Shown one piece after another: positions 1 through 45,153 of a DNA stretch of 45,153 nucleotides. A program made the position numbers and the translations under genes. Source of the DNA: Clostridium sp. (GTDB taxonomy: Bacteria; Bacillota; Clostridia; Clostridiales; Clostridiaceae). Positions within the stretch are counted from its first letter, which is position 1; each line of letters starts with the position of its first letter. Where the stretch lies: the NCBI RefSeq assembly GCF_016650035.1, contig NZ_JAENWM010000022.1, positions 1-45,153 of the forward strand, in the 5' to 3' direction. The notes beneath the pieces were generated by a model, which had not been told where the DNA came from, made no database searches, and was given only the letters and a program-made list of their open reading frames with translations.

Positions 1-2
1 GC

Positions 3-77
3 AATTATATGTCACCTGATGAGTTTGAAATAGCCTATAAAAAAGCAAATAAACTTAATGTATCAATCGCAAGTTAA
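3..77 (+). CDS. C-terminal end of a transposase, probably IS3 family (partial, cut by window edge)
   Basis: An open frame enters from the left edge and ends at TAA 75-77. Its last 24 residues include the stretch NYMSPDEFEIAYKKAN, which resembles the end of IS3-family OrfB integrases, where a YMSPxEFE-like segment near the C terminus is common. That is a family resemblance recalled from knowledge; the DDE core is outside the window. The right inverted repeat of such an element should lie within about the next 50-80 bases, but no matching left end is visible, so the boundary cannot be set. A mobile element next to the decayed copper locus would fit a rearranged chromosome segment. Confidence 0.45.
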   Translation, partial: NYMSPDEFEIAYKKANKLNVSIAS

Positions 78-174
78 ATTTAAGGGGATTACTAATAACT
101 TTCTCATTTTAATTTGTACTTTTTATTGACATAGGACCAAACTCTATCAATAATTGTTATTTATCCATCTTTAA

Positions 175-1563
175 TTACACATCTATTTCCGTATTTACCT
201 TGCTATTATACACATTAATATCTAACTCTTTCATTAGCTTACCTGTAACTACTCCAGTTACCATAGATCCACTGACATTAAGAGCTGTTCTAGCCATGTC
301 TATAAGTGGCTCTATAGCTATTAGAAGACCTACAAGCCCTACAGGAAGTCCCATAGCTGATAAAACGGTTAATGCTGCGAAGGTTGCTCCGCCACCTACT
401 CCAGCTATACCAAAAGAGCTAATCGCTATAACTATTATAAGCTTGATTAAAAATGCTGGCGCTAATGGATTTATTCCCAAAGTTGGAGCTATCATAACAG
501 CCAACATTGCTGGATATATTCCTGCACAACCATTTTGGCCTATGCTTGTTCCAAGAGAAGCTGAAAGGTTAGCAATTCCCTCTGAAACTCCAAGTTTATC
601 AATTTGAGCTTCAATATTTAGAGGAATTGTACCTGCACTTGTTCTTGAAGTAAAGGCAAAAGTTAATACCGATACTGTTTTCTTTAAGTATGTCAATGGA
701 TTTAGCCCATTAAACGCAAGTATAATAAAGTGTATAATAAACATTATTAATATTGCAACATAAGAAGCTAAAACAAACTTCATTAATTTCATTATTTCGG
801 AAAAATCACTTGTTGATACCATCTTAGTCATAAGAGCTAATACTCCAAATGGAGTTAATCTGAGTATTAGTGTTACCATTCTCATAACCACATCATGAAG
901 TGCATTTAAGAATTTAGTAAATATTTCTGCTGATTCTGGCTTCTTCTTTCGAATCCCTACAGTTGCTATTCCTATAAAAGCCGCAAATAAAACTACTGAT
1001 AAAGTAGCTGAATCCCCTTGTCCTGCTAATGCGTAGAATGGATTTGTTGGTATTATTTCAACTATTTGATCTTGAACAGGTCTAGCTTGATAATCCTTTA
1101 AACTAGCATCCATCTTTTGTCCTTGTTGAACTTCAGCTTCTCCAGCTTGTATTCCACCAGCATCTAAGCCAAAGGCTCCTGCTGTAAAAGCTCCTACAGC
1201 GGCTGATATTCCTGCTGTTATAACAAGAATAGCTATGATTGTTCCTGCTTTCTTTCCTAGGTTCTTTGCATTTTGATTAATGATTGCTGTTGTAATTGAT
1301 ACAAATATTAGTGGAATAACTATCATTTTTAACAGTCTTACATAACCAGTTCCCATGATGGAAAACCATACGTTGGCCTCCTTAATTACAGGACTTGACA
1401 CCCCATAAATTAATTGAAGTACTGCTCCATATAAAATACCTACCGCAAGAGCTGAAAGAACTCTTACAGTAAATGAGTAATGCTTCTTCTTCATCCATAA
1501 TATACCATATACGAAAGTAAGCATCACAATGATGTTTAGAATTACATTGATTATTGTGTTCAT
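175..1563 (-). CDS. tcyP: L-cystine / dicarboxylate-type symporter (DAACS family, TcyP-like)
   Basis: The 462-residue membrane protein matches in length and overall pattern the sodium- or proton-coupled dicarboxylate/amino acid:cation symporter family, and more specifically the TcyP cystine importers of Firmicutes (about 463 residues). Visible features are several N-terminal membrane spans, the segment VIPLIFVSITTAI, the re-entrant hairpin region TSRTSAGTIPLN around residue 310, and the C-terminal GVGGGATFAAL and DMARTALNVSGS segments that carry ligand and ion contacts in this family. The start ATG at 1561-1563 follows TTAGGAGG. The role is import of cystine or a related substrate; specificity for cystine is inferred from similarity to TcyP. 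It is transcribed alone on the minus strand. I see no S-box or T-box leader upstream. Confidence 0.85.
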   Translation of the reverse strand: MNTIINVILNIIVMLTFVYGILWMKKKHYSFTVRVLSALAVGILYGAVLQLIYGVSSPVIKEANVWFSIMGTGYVRLLKMIVIPLIFVSITTAIINQNAKNLGKKAGTIIAILVITAGISAAVGAFTAGAFGLDAGGIQAGEAEVQQGQKMDASLKDYQARPVQDQIVEIIPTNPFYALAGQGDSATLSVVLFAAFIGIATVGIRKKKPESAEIFTKFLNALHDVVMRMVTLILRLTPFGVLALMTKMVSTSDFSEIMKLMKFVLASYVAILIMFIIHFIILAFNGLNPLTYLKKTVSVLTFAFTSRTSAGTIPLNIEAQIDKLGVSEGIANLSASLGTSIGQNGCAGIYPAMLAVMIAPTLGINPLAPAFLIKLIIVIAISSFGIAGVGGGATFAALTVLSAMGLPVGLVGLLIAIEPLIDMARTALNVSGSMVTGVVTGKLMKELDINVYNSKVNTEIDV

Positions 1564-1694
1564 TTTTTTTCCTCCTAATAAATTATTTATACCTAATGTT
1601 TTTATTCATTAAGTGTAATATCTAATCCGCAAGCACTCTGGCTAAATCACTTACAGCTCGCTAAAAGTTCACCTTCTTGACATATAACTTTTAT

Positions 1695-1799
1695 TTATAT
1701 AATCTTCATCACAAAATCAGTTAAAGGTCCACCAATTTTACGCCCACTAGCAAGAATACTTTTAAATTGGCCAGGATCAAAAAAATCTAAAGTGCAAAC
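1695..1799 (-). pseudogene. orphan coding remnant, family not recognised
   Basis: Between tcyP and the small secreted protein there is a minus-strand open stretch of 34 codons between two stops, without a start codon. It reads like the conserved end of a real protein: VCTLDFFDPGQFKSI is followed by LASGRKIGGPLTDFVMKII and a stop. Composition and residue order look coding rather than random, but I do not recognise the family. Together with the broken copper genes next door it suggests that several deletions affected this 1.6-3 kb area. It could also be chance. Confidence 0.3.
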
Positions 1800-1821
1800 T
1801 TAGCTTTTAACTTTGTAATTT

Positions 1822-2004
1822 TTATTTGCATTCATCAAGTTTTGCACATTCAGATATGCCTTTATCCATCTTTTGAGCACATTCAGCTACATGTCTCCCA
1901 CCCTTTGATGTAGCCATTTCAGATACATGGCTGGCAGCGAAAACCTGAGTAGATAATGATAATAGTGTTATAACCAATGCTGATACTGAAAGTATTTTTT
2001 TCAT
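1822..2004 (-). CDS. small secreted Cys-containing protein of unknown function
   Basis: This 60-residue protein has a clear signal peptide (MKKILSVSALVITLLSLSTQ, then VFA-A), leaving a mature part of about 36 residues. The mature part carries three cysteines (AECAQ, SECAK, DECK) and two histidines, a composition compatible with metal binding or disulfides. The ATG at 2002-2004 is preceded by AAGGAGGATT at good spacing. I do not recognise the family. Its place directly downstream of the copper genes, on the same strand, makes an envelope copper-related role plausible, but that is inference only. Confidence 0.6.
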   Translation of the reverse strand: MKKILSVSALVITLLSLSTQVFAASHVSEMATSKGGRHVAECAQKMDKGISECAKLDECK

Positions 2005-2088
2005 AGTAATCCTCCTTATTATTATTATAATTTGTACAAATTATAACAATTAGTTATGAAGATTATATAAAGATAATTAAGACTAATT

Positions 2089-2862
2089 TTACGCCTTCGG
2101 CTTAAATCCTTTTAATCGTAGTGCATTTGTTAAAACTGAGACTGAACTAAAACTCATTGCAAGTGCTGCAATCATAGGATTTAGAAGTGGTCCTCCAAAT
2201 AGGTGTAGTACTCCCATTGCAACTGGTATTCCTAATATATTGTAACCAAATGCCCAAAATAAATTTTGCTTTATATTTGTTATAGTTGCTTTACTTAACT
2301 GTAACGCTGTAGGTACATCCATTAAGTCACTTCTCATAAGAACTATATCTGCGGATTCCATCGCTATATCTGTACCTGATCCTATTGCTATACCAATATC
2401 AGCCTGAGCTAGTGCTGGAGCATCATTTATTCCATCCCCAACCATGGCAACCTTTTTACCTTCTGCTTGAAGTTTTTTAACTTCATTTGCTTTATCCTCA
2501 GGCAGAACTTCGGCTAGTATTCTATCAATACCAACTTGCGCCGCAATCGCTGCTGCAGTCCTTTTGTTGTCACCAGTTATCATGGCAACTTCTATTCCCA
2601 TGCTGTGAAGCCTTTCTATGGCTTTTTTACTGTTTTCTTTAACTGTGTCAGCAACTGCAATGATTCCACTCAACTTATTTTCTATGGCGATATACATTGG
2701 AGTTTTGCCTTCCTCAGCTAGTCTGTTTGAAACATCTTCTAATTCATCTAGTGATATATTACTTTCAATCATAAGTTTTCTATTACCTAATAATATTTTA
2801 TTACCTTCTATACTAACTTCTATTCCATACCCATGTATAGCTTTAAAGGTATCTACTTGCAA
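2089..2862 (-). pseudogene. copA: copper-exporting P1B-type ATPase, C-terminal third only
   Basis: The frame encodes about 257 residues matching only the last third of CopA-type ATPases. It holds the end of the nucleotide-binding domain ([11 protein letters not shown], a variant of the usual HxxGxG site), the phosphorylation-domain motifs MITGDN and [14 protein letters not shown], and the last two membrane helices ([18 protein letters not shown] and [18 protein letters not shown]). The N-terminal metal-binding domains, the CPC ion site, the actuator domain and the DKTGT aspartate are absent. Full-length CopA proteins are about 750-820 residues. No ATG or ribosome binding site precedes it: the frame begins at a TTG inside the remains of csoR. 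It cannot work as a pump. Its good reading frame suggests a recent deletion. Confidence 0.85.
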
Positions 2863-2954
2863 TACCTATTATTCTGCACCATCTTAATTATTCCATCAAT
2901 TTGTCCTCTTGATGTCTTAAGTGCTTGAATTGCTCGCAGTTGATCTTTATTCAT
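2853..2954 (-). pseudogene. csoR: CsoR copper-sensing repressor, N-terminal 33 residues only
   Basis: The ATG at 2952-2954, with AAGGGGA upstream, opens a frame reading [31 protein letters not shown], then Lys and a stop. This is the start of a CsoR/RcnR-family repressor: the RGQIDGI helix and the YC that carries the first copper-ligand cysteine are recognisable. Normal CsoR is about 85-100 residues, so the later His-Cys ligands and the third helix are missing. The sequence runs directly into the middle of copA in another frame at about 2855-2862, so one deletion removed the 3' part of csoR, anything between, and the first two thirds of copA. Confidence 0.8.
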
Positions 2955-2973
2955 CTAAACATCCCCTTACCCC

Positions 2974-2989
2974 ACCCCCTATAGGGGGT
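2974..2989. promoter_or_regulatory. CsoR-type copper operator (perfect 16-bp palindrome)
   Basis: ACCCCCTATAGGGGGT is perfectly palindromic and lies 20 bases upstream of the truncated csoR start. It has the G-run/C-run around a TA core typical of CsoR operators such as that of Bacillus copZA. It probably autoregulated the csoR-copA operon. Because csoR here is broken, control would now depend on another CsoR elsewhere, if one exists. Confidence 0.75.
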
Positions 2990-3025
2990 CTACTATATTT
3001 ATATTATGTTCGAATAATGAATAAG

Positions 3026-4789
3026 TTATTTCAAGTATTTATCTCTTAATTCTTCAGGTACTATAGGTTTAATGTCCTCAGATACATCTATTAAGGCTAG
3101 TGTTCTGTCATCTTTAATGATTCCATAGACACCTGGTTTTTCAAAGGTCAGTTCAACTTGATTAATTCCTGTTTTGCCTTCAAATGAAGAAATCGGTTTA
3201 GAGTTTGCGTCAATTATTGAATACGACCCTTCCGCGTTATCAAACTTTGTTAAATCAATAGATAAATTAGTTTTAAGGCCACTTTGTGCTATAGCTATAA
3301 TTGGAGAAAATTCATAACCTATTCCACTTATAGTTAAGCTTTGAGTGTCATTTGCAATCTTGGTTTTTTTAACTAATATATCAATTGGGGTTTTAGTTAA
3401 ATCAGTTCCATAGATACTAGGGTTAACAGGAGCCTCAGCACTGACATCAGTATTATCACTAGTAGTAGCATCACTTGAAGCATCTATTGCATTAACATCA
3501 TCTACTACCTTAATTACTCCTCCTATCATACCCATCCAGCAGCTATAGTTTATATCTTTATCACCTGGTGTGAAATTTATAATGTTCTCACCAGATTCTA
3601 ATTTTTTTTCTATATCGAGAGAGGGAACAACAATAGAATTATTACATGACGTCAACTGTTCTCCATTTATTACCCATTTAACTGGTATATCCTTTTGTAC
3701 ATATAATACGCTAGGCGTGTATCCACGTGCAGTTGCAGTCATATTTATTACTTGAACTCCATTTTCTACAGTAGCTTTTGAAGCGGTCTCTGGAGAATCA
3801 CTCTGTCTTGTCACCTTACTCACTAAAGACATAGGCGATATGTTAATTCCAGCAAGAGCTAGCCCGCGATTTCCCATAATAAGCCCTAGTACAACTACAA
3901 GAATTCCTCCAAATTTTACAAGTTGCTTAGTGTTGCCCTTACTTAAAAGGCCAGAAACAGCTCCAAATCCAAGCATTAGAGGTACCGTTCCAAGCGAGAA
4001 TATGAACATTGAAGTAGCCCCAAGTACCGCACTGCCTGTTCCAAGAGCATATAATTGCATAGTTTGAAGAGGTCCACAAGGCATAAATCCATTCAAAACA
4101 CCTACAATAAATGGAGTTTTTCCGCTCTTTTTAATATTGCATAAAGGCATTGGTGATTTTATGTTGAATCTTCTAAAAAGACTGTATCCAGACATATTGA
4201 GCCCCATAATAATCATAAAAAAACCAGCTAAAACTTGGAGTCCAGCCTTAAAAGGTAAAGTAAGAGAAAAAACAGAACCTAAAGCTCCAACAATTCCGCC
4301 AAGAATAGTATAGGATATCACTCTGCCTAAATTATAAAATATAGCAGGTTTTAGAGATTGAAATTTGCTCTTATTCGCAACGCTTATACTTTGTGATAGC
4401 ATTATTCCACCACACATACCTACGCAGTGTAGTGAAGTGAAAACACCCACTATAAACAGAACAAAATAAGATGCGTTTGCTAGCTTAGATTCCATGTCAA
4501 AGCTATTACCAGCCTTGCTTATAAGAAAAATAGCAAGAACTATTACTAGGAGTCCAATAAGTTTAAAATTTCCAGAATCCTCTGTACTATAACCTAGTTT
4601 TGATATTTTTTCTTTAATTAGTGAAGTATTGCACGTTTCATCATCATACTGCACAAACACACTTTCGCTTTTGTAGTCAGCCAATACCTTTGTAACTCCA
4701 AAGATACTCATCAGGGACTTTTCTATTCTAGCTTCACAGGAGGTACATGTCATGTTGTAAACCTTAATATTTTGTTTTTTAATGCTCAT
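3026..4789 (-). CDS. HMA - TauE/SafE (UreH-like) membrane - cupredoxin fusion, copper handling
   Basis: The protein has 587 residues in four parts. Residues 1-70 form a heavy-metal-associated domain with the copper motif MTCTSC (Cys15, Cys18). Residues about 75-310 form a membrane domain of the TauE/SafE (UreH-like, DsbD_2-like) type with LHCVGMCGG (Cys122, Cys126) and GFMPCGP (Cys238). Residues about 340-430 form a cupredoxin-like domain with SCNNS (Cys382) and YSCWMGM (Cys417, Met419) as likely ligands. Residues about 455-575 look like a second beta-sandwich of similar layout without Cys ligands. The ATG at 4789 follows AGAGGTGA. Its place upstream of the csoR operator and copA supports a role in moving or sequestering copper at the membrane. 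Direction of transport is unknown. Confidence 0.8.
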   Translation of the reverse strand: MSIKKQNIKVYNMTCTSCEARIEKSLMSIFGVTKVLADYKSESVFVQYDDETCNTSLIKEKISKLGYSTEDSGNFKLIGLLVIVLAIFLISKAGNSFDMESKLANASYFVLFIVGVFTSLHCVGMCGGIMLSQSISVANKSKFQSLKPAIFYNLGRVISYTILGGIVGALGSVFSLTLPFKAGLQVLAGFFMIIMGLNMSGYSLFRRFNIKSPMPLCNIKKSGKTPFIVGVLNGFMPCGPLQTMQLYALGTGSAVLGATSMFIFSLGTVPLMLGFGAVSGLLSKGNTKQLVKFGGILVVVLGLIMGNRGLALAGINISPMSLVSKVTRQSDSPETASKATVENGVQVINMTATARGYTPSVLYVQKDIPVKWVINGEQLTSCNNSIVVPSLDIEKKLESGENIINFTPGDKDINYSCWMGMIGGVIKVVDDVNAIDASSDATTSDNTDVSAEAPVNPSIYGTDLTKTPIDILVKKTKIANDTQSLTISGIGYEFSPIIAIAQSGLKTNLSIDLTKFDNAEGSYSIIDANSKPISSFEGKTGINQVELTFEKPGVYGIIKDDRTLALIDVSEDIKPIVPEELRDKYLK

Positions 4790-4874
4790 AGGTCACCTCT
4801 ATTTTATTATATTTTTAACTATATTATACAAATGAGATGTGTAGATTTTATAAAGATAGACTTAGAAATTTTAA

Positions 4875-4922
4875 TAAAAAAAATATTGAATCCAGATATG
4901 ATATCTATCTGAATTCAATATT
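4875..4922 (-). terminator. Rho-independent terminator of the NlpC/P60 gene
   Basis: A hairpin with 17-bp arms and one mismatch (4882-4898 and 4906-4922) is followed, in the minus direction, by a run of T (A-run 4875-4883 on the plus strand). Confidence 0.8.
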
Positions 4923-4932
4923 GATTTACCAA

Positions 4933-6069
4933 TTACATTACTCTTCTACCTGTTAAAAAATCTTTCCTCGTCATAGCTGAAATTTTAATTACATCTCCTG
5001 TACGTGGAGAGTGCATGTAATTATTATCTCCAAGGTAAATGCCCATGTGATGAGGGTTATTATTAGTTCCAAAGAACACAAGATCTCCAGGCTTAAGGTT
5101 TCCCCTTGATACTGGTACCCCATCCTTTATTTGATGAAATGTTGCTCTTCCTAAAGAAATCCCAAAATGCTTATATACGTATTGTGTAAATCCTGAACAA
5201 TCAAAGCCTGTTGAAGGCGATGTTCCACCCCATAAATACGGTGTTCCAAGAAAGTTAGAAGCATAAGCTATTACAGCATTTGCTGATACAGCAGTTGCGC
5301 CCCTTGAAGGTGAATATTTAGGTGTTGATTTTCTTATTTCATTTATTTTCGTTATGCTCTTACTTGCTAACACTTGCGGCTCACTTTTCTGGCTCGCGAG
5401 AAGACTTTTACTGTTATTTATCTCATTTACCAATTTATTATTTAACTCTTTATAAACAATTTCCTTGCTATTTATCTCAGTTATCAATTTGTTTTGTGAC
5501 TTTTTAGCAATGTTCATCTTATCTAATTTTTGCTTATTTTCTGCTTGTATGTTCAACAATGTTTCCTTTGTCTTATTTAAACTTAGCTTCTTTTCACTCA
5601 ATTGCCTTTGGGTGGCTTCAAATTCAGCGACTACTTTTTTATCAAACTCTATAATGGCTTTTATGTTTTCTACTCTTGATACAAAATCTCCAAAACTCTC
5701 AGAACTCAGGATAGTGCTTAAATACCCATCAAATCCATTTATGTACATAGTTCTCATTCTACTATTATATAATTCCTGCTCCTTTTGGGTTTCATTTTCA
5801 ACCCTTTTAACCTCAATAGCGGCACTTTCAATTGCCTTTTCTGTTCCAGCTATTTTATCTTTGTTTTCATCTGTTTTAGCCATGATTGTTACAATTTCAT
5901 TATCAAAGTGTTCTACTTTTATTTCAATTTCTTCTCTTTCTGCTTGAATTTTCGTTAGTGCATCCTTCTGCTGTTGTAACTTCTCATTTGCTGGATCCGC
6001 TAATACAGTTATGTTTAAAGTAAAAATCAAACCTAATACAACTACTATACTTCTCAGGGCATTCTTCAT
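4933..6069 (-). CDS. secreted coiled-coil NlpC/P60 peptidoglycan endopeptidase
   Basis: This 378-residue exported cell-wall hydrolase has a signal peptide (residues 1-25, ending VLA-D). A long Lys/Glu-rich coiled coil of the PcsB/CwlO type covers about 27-230, a short linker follows, and the NlpC/P60 domain is at about 260-378. The catalytic cysteine is in GFDCSGF (Cys291), the catalytic histidine in PHHMGIYLG (His341), and a third polar residue is probably His353 in YMHSP. The family cuts the D-Glu to diamino-acid bond in stem peptides, and the coiled coil usually keeps the enzyme inactive until bound by a partner such as FtsEX. The start follows GAAGGAGATG. It is a single gene with its own terminator. 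Confidence 0.88.
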   Translation of the reverse strand: MKNALRSIVVVLGLIFTLNITVLADPANEKLQQQKDALTKIQAEREEIEIKVEHFDNEIVTIMAKTDENKDKIAGTEKAIESAAIEVKRVENETQKEQELYNSRMRTMYINGFDGYLSTILSSESFGDFVSRVENIKAIIEFDKKVVAEFEATQRQLSEKKLSLNKTKETLLNIQAENKQKLDKMNIAKKSQNKLITEINSKEIVYKELNNKLVNEINNSKSLLASQKSEPQVLASKSITKINEIRKSTPKYSPSRGATAVSANAVIAYASNFLGTPYLWGGTSPSTGFDCSGFTQYVYKHFGISLGRATFHQIKDGVPVSRGNLKPGDLVFFGTNNNPHHMGIYLGDNNYMHSPRTGDVIKISAMTRKDFLTGRRVM

Positions 6070-6159
6070 TAGTACATCTCCTTCGCTCTTTTATAATTTA
6101 TAAAGTACAGAGGAAATATATCATAACCTTATGTAGTTCTTATGAAGATTCATTTAATA

Positions 6160-6183
6160 GTGCCACCCACGTGGCAAGTGGCA
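6160..6183 (+). repeat. 24-bp intergenic element, copy 1
   Basis: The element starts GTGCCACCCACGTGGC and ends AAGTGGCA, identical over all 24 bases to the copies at 10195 and 23909. It lies between the terminator of the 6262-7947 gene and the start of the NlpC/P60 gene, about 90 bases upstream of that start. TGCCAC-CCAC-GTGGCA can form a hairpin. Confidence 0.85.
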
Positions 6184-6190
6184 TGTTTTA

Positions 6191-6236
6191 TAAAAAAAAT
6201 AGACTTCAAAGGGAGTTTGAATCTCCCTGTGAAGTC
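6191..6236 (-). terminator. Rho-independent terminator of the 561-residue membrane protein gene
   Basis: The stem pairs GACTTCA with TGAAGTC and AGGGAG with CTCCCT (6202-6236). In the minus direction it is followed by an eight-base T run (A-run 6192-6199). Confidence 0.85.
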
Positions 6237-6261
6237 CTTAGTATTAAGAATCTAGCTATTT

Positions 6262-7947
6262 TTATTTTAAATTACTGTTTTTAAAACCAATAGTGGGAAC
6301 TACACTATTATCTTTAATATCAAGATATTTTATCTCCACCTCATCATTTTCCTTAGTTAAGACAATATCAATTCCTGCCGCTTTAGTAACCATGAATAAA
6401 TTACTATTTCCTACTAGCTTAACATAGAAAATAGTATTTCCACTCTCAGTTACAGCGTTTATTCTTAATACCTTACCACTTATAATCTTTTCTTCAGCTT
6501 TTACACTGTTAGCATTCTTATCTGAAGCATCACTTATTTTCCCATAGGATATAGCATTTTTAAAGCTTTCTATTGCTGCTTCTTTAGACTCTTCAAGCAC
6601 AACATAACTATTTTTAGCAGCTACAATTCCTATTTTCACTAAAGCTCCATCCTTTTTGTTAACTACAGGAACAACCCAAGCCTCAGAACCAAATATATTA
6701 TAAAACAGCGGTTGAACTGGTGCCCAGTTAGCTTTATCTGCACCAAGAGCTTTATCTACAGCATTCATAGCTCCTTTTCCATTTATGTAACCCGGTGTTT
6801 TATAATAAATCATTTCACCACTTCTCATATCCATCATAGAGTAACCTGTCATTGTAATAGAATCATCTGAAGTATTAGTATGGTCTGTGAACCACTTCAT
6901 CTTACCATCCGTGTCAATTACTCCTGTAACTTCTCTAGAATTAACATTAAGTCCTTGAACCTGCGTTTCTCCTTCCCAAGTTGTAGATACATGAACTCCC
7001 TTTTTGGCTATGATCTTGTTTAAAAGTCCATTTTGAAGCGTACCAAAATATTTATTATATAATTCAGCTATATCTGAAGGGTGAATTTCATCAACCCACT
7101 CTGGAACCTTATTCACTTTATAATCCATAACCACAGCATCTTTAAAAGAATAAAGTAATACCCCCTCAATCACTGGGAACTTTCTTCCGAATTTATAATG
7201 TCCATAGCTTCCTACATAATAAGGGTTATTTTCTTCATCAAGTTCTACGTTAGCTTGAAAAAGAATTGATGATGGCTTTTGTTGCCTTAAGAACCTTTCT
7301 AAATCTTTTCCTAGCAAAAGTGATTCTGCTATTTTTGATGGTACGCTAATTACTTTTGCCTCCTCAGGTTTTTCTGCCGAAACATATATTGCACCGGGAA
7401 TTTCGCTATTTGTAAGTGCTCTAAATAAACCATCTACCTCTATAGGTGCAACATATGAGGCGCCATCCCCTGTCATAGTAATTCCTAGCTGTCCTATACT
7501 ATAAATACTTGGATTTGGAAGAGTTCCAATCATCTTTTGCATTTCATAATAAGCAGTTTCAGGTGATATAACTATTATATGACTTGCATCAGCTTTTAAA
7601 ATTCCATCACTACTTTCCTTTACAGGTACTGAAGTTGCAAGTTTTTTCGCTCCTGCCGTAATAAATGGATATAAGCTATACCCAATACTCAAAAGGAACA
7701 GTATACTCATTCCAACCGCAAATCTCCCTTTGTTTTCATCCTTTGACCATAACGATAAACACATCTGAAAAATAGCTGGTACCCATAGAGCCGCCATAAT
7801 AAAGTAAATACTTCTATCAACGCATAGTACGTAAAATAAAAACCAACTAAAAATAAGACCTATTATACCTCTCGCAATCTGTTCATTTATATGCTCCTTT
7901 TTAATGCTTGGCTTTAAAAAGAGCAGTATCATTATAATGTAATACAT
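6262..7947 (-). CDS. membrane-anchored protein with large extracytoplasmic domain, family not recognised
   Basis: The protein has 561 residues. The first 110 hold about four hydrophobic segments (starting MYYIIMILLFLK, then ARGIIGLIFSWFLFYVLCV, IYFIMAALWVPAIFQMCLSL and MSILFLLSIGYSLYP). The rest, about 115-561, is soluble and presumably outside the membrane. Recurrent short segments such as APIEVDGLFRAL, SEIPGAIYVSAEKPEEAKVI and DMRSGEMIYYKT suggest beta-rich repeats. The last 75 residues (from IISGKVLRINAV) read like a small OB-like beta barrel. No catalytic motif stands out. The start follows a GGGGGG ribosome binding site. It is a single gene between the NlpC/P60 gene and a sensor kinase; the 43-base gap to the kinase (also minus strand, upstream) would allow cotranscription with it. 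Confidence 0.7.
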   Translation of the reverse strand: MYYIIMILLFLKPSIKKEHINEQIARGIIGLIFSWFLFYVLCVDRSIYFIMAALWVPAIFQMCLSLWSKDENKGRFAVGMSILFLLSIGYSLYPFITAGAKKLATSVPVKESSDGILKADASHIIVISPETAYYEMQKMIGTLPNPSIYSIGQLGITMTGDGASYVAPIEVDGLFRALTNSEIPGAIYVSAEKPEEAKVISVPSKIAESLLLGKDLERFLRQQKPSSILFQANVELDEENNPYYVGSYGHYKFGRKFPVIEGVLLYSFKDAVVMDYKVNKVPEWVDEIHPSDIAELYNKYFGTLQNGLLNKIIAKKGVHVSTTWEGETQVQGLNVNSREVTGVIDTDGKMKWFTDHTNTSDDSITMTGYSMMDMRSGEMIYYKTPGYINGKGAMNAVDKALGADKANWAPVQPLFYNIFGSEAWVVPVVNKKDGALVKIGIVAAKNSYVVLEESKEAAIESFKNAISYGKISDASDKNANSVKAEEKIISGKVLRINAVTESGNTIFYVKLVGNSNLFMVTKAAGIDIVLTKENDEVEIKYLDIKDNSVVPTIGFKNSNLK

Positions 7948-7990
7948 AAGAATCCCCCCAATTTATGTTTTAATTATATAGCAACCACAT

Positions 7991-10096
7991 CTAAAAATAT
8001 ATATCCGAAAACTCAATATTAATTTTTTCAATATTGCTGTTAGCATTGAATTTAGAATTAAAATATTTATCTTTGCTCGCTTGTAGCTGTTTTATAGGAA
8101 GTTCAAAGCTAAATTTACTCCCTTTATTAACCTCGCTTTCTAAAAATATTTTACCTCCGTGCATTTCTACTAACTCTTTAACTAAGGATAATCCTATACC
8201 ACTACCTTCTCTATTCCTCGTAAGGGACTTGTCAACTTGAATAAATCTATCAAAAATACATGATTGCTTTTCTTTTGGTATTCCAATACCTGTGTCCCTA
8301 ACACATACAACAATATTATCACTTCTCTCAAATATATTTACTAAAATATCCCCACCTAGATTTGTGAATTTTATTGCATTCGAAATAAGATTTAACATTA
8401 TTCTTTCTATTTTGTCTTTATCACAAGCTATTATTTTTTCTTCGATTTCTGTATCAAATATAAGCGATATACCTTTATTCTCAACATATTCTGCTACAGA
8501 TAAAGTTATTTCCTCTATAACACTAACAATATTACAATTATTTAAATGAATTTCAAAATATCCTGCATCTATTTTCGTTACATCTATTAAGTTGTCAATA
8601 AGTCTTACTAGTCTATAACAGTTCTGTTTCATAGTTTTTAAATATTTCTTACTTTTTTCATCTTTTTCCTTGAATAGCTCATCAAATTTTAGGTTCATAA
8701 GTTGGAGTGCTCCTAAAATAACATTGATGGGCGTCCTTAATTCATGAGATATATTCGCAAAAAAATCCGTCCTAAGTTTATCGTATTCTATGGCTTGGTT
8801 TAGTAATCTTGTCTTTTCCTTATTTTCTTTCATAACTTTCTCAGCTTCAATGCGTTCAGTAATATCTCGTGCTGATAATAATAATTCTTTAACTTTATTA
8901 TTATCATCTAACAATTTATTACCACAAAACTCTAACCATACAATACTTCCATTTGAATGCAAACATCTACATTGGAATTTTTGAGTTGTAGTTGAAGCAA
9001 TTATTTTTTTTAATTCCCTTAATACAATCTCCTTATCATCTTGGTAAATATAATCAAAAATCAGCTTTCCATTGCCAACCCCTGCGTCATAACCAAGTAT
9101 CTCCTTTTGAGCAGCTGTATTATATTTAATTCTGCCACTAGTATCTGTTTTTATGATCATATCAGAAGAGTTTTCGGTTATCTCTCTTAATAGTGCTTCA
9201 TTCTCCCGTATAGATCTCTCCATTTTTTTTCTTTTATTTATGTTACGAGTTACTACTAAAACTGCTGATTTACCTTTAAACTGAAAAGGAGAGGTCCCAA
9301 CTTCTACCTCTGTAATTATACCTTCATTCGAAAGAAATTTTTCTTCCATAAACGTTGTAACTATTCCCCCTTCACATATTTTGTTTATTCTACTCTTCGC
9401 AATATTAATATACTCAGGATGAACAAAATCCATAACATTTCTTCCAATTATGCCCTTGGGATTTTTAATATCAAACATTCTTTCAGCCATAGGATTAGCT
9501 AATACTATTTTGCCATCACTATGCACAAATATAGCATCTGGGGATAACTCAAAAAACCTCTTATATCCTTCCTCACTTTCTCTTAATTCACATTTCATTT
9601 TCTGAATTTTAATATCCTCTATACATACTCTTTCCATAACAGCAGCAGCCTGAATACAAATTAGCTTAAGCATTTTCAGCTCCATATGACTATAGTGAGA
9701 TTTTTTATCTATGTATAAAATTCCTATTAACTCTTCATTGAAAATTAACGGATGAAAAATTTCAAATCCTTCGCTATCATTATTAATTATTTTTTCTTCC
9801 CTGCACACACAGATTTGTTCTATACTGACTCTAAATGTATTAGAGGTCTCTCTAATATTATCTTTATTATAAAAAATCACTTCACTACATTTCTCTTTCC
9901 ATTCTGCTACCACTTCAAAGTTTTTAAATACAGCTTCTATAATTAGTATTTTTTTTGCTTTTAAATAACTATCTACTATTTTAATTAGCTCCCTATACAA
10001 AGCATTTCTATCATTTTTAAATAATAAACTCTTTGATAACTCAATAATTTTATCAATATCTATTTCTTGTACTACCTTAATATCATGTTCACTCAT
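7991..10096 (-). CDS. orphan GAF-PAS-PAS sensor histidine kinase
   Basis: This 701-residue kinase has no transmembrane segment, so it is probably cytosolic. A GAF-like domain spans about 15-160, PAS domains about 170-290 (FFELSPDAIFVHSDGKIV) and 300-420 (ITENSSDMIIKTDTSGRI), and HisKA carries the phospho-acceptor in SHELRTP (His451). HATPase_c follows, with the N box NLISNAIKFTN, DTGIGIPKE and GSGIGLSLVKELVE. After the kinase core there is a tail of about 40 residues ending IEFSDIYF, shared with the kinase at 28765-32169. No response regulator is adjacent. In clostridia such orphan kinases often act on Spo0A or other distant partners; here that is only a possibility. The start ATG follows AAGGGGGATT. 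The protein is complete. Confidence 0.9.
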   Translation of the reverse strand: MSEHDIKVVQEIDIDKIIELSKSLLFKNDRNALYRELIKIVDSYLKAKKILIIEAVFKNFEVVAEWKEKCSEVIFYNKDNIRETSNTFRVSIEQICVCREEKIINNDSEGFEIFHPLIFNEELIGILYIDKKSHYSHMELKMLKLICIQAAAVMERVCIEDIKIQKMKCELRESEEGYKRFFELSPDAIFVHSDGKIVLANPMAERMFDIKNPKGIIGRNVMDFVHPEYINIAKSRINKICEGGIVTTFMEEKFLSNEGIITEVEVGTSPFQFKGKSAVLVVTRNINKRKKMERSIRENEALLREITENSSDMIIKTDTSGRIKYNTAAQKEILGYDAGVGNGKLIFDYIYQDDKEIVLRELKKIIASTTTQKFQCRCLHSNGSIVWLEFCGNKLLDDNNKVKELLLSARDITERIEAEKVMKENKEKTRLLNQAIEYDKLRTDFFANISHELRTPINVILGALQLMNLKFDELFKEKDEKSKKYLKTMKQNCYRLVRLIDNLIDVTKIDAGYFEIHLNNCNIVSVIEEITLSVAEYVENKGISLIFDTEIEEKIIACDKDKIERIMLNLISNAIKFTNLGGDILVNIFERSDNIVVCVRDTGIGIPKEKQSCIFDRFIQVDKSLTRNREGSGIGLSLVKELVEMHGGKIFLESEVNKGSKFSFELPIKQLQASKDKYFNSKFNANSNIEKINIEFSDIYF

Positions 10097-10194
10097 CTTA
10101 ATCCCCCTTCGTAAATCAATTGAAACGTTGTTGATCTTTAAAACTTTTACAAATACTATATTCTACAAAATATGGCATATACCTCTTTTTTGTG

Positions 10195-10218
10195 GTGCCA
10201 CCCACGTGGCAAGTGGCA
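10195..10218 (+). repeat. 24-bp intergenic element, copy 2
   Basis: All 24 bases match copy 1. With the copy at 23909 it also shares the flanks: GTG before and TCTT after. It lies in the divergent region between the kinase (start at 10096, 99 bases away) and the AlaX-like gene. The rest of 10097-10409 holds no ORF or other clear structure. Confidence 0.85.
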
Positions 10219-10409
10219 TCTTGCAAATATTTACTTACACCTTCTGATTCGAATTATTTCACCTACCTGATTTTTCTTATTTTAAAAGCAATGTTCCACA
10301 ATTGTTAAACCTGTATACTTATAATGATTTTTATATTTATCAGTAATTTTTTTATGGTACAATATATAAAACAGTGAAATATATTATAGTATATAGGAGA
10401 TGCTTGAAT

Positions 10410-11630
10410 TTGGAAAAATTATGTTATGAAAATCCCTATCAAAAGGAATTTACAGCTGAAGTCATAAATGTAATTCAAAAGGAAAAGGAGTATCATGTTG
10501 AACTGGATAAAACTTATTTTTACCCAGAAGGTGGTGGCCAGCCAAGTGATACCGGATATATAAATGGTATCGCAGTCACCTATGTATATGAAAAAAACGA
10601 AAAAATATATCATGTTGTAGGAGTAAATCCTTTGAAAATTCATAAAGTTAAATGTAGCATAGACTTTGAAAAAAGGTATGATTATATGAAGCAACACCTG
10701 GGTCAGCATATACTTTCTGCTTGTATTTCTAATTTATTCAATGCAGTTACCATTGGTTTTCACCTTGGCAAGGATTCCGCAACAATTGATATTGATAAAA
10801 CTATTGGAAGTAGCCAACTTAAAGAATGCGAAGAAATGGCCAATAAAATAATTTTAGAGAATATTAATATAGAAGTACTTTATCCAACCAGTTCTGAGCT
10901 TAAAAAATTATCATTAAAAAAAATTCCAGTTAAAGCATTCGAGAAAATTAGAATAGTTAAAATATCTGATATAGATGTGAATCCTTGCTGTGGTCTACAT
11001 CCGAGTTCTACTATTGAGGTGCAATTAATTAAGGTTACTAAATTTGAAAAATATAAGAATGGCTTAAGAATTGAGTTTATGTGTGGGGGAAGGGCAATTT
11101 CTGATTATGCATCAAAACATGAAGCTATAGAGAAAATGTCTAAACTTTTATCTTGTAATAATGCTACTGTTTTATCCGAAGTGCAAAGACTTTCAGGTGA
11201 GCTAAATAAGGCACTAACTGAAAAAAGAGCATTAAAGGCTGAAGTTGCTGAGTATGAAGTTCAAAATATGTTAGCATCGGCCCCTAAAATAGGAGATATT
11301 AAGGTTCTTAAGGGAATTTATGATAATGTTGATTTAAAATACACTAATATGCTGGCAACAAAATTAGTTACCACTCCAAATGTTATAGCTTTATTTGGTG
11401 TAAAATCCGCGGACAAAGCAAATATATTATTCATGTGCTCAAAAGATTTAAATATTATCAGTATGAATGACCTTCTAAAGGATGCCATAACCCTTATAGA
11501 TGGTAAAGGTGGTGGAAGTGCATTCTCCGCGCAAGGCGGTGGAAAGAATAATAACAATTTAGATTCCGCGCTAGATTATGCTCATAACAAGATTAAAGAA
11601 CACATAATTTCTAGTTCAAGAATTAAATAG
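10410..11630 (+). CDS. alanyl-tRNA editing protein, AlaX-L type with DHHA1 domain
   Basis: The free-standing editing enzyme hydrolyses mischarged Ser- or Gly-tRNA(Ala). From the chosen start it is 406 residues. It has an N-terminal barrel with YFYPEGGGQPSDTG, the zinc site HLGQH (His96, His100) and CCGLH (Cys193, His197), a coiled linker around 250-285, and a C-terminal DHHA1 domain with GKGGGSAFSAQGGG. The frame is open back to a GTG at 10374, but TATAGGAGATG lies at about 10394-10404, and the TTG at 10410 (giving LEKLCYENPY, typical of the family start) fits its spacing. A second TTG at 10404 is close to the site. It is a single gene with a strong hairpin terminator. Confidence 0.88.
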   Translation: MEKLCYENPYQKEFTAEVINVIQKEKEYHVELDKTYFYPEGGGQPSDTGYINGIAVTYVYEKNEKIYHVVGVNPLKIHKVKCSIDFEKRYDYMKQHLGQHILSACISNLFNAVTIGFHLGKDSATIDIDKTIGSSQLKECEEMANKIILENINIEVLYPTSSELKKLSLKKIPVKAFEKIRIVKISDIDVNPCCGLHPSSTIEVQLIKVTKFEKYKNGLRIEFMCGGRAISDYASKHEAIEKMSKLLSCNNATVLSEVQRLSGELNKALTEKRALKAEVAEYEVQNMLASAPKIGDIKVLKGIYDNVDLKYTNMLATKLVTTPNVIALFGVKSADKANILFMCSKDLNIISMNDLLKDAITLIDGKGGGSAFSAQGGGKNNNNLDSALDYAHNKIKEHIISSSRIK

Positions 11631-11644
11631 GTTATAAGTCACTT

Positions 11645-11686
11645 TAAAGGGGCTATCTCAAAAATCCATTTGAGACAGCCCCTTTA
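11645..11686. terminator. terminator hairpin, convergent genes
   Basis: A GC-rich hairpin (AAAGGGGCT and AGCCCCTTT plus TCTCA/TGAGA inside) lies between the AlaX-like gene and the convergent phosphofructokinase gene. It probably serves both, though T runs are short. Confidence 0.7.
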
Positions 11687-11687
11687 C

Positions 11688-12905
11688 CTATTTATTTAGA
11701 ATTTTTGGTACTTTAGATGCCCTAAGTCTGTGTGCATAATGCATGTCGGATCCTAAAAGTGGCCTAGCGTAATTTAAGAATGCATCAGTTACATTATTGC
11801 ATGCACTATTAATAAAATAATCAGGCATAACCTTTGTCTTGCCTGCTACCATGTCTAATTGAGTAAGTCTATAATCTACTGAATAGTGACCTGTTCTATG
11901 AATAGTAATTGAACCATCAACATTATCCCAAAGTGCAAACTGTGCAGCTTTTTCCCCTACTTCTCTAGCTTCATTTCTATCTACATCTGATACACACCCC
12001 ATAAAACATCTTTGAGAATATCCGAATGTATCCGTTCTAACCCTTCTAATATTTAGATTTTTTCTAATATAGTTACCTAAAAGGTCACCTAGTGCTCCTG
12101 ATCCAGATAATTGTATATTTCCATGTTCATCTTTTTCTACTCTTTCCATAAGACTTGAAATAATTGGTTGACCTTTTTCATCTACAATACCTTCAGATAC
12201 AGCTATTACACATCTTCCATATTTATCATAAACATTTTTAACATCAACCAAAAATTGTTCTATTTTAAAAACTCTTTCAGGCACATATATTAAATGTGGA
12301 CCATCATCTTCGTATTTTTTAGCTAAGGCTGCGGCTGCTGCTAAAAACCCTGCATTCCGTCCCATTACTACCCCTATATATACCCCTGGTAATGCTCTAT
12401 TATCAAGATTGATTCCAATAAATGCATTTGTTATATATTTGGCTGCAGATCCATATCCAGGAGTATGGTCATTAATCATAAGATCATTGTCTATAGTTTT
12501 AGGTATATGAATTGCTCTAAGTTCGTAACTTGCAATTTTAGCTTGCTGATGTACTATTCTAACTGCATCTGATGAATCATTTCCTCCAATATAAAAGAAA
12601 TATCTTATTTCATGAGCTTTAAGCACCCTAAATATTTCCTTACAATATTCTACATCTGGCTTGTCTCTTGTAGATAAAAGTGCTGAGGATGGAGTCATAG
12701 CCACTTGTTCTAAATTATGAGTTGTCTCACGGCTTAAATCATGAAAATTTTCATTAACTATACCATTTACTCCATTTATAGCACCATAAACTTTTGTTAC
12801 CTGTGGAAATTTTCTTGCTTCGAGCACCGCACCAACTAGAGATTGATTAATAACAGCGGTTGGTCCCCCACCTTGCGCAATTAAAACTTTACCTTCAATT
12901 ATCAT
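11688..12905 (-). CDS. pfp: 6-phosphofructokinase family, probably pyrophosphate-dependent
   Basis: The 405-residue enzyme phosphorylates fructose 6-phosphate in glycolysis. The substrate motif PKTIDND (residues 135-141) has Lys after Pro, the residue that marks PPi-dependent enzymes, where ATP-dependent ones carry Gly. The loop IAQGGGPTAVIN is near the N terminus. Other family segments are GYGSAAKY, VMGRNAGFLAAAAALA and GYSQRCFMGCVSDVDR. The phosphoryl-donor loop reads GGNDS (107-111), whereas ATP enzymes have GGDGS and classical PPi enzymes GGDDS, so the first Asp is replaced by Asn. That is unusual but the second Asp is kept. The start follows AAGGGGTG. It is a single gene downstream of the thi operon terminator. 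Confidence 0.85.
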   Translation of the reverse strand: MIIEGKVLIAQGGGPTAVINQSLVGAVLEARKFPQVTKVYGAINGVNGIVNENFHDLSRETTHNLEQVAMTPSSALLSTRDKPDVEYCKEIFRVLKAHEIRYFFYIGGNDSSDAVRIVHQQAKIASYELRAIHIPKTIDNDLMINDHTPGYGSAAKYITNAFIGINLDNRALPGVYIGVVMGRNAGFLAAAAALAKKYEDDGPHLIYVPERVFKIEQFLVDVKNVYDKYGRCVIAVSEGIVDEKGQPIISSLMERVEKDEHGNIQLSGSGALGDLLGNYIRKNLNIRRVRTDTFGYSQRCFMGCVSDVDRNEAREVGEKAAQFALWDNVDGSITIHRTGHYSVDYRLTQLDMVAGKTKVMPDYFINSACNNVTDAFLNYARPLLGSDMHYAHRLRASKVPKILNK

Positions 12906-12966
12906 ATTTCTACACCCCTTATAATTTTAGGATTACTTTACACAATATTATTATATAAACCTAATA

Positions 12967-13002
12967 AAAAAAGCTCAATGTGATTGTTAATCATAGCGAG
13001 CC
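12967..13002 (-). terminator. terminator of the thiamine operon
   Basis: In the minus direction GCTC...TGATT-aac-AATCA...GAGC is followed by seven T (A-run 12967-12973 on the plus strand). It lies about 120 bases after the thiE stop. Confidence 0.7.
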
Positions 13003-13119
13003 TAACATACGTTAATATTTCGTGATACCTTCTGAACAATACCGTAACTATTAACTTTAATTATAATTTAATTTTCCATTAATTACAAGTAATATTAGAA
13101 ATATTCTAAGCATTTGCTT

Positions 13120-13746
13120 TTATAATTTAATTAAAACCCCAAGTTCTTCTGCTGCATTTTTTGCATTTTTTTTCCCAAGGATAGCTGAAACTACTGCTAT
13201 TCCATCAATATTTGCTGTCCTTAATAGCGATACATTCTTTTCGTTAATTCCACCAATAGCAACTACTGGGATATTAGTACCTTCTTTTATTTCTTTTAAG
13301 CACTTTACAGAAACTGCTTTTGCATCATCTTTAGTTGTGGTAGGAAACATAGCTCCAACCCCTACATAATCCGCTCCTTCCCTCTCTGCTTTTTGGGCTT
13401 CTTCTAGTGTAGACGCGGAAACCCCTATTATTTTATTTTTACCCATTATAATTCTAGCAATATCCATTGGCATATCATTTTGACCCAGATGGACTCCAGC
13501 ACAATTTATAGCCTCTGCAATGTCAATTCTGTCATTTATTATTAATGGAATTTTATATTTATCCGTAATGCTTTTAATCTTTACTGCAATGTTATAAAAT
13601 TCTAGTGTTCCTAAGCTCTTTTCTCTAAGCTGAACTAATGTAACTCCACCTTTTATTGATTCCTCAACAGCAGTATATATTTCTGTATCCACGAGTATAT
13701 CTCTATCTGTAACAAGATAAAGGCTGTAATCTATATTATTCTTCAT
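13120..13746 (-). CDS. thiE: thiamine-phosphate synthase
   Basis: This 208-residue TIM-barrel enzyme joins HMP-diphosphate and thiazole phosphate to give thiamine phosphate. Family motifs in order are YLVTDRD, VTLVQLREK (residues 37-45, HMP-PP contacts), IPLIINDRIDIA, GVHLGQNDMP, DYVGVGAMFPTTTK, and VVAIGGINEKN with DGIAVVSAI near the end. Length is typical. It is the last gene of the operon and its start overlaps the end of thiM by 11 bases, with AAAAGGAGC as ribosome binding site, so translation is probably coupled. Confidence 0.95.
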   Translation of the reverse strand: MKNNIDYSLYLVTDRDILVDTEIYTAVEESIKGGVTLVQLREKSLGTLEFYNIAVKIKSITDKYKIPLIINDRIDIAEAINCAGVHLGQNDMPMDIARIIMGKNKIIGVSASTLEEAQKAEREGADYVGVGAMFPTTTKDDAKAVSVKCLKEIKEGTNIPVVAIGGINEKNVSLLRTANIDGIAVVSAILGKKNAKNAAEELGVLIKL

Positions 13747-14572
13747 TTATTTTGCTCCTTTTCATAATATCATCTTCAGATAAATTATAAATAGCATCTA
13801 TTATTTTTACTTTCAATGATCCGGTGCCACCCTTACTTTTATCTAAGCCTTCATAAGCTATTTCTCCTGCTATCCCCATAGAAACAACCCCTGCAAGTGC
13901 TGCTAATAGAGTGTTATCTCCTGCGCCTAAATATGAACCTATAAGTGAAGTGCACATACAACCTGTGCCCGTAACCTTGCACATCATTTTATGTCCATTT
14001 TCTACAGTATAAAGAATTTTCCCATCTGTTATTATATCTATTACCCCAGTTATTGCCACCACAGTATTAAGTTTATTAGCTAAAACAATTGCCATTTCTT
14101 TTTCCATCATAAGTTCATTACTATTATCAGAAACATTCACGCAAGCATCTACGCCTTTTGTTTTCGCTTCAATACCAGAAAGTGTTTTTATTTCAGATAA
14201 ATTTCCTCTAATAACCGCGAGTTTTACTTCGCCTATAATTCTTTTAGCAGTATCTGTTCTATACGATGTGGCCCCTGCTCCGACTGGATCTAAGATAACA
14301 GGGATATTTAATTCATTTGCCCTTTTCCCTGCAGTAATCATAGATTTTATGCTTGTAGCGTTTAATGTCCCAATATTTATAACAAGTGCCGAGGCTAGTT
14401 CTACCATATCGCAAACTTCATTAATATCTTCCGCCATAACAGGCGAACCCCCTATAGCAAGTGTAATATTAGCACAATCATTAACCGTAACATAATTTGT
14501 TATATGATGTACTAAGGGGTTTTTTAACTTTACATTATTTAATAATTCTATGATTTTCTTATTAGTTTCCAT
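13736..14572 (-). CDS. thiM: hydroxyethylthiazole kinase
   Basis: The 278-residue ribokinase-like enzyme phosphorylates 4-methyl-5-(2-hydroxyethyl)thiazole for salvage. It shows PLVHHITNYVTVNDCAN near residue 20, GGSPVMAEDINE, VILDPVGAGATSYR, and the anion hole with catalytic cysteine in VTGTGCMCTSLIG. The start ATG at 14572 has GGAGGGTGA upstream and overlaps the end of cytX by 25 bases. No biosynthetic thiazole genes are nearby, so this operon salvages rather than makes the thiazole. Confidence 0.95.
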   Translation of the reverse strand: METNKKIIELLNNVKLKNPLVHHITNYVTVNDCANITLAIGGSPVMAEDINEVCDMVELASALVINIGTLNATSIKSMITAGKRANELNIPVILDPVGAGATSYRTDTAKRIIGEVKLAVIRGNLSEIKTLSGIEAKTKGVDACVNVSDNSNELMMEKEMAIVLANKLNTVVAITGVIDIITDGKILYTVENGHKMMCKVTGTGCMCTSLIGSYLGAGDNTLLAALAGVVSMGIAGEIAYEGLDKSKGGTGSLKVKIIDAIYNLSEDDIMKRSKINEE

Positions 14573-15765
14573 TTAGACGTCACCCTCCAACTTATTGTAT
14601 ATATAAACCCTGTAATAATCATAACTGGTACTGTAGCTCCAAGTATTAAATCCATTTTTATAAAGCTATAATAAGTTACTATCCCTATAATCCATACAAT
14701 AACTGCACCAAAGTTTACAAGTACACTAGAATTAAGCATTGTATTTTTCTTAATTATAAAATAATCAGTAATTAAAATTGCAAATAATGGTGCAAATACT
14801 GAACCTATAGCATATAAAAAGCTCTGATAATTTTCTATAGGAAGTATTATTGCAGCTAAAGTTCCAATAACGGTCATAATAATCCCAACTCTTTTTTCAC
14901 TGAACTTTGGCATAATATTTAAAAAGGAGACTCCCGCTGAATACACATCTAAAAATGTAGTAGTTACCGTGGAAAGTATTACTATTCCTAGAGCTGTAAT
15001 TCCTAAATTTGCAGCAAGCATCATAGCTGATGGTTCTGCATTATTAGAAACTATAGCAGCCCCGAGTCCTATAATATACATCCATGAACTGCCTAAAAAA
15101 TAACCTATAAAGCTTCCATAAGCTCCACCTTTTTCGCTTTTAGCAAATCTAGTATAGTCTGCAATTAAAGGTAGCCAAGAAAGAGGCATAATTATACTCA
15201 GCTCCAATGCTCCTCCAAACGACATACCATCACCGATTGCTTTTGCTAATAATGTTTTGTCCCTTAAAATAATTGTCCCTAAAACCAAAGTAAGTATAAA
15301 AAGCAAAGATACTGCTGTAATATTTAATTTTTTCATACCTGCCTTTCCAAAATAAAGCCACAACATTGTAAGTATTCCTATAAACACAATACATACTAAA
15401 ACATTGTTAAAACTCCATAAACTTTGAGTTATTGTGTTTACAGAACTAGCAGCAGATTGTATCATAACGGCTGTCCAACCAATTAGCTGAAGTATATTTA
15501 ATATTGAAAATAAATAAGAACCGTATACTCCAAAAGAAATACTTGTGGATGTTATGGATGGTACCTTTTCTCTAGTACCAATAATCCCCCCTAGTATCAA
15601 TATTCCTGTGCCAATTAGGTGACCGAGTAAAATCACTATTAATCCTATTTTAAATCCTAAGGGTGCAATTAGCCCCCCCGTCATAATTTCTGCAATGGAT
15701 ACCGCTGCTCCAAACCATAAAAATACAAAGGTCCAAAAACCTAGCTTTTCATTATCTTTAATCAT
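14548..15765 (-). CDS. cytX: hydroxymethylpyrimidine permease, NCS1 family
   Basis: This membrane protein has about 405 residues and some 12 hydrophobic segments. It is similar to the nucleobase:cation symporter-1 family and to the CytX transporters found in TPP-riboswitch operons, which import HMP or its precursors. The segments FWTFVFLWFGAAVSIAEIMTGG, MPLSWLPLIADYTRFAKS and TTTFLDVYSAGVSFLN are typical of NCS1. The frame extends 21 codons further upstream inside thiD, but the ATG at 15763-15765 (MIKDNEKLGFW) has AAAGCAGGGA before it and overlaps the thiD stop by only 8 bases, so it is the better start. Function follows from the operon context. Confidence 0.88.
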   Translation of the reverse strand: MIKDNEKLGFWTFVFLWFGAAVSIAEIMTGGLIAPLGFKIGLIVILLGHLIGTGILILGGIIGTREKVPSITSTSISFGVYGSYLFSILNILQLIGWTAVMIQSAASSVNTITQSLWSFNNVLVCIVFIGILTMLWLYFGKAGMKKLNITAVSLLFILTLVLGTIILRDKTLLAKAIGDGMSFGGALELSIIMPLSWLPLIADYTRFAKSEKGGAYGSFIGYFLGSSWMYIIGLGAAIVSNNAEPSAMMLAANLGITALGIVILSTVTTTFLDVYSAGVSFLNIMPKFSEKRVGIIMTVIGTLAAIILPIENYQSFLYAIGSVFAPLFAILITDYFIIKKNTMLNSSVLVNFGAVIVWIIGIVTYYSFIKMDLILGATVPVMIITGFIYTISWRVTSKWKLIRKS

Positions 15766-16582
15766 TTGATATCCCTGCTTTCTTATATAATTCATAGAAG
15801 TGATTGGTAGGTCCAACTCCGTGCCCAATGTCCAATGAATGCTTTATTGCAATTGTTATATACTGCTTTGCATTTTTTATTGCATCCTTCATACTGAAAC
15901 CAAGTGCCAAGTTTGCAGCTATGGCCGAAGATAGAGTACATCCCGTTCCATGAGTGTTTTTTGTATGTATTCTTTCTGAAGAAAAATGTGTAATTAAATC
16001 TCCGTCATAAAACACATCTATTGCATCGCCCGTCATATGTCCGCCCTTTAAAAGCACATTTTTACATCCTAGCTTGTACATTTCTTTTGCTGCACTTTCC
16101 ATATGCTCCACTGTTTCAATGCTAACAATATTAGAATTCACTTCGCTTAGAATTTCCTCAGCCTCTGGTACGTTTGGTGTAATAAGCGATGCTAGCGGAA
16201 TTATTTTTTTAATCAGCGCTGATTTTGACTCTGGTTTAAGTAGCGAACAACCACTTTTTGAAATCATTACAGGATCGAGTACTATAATACTCGGCTTGTA
16301 TAGTTTTAATTTCTCACTTATTGCATCAATAGTTGAAATGCTAGATACCATACCAATTTTAACTGCATCTACAACTATATCTGTAAAAATAGCATCAATT
16401 TGTTCCTTAATAATTACGTCGTCTAAGTCTCGAACTGCAAAAACCCCCATGGTATTCTGTGCTGTTATGGCTGTAATAACACTCATTCCATAAACTCCAT
16501 TTGCACTAAAACTTTTTAAATCTGCTTGTATGCCTGCTCCTCCACAGCTGTCAGAACCCGCTATAGTTAAAACTTTTTTCAT
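15758..16582 (-). CDS. thiD: HMP / HMP-phosphate kinase
   Basis: The 274-residue ribokinase-fold enzyme phosphorylates hydroxymethylpyrimidine twice to HMP-diphosphate. It carries TIAGSDSCGGAGIQADLKSF at the N terminus, GVYGMSVITAITAQNT, the segment VDAVKIGMVSS, VLDPVMISKSG, TPNVPEAEEI, and HTKNTHGTGCTLSSAIAANLA with the anion hole and catalytic Cys. The start follows CAGGAGGAATAAC. Second gene of the operon. Confidence 0.95.
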   Translation of the reverse strand: MKKVLTIAGSDSCGGAGIQADLKSFSANGVYGMSVITAITAQNTMGVFAVRDLDDVIIKEQIDAIFTDIVVDAVKIGMVSSISTIDAISEKLKLYKPSIIVLDPVMISKSGCSLLKPESKSALIKKIIPLASLITPNVPEAEEILSEVNSNIVSIETVEHMESAAKEMYKLGCKNVLLKGGHMTGDAIDVFYDGDLITHFSSERIHTKNTHGTGCTLSSAIAANLALGFSMKDAIKNAKQYITIAIKHSLDIGHGVGPTNHFYELYKKAGISND

Positions 16583-16612
16583 TTGTTATTCCTCCTGTTT
16601 TTTATCTTTTTC

Positions 16613-17107
16613 TTAAGCTTCTTTATTTACATTAGTTATTTTATTGAAATCTAAGACCCTTAAAATAAAAAATGCTATTATACTTCCTCCAATGGTGCTT
16701 ATTAAAAATGGTGTTACAAAGAACAATGCACCAATTTTTTTTCCCATTATAAAGTTAGCTATTGGGAATGCTAATAGTCCTCCTAAAATTCCGGTTCCAA
16801 ATATTTCCCCTACTACAGCTAATAAATTATTTTTACTTTTCCTATATAAAATCCCAGCTAAAAGTGCTCCAATCATGCTTCCTGGAAAGGCTAAAAGAGA
16901 ACCTGTTCCTAATATATTTCTAAGTAGAGATATACAAAAGGCTATAGCCACCGCATAGCCTGGCCCTAAAATTACTGCTGATAAAACATTAATTGTATGT
17001 TGTATCGGAAAACATTTTGATACTCCTACTGGTATAAAAATAATATTACCTGCTATTACCCCTATAGCTATTAGAAGTGATGAGATAGTTATTTTTTTAG
17101 TCTTCAT
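16613..17107 (-). CDS. thiW: ThiW energy-coupling-factor substrate component (thiazole uptake)
   Basis: This 164-residue protein of about five or six hydrophobic helices starts MKTKKITISSLLIAIGVIAG. It carries the ThiW-like segments IPVGVSKCFPIQHTINVLSAVILGPGY and FPGSMIGALLAGILYR. ThiW is the S component of an ECF transporter, thought to bind the thiazole moiety; the shared EcfA/EcfT module would be encoded elsewhere. It is the first gene after the TPP riboswitch, which fits thiazole import feeding ThiM. The start follows AGGAGAAATACTG. Confidence 0.92.
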   Translation of the reverse strand: MKTKKITISSLLIAIGVIAGNIIFIPVGVSKCFPIQHTINVLSAVILGPGYAVAIAFCISLLRNILGTGSLLAFPGSMIGALLAGILYRKSKNNLLAVVGEIFGTGILGGLLAFPIANFIMGKKIGALFFVTPFLISTIGGSIIAFFILRVLDFNKITNVNKEA

Positions 17108-17193
17108 CAGTATTTCTCCTTTCTTTTATAAAATTAAAAAGAACAAATTGAAAGTAACCTTTGTATAGTGTTATTTATTAGAATTTTAAAAAC

Positions 17194-17224
17194 AAAAAAA
17201 CACAAATCCCTAGGATTTGTGTTT
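17194..17224 (-). terminator. intrinsic terminator of the TPP riboswitch
   Basis: In the minus direction AAACACAAATCC-tag-GGATTTGTGTTT is followed by a T run (A-run 17194-17200). It sits about 50 bases downstream of the aptamer and before thiW, as expected for riboswitch control by premature termination. Confidence 0.85.
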
Positions 17225-17270
17225 ATATTACCATGTTATATAAAAATTCATATAGCTATAATACATCAGT

Positions 17271-17367
17271 AAACAACTTCCTACGCTGGCATTATCCAGT
17301 TCAGGTTATTAGGGTCAAAGAATTACAGTTCTTGCTCTCAGTTGGCTTATCCAACTCCCCTGTGTTT
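17271..17367 (-). promoter_or_regulatory. TPP riboswitch (THI element) aptamer
   Basis: In the minus direction the conserved parts occur in order: CAGGGGAGTTGG, CTGAGAG, ACCCTAATAACCTGAACTGG, ATAATGCCAGCGTAGGAAG. These are the pyrimidine-sensing and pyrophosphate-sensing arms. P1 is closed by AAACA (17363-17367) with TGTTT (complement of 17271-17275). High thiamine diphosphate should favour the downstream terminator and stop expression of thiW-thiD-cytX-thiM-thiE. Confidence 0.95.
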
Positions 17368-17428
17368 GACTATTCACTTTTAATTTCATAATTCTATAAT
17401 ACCATAATGGATAATTATATACAAATTA

Positions 17429-17995
17429 TTATTTAATCTTTTCTAATCTTAGACCATAATGATTAGGTGATATATGTACACGTTCTACAGTTCTGAATCC
17501 TGCTATACTGCACAACTCCATCATTTCACATATAGAAATCCTGTGGTTAATAGGAGGTCCCATTTCCATTTTTCTTTTATCCCAGTCTATTATTAAAAAA
17601 TAACCATCGTCTTTTAATACTCTTTTAACTTCATTAAAATATCTTGCCTTATCCTCTACTTCGTGAATAACATTGCTAATAAGCACATACTTAAAGCTAT
17701 CCCCCTCTACAGGAAAAGTATATTCTTCACTTGTTATATACTCTATATTATTTATACCCGCCGCTTTAACCCTTGCAAAATCTAAAATCTCTGGAACTAT
17801 ATCTATCCCTATAACTTTATTGTTTTTAATAAGTTTTGAAGCCGGCAACGTAAAATACCCTATACCACACCCCACATCTAATAAAGCACCATTATCCTCA
17901 ATTTTAAATTTTAACAGAGTTTCTTCTGGAGGCATTGTCCTTCTTCTTTCCGGATTATCTAATTTTTCTATATTCTTTATATTAAACTTGTGCAT
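17429..17995 (-). CDS. class I SAM-dependent methyltransferase
   Basis: A 188-residue Rossmann-fold methyltransferase. The SAM-binding glycine loop is LLDVGCGIGYFTLPASKLI (residues about 36-54), with VIGIDIVPEILDFAR as the acidic loop and YVLISNVIHEVEDKARYFNEVKRVLK as the central part. The substrate cannot be told. It starts 14 bases inside the end of the NapH-like gene, with GGAAGGGATT as ribosome binding site. It is the last gene of a three-gene operon with a rhodanese lipoprotein and an Fe-S membrane protein, so the substrate could be a small thiol, a metalloid or a redox cofactor, but that is guesswork. Confidence 0.8.
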   Translation of the reverse strand: MHKFNIKNIEKLDNPERRRTMPPEETLLKFKIEDNGALLDVGCGIGYFTLPASKLIKNNKVIGIDIVPEILDFARVKAAGINNIEYITSEEYTFPVEGDSFKYVLISNVIHEVEDKARYFNEVKRVLKDDGYFLIIDWDKRKMEMGPPINHRISICEMMELCSIAGFRTVERVHISPNHYGLRLEKIK

Positions 17996-18578
17996 TTAAT
18001 CCCTTCCTCTGTTTCTTGGATTTTTTACTAATAACCATGTCCGATATTGTATTTACAGGACATATGGTACACCACGTTCTAGGACTATACTTGAAAGCAA
18101 GCCCCATCCCTATAGCAGTACTTGTAAACATCATAGAATAAACTCTAAACGATAAGTGTACCGCCCAATTTGGTATAGAACTTATATTTAATAGCTGAGG
18201 CATATTCCATGGAAGTTGAAATGCAATCATAAATCTCACTTTTTCCATTGGTTCCATTCTACCACTAAATACCATTATCGTTGACATAAATAGTATAAAT
18301 AAATTAAAACCAAAATAAATTAATAAATATTGTTTTGCATCACCTTTCCTCATCCATTTAGGTGCGACTTTTAAATTCTTATTTTTGAATAAAACTGTAA
18401 ATAAATTTGCTCTTGGACAATAATTTTGACACCATGTCTTCTTGCCGTTTTTTGCAAGTAATATAAATGGAATAATCATGCATGCAAAACCAAGCCATGC
18501 AAAAATAATATTAAAAAACCCAAGTGTGAAAAATAGTATAGTTAATATATACAAGTTATTTGCCCATTTTTTATTCAT
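17982..18578 (-). CDS. short NapH/NosR-like 4Fe-4S membrane protein
   Basis: About 198 residues from the ATG at 18576-18578 (MNKKWANNLY), chosen because GGAAAGGAT precedes it at good spacing; another ATG lies six codons upstream. Four or five hydrophobic helices are visible. Two cysteine motifs, WCQNYCPRANLF (about residue 50) and RTWCTICPVNT (about residue 170), correspond to the paired CxxxCP elements of NapH/CcoG/NosR-type membrane electron carriers. The soluble ferredoxin domain with two 4Fe-4S clusters that follows in full NapH is absent. With only CxxxC and CxxC it may bind one cluster or act by thiols. Its partner is probably the rhodanese lipoprotein encoded just upstream. Confidence 0.75.
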   Translation of the reverse strand: MNKKWANNLYILTILFFTLGFFNIIFAWLGFACMIIPFILLAKNGKKTWCQNYCPRANLFTVLFKNKNLKVAPKWMRKGDAKQYLLIYFGFNLFILFMSTIMVFSGRMEPMEKVRFMIAFQLPWNMPQLLNISSIPNWAVHLSFRVYSMMFTSTAIGMGLAFKYSPRTWCTICPVNTISDMVISKKSKKQRKGLNAQV

Positions 18579-18599
18579 ATTAAATATCCTTTCCAACAG

Positions 18600-19040
18600 C
18601 TACTTTACAACCTCATAGGGCCAGTCAGCTATTCCTCCTAAATTATATACATTTTTGTATCCTTGCTCCACTAATATATTATCTGCAGCACGACTTCTGC
18701 TTCCGCTTCTGCAATATGTAAATATAATTGCTTCCTTATCCACAAGGTTTTTCTCTGCCTCCTCCGCAAGAGTATCTACAGGCATTAATATAGAATCTTT
18801 TATGTGACCAGATTCATATTCTTCCTTTGTTCTTACATCTAAAAGTATTATTTCCTTTTCACTATCCAGCCTCTTTTTAGCTTCTTCTGGAGTTATATTT
18901 TTAAAGGTAATTTGTTTTGATACATTTGTAACTTCATTTTTATTTTCAATATTCTTATTGCTACAACCCGAAAAAACTCCTACCATAAGAATGGCAGTTA
19001 TTAGATAAATTATATTTTTACTCTTTAATTTTATACTCAT
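18600..19040 (-). CDS. rhodanese-domain lipoprotein
   Basis: The protein has 146 residues. A lipoprotein signal ends in the lipobox VFSGC (Cys26), so the mature protein is anchored outside the membrane. One rhodanese domain (about 48-146) carries EIILLDVRTKEEYESGHI and the active-site loop TYCRSGSRSR, in which Cys110 would take up a persulfide sulfur. The ending VYNLGGIADWPYEV is typical of single-domain rhodaneses. The start follows TTAGGAGG. It is the first gene of the operon with the NapH-like protein and the methyltransferase, suggesting an envelope sulfur-transfer and electron-transfer unit. Two dyads in the leader suggest regulation. Confidence 0.88.
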   Translation of the reverse strand: MSIKLKSKNIIYLITAILMVGVFSGCSNKNIENKNEVTNVSKQITFKNITPEEAKKRLDSEKEIILLDVRTKEEYESGHIKDSILMPVDTLAEEAEKNLVDKEAIIFTYCRSGSRSRAADNILVEQGYKNVYNLGGIADWPYEVVK

Positions 19041-19058
19041 TGATAACCTCCTAATTTA

Positions 19059-19082
19059 AAATAAGTAACCTTTTACTTATTT
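19059..19082. promoter_or_regulatory. leader dyad of the rhodanese operon (inner)
   Basis: AAATAAGTAA-cctt-TTACTTATTT is a perfect inverted repeat with 10-bp arms lying 19-42 bases upstream of the rhodanese start. It could be an operator or a short leader hairpin in the mRNA. Confidence 0.5.
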
Positions 19083-19109
19083 TATTATACCATACAGGGG
19101 TATAATAAA
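19081..19109. promoter_or_regulatory. TATACC/GGTATA dyad, possible CsoR/CstR-type operator over the promoter
   Basis: TTTATTATACC, a 7-base spacer, then GGTATAATAAA: perfect 11-bp arms. Each strand contains a TATAAT that could be a -10 box, so a bound protein would block the promoter of the minus-strand rhodanese operon. The TACC...GGTA pattern with G-rich centre resembles sites of the CsoR/CstR/RcnR family; CstR responds to persulfide and commonly controls rhodaneses. The regulator assignment is inference. Confidence 0.55.
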
Positions 19110-19219
19110 GAAGTATTTATTATACTTTTTCAAGACAATACAAATATCCCAATCTTTTCATCTATATTTAATACAAAAATGGATAGACTAAAAAATGTAC
19201 TCAAACATCCAAAATAATT

Positions 19220-19244
19220 TTAAGGCAGGATAATCCTGCCTTAA
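19220..19244. terminator. isolated GC-rich hairpin
   Basis: TTAAGGCAGGA-taa-TCCTGCCTTAA is a perfect 11-bp stem with a 3-base loop in a region without a gene (19110-19357). No gene reads into it except, on the minus strand, nothing intact. It may be a leftover terminator of a lost gene. The rest of the gap shows nothing else. Confidence 0.4.
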
Positions 19245-19357
19245 TTCACATTATACATACTTGCTCTTTGTTCAATCTATAATTTTTATCACATCATATT
19301 TTTTATGTTTTTAGTTTAACCATTTTATATGTTTTTAAGTATCTTTTATAATTTTAA

Positions 19358-19711
19358 GCTAAATTATATAGTAAAAAACTATTATTTGATAATTTAGGGA
19401 TACAGTTAAGAGATGATGAGTATGATGCTGCCTATTATACTCAATTTGATTTATTAGAATGGGCCAAAAATAATTATAACGATGAATTTATGAATTATTT
19501 AAAAGAAAATTATAAACCAGTGGATGTCCTTTTAAAGTTAGCAGAAGAATCTTCTATAGTATTATTAAGCGGAAATGATTTTCATGGACCTGAATGGTCG
19601 ATTAGAATATCCCTTGCCAATTTAGATGATGAATCTTACCCCACAATTGGGAAAGTACTTCGTAAGATTCTAGAGGAATACGTAGCCAAATGGAAAGTAG
19701 CTGATATTTAA
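19358..19711 (+). pseudogene. C-terminal remnant of a bifunctional aspartate aminotransferase / aspartate 4-decarboxylase
   Basis: About 117 codons are open from an in-frame stop just before 19358 to TAA at 19709-19711. The text DEYDAAYYTQFDLLEWA, VLLSGNDFHGPEWSIRISLANL and SYPTIGKVLRKILEEY matches the end of the AspD family (about 530-540 residues) of fold-type I PLP enzymes, including the arginine in WSIRISLANL that binds the substrate carboxylate. The PLP lysine and everything before are gone. An internal ATG at 19490 does not restore an enzyme. A perfect 38-base palindromic terminator follows directly, as for an original gene end. Confidence 0.75.
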
Positions 19712-19748
19712 AAAGTACCTAGTCTCAAATTTGAGACTAGGTACTTTT
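19711..19748. terminator. bidirectional terminator, 38-bp perfect palindrome
   Basis: AAAAGTACCTAGTCTCAAA is followed at once by its exact reverse complement. It serves the aspartate decarboxylase remnant on the plus strand and the L25 gene on the minus strand. Confidence 0.88.
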
Positions 19749-19773
19749 ATATTTACTTTAATATATCATTTTT

Positions 19774-20385
19774 TTAAGCTTCAACTACAGGTTCAACAAT
19801 AACTGCTTTCTCTGCATCTTCTTCTTCTTCTTCTTCAGCTATTTCTTTTCTTGCAACTACAGCTGCATAAACTACATCTTCTTCATCAGTAACTTTAATT
19901 TTTTCATTTAAATCAAAATCTTTTATTGTAACTGTATCTCCAAGTTTTCTATCTGATATATCAACTGTTACATAATCTGGCATTATAGCCATTACTCCCA
20001 AAACATCTATTTCAGATTTATGAACTGATAACTCAAGTAAATTGTCTATAAGTTTAGCTTCACCCTTGAAAGTAATAGGTAATTGTACTTTTACTTCTTG
20101 ATCTAATGAAACAATTTGTATATCTATATGGTTAATTTTTGCTGATACGGGATGTCTTTGAATTTCTTTAACAAATCCAAATTTCTTTTCTTCTCCGTAT
20201 TTAACCCATACTTTCGCATTAGAACCATGTTTTTTAAGAATCTTTATTAATTCTACTAATTCAAACTTTACAGATATTGCTTCCTTAATCTTATCTCCAT
20301 ACATTACACCTGCAACAAAACCTTCTTCATTAAATTTATGCTTTCCTGGAATTCTTTCTAATGCAACTAACATTGTTTCATTCAT
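19774..20385 (-). CDS. rplY: 50S ribosomal protein L25 / general stress protein Ctc
   Basis: This 203-residue 5S rRNA-binding protein of the long (TL5/Ctc) type has an N-terminal L25 domain (about 1-95, with GFVAGVMYGD and RHPVSAKINHIDIQIV) and a C-terminal beta domain (about 96-180, with LELSVHKSEIDVLGV and PDYVTVDISDRKLGD). It ends in an acidic tail (EEEEEEDAEKA). It has normal length. The start follows AAGAGGAGCG. In Bacillus the homologue ctc is under stress control; here the promoter was not identified. It is a single gene. Confidence 0.92.
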   Translation of the reverse strand: MNETMLVALERIPGKHKFNEEGFVAGVMYGDKIKEAISVKFELVELIKILKKHGSNAKVWVKYGEEKKFGFVKEIQRHPVSAKINHIDIQIVSLDQEVKVQLPITFKGEAKLIDNLLELSVHKSEIDVLGVMAIMPDYVTVDISDRKLGDTVTIKDFDLNEKIKVTDEEDVVYAAVVARKEIAEEEEEEDAEKAVIVEPVVEA

Positions 20386-20834
20386 AATAATTCGCTCCTC
20401 TTGGCTTATTAAGCCCTTTGTTTAGTCTTTTGCCTACCTATGTTACCAATACTAATTCCCACTGAATTTTACGTTGAAATTTTAAATAATTTTATTTTTT
20501 TAACAAACAGACTTAAAAATTTAATATGTATAATTATAAACATTAAAAGAGAACATAAATTATTCTACTATCTCTAGTAATCGTAAATACATATATTAGA
20601 TTTCTATATTGTATCTATTATTTATATTAATAAAAAAACAGCATCACTACTCAAACGGTAACATTAGTAATTAAACATAATTATATTATATCACATCTTA
20701 GCACATATTATCACTTAATAGCAAACAGAAATTACATACTATGTTACTAACTTCTGTAACCGTAATAAAACTCTTCATTTAATCGTTTTTAACTGTTATA
20801 ATTATATTTATAAATATATATTGGAGGAATTAAA
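20386..20834. other. 450-bp divergent intergenic region, no gene found
   Basis: AT-rich sequence between divergent rplY and the AI-2E family transporter. No ORF with a ribosome binding site is visible. A possible weak promoter for the transporter (TTCATT, 17 bases, TATAAT) lies close to its start. The parts CGGTAACATTAGTAA (20656) and TTACTAACTTCTGTAACCG (20744) are only partly complementary. Confidence 0.4.
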
Positions 20835-21938
20835 TTGATTGAATATAAAAAAATACCATATATAAAATTTATTCCTATGATTATAATAACTTTTCTTATT
20901 TATAGAATAGTAAATAACATTGAAAATATAGGTTCATTACTTCAAAGAACTTCTTCTTTACTTAGTTATTTTATTTTGGGCTTCATTATAGCCTATTTAC
21001 TTAATCCACTTATGCTCTACATTGAAAAGAAAACAAAAATAAAAAGAATTTATAGTATATGTATAATTTATACTGTTCTTATAGGTATAATTATTCTAAT
21101 AATTACTTTGCTTACCCCCAGCGTTATTAAAAGTGTTCTCGATTTATTTACTATTATTCCTGTATTTGCAAATAAATCATATAACTGGTCTATTAATTTT
21201 CTTTCTAAAAATGAACTATTAAATAATTACAATATTAGGCCTTATTTAAAAAATTACCTCAATAATTTTAATAGTGATATATCTACATATTTTGCCCCTG
21301 GTTTACAACTTATAATTGATAACCTCATGAGTTTAACTGCTTTCTTTGTTAAATTAATGACTGGTATTGTGATTTCAATTTATTTTTTAATAGATAAAGA
21401 GTCTATTATTTATTATTTTAAAAAACTTATTTATGCTATTTTAAGTAAACCTATTGCTATCTGGCTAATTGATTTCGGAAAAATAGTTCATACTACTGTT
21501 AGTAAATATTTTGTAGGAAAAATAATTACCTCTATTATTTTTGGTTGTATTACTTTTATTGGATTCTTGATATTAAAAATACCCTATGCGTTGCCTTTTA
21601 GTTTATTTATAGGTGTGACAAATATGATCCCTTATTTTGGAAACATTATGGGAATGATCCCTGCTGTGATAATAACGCTATTCTTTAGTCCAATTAAGTC
21701 TGTAGAATTAATACTATTCGTTGTAACCTTAAGTAATATAGATGGATGGTTCATTTCTCCAAAAATTATTGGCGATAAAATTGGTCTTAGTCCAATACTC
21801 ATAATACTGGGGCTTGTTCTCGGTGGAGGTCTTTTCGGCATTTGGGGAATGTTACTTGGAATTCCCGCCATAGCCTTAGTTAAGATGTTATTGGATGATT
21901 TTATTAACAAAAGACTTAAAAACAAAACAATTGAATAA
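20835..21938 (+). CDS. AI-2E family transporter (PerM/YdiK-like membrane protein)
   Basis: The membrane protein has 367 residues and about seven or eight hydrophobic helices. Family signatures are the early segment LSYFILGFIIAYLLNPLMLYIEK, the charged loop region 110-160, and the C-terminal NMIPYFGNIMGMIPAVIITLFFSP and PKIIGDKIGLSPILIILGLVLGGGLFGIWGMLLGIPAIALVK. Members include putative sodium/proton antiporters and the E. coli TqsA autoinducer exporter. The substrate here is unknown. The start is TTG at 20835 with TTGGAGGAATTAAA before it. It is followed directly by a strong terminator. Confidence 0.88.
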   Translation: MIEYKKIPYIKFIPMIIITFLIYRIVNNIENIGSLLQRTSSLLSYFILGFIIAYLLNPLMLYIEKKTKIKRIYSICIIYTVLIGIIILIITLLTPSVIKSVLDLFTIIPVFANKSYNWSINFLSKNELLNNYNIRPYLKNYLNNFNSDISTYFAPGLQLIIDNLMSLTAFFVKLMTGIVISIYFLIDKESIIYYFKKLIYAILSKPIAIWLIDFGKIVHTTVSKYFVGKIITSIIFGCITFIGFLILKIPYALPFSLFIGVTNMIPYFGNIMGMIPAVIITLFFSPIKSVELILFVVTLSNIDGWFISPKIIGDKIGLSPILIILGLVLGGGLFGIWGMLLGIPAIALVKMLLDDFINKRLKNKTIE

Positions 21939-21983
21939 TAATAAGGATACGCTCTGTAAAATGTCGTATCCTTATTATTTTTT
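21937..21983 (+). terminator. Rho-independent terminator of the AI-2E family gene
   Basis: AATAATAAGGATACG pairs perfectly with CGTATCCTTATTATT and runs into TTTTTT. It begins within the stop codon. Confidence 0.9.
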
Positions 21984-22015
21984 AAAATATTTATACACAT
22001 TTTTAAAAATACCAG

Positions 22016-22044
22016 TTGACAGCTTTATATACCCAGTGTACTAT
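22016..22044 (+). promoter_or_regulatory. sigma-A promoter of the GntR-ABC operon
   Basis: TTGACA (22016-22021), a 17-base spacer, and TACTAT (22039-22044), about 50 bases upstream of the GntR start. Confidence 0.8.
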
Positions 22045-22058
22045 TTAATCAATACACT
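22035..22058. promoter_or_regulatory. YtrA-type operator overlapping the -10 box
   Basis: AGTGTA, 12 bases, TACACT: an inverted repeat of the GTGTA...TACAC kind bound by YtrA-subfamily GntR repressors. It covers the -10 box, so autorepression by the protein at 22093-22458 is likely. Confidence 0.7.
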
Positions 22059-22092
22059 ATAACATCAACGAATTTATTAAAGAGGTGAATTT

Positions 22093-22458
22093 ATGGACAA
22101 AAAATTTGATGATAGGATGCCTATATATCTGCAAATTATGGACCTTATAAAAAAAGACATTGTGACATACAAACTAAAGTGCGGAGACAAACTACCCTCT
22201 GTACGTGAAATGGCTGCTAATTTAAAGGTTAATCCAAATACTCTTCAAAGATCCTATCAGGAGCTAGAGAGATTAGAGATAGTTTATACCCAAAGGGGAA
22301 TGGGTACATTTGTATCAGATGATATTACTATGGTTAATACATTAAAACTAGAAATGGTACAGAAAATCGTCGATTCTTTCATTTTTCAAATGGAAAGCTT
22401 AGGATATAGTGAAAATGAAATAATTAATTCTATTAATCTAAAAATTAGGGAGGTTTAA
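22093..22458 (+). CDS. GntR family regulator, YtrA subfamily
   Basis: A 121-residue repressor. The winged helix-turn-helix (about 10-78) contains PIYLQIMDLIKKDI, GDKLPSVREMAANLKVNPNTLQRSYQELER and TQRGMGTFV. A short C-terminal helix of about 40 residues serves for dimerisation, as in the YtrA subfamily, with no ligand domain. It is first in an operon with an ABC ATPase 4 bases downstream and a permease. YtrA operons typically respond to cell-envelope stress or peptide antibiotics. The start follows AAAGAGGTG. Confidence 0.9.
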   Translation: MDKKFDDRMPIYLQIMDLIKKDIVTYKLKCGDKLPSVREMAANLKVNPNTLQRSYQELERLEIVYTQRGMGTFVSDDITMVNTLKLEMVQKIVDSFIFQMESLGYSENEIINSINLKIREV

Positions 22459-22462
22459 AATA

Positions 22463-23158
22463 ATGGATAATATATTAGAAACAGAAAGCTTATCCAAGTC
22501 ATATTACAGAAATAAAGCATTAAAAGAAGTAACTTTAAATGTTAGGCCTGGTAGTATTCTTGGTCTTTTGGGACCTAATGGAAGTGGAAAAACCACATTT
22601 TTAAAAATAATTGCAGGTATTCTCAATCCATCTTCTGGTAAAATCCTAATAGATGGTCACATTCCTGGGGTTTATACCAAAGGTATTGTTTCTTATTTAC
22701 CTGACAATGAATATCTTCTTAAATGGATGAAAGTAAAAGATACAATTAAATACTTCAAAGATTTCTACAATGATTTTGATGAAAAAAAGGCTTATGAATT
22801 ACTGGAATTTATGAAGCTTGATGCAAGCAGTAGTGTTAAAAGTCTTTCAAAGGGAATGAAAGAAAAACTAAAACTTACATTGGTACTTTCACGAAAAGCA
22901 AAACTATATGTACTAGATGAACCTCTTGGCGGTGTAGATCCCGTAGCTCGCGAAAAGATATTAGATTCAATAATTAGTAGCTTTAATGGGAAAAGCTCAA
23001 TGATTATTACTACTCATTTAGTGAATGATATCGAAAGAATTTTTGACGAAGTTGCTTTCATTTCTGATGGTGAAATAGTCCTTACAGGGAATGCAGAAGA
23101 ACTGAGAACAAGTAGAAATAAATCTATTGATGAATTGTATAGGGAGGTATTTAAATAA
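22463..23158 (+). CDS. ABC transporter ATPase (YtrB-like)
   Basis: The 231-residue nucleotide-binding subunit carries Walker A GPNGSGKT (about 38-45), the Q-loop region replaced by VSYLPDNEYLL (Asp where Gln is usual), the signature SLSKGMKEKLKLTLVLS, Walker B LYVLDEPLGGVD and the switch His in ITTHLV. The SLSKGM variant with Lys/Met is common in YtrB-like exporters. The start follows AGGGAGG. The last base overlaps the permease start. Confidence 0.9.
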   Translation: MDNILETESLSKSYYRNKALKEVTLNVRPGSILGLLGPNGSGKTTFLKIIAGILNPSSGKILIDGHIPGVYTKGIVSYLPDNEYLLKWMKVKDTIKYFKDFYNDFDEKKAYELLEFMKLDASSSVKSLSKGMKEKLKLTLVLSRKAKLYVLDEPLGGVDPVAREKILDSIISSFNGKSSMIITTHLVNDIERIFDEVAFISDGEIVLTGNAEELRTSRNKSIDELYREVFK

Positions 23159-23901
23159 TGTTTAAGCTTGTAAAATATGAATTAAGAGGAAACTTATTTA
23201 CTATACTTGGTATTTGCATAACTCTGATAATCGCTAATTTACTACTATTAACAAGAATAGACTCCTGGGGCATAGATGTTGTAGGAGGATTTTCCATTCT
23301 TTTAGGTATTGGTGCTATAATCGTAATTTTTATATTTTCACTAAATATTATGAGTAAATATTTACATCAGGACTCTGGTTATCTTCTGTTTACATTACCA
23401 CGGTCTGGCACTTCCATAATAATGTCTAGACTGATAACTTCATTAATACAAATTACTTTGGTGATTTTAGTATCTTTTCTTTGTGCTTATTTACTTATAG
23501 GAGAAGATATACCCCTGGAATTTTCTAAATACTTCAAAATTTATGGAATGGTATTAATTGAATATATTTACAGAGTTATCTCTTTTCTAACTTTTATATA
23601 CTTTTGCATGATTATAGGTAAAGTAGCCTTTAGAAATAAAAAAATAGGTAAGATAGGTTCATTTGTAGTCTTTATACTACTCATCTTATTCATAGGTTGG
23701 ATTCAGACAAAAATACTAATATTATTCCCACAAACTATAAATATTACCAAGCTTATAGGTTCTACAACTATAGGCGCAAATCAAACAGATATTCTTTCAT
23801 ATGTAGAAATCAACATTGCAATGAAAATTTCAAGTATATCCACTACCATTATCCTTTTTATGTCCGGATCCTATTTATTAGATAAAAAAGTTGATCTTTA
23901 A
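23158..23901 (+). CDS. ABC transporter permease
   Basis: The membrane subunit has 247 residues and about six hydrophobic segments. It starts MFKLVKYELRGNLFTILGI, an ABC-2 type beginning. The positions near 75 (HQDSGYLLFTLPRSGTSIIMSRL) resemble the cytoplasmic loop LxxTLPVS..I..SK of BcrB/YtrC-like permeases. The start overlaps the ATPase stop by one base (TAATG), so translation is coupled. The substrate is unknown, possibly an antimicrobial peptide or lipid. It ends the operon. Confidence 0.85.
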   Translation: MFKLVKYELRGNLFTILGICITLIIANLLLLTRIDSWGIDVVGGFSILLGIGAIIVIFIFSLNIMSKYLHQDSGYLLFTLPRSGTSIIMSRLITSLIQITLVILVSFLCAYLLIGEDIPLEFSKYFKIYGMVLIEYIYRVISFLTFIYFCMIIGKVAFRNKKIGKIGSFVVFILLILFIGWIQTKILILFPQTINITKLIGSTTIGANQTDILSYVEINIAMKISSISTTIILFMSGSYLLDKKVDL

Positions 23902-23908
23902 ATAAGTG

Positions 23909-23932
23909 GTGCCACCCACGTGGCAAGTGGCA
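23909..23932 (+). repeat. 24-bp intergenic element, copy 3
   Basis: It matches copies 1 and 2 in all 24 bases, and shares GTG before and TCTT after with copy 2. It begins 7 bases after the permease stop, directly before the convergent terminator hairpin. This is the only copy between two 3' ends. Confidence 0.85.
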
Positions 23933-23937
23933 TCTTA

Positions 23938-23982
23938 TAATCATAAAGGTTCGGCAATCTACTTGCCGAACCTTTATGATTA
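23938..23982. terminator. convergent terminator hairpin with 20-bp arms
   Basis: TAATCATAAAGGTTCGGCAA, a 5-base loop, then its exact complement. It lies between the permease operon and the LiaF-like gene. T runs are weak, but the stem is very stable. Confidence 0.8.
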
Positions 23983-23983
23983 C

Positions 23984-24682
23984 TTAATAATTCCTATCTT
24001 TGTTTTTTATATCTACTCCACCAAAAGCTACAAAGCAATTTAAAGTTAAAACTGGTGCATCTGGATTATCATAGTTTCTGCCTCTAGTTTTATTTGACCA
24101 TCCTCCAAAAATAGGAACGCCCTTCACTACAATCTTCCAGTCTGGAGGAACTATTATATTCACTCCGCCAAAAGTAGATGTTACATCTATTCTTGCACCA
24201 TTATTTAAAAGAAAAGCATCTCTAAGATCCAGATCAATACCACCAAATATAGCAACAAGACTACCACCTCTAAAATTCTTAGATACATTTCTAGTTTTTA
24301 CGCCTGAAAAAAGTGCTAAATTATCCACCATGTCCTCGTCAATTTCTACTTTACTAAATTCATAGTTTTTTTTAGCTGAATTTCTTGGAACTAACATCGA
24401 TACCCCAATAGCTATTATTATGCCAGGCCAAAAAAATCTTGTTAGACTAACAGTAATAATATCAAGCTTTCGCATTTGAAATAGTACACCAAGTACTATT
24501 AATACGATTCCTGAAGTTTTAGAAACTGGTTTTCCACTTAACTGACTTACTCCAGCGCCTATTAGTATAAGTGGCCACCATATTGATATTATGTTCCCCA
24601 AACTCCAAAATCCTAATTGTTGAAATATTGCACTAACACCAATTAATATAAATATGATTCCTAAAAAAACTTTACCTTTCAA
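23984..24682 (-). CDS. LiaF-like membrane protein (DUF5668 / cell-wall stress response domain)
   Basis: About 232 residues from the TTG at 24682. The frame is open to a GTG at 24706, but that codon is inside repeat copy 4, while AAAGGGGCG stands well placed before the TTG (LKGKVFLGIIFILIGV). Four hydrophobic helices (1-105) form a DUF5668-like part with WPLILIGAG and FFWPGIIIAIG. The C-terminal 120 residues are a beta-rich LiaF/DUF2154-like domain with repeated FSGVKT, IFGGIDLDLRDA and TFGGVNIIVPPDW. LiaF tunes the LiaRS envelope-stress system in Bacillus. Here no liaRS is adjacent, but an antibiotic-type ABC operon is convergent. Confidence 0.85.
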   Translation of the reverse strand: MKGKVFLGIIFILIGVSAIFQQLGFWSLGNIISIWWPLILIGAGVSQLSGKPVSKTSGIVLIVLGVLFQMRKLDIITVSLTRFFWPGIIIAIGVSMLVPRNSAKKNYEFSKVEIDEDMVDNLALFSGVKTRNVSKNFRGGSLVAIFGGIDLDLRDAFLLNNGARIDVTSTFGGVNIIVPPDWKIVVKGVPIFGGWSNKTRGRNYDNPDAPVLTLNCFVAFGGVDIKNKDRNY

Positions 24683-24699
24683 AATAATCGCCCCTTTAT

Positions 24700-24723
24700 G
24701 TGCCACCCACGTGGCAAATGGCT
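24700..24723 (+). repeat. 24-bp intergenic element, copy 4 (two changes)
   Basis: It starts GTGCCACCCACGTGGC and ends AAATGGCT: two differences from copies 1-3. It lies 17 bases upstream of the LiaF-like start, next to the ribosome binding site, so a hairpin in the mRNA leader could affect translation. Confidence 0.8.
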
Positions 24724-24921
24724 TATTTATAACAATAACTTATCCTTATATTCATGTCAACATGATTATTGTAAGTAGTCATCACTACTTTATTATATAT
24801 GCGAATAAAAGGTGGCAATGTTAATTTATATACTACTGGTTTACTTTTAGTATAAACAAAATATCTAATGGGCACAATATCTACAATATAAATCGAACAA
24901 AATTTTGAAAGGTGGTTCTCT

Positions 24922-25146
24922 ATGAAAGATAAGAATTTAGATGGTACAAATAATTTAGAAGATGAATGGGATGAAGATGATATTTTAAACGATGATTTGT
25001 CTAACATGTATAACATATCTAACATGTCTAATATGATTAATACGTCTAACATTTTCATGCCTAATACACCAAACATACTGAACATTAATACTACTGACGT
25101 TTTAGAAGACATTTCCGATGATAAGAACAGTAATAATAAAGATTAA
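24922..25146 (+). CDS. small Asn/Asp-rich protein, unknown
   Basis: 74 residues: an acidic beginning (EDEWDEDDILNDD), then a run of three-residue units of the type SN-M, YN-I, SN-M, IN-T, SN-I, with PNTPNILNINTT, then an acidic/Asn end. The DNA reflects this as a degenerate 9-base pattern (TCTAACATG-like). There is no membrane segment and no cysteine. The ATG follows GAAAGGTGG at good spacing, which supports translation. An opposite-strand frame across the same region has no ribosome binding site and is probably a shadow. I do not recognise it; a spore or surface role is conceivable. Confidence 0.5.
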   Translation: MKDKNLDGTNNLEDEWDEDDILNDDLSNMYNISNMSNMINTSNIFMPNTPNILNINTTDVLEDISDDKNSNNKD

Positions 25147-25183
25147 CTACACTAAAATAGAATTAGTAGAGGGGATGTTTTTT

Positions 25184-25408
25184 ATGAGCCAAAACAAAAA
25201 TATTGTAGCTAAAAATCAAAACTTTATTCCGGGCAGCGAAGGTATTTCACCTGATGATAGCGGAAATATGAATAATGGAATTGGAGCTAAAAAACAAAGC
25301 ATGGTTGCTTCGACTCAAGATAGTAAAAACGCTACTAATGGTTATAAGAATAATGGAAATGCTGGAGTACAAGCTGCAAATCAGCAAGCAACTAGAAACA
25401 AAAACTAG
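25184..25408 (+). CDS. small Asn/Gln/Gly-rich hydrophilic protein, unknown
   Basis: 74 residues from the ATG at 25184 (MSQNKNIVAKNQ), chosen because AGAGGGGATG stands before it; the frame is open a further 22 codons upstream without a site. The sequence is hydrophilic and low in complexity (NFIPGSEGISPDDSGNMNNG, then NATNGYKNNGNAGVQAANQQ), without Cys or Trp. Composition recalls small spore proteins of the gamma-SASP kind, but no known repeat is present, so this is only a hint. It starts 37 bases after the preceding small gene, same strand, likely cotranscribed. Confidence 0.55.
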   Translation: MSQNKNIVAKNQNFIPGSEGISPDDSGNMNNGIGAKKQSMVASTQDSKNATNGYKNNGNAGVQAANQQATRNKN

Positions 25409-25441
25409 ATAATATTCAATTACAGAAAACACATTAAGCAT

Positions 25442-25481
25442 AAAAAACACAGTAGATTTATATAAATCTACTGTGTTTTTT
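25442..25481. terminator. bidirectional terminator, 40-bp perfect palindrome
   Basis: AAAAAACACAGTAGATTTA is followed by its complement after a central TA; T runs occur on both strands. It lies between the small-protein pair and the GNAT gene. Confidence 0.9.
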
Positions 25482-25484
25482 AAA

Positions 25485-26033
25485 TTATTTTTTTAAAGCA
25501 TCCCACTCCGGTCTCAGTATTCCATATAAATACATATCATATCGCTTTCCATCTCTATGTATAAATTCTCTATAGACCCCTTCTCTTTTGAATCCTAATT
25601 TCTCATATAGTTTAATAGCAGTTTCATTGTATTCAAGCACAGTAAGCTCTATCCTATGCAAATTCAGCTCCTCAAAACCAAACTCCATAGTAAGTCTAAG
25701 AGCTTCCTTTGCATATCCTCGCCCCCTGTGTTTTTCTTCCCCAATTCCTATATAAATTAAAGCAGTCCCATTGTTCCATGATACATTTTCAAATCCTGTA
25801 ATCCCAACGAATTCTTTATGTTCCAGACTTTTTATAGCAAAAATATGTGCTGTACTACATTTTCTTATGTCACTAATTATCTCTTTTACCTCTTCCACAT
25901 CTTTAGGAATCGCACTTACTATATCATAATAACGCATAAATGCTACATCATTGTGCCACTTTTGAATTTGCAAAATTTCTTCTTCGTTTATAGAAGTAAG
26001 CTTTACTTTTTCTCCAATCAAAAGATTTTTCAT
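25485..26033 (-). CDS. GNAT N-acetyltransferase, RimJ/RimL type
   Basis: This 182-residue acetyl-CoA-dependent acetyltransferase carries the acetyl-CoA loop GIGEEKHRGRGYAKEALRL (about 96-114), ELTVLEYNETAIKLYEKLGFKREG (motif B) and the C-terminal REFIHRDGKRYDMYLYGIL. Members acetylate protein N-termini, amino acids, spermidine or antibiotics. The substrate here cannot be determined. The start follows AGAGGAAGTG. It is a single gene. Confidence 0.88.
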   Translation of the reverse strand: MKNLLIGEKVKLTSINEEEILQIQKWHNDVAFMRYYDIVSAIPKDVEEVKEIISDIRKCSTAHIFAIKSLEHKEFVGITGFENVSWNNGTALIYIGIGEEKHRGRGYAKEALRLTMEFGFEELNLHRIELTVLEYNETAIKLYEKLGFKREGVYREFIHRDGKRYDMYLYGILRPEWDALKK

Positions 26034-26081
26034 TATATCACTTCCTCTAGTTTTATTAAAATACTACCTAAGTTATCTTCG

Positions 26082-26109
26082 AAAAAAAAGACTAGCCCAG
26101 CTAGTCTTT
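26082..26109 (-). terminator. terminator of the DUF2156 gene
   Basis: AAAGACTAGC-cca-GCTAGTCTTT lies just after the DUF2156 stop on the minus strand and is followed there by eight T (A-run 26082-26089). Confidence 0.85.
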
Positions 26110-26111
26110 CT

Positions 26112-27035
26112 TTATGAGATAATCTTACAAAGATGATTGACACTAAAAATATACTTTTTCTCTAATTTCAAAGGGTGATATGATAATTTAGATTTTCTAA
26201 GACCATCAATTCCTAGGTCTTGTTCTCTATTAATTATCTTAACATCACTAAAACATCTATCAATAAAAGTTTTGTTAATAAAGCTGTACACTCCACTATA
26301 ATTCATATCTCCCTTTTCTATATGAATTACTGCTAAACCATCATTTAATTTTTCTCCTAAACTAAAAGCTACTATTTTATCATCTACATAAACAGCTATG
26401 CCCACAGTATTCATAATATCCAAGTTTTTCACAACATCTTTTATTCCCTGTAGTTCATAAAAAAGCATATAATCATCACTATTATCCTCATACCATTTTT
26501 CTGCAGCTACTATTACGTCATTTTTAACCTTTTCATCTTCAATATCTTTAACTTCATAATTATAATTCTTAATAAATGAATTATAATGATTCTTTTTCCC
26601 ATGTAGTTTCTTACCTGAAAGCTTAATAAGCTTTTCAGCTTCATACAAATAATCAAAATTATCTCTATCTTCTTTTATACAAATACACTTAACATCATGA
26701 TCATCATATATGTCTTTTATTTCTCCCATAAATTCTTCATCAAGGTCTTTAAATAAATAATCCATATTGTGTTCTGTCTTATACTCCATTAGTTCTTTTA
26801 TTATTTCTTTAAGATTTTCTTTGTTATAACCTAATGGCTGCATAAAGTAATATTTTCCTTCAAAATCTTTTTTCTTTATTATTAGAGCACCTTTATAAGT
26901 TGTAAAACAAATATCACAAGCTTTTCTCCATATATATAAAGTTGTAAAAGAATATTCGCAGCTTAAAAATTTATATGGGTTTATAAAATTCTCCAATATA
27001 TCTTTATCCTCAATTACAAGTCTTTTAAAAATCAT
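26112..27035 (-). CDS. DUF2156 protein (phosphatidylglycerol lysyltransferase C-terminal-like)
   Basis: About 307 residues from the ATG at 27033-27035 (MIFKRLVIED). The frame is open 47 codons further upstream, but only this ATG has a good site, GGGAAAGG, eight bases before. The text LSCEYSFTTLYIWR, DYLFKDLDEEF, KLHGKKNHYNSFIKNY, VGIAVYVDDKIVAFSLGEKL and VIHIEKGDMNYSGVYSFINKTF matches the DUF2156 double-GNAT fold related to the catalytic part of MprF. It is soluble, without the MprF membrane domain. Such proteins may transfer an amino acid from aminoacyl-tRNA or an acyl group to an unknown acceptor. Confidence 0.82.
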   Translation of the reverse strand: MIFKRLVIEDKDILENFINPYKFLSCEYSFTTLYIWRKACDICFTTYKGALIIKKKDFEGKYYFMQPLGYNKENLKEIIKELMEYKTEHNMDYLFKDLDEEFMGEIKDIYDDHDVKCICIKEDRDNFDYLYEAEKLIKLSGKKLHGKKNHYNSFIKNYNYEVKDIEDEKVKNDVIVAAEKWYEDNSDDYMLFYELQGIKDVVKNLDIMNTVGIAVYVDDKIVAFSLGEKLNDGLAVIHIEKGDMNYSGVYSFINKTFIDRCFSDVKIINREQDLGIDGLRKSKLSYHPLKLEKKYIFSVNHLCKIIS

Positions 27036-27239
27036 TATATCAACCTTTCCCTTCAATATGCGACATAAATATAAATTTCTATTTACATCAATACATATTA
27101 TACACTTTTTTCTAGGTCTTCGCAAATAAATTTTCTGTGAACCACCATAATTCCAATATAAGAAATTTATAATCATAACAGGAATGTTAGTCTTTTTCCA
27201 TCTATTTCTATAATAATTACTTTATAATAATTATTATGA

Positions 27240-27286
27240 TTTACTATATTATTATATCATGGTAATATGGTATAGTAAATACTATA
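27240..27286. promoter_or_regulatory. tandem ACTATA/TATAGT dyads upstream of ccdA
   Basis: TTTACTATA (27240-27248) and TATAGTAAA (27271-27279) form perfect 9-bp arms, and TATAGTA-AA-TACTATA (27271-27286) is a second dyad using the same half-site. They lie 78-124 bases upstream of ccdA in an otherwise gene-free stretch (27036-27363). They could be binding sites of a regulator of ccdA-tlpA. No function is known. Confidence 0.4.
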
Positions 27287-27363
27287 TCAATAATTTATAT
27301 TTATATTTAATTATATTCTTTACAAATTTTAATTAAATTACTATCATATGAGGTGATGCAAAC

Positions 27364-28068
27364 TTGGACAATATTTCTTTCATATTAGCATTTTCAGCAG
27401 GGTTACTTTCTTTTTTATCCCCCTGTGTTTTACCACTAGTACCGGCGTACATTAGTTACTTAACCGGAACAGCCATTAATGAATTAGATAATAAAAAAGC
27501 AAAACTTACTATATTATATAAATCTTTTGGATTTGTGTTAGGTTTTTCTATTATATTCATTATAATGGGCGCATCTATAACCACCATTGGCAAACTTTTT
27601 AACGATAATCAAATTATTTTCAGAAAAATTAGTGGAGTTTTAATGATTATATTTGGTTTCCATACAATGGGTTTACTAAAGATTAAACTGCTTTATAGAG
27701 AAAAAAGATTTTTTTCCTTTAATAAAGCTAGTGGTAAGTTCGGTTCTATACTTATGGGTATGGCTTTTGCTGCCGGTTGGACCCCTTGTATAGGTCCTAT
27801 TTTGTCATCTATACTTATTTATGCAAGTAGTTTTGAAACAATTGGAAAGGGTATTATTCTGCTTTCTGTATATTCATTAGGTCTTGCCGTTCCCTTTATA
27901 TTGACTGCTCTTGCAATAGGCAGCTTTACAAAACACAAAAATGCGATTTTTAAATATTTACCTATAGTATCCTATATAAGTGGAATACTCTTAGTAGCAA
28001 TGGGTGTTCTAATTTTCACAAATAACGTAACCAAGTTAAGTGCTTATTTAAATTTTTTTAATTTTTAA
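27364..28068 (+). CDS. ccdA: CcdA-type thiol-disulfide membrane transporter
   Basis: A 234-residue protein with six hydrophobic helices. The paired cysteines in helix 1 (SFLSPCVLPLVPAYISYLTG) and helix 4 (AAGWTPCIGPILSSIL) are the redox pair that carries electrons across the membrane to extracytoplasmic thioredoxin-like proteins. The start is TTG at 27364, with GAGGTGATG before it. It is followed 17 bases later by its probable electron acceptor, the TlpA-like protein. Confidence 0.92.
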   Translation: MDNISFILAFSAGLLSFLSPCVLPLVPAYISYLTGTAINELDNKKAKLTILYKSFGFVLGFSIIFIIMGASITTIGKLFNDNQIIFRKISGVLMIIFGFHTMGLLKIKLLYREKRFFSFNKASGKFGSILMGMAFAAGWTPCIGPILSSILIYASSFETIGKGIILLSVYSLGLAVPFILTALAIGSFTKHKNAIFKYLPIVSYISGILLVAMGVLIFTNNVTKLSAYLNFFNF

Positions 28069-28085
28069 TTGATTGGAGGATAATA

Positions 28086-28685
28086 ATGAAAAAACTGATT
28101 TTACCATTACTTATTGTCTTAGTATTTGGCATAAGCATTTATACTGTAACTAATTACAATAAAAATAAAGCAAAGGATTTAGCCCTAACTAAAGTTGAAA
28201 ATTCAGAGGAAAATAATACAACTAAAAGCGCAGAATCTACAACTGAAAAAGAACCTACTCCTGATAAAAGTACTGTTCTTGATAAAACACCAGCTTTAGA
28301 TTTCAAACTTAAGGATTTAAACGGCAAAGAAGTATCCCTAAGTGATTTCAAAGGTAAAAAAGTATTTCTAAATTTTTGGGCAAGTTGGTGCCCTCCTTGC
28401 AAAGCGGAAATGCCTGATATTGAAAAATTATATAATGAAACTAAGAATTCTGATTTAATTATCTTGGCTGTAAATCTCGGTGAAAATAAAAGTGATGTCA
28501 CCTCTTTTATTAATGACAATAAATATAGCTTCCCAGTTTTATTGGATTCAGATCAAAATGTAGCCGCTCAATATAATATTCAATATATTCCAACTAGCTT
28601 CTTTATAAATGCGGAGGGTAATATTATAAAGACTAAAGGTCCTATGACTCTAGAAGAAATGAAATCCTTTATTATAGAATTTTAA
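28086..28685 (+). CDS. membrane-anchored TlpA/ResA-like thiol-disulfide oxidoreductase
   Basis: 199 residues. Residues 1-22 form an uncleaved-looking membrane anchor, then a Thr/Lys/Glu-rich linker (23-70), then a thioredoxin fold with NFWASWCPPCKAEMPDIE (Cys102, Cys105) and the cis-proline loop IQYIPTSFFINAEGNI. The CPPC active site is that of ResA/TlpA. It takes electrons from CcdA encoded just upstream and reduces extracytoplasmic disulfides. In clostridia without c-type cytochromes this probably concerns envelope, spore or oxidative-stress proteins. The start follows TTGGAGGATAATA. Confidence 0.92.
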   Translation: MKKLILPLLIVLVFGISIYTVTNYNKNKAKDLALTKVENSEENNTTKSAESTTEKEPTPDKSTVLDKTPALDFKLKDLNGKEVSLSDFKGKKVFLNFWASWCPPCKAEMPDIEKLYNETKNSDLIILAVNLGENKSDVTSFINDNKYSFPVLLDSDQNVAAQYNIQYIPTSFFINAEGNIIKTKGPMTLEEMKSFIIEF

Positions 28686-28700
28686 TTATATCAATTCATT

Positions 28701-28750
28701 AACTAAAACCCCAATGAAAATTCATTATAATTTCATTGGGGCTTTTAGTT
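28701..28750. terminator. convergent terminator between tlpA-like gene and hybrid kinase
   Basis: AACTAAAACCCCAATGAAA pairs with TTTCATTGGGGCTTTTAGTT with one bulged base. Confidence 0.8.
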
Positions 28751-28764
28751 GAATTATCATTAAT

Positions 28765-31700
28765 CTATTTATATATATCAGAGAATTCTATCGATAGATT
28801 TTCATCATAGTTTGTTTCAAATACCTCTCTGTTTTTAAAACCTTTTTCTTCTTCTTCTTTATCAACCACTCTAACTGGCAGGGTTATAATAAACTCACTT
28901 CCTTTTCCCTCTTCACTATTCACAGAAATTTTACCCTCATGCATTTCTACAAGCGACTTTACTAATGCAAGACCAATACCACTACCTTCATTCTGCCTTG
29001 ATGTAGATTTATCGATTTGGGCAAACCGTTCGAAAATAAATTTTAACTTATCTTTTGGAATACCTATGCCTGTATCTTTCACAGATATTTCAACAAAATC
29101 ACCTTTATCATAAACATTAACTAGAATACTTCCATTCTTTTTTGTAAATTTAACTGCATTCGATAGTAAATTAAGCATAATACGCTCAATTTTTTCTTCA
29201 TCAAATGCTATTATTTTTTCTTCTATATCAGTATCAAATATAAGGGTTATGCCATTGTTTTTTATATACTCAGCTACAGATTGTGATATTTCCTCTACAA
29301 CATAGACTATATCTCCATTTTTGAGGTTAAGGCTTATGTAGTTTGCATCTATTTTAGTGGTGTCTATTATATTGTTTATAAGTCTAAGTAACCTTAAAGA
29401 ATTCTGATTCATTATCTTGATATAATATTTAATTTTTTCATCGCCTAATTGTTTTGATCCATCCAAAGTCTTCAATAACTGTATGGTACTACAAATTACA
29501 TTTAGAGGAGTTCTAAGTTCATGTGACATATTAGCTAAAAATTCTGTTTTAACCTTATCATTTGCCACAAGTTGCTCTAGCCGTCTACCAGTTTCAACGC
29601 TTTTAATCCTAAGTTTTTCAGCTTTATTTTCAGCTGCTGAAATCTCATGCACTAGAGCTAATGCACCATTTACTGAATGTTTTAAGGCTATAAGTGTATT
29701 TATTCTACACAATAACTCATTTATGTTAAAAGGTTTCTTTAAATAATCATTTGCACCACACTCAAAGGATATAACCATGTTCTCAAGTTTGCTATCTGCA
29801 GTCATAATTAATATCGGAAGTTCAAAAGCAGACTGTTTTTCCCTGATTATTTGGCATACTTTATAACCCAAAATATCAGGCATCATCATATCAAGAATTA
29901 CTAAATCTAAATCTGAATTTTCTTCTACTAATTGCAATGCATCCTTACCACAAGAAGCTTGTAATACCTCAAAAGTACTGCTTGACAAAAAATTCTTTAG
30001 AACCTTAAGATTAACGTACTCATCATCCACTATTAAAATTTTGTACTTCTCTTTGCTACTCGAATTTATGTTTTCACTAATGATTTTCTTTAAACTATCC
30101 TTGGATATAGTTAGTTTACTAGGTTTTAACTCTATAGTACTTAAACTCTCAGCTAATATTTCTTCAGCATCTTTATTAATTTTTTTATATATATTCTTGC
30201 TAGGGGAACTCTTTAGCTGTTCGCTTTTGCATATTGGAAGAGTAAACACAAATTCACTTCCTTGTCCCATGACTGAAGAAACCTTTATACTTCCACCCTG
30301 TATTTCAATAAGTTCTTTAGTTACATAAAGACCTACCCCAGTACCACCATACTTTTCTGAAATACCCTCTGCCTGCTCATATCTGGTGAAAATATCATTG
30401 AGCTTTTGCTTTGGAATCCCTATCCCTGTATCTGTTACATAAATACATACAAAAGAGTTTTTTACAGCGTATGATAATGTTATTTGTCCACTATGCGTGA
30501 ATTTTATAGCATTGCTGAGTAAATTGTATAAAATTTGCTGTATCCTATCTTCATCACCAAATACACAGGGTGTATTTATGTCAATTGTATTTGAAAAGGT
30601 AACATTTTTATTATTTAGTGATATTTGACTGAATTTCATTACCATTTCTACCACATTTCTTATATTAACAGGTTTCCTATGTAATAATATTTTGTTGTTT
30701 TTAAGCTTAGAGAATGTCATCATATCATTAACCAAGTTAGATAATCTTTTAGCACTTGAGTTCACTAAAAGCAGGTCCTCTCTAAGTTCTTCATCTAAAT
30801 TAGAATTTTTATTATTTACTATTCCTTCAGTTAATCCAATAATCCCATTAAGTGGAGTTTTTAACTCATGAGATGTCATAGCAAGGAAATCATCTTTTAA
30901 GTGGTCTAATGATTCTAGTTTAGCACTAATATTCTCAACTCTTGAAAGTTCGTTTGCTTGCCTTTTTGCTAAAACATAGTAATTGACAATAATAAATACC
31001 AATATCCCTAGTGATGCAAAAGAACCTGTAATTATTATACTGTATTCATACAATATATCGTTAATTCTCGTAATAATTAGCGCAAAAAGCCCTACCAGAA
31101 TTATATAGTCAGTTTCTTTCTTGTATATATATATTTTTGAAAGTTTGTACATCATATAAAAAAGTGACATAAGCGCAAATATCTCAAATGGCGCTAAATA
31201 ATATATATAGTATTTAATAGGAAGGAAAATTACAATTAAAGTATATAACAACGCTAAATAATTGGATGTTTTTATAAATTTAATTGAAAGTGTTTTTTTG
31301 TATGAATAATATATAAATAAAATTATAAAAGGGATGTACGAGTAAAATGTCCAGATTTTTAATTTCGTAAAAAAATCATAATCAAAGTTAGGTAACAATG
31401 AAATAATGAAGCCTTCGCCGACAAGTAATGTTCTAATGGCAATGATTACACAAATCATCGCAAAATATAATTGAGCCTTATCTTTTCTTCTATTAATAAA
31501 TACACCAAAACTATATATAGCAGCCATAATGGTACATCCAATTATGAATAAATCCAATGCCAGCTTATTCTCTCTCATTGCTGTAATTTCGGAAGACCCA
31601 CCTAACACTAATGTATCTATATATGCATATTGATTGTAGAAATTACTGATTCTAAGTAATAAGTAACCTTGTCCATTTTCTACATAAAAGGAACCTATAG

Positions 31701-32169
31701 CTGGAGTTCGTTGTCGCACCATTTCTTCTTTTGTTTTACCCACCTGTCCAACAGAGGCTATTAATCTATCGTCAGCAAGAAGTTCGAATGCACCTTGAAT
31801 ATAATCTGCTTTCACAGAGTAAAGGTCCTCGTTATTATTCATAAGCACCTTCAATCTATATGTACAATATCCCTGATGTCCAAAAACACCTGGTAGCTTT
31901 TCATTCCTTACAGCTATCTCAGAATCACTTTGAAAATCACTAGGCATATACAACTCATTATCATAAAACTCCCACTCTCCATTAAGTTTTATCATACCAT
32001 CTTTTTCGAAATCCCAATCTCTTAAGTCTAATACCCCTTTAACAGCCATTGGTATATTTTTTTCTGTATGACTAACTTCACTACTTCCTTTAATTATTAC
32101 CAAAAGTATAATTAAAGTTATTGATAGTAAAATAAATATTTTACTTCTACTACACTTAATTTCTTTCAT
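28765..32169 (-). CDS. hybrid sensor kinase: 7TM sensor - HisKA/HATPase - REC - HisKA/HATPase
   Basis: 1134 residues. An N-terminal helix (10-27) and an extracytoplasmic beta domain (about 40-195, 7TMR-DISMED2-like, with LNGEWEFYDN and GYLLLRISNF) are followed by seven hydrophobic helices (about 203-400). The first kinase unit has His434 in TSHELKTPLNG and HATPase to about 645. A receiver domain (710-825) has DD near its start, phospho-acceptor Asp760 in LVILDMMMPD, and Lys in YLKKPF. The second kinase unit has His883 in MSHELRTPLNV and HATPase motifs NLLSNAVKFTK, DTGIGIPKDK and GSGIGLALVKS. The tail ends IEFSDIYK. The second unit is a clear paralogue of the core of the 7991-10096 kinase. No HPt domain and no neighbouring regulator. 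The start ATG has AAAGGAG before it. Confidence 0.9.
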   Translation of the reverse strand: MKEIKCSRSKIFILLSITLIILLVIIKGSSEVSHTEKNIPMAVKGVLDLRDWDFEKDGMIKLNGEWEFYDNELYMPSDFQSDSEIAVRNEKLPGVFGHQGYCTYRLKVLMNNNEDLYSVKADYIQGAFELLADDRLIASVGQVGKTKEEMVRQRTPAIGSFYVENGQGYLLLRISNFYNQYAYIDTLVLGGSSEITAMRENKLALDLFIIGCTIMAAIYSFGVFINRRKDKAQLYFAMICVIIAIRTLLVGEGFIISLLPNFDYDFFTKLKIWTFYSYIPFIILFIYYSYKKTLSIKFIKTSNYLALLYTLIVIFLPIKYYIYYLAPFEIFALMSLFYMMYKLSKIYIYKKETDYIILVGLFALIITRINDILYEYSIIITGSFASLGILVFIIVNYYVLAKRQANELSRVENISAKLESLDHLKDDFLAMTSHELKTPLNGIIGLTEGIVNNKNSNLDEELREDLLLVNSSAKRLSNLVNDMMTFSKLKNNKILLHRKPVNIRNVVEMVMKFSQISLNNKNVTFSNTIDINTPCVFGDEDRIQQILYNLLSNAIKFTHSGQITLSYAVKNSFVCIYVTDTGIGIPKQKLNDIFTRYEQAEGISEKYGGTGVGLYVTKELIEIQGGSIKVSSVMGQGSEFVFTLPICKSEQLKSSPSKNIYKKINKDAEEILAESLSTIELKPSKLTISKDSLKKIISENINSSSKEKYKILIVDDEYVNLKVLKNFLSSSTFEVLQASCGKDALQLVEENSDLDLVILDMMMPDILGYKVCQIIREKQSAFELPILIMTADSKLENMVISFECGANDYLKKPFNINELLCRINTLIALKHSVNGALALVHEISAAENKAEKLRIKSVETGRRLEQLVANDKVKTEFLANMSHELRTPLNVICSTIQLLKTLDGSKQLGDEKIKYYIKIMNQNSLRLLRLINNIIDTTKIDANYISLNLKNGDIVYVVEEISQSVAEYIKNNGITLIFDTDIEEKIIAFDEEKIERIMLNLLSNAVKFTKKNGSILVNVYDKGDFVEISVKDTGIGIPKDKLKFIFERFAQIDKSTSRQNEGSGIGLALVKSLVEMHEGKISVNSEEGKGSEFIITLPVRVVDKEEEEKGFKNREVFETNYDENLSIEFSDIYK

Positions 32170-32489
32170 GAATTAACTCCTTTATTAATTTTGTTTATAG
32201 TATCATTTCAAACTAAATGCTTACAATATATAATACCATATTATATGTAATATATATATATACCAACAAAATAGTACACATTGTTACATATATTTAATAT
32301 TGTAGATAAATAATACATTATAGTATTGTTGGAAACAGACAAAAAAATTGGGATTTTGAATTACTTACTCTTGATTTTTTTATATCCAATATAAAACAAT
32401 TGTTAAAACATTAATGCTAAATCGATACAAATATTTCTTAATTCATGGTATAATCTTGTTAGTTAAATCTTAAGGAGTGTGAACACAGT
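32170..32489. other. 320-bp divergent intergenic region, no gene found
   Basis: Very AT-rich sequence with TA-rich tracts around 32230-32270. A TATAAT near 32446-32451 is a reasonable -10 for the CorC-like gene, but no good -35 is seen. Nothing else is recognised. Confidence 0.35.
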
Positions 32490-33731
32490 ATGGACCCCGA
32501 TGCGTGGCAAATTATATCTTTAGTTATTTTATTAATGCTTTCTGCCTTTTTCTCTGCCTCTGAAACTGCTTTAATGAGTTTAAGCAAAATCAGGTTACGA
32601 CATATGGTAGATTCTGAAACTAAAGGTGCTGAACGAATTAATAAATTAATTAAAAATCCAAGTAAACTTTTAGGTTCTATTTTGGTAGGAAATAATATTT
32701 CAAATATTGGTGCTTCTGCACTAGCAACTTCACTAGCAATTAACCTTTATGGAGACTCTGGAGTAGGTATTGCAACAATTGCAATGACAGTTCTTGTGTT
32801 GATCTTTGCAGAAATAACACCGAAGTCACTAGCTGCACAAAATTCCGAAAAAATATCTCTAAAAATTGCTGGCCCAATAAGTGTAATTACATTTGTTTTA
32901 AATCCACTTATCACAGTGTTAATTTATATAACAAATACAATTATTAAGATACTTGGTGGCGAAATTGATAAGGTAAAACCTTTTATTACTGAAGAAGAAT
33001 TAAAAACAATGGTTAGTGTAAGTCATGAGGAAGGTGTTTTAGAAGGCGAAGAAAAACAAATGATTTATAATGTATTTGAGTTTGGAGATTCGCAAGCAAA
33101 GGATGTTATGACTCCACGAACTGATATGATTGTAGCAAATATAACCTCAACTTATCAAGAACTCATAAATATTTTTAGGGAAGAGCAATTTTCTAGATTA
33201 CCTATATATGAAGAGACCGTTGATAATATTATTGGAGTTTTATATATTAAAGATTTAATTTTCTTTGAAGATGGAAAAGAAGAGTTCAGCATAGAAAAGC
33301 ATATGCGTGTTCCGTACTTTACCTATGAGTTTAAAAGCACTGTTGATTTATTTGCAGATATGCGAGCAAAGCGAGTGCCTATAGCTATTTTATTAGATGA
33401 ATATGGCGGTACTTCTGGTATTGTTACTATCGAGGATTTAGTGGAAGAAATTGTTGGAGATTTAGAAGATGAATATGATGATGATGAAGATAAAATTGAA
33501 GTCATTAAAGAGGATGAATACATTGTTGATGGTGATACTAAAATAAGCATGGTTAATGAAATGATAGGCCTCAACATAGAATCAGAGGACTTTGACTCCA
33601 TAGGTGGTTTTGTTACAGGATTACTTGGGAGACTTCCAAAGACTGGTGAAACCATAAATTATAATGATACGAAATTCACTATACAAAGCACCAGTAGAAA
33701 TCGTATTGTAAAAATGAAAATTATAACATAA
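32490..33731 (+). CDS. CorC/HlyC (CNNM-like) family protein: DUF21 - CBS pair - CorC_HlyC
   Basis: 413 residues. The DUF21/CNNM membrane domain (about 5-190) carries LMLSAFFSASETALMSLSKIRLRHM, ILVGNNISNIGASALATSLA and FAEITPKSLAAQNSE. The CBS pair (about 200-330) has MTPRTDMIV and RVPIAILLDEYGGTSGIVTIEDLVEEIVGDLEDE. A CorC_HlyC domain closes the protein (about 345-413). Relatives export Mg2+ or other cations in a sodium-dependent manner, and the older name hemolysin is misleading. The ATG lies 12 bases after AAGGAG, a rather long spacing. It is a single gene with a terminator. Confidence 0.9.
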   Translation: MDPDAWQIISLVILLMLSAFFSASETALMSLSKIRLRHMVDSETKGAERINKLIKNPSKLLGSILVGNNISNIGASALATSLAINLYGDSGVGIATIAMTVLVLIFAEITPKSLAAQNSEKISLKIAGPISVITFVLNPLITVLIYITNTIIKILGGEIDKVKPFITEEELKTMVSVSHEEGVLEGEEKQMIYNVFEFGDSQAKDVMTPRTDMIVANITSTYQELINIFREEQFSRLPIYEETVDNIIGVLYIKDLIFFEDGKEEFSIEKHMRVPYFTYEFKSTVDLFADMRAKRVPIAILLDEYGGTSGIVTIEDLVEEIVGDLEDEYDDDEDKIEVIKEDEYIVDGDTKISMVNEMIGLNIESEDFDSIGGFVTGLLGRLPKTGETINYNDTKFTIQSTSRNRIVKMKIIT

Positions 33732-33736
33732 AAATA

Positions 33737-33780
33737 AAAAAGTACTTAAGGTGGTTATTTAAACCATCTTTAAGTACTTT
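33737..33780. terminator. convergent terminator
   Basis: AAAGTACTTAAG...GGTT-ATTTA-AACC...CTTTAAGTACTTT, an imperfect long stem with A/T runs on both sides. Confidence 0.8.
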
Positions 33781-33796
33781 AATATTTGTAAATCAA

Positions 33797-34903
33797 CTAC
33801 AAAATTTTCCTAGGAATCTGACATTTTATTTTCTTCTCTATAGAATCCAAAATAAACTTATCCTTAGGGGCTGCAAATAAATATGTGTATCCCTCTTCGC
33901 CCGCTCTTCCAGTTCTTCCTATACGGTGTATATAGCCTTCAGCGCTTTCAGGTATATCATAGTTATAAACATGACTCACGCCGTTTATATCAAGTCCTCT
34001 AGCCGCTACATCCGTGGCAATTAAATACTGAATGTCACAGTTTTTAAATTCTTTCATTATTTTTTCTCGTTTCGATTGTGTTATATCAGAATGTAACTTT
34101 TTACAGTTATATCCTTTTTTATAAAGAGCCATCTCAAGATCATCGACTCTTCTTTTAGTTCTACAAAAAATTATTGCCATAAAGGGGTTTCCTTCATCTA
34201 AAACCTTGCATAAATCTTCTTGTTTTCTTCTATCAGTGGTTTCTATCAAAAATTGTTTTATATTTTTAAGGGTTGTTTGTTCTTTCTTTATAATTATCTC
34301 TTTAGGGTCGTTCATAAACTTGTAAGCAAGTTTTTTAACATCTGAGCTCATAGTTGCTGAAAAACATAATGTTTGCCTACTTTTTGGTGTTTTCGATATG
34401 ATAGCTTCAATATCGTTCTTAAATCCCATAAGAAGCATTTGATCTGCCTCATCTAATACTAAGGTCTTCAAATTATCCAGTACAACCGTTCCACGACTAA
34501 GATGGTCAAGAAGTCTACCTGGCGTTGCAATAACCAGATGAATATTTCCCTTTAGTTTTTTAAGCTGCACACCTATATCTTTTCCACCATAGGCAGCCAA
34601 AATATTTATTTTTTTATCCCCTACAAGCTTCTTAGCTTCTGTTGTTATTTGTATTGCAAGTTCTCTTGTAGGTGTAACTATTAATCCTTGAATTGTATTT
34701 ATATCAGGGGACATATTATTAAACATTGGCAGTAGAAATGCCAGTGTCTTACCTGTGCCTGTTTGTGCCTCTGCTATAACATCTTTTCCTGCTTTTATTA
34801 ATTCGATACTTTGCTCTTGAATCGGAGTTGGCTCATTTATTCCTTGAATTTTAAGTATATCCAGAATATCGTCGTTGATTCCTAATTTTTTAAACTTTAT
34901 CAT
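33797..34903 (-). CDS. DEAD-box ATP-dependent RNA helicase
   Basis: About 368 residues. Motifs in order: Q motif (LGINDDILDILKIQGINEPTPIQ), I AQTGTGKT, Ia PTRELA, Ib TPGR, II DEAD, III SAT, IV IIFCRTKRRVDDL, V ATDVAARGLDI, VI HRIGRTGRAG. It ends about 20 residues after motif VI, so it has only the helicase core without a C-terminal RNA-binding extension, as in short CshB/RhlE-like forms. Of two in-frame ATGs, the second (34903) has AAAGG at good spacing. Unwinding of rRNA or mRNA is likely. A palindromic element (copy 5) lies 53 bases upstream. Confidence 0.92.
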   Translation of the reverse strand: MIKFKKLGINDDILDILKIQGINEPTPIQEQSIELIKAGKDVIAEAQTGTGKTLAFLLPMFNNMSPDINTIQGLIVTPTRELAIQITTEAKKLVGDKKINILAAYGGKDIGVQLKKLKGNIHLVIATPGRLLDHLSRGTVVLDNLKTLVLDEADQMLLMGFKNDIEAIISKTPKSRQTLCFSATMSSDVKKLAYKFMNDPKEIIIKKEQTTLKNIKQFLIETTDRRKQEDLCKVLDEGNPFMAIIFCRTKRRVDDLEMALYKKGYNCKKLHSDITQSKREKIMKEFKNCDIQYLIATDVAARGLDINGVSHVYNYDIPESAEGYIHRIGRTGRAGEEGYTYLFAAPKDKFILDSIEKKIKCQIPRKIL

Positions 34904-34953
34904 TATCATTTACCTTTCTATCTAAAACATATTTTCGTCAGTCTATTATACCA

Positions 34954-34981
34954 TTAGTGCCACCCACGTGGGTGGCACTAA
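34954..34981 (+). repeat. intergenic element, copy 5: 28-bp perfect palindrome
   Basis: The left half is TTAGTGCCACCCAC and the right half is its exact complement. The first 15 bases of the shared core (GTGCCACCCACGTGG, from 34957) are identical to copies 1-4, but the CAA that breaks symmetry in those copies is missing. It lies upstream of the DEAD-box gene and touches the terminator hairpin of the lipoprotein gene. Confidence 0.8.
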
Positions 34982-35018
34982 AAAACAGCCAATCCACAAG
35001 GGTTGGCTGTTTTTTTTA
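34981..35018 (-). terminator. terminator of the lipoprotein gene
   Basis: AAAAACAGCCAA pairs with TTGGCTGTTTTT, loop about 10 bases, T-rich in both directions. Confidence 0.8.
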
Positions 35019-35050
35019 GGTTGTCTACTTTTGCAAGCACACAGTATAAT

Positions 35051-35629
35051 TTATTTCTTTAATTCTTTAACTCCAGTTACTTCACTTGTTTCATCCATTG
35101 TAAATGTAGATTGGGCTTCTTCAGTAGTGAAATATACATTTCCGTCTACTTTAGCATCTTTTAACTTAAAGTCATTTGCTGAAACATAAAGGTCACCTAT
35201 GAAAATTCCATGTTCTATACTTCCCATAACACTTTTAAAAGTTAATTTTGGTGCAGTCAAAGTGAATCTATTAGTTACGTTACGATCTTCATCTTGTGTG
35301 TATAGACCTATCTTACGTTGCATAAGTTCTATAGTTTCATCTTTTTCATCTGTTTTACCATTTTTAAAATCTCCATCAACTACAAGCTCTTTGTCAAAAG
35401 TTAAATCCTTTAGTGTTGCAATGATCCAAGTACCTTCAGCGCTTATAGCACTTTCAAAAGCTGCTTCAGTATCTACAATTGATGCTGTTGTTACTACGTC
35501 AGCCACTGCTGCTGTTGTTTCTTCAGTTATTGTTGTTTCTTCAGTTTTTGCTGGTTCATTATTAGCACCACATCCTACTAATAATGTAGCACCTAGAGCT
35601 AATGTTAATAATATTGCTTTGATTTTCAT
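35051..35629 (-). CDS. lipoprotein, bactofilin-like beta repeats, unknown function
   Basis: A 192-residue lipoprotein with lipobox LLVGC (Cys20), a Thr/Glu-rich linker (25-48), then a domain with EGTWIIATLKDLTFDKELVVDGDF, KIGLYTQDEDRNVTNRFTLTAPKL, HGIFIGDLYVSANDFKL and AKVDGNVYF. The short strands with GD/GN turns resemble the beta-helix ladders of bactofilin or polymer-forming proteins. Similar lipoproteins occur in clostridia, but I know of no role. The start follows ACGGGGGTATT. It is a single gene. Confidence 0.7.
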   Translation of the reverse strand: MKIKAILLTLALGATLLVGCGANNEPAKTEETTITEETTAAVADVVTTASIVDTEAAFESAISAEGTWIIATLKDLTFDKELVVDGDFKNGKTDEKDETIELMQRKIGLYTQDEDRNVTNRFTLTAPKLTFKSVMGSIEHGIFIGDLYVSANDFKLKDAKVDGNVYFTTEEAQSTFTMDETSEVTGVKELKK

Positions 35630-35814
35630 TTGAATACCCCCGTCGTTATTATTTTTTTATTAATGTTTTATATCTTGAACAAGCTCATCATATCATATGT
35701 GATAAAAAAATAACAAGATGAAATCGATATAATTTCGCTTACAAAATGAACAAAATTAAAATCTAGTGCACCAACACGGAAAATGTCAAAAAAATGGTAA
35801 GTTAATATATTTTA

Positions 35815-35843
35815 TTGCTTTTTTTCTGAAAAATCTGTATAAT
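35815..35843 (+). promoter_or_regulatory. sigma-A promoter of nhaC
   Basis: TTGCTT (35815-35820), a 17-base spacer, TATAAT (35838-35843). It implies a leader of about 95 bases before the nhaC start. The remainder of the gap 35630-35946 shows no ORF or other clear structure. Confidence 0.7.
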
Positions 35844-35946
35844 ATCACTTACACATTATATGAATTTTAAATTAATTATAAATTTATAATATTCATGTAA
35901 ACCTTTAAGTTTTTCGAAATACTATAACATAGAGGAGGAATTATAA

Positions 35947-37386
35947 ATGGCTTCAAAAGTAAAAAAGCCTAGAGAAGCAAAATTATGGGAGGCTTTAATA
36001 CCGATAGTTGGTACTATAGCACTTCTAATGTATTCTGTGTTACCTTATTTCAAGGTTGAGCAGTCAGTCCATGTTTCATTAATTTTTGGAACAGTTATAG
36101 CTACTATAGTTGCTATAACTAGACTTGGATACTCTTGGAAAGATATTGAAGATGGAATTATAGGTAGTATTTCTGGAACTATGCAAGCAATACTTATTCT
36201 AGCAATTATAGGTATGATTATAGGTACATGGATTCTTGGTGGAATTGTGCCTACACTTATTTATTATGGATTACAAATACTAAGCCCATCAATATTCTTA
36301 GTTGCAACATGTTTGCTTTGTGCTGTTGTTTCAATATCTACAGGCAGTTCATGGACTACAGCAGGCACTGTAGGTATAGCACTAATGGGTGTTGCTGCAG
36401 GTCTTCAAATACCAGCACCAATGGCAGCAGGTGCAATAATTTCCGGAGCATATTTTGGTGATAAAATGTCTCCACTATCAGATACTACAAATCTAGCGCC
36501 TGCTATGGCTGGCGCAAATTTATTTGACCATATTAAACATATGGTATATACAACAGGAGTCAGTTTGACAATTGCTTTAATTGGCTATGCAATACTTGGG
36601 TTTAGATTTGCCGGAAAAACACTTGATTCATCTAAAATAGATGCAATCACAGATCTAATGAGCCAAACCTTTACAATAAACCCAGTTTTACTATTGGTAC
36701 CTATTATTGTTATAGTTTTAGTTGCTAAAAAAGTACCTGCTATTCCAGGTTTATTTATAGGTGTAATACTTGGTGGCATTGCTGCTATCGCTACTCAAGG
36801 TGCTAGCTTCGCTGATGTAACACTGGCAATGCAGGACGGTATTGTATCCAAAACTGGAAATGTGCTTTTAGATGATCTTCTTACTAGAGGTGGATATCAA
36901 AGCATGATGTGGACAATATCTTTAATAATAGCAGCACTTTCTTTTGGGGGTGTACTTGAGAAAACTGGAATGCTTGAGACTCTTGCAAAGAGAGTACTTA
37001 GATATGCAAAGAGTACAGGTTCACTCGTAACAGCTACAGTTTTTACAGCAATATTTGCAAATATACTAGCTGGTGATCAATATCTTTCAATCGTGCTTCC
37101 CGGAAAAATGTACAAGGAAGAGTTCCACAAAAGAGGTCTCGCTCCTAGGAATCTTTCAAGATGTCTTGAAGATGCTGGTACAATAACTTCTCCACTTGTT
37201 CCATGGAACACATGTGGAGCATTTATGTCCACCTCCCTTGGAATTGCAACGATTTCATATCTTCCTTACTGCTTCTTAAATCTTGTTAATCCCTTTGTAT
37301 CCATCTTCTTTGGATATACAGGAATTACAATGATGAAACTTGAAGATGATCCATCAGCTCCAGAATATACTGGTTCAAAAAAATAG
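35947..37386 (+). CDS. nhaC: NhaC family Na+/H+ antiporter
   Basis: 479 residues, about 11-12 hydrophobic helices. NhaC-type signatures are STGSSWTTAGTVGIALMGVA, ISGAYFGDKMSPLSDTTNLAPAMAG (charged residues inside the membrane) and LEDAGTITSPLVPWNTCGAFMSTSLGI. It exchanges external protons for internal sodium, or in some members couples malate/lactate or amino acid exchange. The start follows GAGGAGGAATTATAA. It is a single gene. Confidence 0.9.
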   Translation: MASKVKKPREAKLWEALIPIVGTIALLMYSVLPYFKVEQSVHVSLIFGTVIATIVAITRLGYSWKDIEDGIIGSISGTMQAILILAIIGMIIGTWILGGIVPTLIYYGLQILSPSIFLVATCLLCAVVSISTGSSWTTAGTVGIALMGVAAGLQIPAPMAAGAIISGAYFGDKMSPLSDTTNLAPAMAGANLFDHIKHMVYTTGVSLTIALIGYAILGFRFAGKTLDSSKIDAITDLMSQTFTINPVLLLVPIIVIVLVAKKVPAIPGLFIGVILGGIAAIATQGASFADVTLAMQDGIVSKTGNVLLDDLLTRGGYQSMMWTISLIIAALSFGGVLEKTGMLETLAKRVLRYAKSTGSLVTATVFTAIFANILAGDQYLSIVLPGKMYKEEFHKRGLAPRNLSRCLEDAGTITSPLVPWNTCGAFMSTSLGIATISYLPYCFLNLVNPFVSIFFGYTGITMMKLEDDPSAPEYTGSKK

Positions 37387-37390
37387 TTAT

Positions 37391-37427
37391 AAAAAATCCT
37401 TGTTGAAATTCCAACAAGGATTTTTTT
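37391..37427. terminator. terminator shared by nhaC and the convergent PH-like gene
   Basis: AAAAAATCCTTGTTG-gaattt-like loop-CAACAAGGATTTTTTT; T runs on both strands. Confidence 0.9.
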
Positions 37428-37950
37428 ATATAATTTTTTTATGCCTTTCATTTACCTTAGCAAGTATTTTATCCCTTAATGCATCTCCATTCTCAACAAA
37501 AGAAATTAGAACCTTAGACGCCATATTGAAATTTATGTTTAAATCTGTATCTCCCTCATCGTCAGAGATAATTCTAACAATTTCGTTAAAGGATTTTCTA
37601 GATTTTATACCACTTACCCCCTCCACCTTGATACCTTTCTTTCTTGTAAATGCATATAGTAATGTAGTGTCATCGTCAATTCCATGGACTGCGCAAAAAG
37701 CAATATTATCAAATTTTATAGTTTTGATTCCAAAGGGTTTGTATATTTTGATTTTTTGATTATCCACTGTTATGGAGAGTATTAGCCCCTTATAAGTATT
37801 AAAAGCAGATAAAATAAAAATCACCATCATTATTATTTCGAGTGCAACATTATCAATATACAGATAACTCACAATGGCTAATAATACAGATATTGTAAAG
37901 ATACTACCAAGTTTTATTATAGAATCGCGTTTCCCGGTAAATTTGTCCAT
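37426..37950 (-). CDS. small membrane protein with PH-like domain, unknown
   Basis: 174 residues from the ATG at 37950 (MDKFTGKRDS), preceded by AAAGGAGG; the upstream in-frame ATG is within the leader. Two hydrophobic helices (about 13-55: IIKLGSIFTISVLLAIVSYLY and ALEIIMMVIFILSAF) are followed by a soluble beta-rich part with SITVDNQKIKIYKPFGIKTIKFDNIAFC and a C-terminal amphipathic helix. The layout, two helices then a PH-like barrel, resembles bPH-type membrane proteins. The family was not recognised with certainty. Confidence 0.6.
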   Translation of the reverse strand: MDKFTGKRDSIIKLGSIFTISVLLAIVSYLYIDNVALEIIMMVIFILSAFNTYKGLILSITVDNQKIKIYKPFGIKTIKFDNIAFCAVHGIDDDTTLLYAFTRKKGIKVEGVSGIKSRKSFNEIVRIISDDEGDTDLNINFNMASKVLISFVENGDALRDKILAKVNERHKKII

Positions 37951-38018
37951 GTATCCTCCTTTGTTTAACATTATTTTGTCCTCTAGATCTAGTAATTTTA
38001 TAATATTTTCTATAAATA

Positions 38019-38834
38019 TTACCCCAAAGCTACATCTAATATCATCATAATTGCAAAACCTAGCATAGCACCAATTGTTGAAATATCTGTTTTTGAATCC
38101 TGTTGTGATTCCGGTATTAATTCTTCAACAACTACAAAAATCATAGCTCCTGCTGCAAAAGATAATGCATAGGGAAGAATAGGTTTCATAGCTATTACTG
38201 CAAATGCTCCTATGACTCCAGCTATAGGTTCTACTATGCCTGATGCCTGACCATATATAAAACTTTTAGAGCGAGAGAACCCCTCTCGCCTGAGTGGTAT
38301 AGAAACGGCAGCTCCTTCTGGAAAGTTTTGAATACCAATTCCAATTGCCAGTGCAACAGCTCCCGCAAGTGATGCTGAAGGTAGTCCCGCCGCTACTGCT
38401 CCAAAAGCAACTCCAACTGCAAGTCCTTCTGGTATGTTGTGTAGTGTTATAGCGGATACTAGTAATACACTTCTTTGCCAACTAGTTTTAATTCCTTCCG
38501 CTTGCTCTATTGGTTGATTAAGATGTAAATGCGGTAAAATTTTATCTACTGCTAAAAGAAAAGTTCCGCCTGCTAAAAATCCTACTGCTGCAGGTATCCA
38601 CGCCGGCGTACTTGTTTGCTCTGCCATTTCTATAGCAGGTGCCAGTAGAGACCAAAAACTAGCGGCAATCATAACTCCTGCTGCAAACCCAAGCATCCCA
38701 TTTAAAACCTTTCTATTTATCTCTTTAAAGAAAAATACTAATGATGCTCCGAGTGCTGTTACACCCCAAGTAAATAGTGTTGCAATAAGGGCTTGAATTA
38801 TAGTATCAAACCCACTAAGCCAATTTATTATCAT
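38019..38834 (-). CDS. ZIP family metal transporter
   Basis: 271 residues, about eight hydrophobic helices. Metal-site motifs are [15 protein letters not shown] in helix 4 and [13 protein letters not shown] in helix 5 (His, Asn, Pro, Glu), with PHLHLNQ in the variable loop between helices 3 and 4. This is the GufA/ZupT-like branch, which takes up zinc, iron or other divalent cations. The start follows TGGAGGG. Copy 6 of the intergenic element lies 45 bases upstream. Confidence 0.92.
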
Positions 38835-38879
38835 AAAAACCCTCCATTCTAAACTCTTATCAATGTTGTCTGTTTACTG

Positions 38880-38903
38880 GTGCCTTGCGCTGCACAAGTG
38901 GCA
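38880..38903 (+). repeat. 24-bp intergenic element, copy 6 (divergent middle)
   Basis: It starts GTGCC and ends AAGTGGCA like copies 1-3 and has the same 24-base length, but the middle is TTGCGCTGCAC. On the minus strand CTTG pairs with CAAG around a TGCAGCG loop, so a hairpin remains possible with different bases. Confidence 0.5.
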
Positions 38904-38936
38904 AGTTAGTAATTCACATTAGCTTTGCTTATCTAA

Positions 38937-39332
38937 TTATTCTCTACTTTTGAAGAAATCTAATATTATTTCTTTATCCTCACTAGAAAACTCATACATA
39001 TCCACTTTGCTTTTTGTAATCCATTTAATGGATTGTATGTCTTTATGAGGAGTTAAATACTCTTTTACCTTACCAGTATAGACCTTTAAAGTATCTCCAC
39101 TTTCACTATCAAAAGCATATTCTTTAAATGAAGTTATATCAAATATATTACATTTCAAATCTTTATCTATTGCTTTACTAATACTTTTCTCAACAGTCCC
39201 CTTGCCTTTTATATCACTACTAAAAATGCTCCACACCTTTTGTAAACTCTTTTTACTTTTACCCCTGTTTGCAATCAGCACCGCATTAAAATCATCACAA
39301 ACTATTATTGAGCACTTTACAACTTTGTCCAT
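38937..39332 (-). CDS. Nudix-fold-like protein without an intact Nudix box
   Basis: 131 residues. The beginning VVKCSIIVCDDFNAVLIANRG and the later WSIFSSDIKGKGTVEKSISKAIDKDLKCNI and HKDIQSIKWITKSKVDMYEF follow the strand-helix order of Nudix hydrolases. The catalytic GX5EX7REUXEEXGU box is not conserved: the REXXEE core reads KAIDKD. It is therefore probably not a hydrolase and may be a binding protein derived from one. The start follows AAGGGGGAGACG. Confidence 0.55.
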   Translation of the reverse strand: MDKVVKCSIIVCDDFNAVLIANRGKSKKSLQKVWSIFSSDIKGKGTVEKSISKAIDKDLKCNIFDITSFKEYAFDSESGDTLKVYTGKVKEYLTPHKDIQSIKWITKSKVDMYEFSSEDKEIILDFFKSRE

Positions 39333-39506
39333 ATCGTCTCCCCCTTAAAATAAAATAGTGTATTTCTGATTTTTCTGTAAACTTACCTAAAAATATTATA
39401 AAACACATGAAAATAAATATCAAGCAAAATCCTATTTCATATGAATAGGGTTTTATTTTGTGTCAATAATTATAATATATAAGTTTGTAATGAAGGGAGT
39501 AATTTA

Positions 39507-40232
39507 ATGGAAAATAGTTTTAATTTAAAAAATGATGAGATCTTAGTTAGAGAGTACATAGAAAGAGGAAAAGGACTTTTTAATGATGGAGAAACTGAAA
39601 AGGCATTTAAGGAATTCAATAAAGCCATTTTGTTAGATAATGAGTATGCCGAAACTTATCTTGTAAAAGCTCAAGCTCTTATTGAAATGTGCGAAGCCTT
39701 TGAAGCTGAAAAATGCATAAATAAATACATAGAACTAGCTCCTTATGATCCAAAAGGTTACTGGAAATTAATTGATATACACGATTTAACTGGAGATTTT
39801 GATAGATGCATATACTATTGTGAGAAACTTCTTGAACTCCAGGGTGAAAATATAACCATATATTTAAAAAAAGCGGAATTTTTAGGTCTGCTCAATGATT
39901 TCGAAAAAGCTTTAGACTGTTTTGATATTTGTTTAAAACTAAATCCTAATCTTTATGATGCACTATGTGGTAAAGCTAGCTCGCTAAGGTCTCTAGGTAA
40001 TAAAAAAGAAGCTCTTGAAGTATATAATAAAGCCATTGAAGTGGACAGCACTAAAAGTGTTGCCTATTATGGAAAGTCTGAAATATATGTGGATATGAAT
40101 AAAAACATAAGTGCCTTAATATATGCAGAAAAAGCATATAGAATAGCTCCTAAAAATGAATGGTACAAATGTCACTATACAATATTAAAAAATATTAACA
40201 TAGATATTAACGAATCACCTTCAACCATATAA
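39507..40232 (+). CDS. TPR-repeat protein
   Basis: 241 residues made of about six tetratricopeptide repeats, for example GKGLFNDGETEKAFKEFNKAILLDNEYAE, AEFLGLLNDFEKALDCFDICLKLNPNLYD and ASSLRSLGNKKEALEVYNKAIEVDSTK. It has no signal peptide or membrane segment, so it is likely a cytosolic scaffold for protein contacts. The partner is unknown. The start follows AAGGGAG. It is a single gene sharing a terminator with the convergent DUF2383-like gene. Confidence 0.88.
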   Translation: MENSFNLKNDEILVREYIERGKGLFNDGETEKAFKEFNKAILLDNEYAETYLVKAQALIEMCEAFEAEKCINKYIELAPYDPKGYWKLIDIHDLTGDFDRCIYYCEKLLELQGENITIYLKKAEFLGLLNDFEKALDCFDICLKLNPNLYDALCGKASSLRSLGNKKEALEVYNKAIEVDSTKSVAYYGKSEIYVDMNKNISALIYAEKAYRIAPKNEWYKCHYTILKNINIDINESPSTI

Positions 40233-40264
40233 TAATAATATTTTCTATAATATCTTTAAATAGT

Positions 40265-40297
40265 AAAATGCCCCCACTTATAAGGTGGAAGCATTTT
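40265..40297. terminator. convergent terminator
   Basis: AAAATGC...CCAC-ttataag-GTGG...GCATTTT, imperfect stem with A/T flanks, between the TPR and DUF2383-like genes. Confidence 0.75.
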
Positions 40298-40298
40298 A

Positions 40299-40745
40299 TT
40301 ATTCACATGTTTTTTTCATTTCTTGTATTTTTCTTAAATGATTGTCATAATCGGCTACAACAGCTTCTACTTCTTTCATTAAGCTAGGGTCCAAGGCACT
40401 ATTCTCATCTATAAATTTTTTACCTTGCTTTATTCCCATCTCCATAGCTTTTATAGCGTGCTCACACACTTCCAAATCAGTATTTACAGGTATAAGCACA
40501 ATTTTCTCGAAGAAATCTGCCATAGTACCCATTACTCCAAGGGTATCTGCCGCGTTACCTCCTAGCTTTTCTATTCTACTAGTAATTGCCTCTTCATGTC
40601 TTTTAAAGGATTCTATAATCTGAACCAACTCATTTTTAAGCTCCACACTTTTAGCTTTACGCAGATAATCTTTAAATGTAGTACCTCCCATATGTATACC
40701 TTTTAAGAATTTATTCATTTCTTTTACATTATTATTTACAGCCAT
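40299..40745 (-). CDS. DUF2383-like four-helix protein
   Basis: 148 residues, all helical, ferritin-like in layout: NKFLKGIHMGGTTFKDYLRKA, LVQIIESFKRHEEAITSRIEKLGG, TDLEVCEHAIKAMEMGIKQG and VVADYDNHLRKIQEMK. Glu/His pairs (RHEEAI, YDNHLRKIQ) recall metal-binding four-helix bundles, but a diiron site cannot be confirmed. DUF2383-like proteins are known from spore formers and other bacteria, function unclear. The start follows TGAGGTGAG. It lies 49 bases downstream of the SNF2 gene, same strand, and could be cotranscribed. Confidence 0.7.
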   Translation of the reverse strand: MAVNNNVKEMNKFLKGIHMGGTTFKDYLRKAKSVELKNELVQIIESFKRHEEAITSRIEKLGGNAADTLGVMGTMADFFEKIVLIPVNTDLEVCEHAIKAMEMGIKQGKKFIDENSALDPSLMKEVEAVVADYDNHLRKIQEMKKTCE

Positions 40746-40794
40746 AATCTCACCTCAGTTTATTGTGAGCATTTGGTATTTAATTTATACATAA

Positions 40795-43700
40795 TTATTC
40801 TTTCAATTCAAATAATCCAAATATTTCCTCATCACTCATTGCAGCGAACCCTTTACCACCAGAAAGTTCATCTCCCATAAGCTCTGATATAAGCTTTTTC
40901 TTATCCTCTTGTAGTGAAAGAATTTTTTCCTCAATGGTGCCTTTAGCTATAATTTTTATAACCTCCACCACCTTCTTTTGACCTATTCTATGAGCCCTAT
41001 CTGTGGCCTGCTCTTCCACCGCCGGGTTCCACCAAGGGTCAAAATGAATTACTACATCTGCCGAAGTTAAGTTAAGACCAGTACCTCCAGCTTTTAAACT
41101 TATTAAAAATACAGAGCTTTCGCCATCATTAAATACTTTCACTAAGTTCATTCTTTTTTCTGAAGAAACCGAACCATCAAGGTAACTAAATTGTATCTGT
41201 TCCACTATAAGTCTTTTTTGTATATTCTTAAGAACAGTAGTAAATTGAGAGAAAACAAGTATTCTATGTCCCTCCTCTATACTATTTTGGAGCAGTTCCA
41301 CTAGAGCTTCCATTTTCGCACTACCACCACCGTAATCATTCATAAGAACTGTGGGATCAAGGCATAATTGTCTTAGCTTTGTTATATAGGAAAGTACTTC
41401 TATCTTACTATTTTTAAACTCATCACTTTGCACCTTTTTTTTAATAAGCTCCATTGCATGGTTTGCATAGGTTTTATAAACTTTTTTTTGTTCCTGCTCT
41501 AGACTCACCCACAGTGTTTTTTCTATTTTATCGGGTAATTCTTTTAATACATCTTTTTTTCTCCGTCTTAGGATAAAAGGTTTTATTAGCCTATTTAAAT
41601 CCTCTAATATTTCCGGACACTCCTTAAGCTTTTTATGATACCTTACACTAAATATCTTTTCATCATATAGGTAGCCTGGCATTATAAAATCAAATATTGA
41701 CCATAAATCCATAAGTGAATTTTCTATTGGAGTACCAGATAGTGCAAACCTTGACTTCGCCTTTATTTCCTTTACAGCTACTGCATTTTGTGAATTTGCA
41801 TTTTTAATGTTTTGTGCTTCGTCTAATATGCAATAATCAAACTCCAATTTATTGTAACTTTCTAAATCCCTTTTTAATAAGTTATATGTAGTTATAATTA
41901 CATCGTAACTATCTATGTTAGTTATTACTCCCTCTCGCATATCCTTTGAACCATTAGCTGCTATAACCTTTAAGCTAGGTCCAAACTTTTCAAACTCACT
42001 TATCCAGTTATATATCAGAGAGGTAGGTGCTACAATCAAAGTCTTACTTCCATCGTTTGATAATATCAAAGTAATGGCTTGAATAGTTTTACCAAGACCC
42101 ATCTCATCTCCTAAAATCCCACCAAACCCTAAATACTCTAAAGTTTTAAACCAATTAAATCCAATCTTTTGATACTCTCTTAATTCACCCTTAAATGAAT
42201 CTGGCTGTTTAAAGTTTAACTTCTCTATATTTTTAAGCTTATCTTTTACTTCTTTCAACTCTTTTTTCCCTTTTATATATCTAATATTATTTTCCTCTAG
42301 ATAACTATTTAGAAAAACGCCCTTATTTTTCGAAATTTCAATATGATTATTTTCACTACGAGAAGGAGCTATAACATCTAAAAGCTTCAAAAATTTATTA
42401 AGCTCTAATTCCTCTAAATCTAGATATTCACCATTTTTAAGTTTATAATATTTGAGGCTATTTCTAAATGCTCTTAGTATATTGGTAGTTTCCAGCGGCT
42501 CAATATCGCCTATTTTGAAGTCCATTTCAAAATAATTATATTTCCCACTTTTAATATTACCACTTATACCTGACGCCCCTAAAGTTTTTATACCTTTAAA
42601 GTTCTGGGAATAATATACCTCTCCTATTTCTTGGAGCCTGAAAACATCTCTTTTAAAAAATTTAAAAATACGATCCTCTGATTTTGAAAAATAAAATTTA
42701 TTTTTTATTTGCTCAAAGCCTAAGGCCTTTAAAATTGAAATAACTTGAGCTTCCCTTTTAGAATCCCTATAGACTATTTTTTCACTACAGTCTTCAAAAA
42801 TATTAAACTCAAAAGTTCCATATTTCACCTTTATGATTAGAGTAATAACTTTCCCTTCTTGATCAAAATAGAACCTAAATTCACACTTGGCCATTATTAT
42901 TTTATCTTTAATAGACTTAGATAATAGGACACTTGGAGATAGAAAATTAAGATCCGGGATAAGCCTTCTTAATATGTTCTCCTCCTCAATGCTTGTCATA
43001 GTTACTACCCTTGCCTCATTAAAAACTTGAAGATAAGGACTTAGCTTATAACAAAACTCATAATCTGGAAGATATATAGTACTCCCATACAATAAAACAT
43101 CATTTTTGGTTCCAAGTGACACTGGCATTCCGTTTATTGATTTAAGTACATAATTATCCTTTATTATCTTCAAATCAAAATCCAGAGCTGGAGCTTCATG
43201 CAAAATTTCTGTATCCACAGGTCTTGAAAAAAAACCTTCATTTAAATATACCCTATGCTTAGTTATAATCTCAAAAAATTCTCTAGTTAAAAATTCGGGA
43301 ATATTAATGCTTTTCCCGTCTATATATCGGTCTTCATTTCTATTAACGTGCCTTCGCTTGCCTTCCATGGTTTTTAACATCCCTATAAAATCAATAAGTC
43401 TTTTATCTACTGTGCTCATTTTTTGATTTCCTATATTAAAAGTAAAATTTTTGCTATAGTTTACAGCAAAATTATTGTAATACCCTAATAAAAAGTGATT
43501 AATATCCTTTATAATGTAAATATTACTAGAAGCCATAGAGCTTAATCCTATTTTAAACTCTGCTGTAAGATTACTAGTCCATTGATTTTTATTTATGTAT
43601 ACTTCTATTTTAATTTCATCCTTATATTTTTCATCGCCTAAAAGCATAGATAATACATTCTTTTTAGTCTTAGATATATCTTTAAAAGATACATCATCTT

Positions 43701-44046
43701 CTCTAAGAAGGGGATGCTTAGCTAACTCTTCTAACGCACTATAAAAGGTAGCAACTAAATGTTTGCAGCAATAATTTTCTTTTCTAAATTCGTTATTTTC
43801 AAAATCAGCACAACTGCAGAAAGTTGAAAAAATACTTCCCCTCTCTGTATCCATTTCAATTTTAGTGTGATATTCATTGAAAAGTTTCTCTGAAATTACA
43901 TTGCCTTCTATACATATTAATTTATCTTCACTGGTAATATCCATGGAAGAAACTAGGTCATTATTAAGTACCCTTTGACCACTGGCATGTTTTTTTCCAC
44001 TGGTTCCTTCATTAAATATTTGTAATATCATATCTTCCTTCAACAT
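40795..44046 (-). CDS. SWIM zinc-finger SNF2-type helicase
   Basis: 1083 residues. The SWIM zinc finger near the N terminus has Cys77, Cys79, Cys94 and His96. A long SNF2-associated region covers about 110-600. The SNF2 core starts with LREYQKIGFNWFKTLEYLGFGGI and Walker A GDEMGLGKT (646-654), then LIVAPTSLIYNW, DEAQ box (YCILDEAQNIKN), SGTPIENSLMDLWSIFDF, and the helicase C lobe with VFSQFTTVLKNIQKRL, LISLKAGGTGLNLTSADVVIH and DRAHRIGQKKVVEV. This is the widespread bacterial HepA/RapA-like SNF2 type, likely acting on DNA or nucleoprotein. The start follows AGGGAGACA. No methylase or nuclease is adjacent, so a defence role is not suggested. Confidence 0.92.
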   Translation of the reverse strand: MLKEDMILQIFNEGTSGKKHASGQRVLNNDLVSSMDITSEDKLICIEGNVISEKLFNEYHTKIEMDTERGSIFSTFCSCADFENNEFRKENYCCKHLVATFYSALEELAKHPLLREDDVSFKDISKTKKNVLSMLLGDEKYKDEIKIEVYINKNQWTSNLTAEFKIGLSSMASSNIYIIKDINHFLLGYYNNFAVNYSKNFTFNIGNQKMSTVDKRLIDFIGMLKTMEGKRRHVNRNEDRYIDGKSINIPEFLTREFFEIITKHRVYLNEGFFSRPVDTEILHEAPALDFDLKIIKDNYVLKSINGMPVSLGTKNDVLLYGSTIYLPDYEFCYKLSPYLQVFNEARVVTMTSIEEENILRRLIPDLNFLSPSVLLSKSIKDKIIMAKCEFRFYFDQEGKVITLIIKVKYGTFEFNIFEDCSEKIVYRDSKREAQVISILKALGFEQIKNKFYFSKSEDRIFKFFKRDVFRLQEIGEVYYSQNFKGIKTLGASGISGNIKSGKYNYFEMDFKIGDIEPLETTNILRAFRNSLKYYKLKNGEYLDLEELELNKFLKLLDVIAPSRSENNHIEISKNKGVFLNSYLEENNIRYIKGKKELKEVKDKLKNIEKLNFKQPDSFKGELREYQKIGFNWFKTLEYLGFGGILGDEMGLGKTIQAITLILSNDGSKTLIVAPTSLIYNWISEFEKFGPSLKVIAANGSKDMREGVITNIDSYDVIITTYNLLKRDLESYNKLEFDYCILDEAQNIKNANSQNAVAVKEIKAKSRFALSGTPIENSLMDLWSIFDFIMPGYLYDEKIFSVRYHKKLKECPEILEDLNRLIKPFILRRRKKDVLKELPDKIEKTLWVSLEQEQKKVYKTYANHAMELIKKKVQSDEFKNSKIEVLSYITKLRQLCLDPTVLMNDYGGGSAKMEALVELLQNSIEEGHRILVFSQFTTVLKNIQKRLIVEQIQFSYLDGSVSSEKRMNLVKVFNDGESSVFLISLKAGGTGLNLTSADVVIHFDPWWNPAVEEQATDRAHRIGQKKVVEVIKIIAKGTIEEKILSLQEDKKKLISELMGDELSGGKGFAAMSDEEIFGLFELKE

Positions 44047-44101
44047 ATTGTCTCCCTAGTTCTTTTAATTTTATAATCTTCTAATTATACCATAAACGAA
44101 G

Positions 44102-44129
44102 AAAAAATATAAAACATAGGTTTTATATT
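44102..44129 (-). terminator. terminator of the GGDEF-GAF gene
   Basis: In the minus direction AATATAAAAC-ctat-GTTTTATATT is followed by a T run (A-run 44102-44107). Confidence 0.75.
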
Positions 44130-44154
44130 CTCTCATAAAGGGATAACCCTACTA

Positions 44155-45027
44155 TTACAACATTCCCGCCAAAAGCTGTCCTAATGTGCTTACAAAATTC
44201 AAATCCTCAAATTTAAATTCCTTTATTTTTATAGGTACCGTTAAATAAAGTATTGCACTCACAATTCCTGATTTAATTATAGGAACAGCCAAAACGGAAT
44301 TCCAATTTGGCATTCCAGTTACTAAATCATAGTCGATTATAGAATCCCAATCTATTATGCAAACTCCTTGTTTTTCTGTAATTACAGAATTTATTATATC
44401 TTCACTATAGCCTTTAACCACCGTCCAATTTTCTTTATAAATCCTTCTAGCGAATTTTCCATTAATTTCATTTCCATTCACAATGAAAAACATACCATTT
44501 TGTGCCTCAGTGGTTTCAATTATTCTTCCAAGCACATTAAATATTTGAGTTTCTAAATCAGACTCAAATTTAATACTTTCTATAATTTCCATCATAGTTA
44601 GTACATTTCTTGAATCTTGAACTAAATTTCCTGATATTATTCCCGAGAGTTTATTAGTCCCCCTCATTTTGCCTACAAATTTTTCATCCCAAATTTGGCA
44701 TCTATTTTTTCCATTTTCCTTGGCTACATATAGTGCTTGATCAGCTTTATCTATTAATTCCTTTTTCCACTTCCCATGGTTTGGATAAGTAGCAATCCCC
44801 ATGCTTACGGTTAACGCTCTTTTTGAACCTAGTATTTTTGCGACGTCAATATTTTCTCTTACTCTCTCTGCAATTACACTGGCCTCGACTGTGTCAGTAT
44901 CTGGTAAAACAATGATAAATTCTTCTCCACCATACCTTCCACATACATCCATTTTTCTAATAGAATCCATAACAATTTTACAAACATCACGTAGCACTTG
45001 ATCCCCAGTTTGATTGTAGTGCGTCAA
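44155..45027 (-). pseudogene. GGDEF-GAF diguanylate-cyclase-like gene lacking its 5' end
   Basis: About 290 codons. The frame begins at a TTG (45025-45027) with an in-frame stop four codons upstream and no ribosome binding site. It opens in the middle of a GGDEF domain: HYNQTGDQVLRDVCK, then GRYGGEEFIIVLP and ALTVSMGIATYPNHG, ending near residue 110. The preceding half (DxDxFK..ND, metal- and GTP-binding) is absent. A GAF domain follows at about 130-290 (ETQIFNVLGRIIETTEAQNGMFFIVN; NWNSVLAVPIIKSGIVSAILYLTVP). GGDEF before GAF is the reverse of the common order. The 126 bases upstream to the window edge show no continuation. It probably no longer makes c-di-GMP. Confidence 0.7.
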
Positions 45028-45153
45028 AATATAGCTTTATATAACTGCATTCCTAAGTCAAATTATAACTATAATACTAATAATTATCTAGTTATTAATT
45101 GCTTTTTTGATAAGCACATTATTTCTATGACAAAAGCTCCTAACGACTTGACA

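Follow-up and report, generated by a model that had tools for sequence, protein, structure and literature searches.

A dispersed 24-bp palindromic element of Clostridium is probably one arm of a REPIN-like repeat partnered by a TIRYT-type RAYT

REPIN-RAYT systems consist of inverted pairs of extragenic hairpin repeats and a dedicated transposase that is itself flanked by the repeat. Their singlets are interpreted as pair remnants, and paired copies are reported to be more conserved than singlets (Bertels and Rainey 2011, PMC3116915). In TIRtrons, a RAYT-like gene (TIRYT) lies between inverted repeats that are unrelated to GTAG REPs. The TIRs occur as dispersed families of moderate abundance, partly as dimers and partly self-complementary, and some share the motif GGGGWSAS; the sections of that account drawn on here report no obvious correlation of the tyrosine transposase genes with REP or TIR families (Di Nocera et al. 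2013, PMC3733652). The TnpA-Y1 enzymes of subclass 2.1 have a C-terminal helix-turn-helix, an NH[YF]H motif and a YIHLNP tyrosine motif, and the survey describing them, in the portion used here, found no REP-like sequences near their genes (Quentin et al. 2018, PMC6006769).

We analysed a stretch of 45,153 nucleotides from Clostridium sp. (contig NZ_JAENWM010000022.1; hereafter the window), and conclude that a 24-mer repeated in it is very probably one arm of a REPIN-like repeat that would be moved as pairs, with a RAYT of the TIRYT kind as its partner. The six copies described in the original prediction were all present when sequences and positions were rechecked, and the neighbouring genes it had named agreed with Pfam (NlpC/P60, PAS histidine kinase, LiaF-like, DEAD helicase and ZIP). 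Three copies on the forward strand are identical (GTGCCACCCACGTGGCAAGTGGCA): 6160..6183, which is 90 bp upstream of the NlpC/P60 gene (4933-6069, minus strand); 10195..10218, upstream of the PAS histidine-kinase gene; and 23909..23932, between the converging ends of 23158-23901 (plus) and 23984-24706 (minus). This last copy adjoins a terminator-like palindrome. The forward-strand copy at 24700..24723 has two changes and overlaps the longest form of the LiaF-like ORF by 7 bases, at that gene's 5' edge. A perfect palindrome of 28 bases occupies 34954-34981, with a 22-bp perfect palindrome (34957..34978) nested within it. The forward-strand element at 38880..38903, upstream of the ZIP transporter gene, retains the ends and the 12-base tail AAGTGGCAAGTT around a new middle. 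Its end pattern GTGCC-11N-AAGTGGCA, picked post hoc, was absent from all 300 single-base shuffles, and the tail turned up in 4 of 300; because both are rare in shuffles, the element is probably a degenerate copy. Allowing three mismatches or fewer, the 16-base core matched six times in the window (the palindrome being scored once per strand), compared with a mean of 0.01 in shuffles.

Counting the element genome-wide, as the original prediction had proposed, revealed a dispersed family: the 3.97-Mb genome contains 27 exact and 39 near copies, and a reversed-pattern control gave none. The single orientation noted in the window reflects the small sample: genome-wide, 22 copies are forward and 17 reverse. 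The wider consensus is R-GTGCCACCCACGTGGCAAGTGGCA-AGTT, and position counts over 292 copies showed strong conservation of the palindromic core. These counts, the pair geometry and the compensatory-change test were made on pooled loci; one search gave at least 104 stretches. A plasmid or viral origin found no support: a 32-base query had no match among plasmids, and viral contigs had no exact match. Two element stretches did not occur in the full texts searched, where only the short strings GTGCCAGGCAC or GTGCCTGGCAC matched. Searches of the literature on REP-associated transposases, repetitive extragenic palindromic sequences or Y1_Tnp in Clostridium, on TIRYT and on REPINs in Firmicutes, with many journals outside their coverage, gave no description of the repeat.

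Close copies in the pooled loci were arranged tail-to-tail in 27 pairs, in tandem in two and head-to-head in none, so that the over-represented extragenic inverted doublets that characterize REPINs were found here as well. Collapse of pairs was seen at orthologous sites. Clostridium sp. CF012 has a whole 57-bp pair at the site of the window's perfect palindrome, and we therefore read the palindrome, by this comparison of orthologous sites, as a collapsed pair; C. tagluense has a different remnant at the same site. Neither a transposition event nor a clean empty site was seen between genomes G090 and G092 (400 kb each) or among G003, G006 and G007. The sites in these comparisons were shared, collapsed or not bracketed, and were mostly common to close species; opposite the copy at 2038 of G006 (L348), G003 has 22 bases of diverged sequence. 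The spacer matching that of the window's 10195 copy held no copy in G004, G005, G012 and G016, in a one-sided comparison where only the kinase side could be aligned and the alignments stop 4 bases short of the element.

The partner gene encodes a Y1/HUH transposase (PF01797, E 1.5e-12) with a C-terminal helix-turn-helix (HTH_38, 27.6 bits against a cut-off of 27). HYH and Tyr119 were invariant in 12 of 12 RAYTs, and Tyr119, lying in the tyrosine motif YIHRNP, is the putative catalytic residue. The NCBIfam REP-associated transposase model scored 65 bits, below its cut-off of 80, and a PDB sequence search (E up to 0.1) gave no match. The element and a close RAYT occur together in four of 206 Clostridiaceae genomes, and each time the gene is bracketed by inverted copies, an arrangement with a chance of about 1e-7 for a given gene. 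The window's genome has nine Y1_Tnp matches, and only the RAYT has the element nearby. Each of eight more distant RAYTs is enclosed by its own inverted repeats (GTGCCA in six of the eight), and the own repeat type was dispersed in six sampled genomes; the relatives' repeats keep the GTGCCA start and carry the palindrome elsewhere (GGTGCCAGGCACC). In a midpoint-rooted tree of 28 distinct proteins, the 12 relatives formed one clade with support of 0.906. We take the tree as weak support, because automatic repeat typing recovered GTGCCA on both sides in nine of the 12 and the motif filter had dropped several 305-aa RAYTs. Three of four RAYT pairs gave dN/dS values of 0.09-0.16; the remaining pair was saturated.

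From these domain, motif and flank features the gene is predicted to be a RAYT of the TIRYT kind (subclass 2.1). Like TIRYTs, it combines a Y1 domain with HUH and tyrosine motifs, a C-terminal helix-turn-helix and non-GTAG inverted-repeat flanks. GGGGWSAS, which is not a required motif, is absent from the consensus of our element. The TIRtron account, in the sections drawn on here, names no Firmicutes or Clostridium and contains neither RAYT fragments at one locus nor enzyme-matched repeat types across genera (PMC3733652). With subclass 2.1 the enzyme shares the helix-turn-helix, NH[YF]H and a Y[IV]H.NP-like tyrosine motif; however, this motif reads YIHRNP rather than YIHLNP, and the repeats at the flanks of the gene belong to a dispersed hairpin family. 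The inverted extragenic hairpin pairs and the repeat-flanked transposase are as in REPIN-RAYT systems, but the GTAG tag is missing from the 292 copies counted by position, and paired copies are not nearer the consensus than singlets in the two samples compared. Measured against a single fixed consensus, paired copies in G090 and G092 had 1.29 and 1.25 mismatches and singlets 0.50 and 0.53, a comparison confounded by the G12A subtype, to which the higher values of paired copies are mostly due. The catalytic domain family PF01797 is common to IS200/IS605. In contrast to a multi-copy mobile gene, the RAYT occurs mostly as one close copy per genome (one in 10 of the 11 genomes having any, two in G138), and wherever a genome of the window's genus has kept it, it sits at the same locus.

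We observed that the RAYT has eroded at this locus. Among 17 genomes of the window's genus it is intact in two, and a 3' fragment persists at the same locus in eight more; the fragments beat all 500 shuffles at eight of the 14 readable loci without an intact gene. A RAYT is present in Clostridium pascui and sp. BSD9I1, and sp. CS001 has just a fragment. The fragments at one locus explain why these eight genomes have repeats without the enzyme, and several related Clostridium species have, judging from such remains, kept the repeats after losing most of the RAYT gene. Element copies number 1-82 in the ten genomes with an intact or fragmentary RAYT and 0-1 in five others whose spacer is short. 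Copy number is associated with a RAYT trace (Mann-Whitney p 0.003 and Fisher p 0.008 over 16 genomes, ancestry uncorrected, G015 left out for a contig break). G016 has nine copies and no significant RAYT fragment, and G012 and G013, both rich in copies, have no Y1_Tnp match closer than 3 kb to any listed copy.

The original prediction had also offered a regulatory or RNA-processing element in 5' leaders, in which two left arms compete for one right arm as a switch. It is true that five of the six window copies lie just upstream of minus-strand genes (the 23909 copy, between converging gene ends, does not) and that the 24-mer can form two alternative hairpins. We observed no compensatory pattern in either hairpin: over 12 pairs and 311 copies, changes on both sides occurred in only two copy-by-pair cells, and the inner-hairpin pair 7-12 was broken in 87 copies (27 of 338 copies, with 5-6 mismatches, were left out, and nine related-type copies from G086 were included). 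The lone 24-mer folded only slightly more stably than shuffled versions of it (z -1.06 on one strand, -1.33 on the other). Copies lay between ORFs in 26 of 34, 36 of 43 and 132 of 163 cases in three sets, counting only spacers with both neighbours and copies at least 300 bases from a locus end; they were in excess in convergent spacers, and their orientations between tandem genes (9:8, 10:4 and 43:34) showed no bias, contrary to the expected preference for 5' leaders in one orientation. Rfam gave no match to the window copies, its sole match there being a TPP riboswitch elsewhere, and none at gathering scores for loci L086, L113 and L150. The pairing and context tests both speak against the leader-RNA switch, and a regulatory role in leaders is very unlikely indeed; the two left arms and one right arm fit better as half of an inverted pair.

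The strongly conserved palindromic core, and the lack of a close RAYT in 12 of the 16 element-bearing genomes, could instead suggest that a chromosomal protein, such as a nucleoid protein or a transcription factor, binds the element for reasons that have nothing to do with transposition, and that the RAYT flanking is incidental. We consider this very unlikely, as the repeat type tracks the RAYT across genera, RAYT fragments persist at the locus in eight genomes, and the pairs are tail-to-tail with fixed spacing. Protein binding, another suggestion of the original prediction, is likely in the sense of a RAYT recognition site. Its REP/MITE-like guess was right. If the elements were conventional MITEs or footprints mobilised by an ordinary DDE enzyme, they would likewise be short, intergenic, palindromic and dispersed, and in BSD9I1 a stretch inside a pair resembles, by eye, a transposase gene of another kind; however, that is a single site, with a plain pair there in C. 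pascui, the gene between elements is a Y1/HUH enzyme in four of four genomes, and no constant target duplication was evident by eye among 144 listed copies. Movement by a DDE enzyme is thus extremely unlikely.

In the REPIN-like reading that we favour, the complete unit consists of two arms inverted tail-to-tail, spans about 57-61 bp and folds as a single DNA strand into a nearly perfect hairpin. The RAYT would recognise the element when it is single-stranded, perhaps at the replication fork, and its tyrosine would cut the element, the pair being moved to new sites. Internal deletions between short repeats within a pair would then shorten it, producing singlets like those of the window.

More broadly, we tentatively suggest that the helix-turn-helix-bearing RAYTs of Clostridiaceae might each own a matching hairpin repeat family, diversified together across genera. 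The RAYT of the window's genus might have held one ancestral locus under purifying selection, suggesting a host-useful role, and since have eroded in most species, leaving orphan repeats whose age could be read from the fragments. One clade of these RAYTs goes with a dispersed hairpin repeat family whose type follows the enzyme in several genera, which contrasts with the report, in the portion of the survey used here, of no REP-like sequences near subclass 2.1 genes (PMC6006769). Genomes with an intact, eroded or absent RAYT form a natural series in which one can study how long the repeats outlast their transposase, and whether it is the enzyme that moves them. If the proposal is true, RAYT-repeat co-evolution, and the decay that follows RAYT loss, would be directly measurable in a Gram-positive group.

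All six window sites of the 24-bp intergenic repeat with a palindromic core (the element; 6160, 10195, 23909, 24700, 34954-34981 and 38880) were confirmed as originally described, its 16-base core matching six times at ≤3 mismatches against a shuffle mean of 0.01. We searched the window's genome (3.97 Mb, 167 contigs) with the 24-mer, leaving four positions free, and observed 27 perfect matches, every one the identical 24-mer. At ≤3 mismatches there were 39 copies (22 forward, 17 reverse), and the reversed-pattern control gave zero matches in the same genome. By eye, the copy at 23909 adjoins an extended inverted repeat without mismatches (TCATAAAGGTTCGGCAA...TTGCCGAACCTTTATGA, window ~23937-23983) that probably serves the converging genes as a two-way terminator. 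The window also holds a TPP riboswitch at 17260-17371 (minus strand, 69.9 bits).

On contig C119 of this genome, a 289-aa ORF was enclosed by an inverted pair of exact element copies, an arrangement with a chance of about 1e-7 for a given gene. The ORF carries Y1_Tnp (E 1.5e-12) and a C-terminal HTH_38 barely above its cut-off, and scores 65 bits with the NCBIfam model for REP-associated tyrosine transposases (RAYT), under the 80-bit cut-off. The genome has nine Y1_Tnp matches, and the element lies nearby only at this gene. At E≤1e-40 we found 12 relatives in 11 of 206 Clostridiaceae genomes, all 12 retaining both HYH and the tyrosine within Y[IV]HRNP. In all four of these genomes that also hold the element (G004, G090, G092 and the window's genome G000), the gene sits between inverted copies; the distance to the nearest copy is 82-168 bp on the upstream side and 2-13 bp on the downstream side. 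The dN/dS was 0.12, 0.09 and 0.16 in three comparisons (the fourth was saturated). Three further RAYT-like genes of the window's genome (304-313 aa; L155, L156 and L157 on C143, C155 and C52) lie beside an inverted repeat, GGGGACGGTTAACAA, that differs from the element and is near the published GGGGWSAS motif without matching it.

The other eight RAYTs, from seven genomes, were each enclosed by inverted repeats of their own kind. GTGCCA was present in six of the eight, mostly as GGTGCCAGGCACC with varying tails; of the exceptions, L233 has GTGCCT and L234 is unlike. When 100-200 kb around the RAYT gene was sampled in six of these genomes (≤3 mismatches), each had 4-17 copies of its own type, counting the two at the gene, and cross-matches were limited to G086, G088 and G117. 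The repeats of the second G138 RAYT and of the G122 RAYT, both genes lying outside the sampled stretches, had no match in these samples. The window's element had 0 matches in the six samples, against 26 in G090 and 21 in G092. Repeat type and enzyme go together. The palindrome is placed differently in the GTGCCAGGCAC types; the shared feature is therefore sequence, and not one RNA fold.

One of the readings originally offered for the element was a regulatory 5'-leader RNA with mutually exclusive hairpins; gene context, orientation and compensatory changes all spoke against this. Using a simple ORF model that placed 83-85% of background positions within ORFs, we found copies between ORFs in 26/34 cases in the window's genome, 36/43 in the G090/G092 stretches and 132/163 at named loci. 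Convergent spacers held 5/26, 14/35 and 43/131 of the copies, respectively, where the background share of spacer positions was 8%, 13% and 14%; this excess was significant in the latter two sets but not in the window's genome alone (p 0.05). Between tandem genes, the two orientations stood at 9:8, 10:4 and 43:34, and over 311 copies a compensatory pattern was absent from both hairpins.

The complete unit is probably an inverted pair of copies, which can decay to a shortened pair or a singlet. Distinct pairs within 100 bp were tail-to-tail in 27 cases, tandem in 2 and head-to-head in 0, most commonly with gaps of 13, 14 or 9 bp. Folded as single-stranded DNA, two whole pairs gave -34.8 and -36.3 kcal/mol (z -11.1 and -11.6), while a single copy folded scarcely better than shuffles. 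At one site, a 61-bp pair in C. pascui corresponds to GTGCCAC/GTGGGTGGCAC in isolate BSD9I1 (G092), and at a second site one of the two has a pair where the other has a singlet. Next to the DEAD-helicase orthologue, Clostridium sp. CF012 has a full pair of 57 bp, and C. tagluense has one shortened in another way. The window palindrome (34957-34978) is the same kind of shortened pair as at the C. pascui/BSD9I1 sites. At another site (L300, G092:C1 ~265,690-267,440), BSD9I1 has a ~1.7-kb insert, resembling a transposase gene by eye, within an inverted pair that is uninterrupted in C. pascui. An element subfamily with a longer conserved tail like AAAGTGACAA...TATAGATGTTATCC (L026 and L027 in the window's genome; L084, L089, L091, L095, L096 and L129 in Clostridium sp. 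CS001) suggests a larger composite repeat.

An exact scan of named species genomes gave at least 104 stretches with the element. Among the 104 listed, 93 were titled Clostridium (including C. pascui, C. peptidivorans, C. bowmanii and C. tagluense), and 8 came from a single uncultured Clostridiaceae MAG; the other three belonged to a Bacillota MAG (2) and a Gloeobacterales MAG (1). The exact copy on this last contig (L068, JACMIX010000096.1), filed under a cyanobacterium, is probably clostridial contamination. At ≤1 mismatch the element occurred in 16 of the 206 Clostridiaceae genomes, namely 13 of 17 in the window's genus and 3 in the genus of G090, G091 and G092 (g8), and in none of the other 44 genera; the maximum was 82 copies per genome, and G091 had three.

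In G000 and G004, RAYT is flanked on one side by an SNF2-type helicase gene and on the other by a small conserved gene. The latter is present in all 17 genomes of the genus, with the helicase adjoining in 16. These neighbours were not found beside RAYT in g8, where the locus therefore differs. Of 14 readable loci without intact RAYT, eight (G002, G003, G006, G007, G008, G012, G013 and G014) retain DNA resembling its last 120 bases, with higher scores than any of 500 shuffles; five of these eight were recovered by a translated search. At this locus G016 carries a near copy of the element and no significant fragment, and in G001, G005, G009, G010 and G011 the spacer is short and holds neither (the G010 score was reached in 10/500 shuffles). 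Element counts (≤1 mismatch) were 30 and 61 with intact RAYT; 11, 10, 22, 14, 1, 51, 82 and 7 with fragments; 9 in G016; and 0, 0, 0, 0 and 1 with short spacers. RAYT trace and element count were associated (Mann-Whitney p 0.003; Fisher, at least two copies, p 0.008), uncorrected for ancestry and leaving out G015 (45 copies), whose locus ends at a contig break. In copy-rich G012 and G013, 0/19 Y1_Tnp matches lay within 3 kb of a listed element copy.

Most element sites were common to close species, which implies slow or past movement; comparisons among them found no clean empty site. The system probably works like REPIN-RAYT pairs, in which REP repeats form inverted doublets. Unlike the REPIN model, paired copies were further from the overall consensus (1.29 mismatches in G090, 1.25 in G092) than singlets (0.50 and 0.53), perhaps because of a subtype carrying A at position 12. 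The element also differs from GTAG-tagged REPs in lacking that tag. The system fits the TIRYT/TIRtron kind as described in the available part of PMC3733652, and its RAYT fits subclass 2.1 in that of PMC6006769; the available parts of both do not mention this bacterial group as a host of this kind. Single-strand recognition, cutting and transfer have been demonstrated in vitro for other TnpA-REP enzymes (PMC8266576, available part). The clostridial RAYT would likely recognize the element in single-stranded DNA, cut it with its tyrosine and transfer the pair to a new site.
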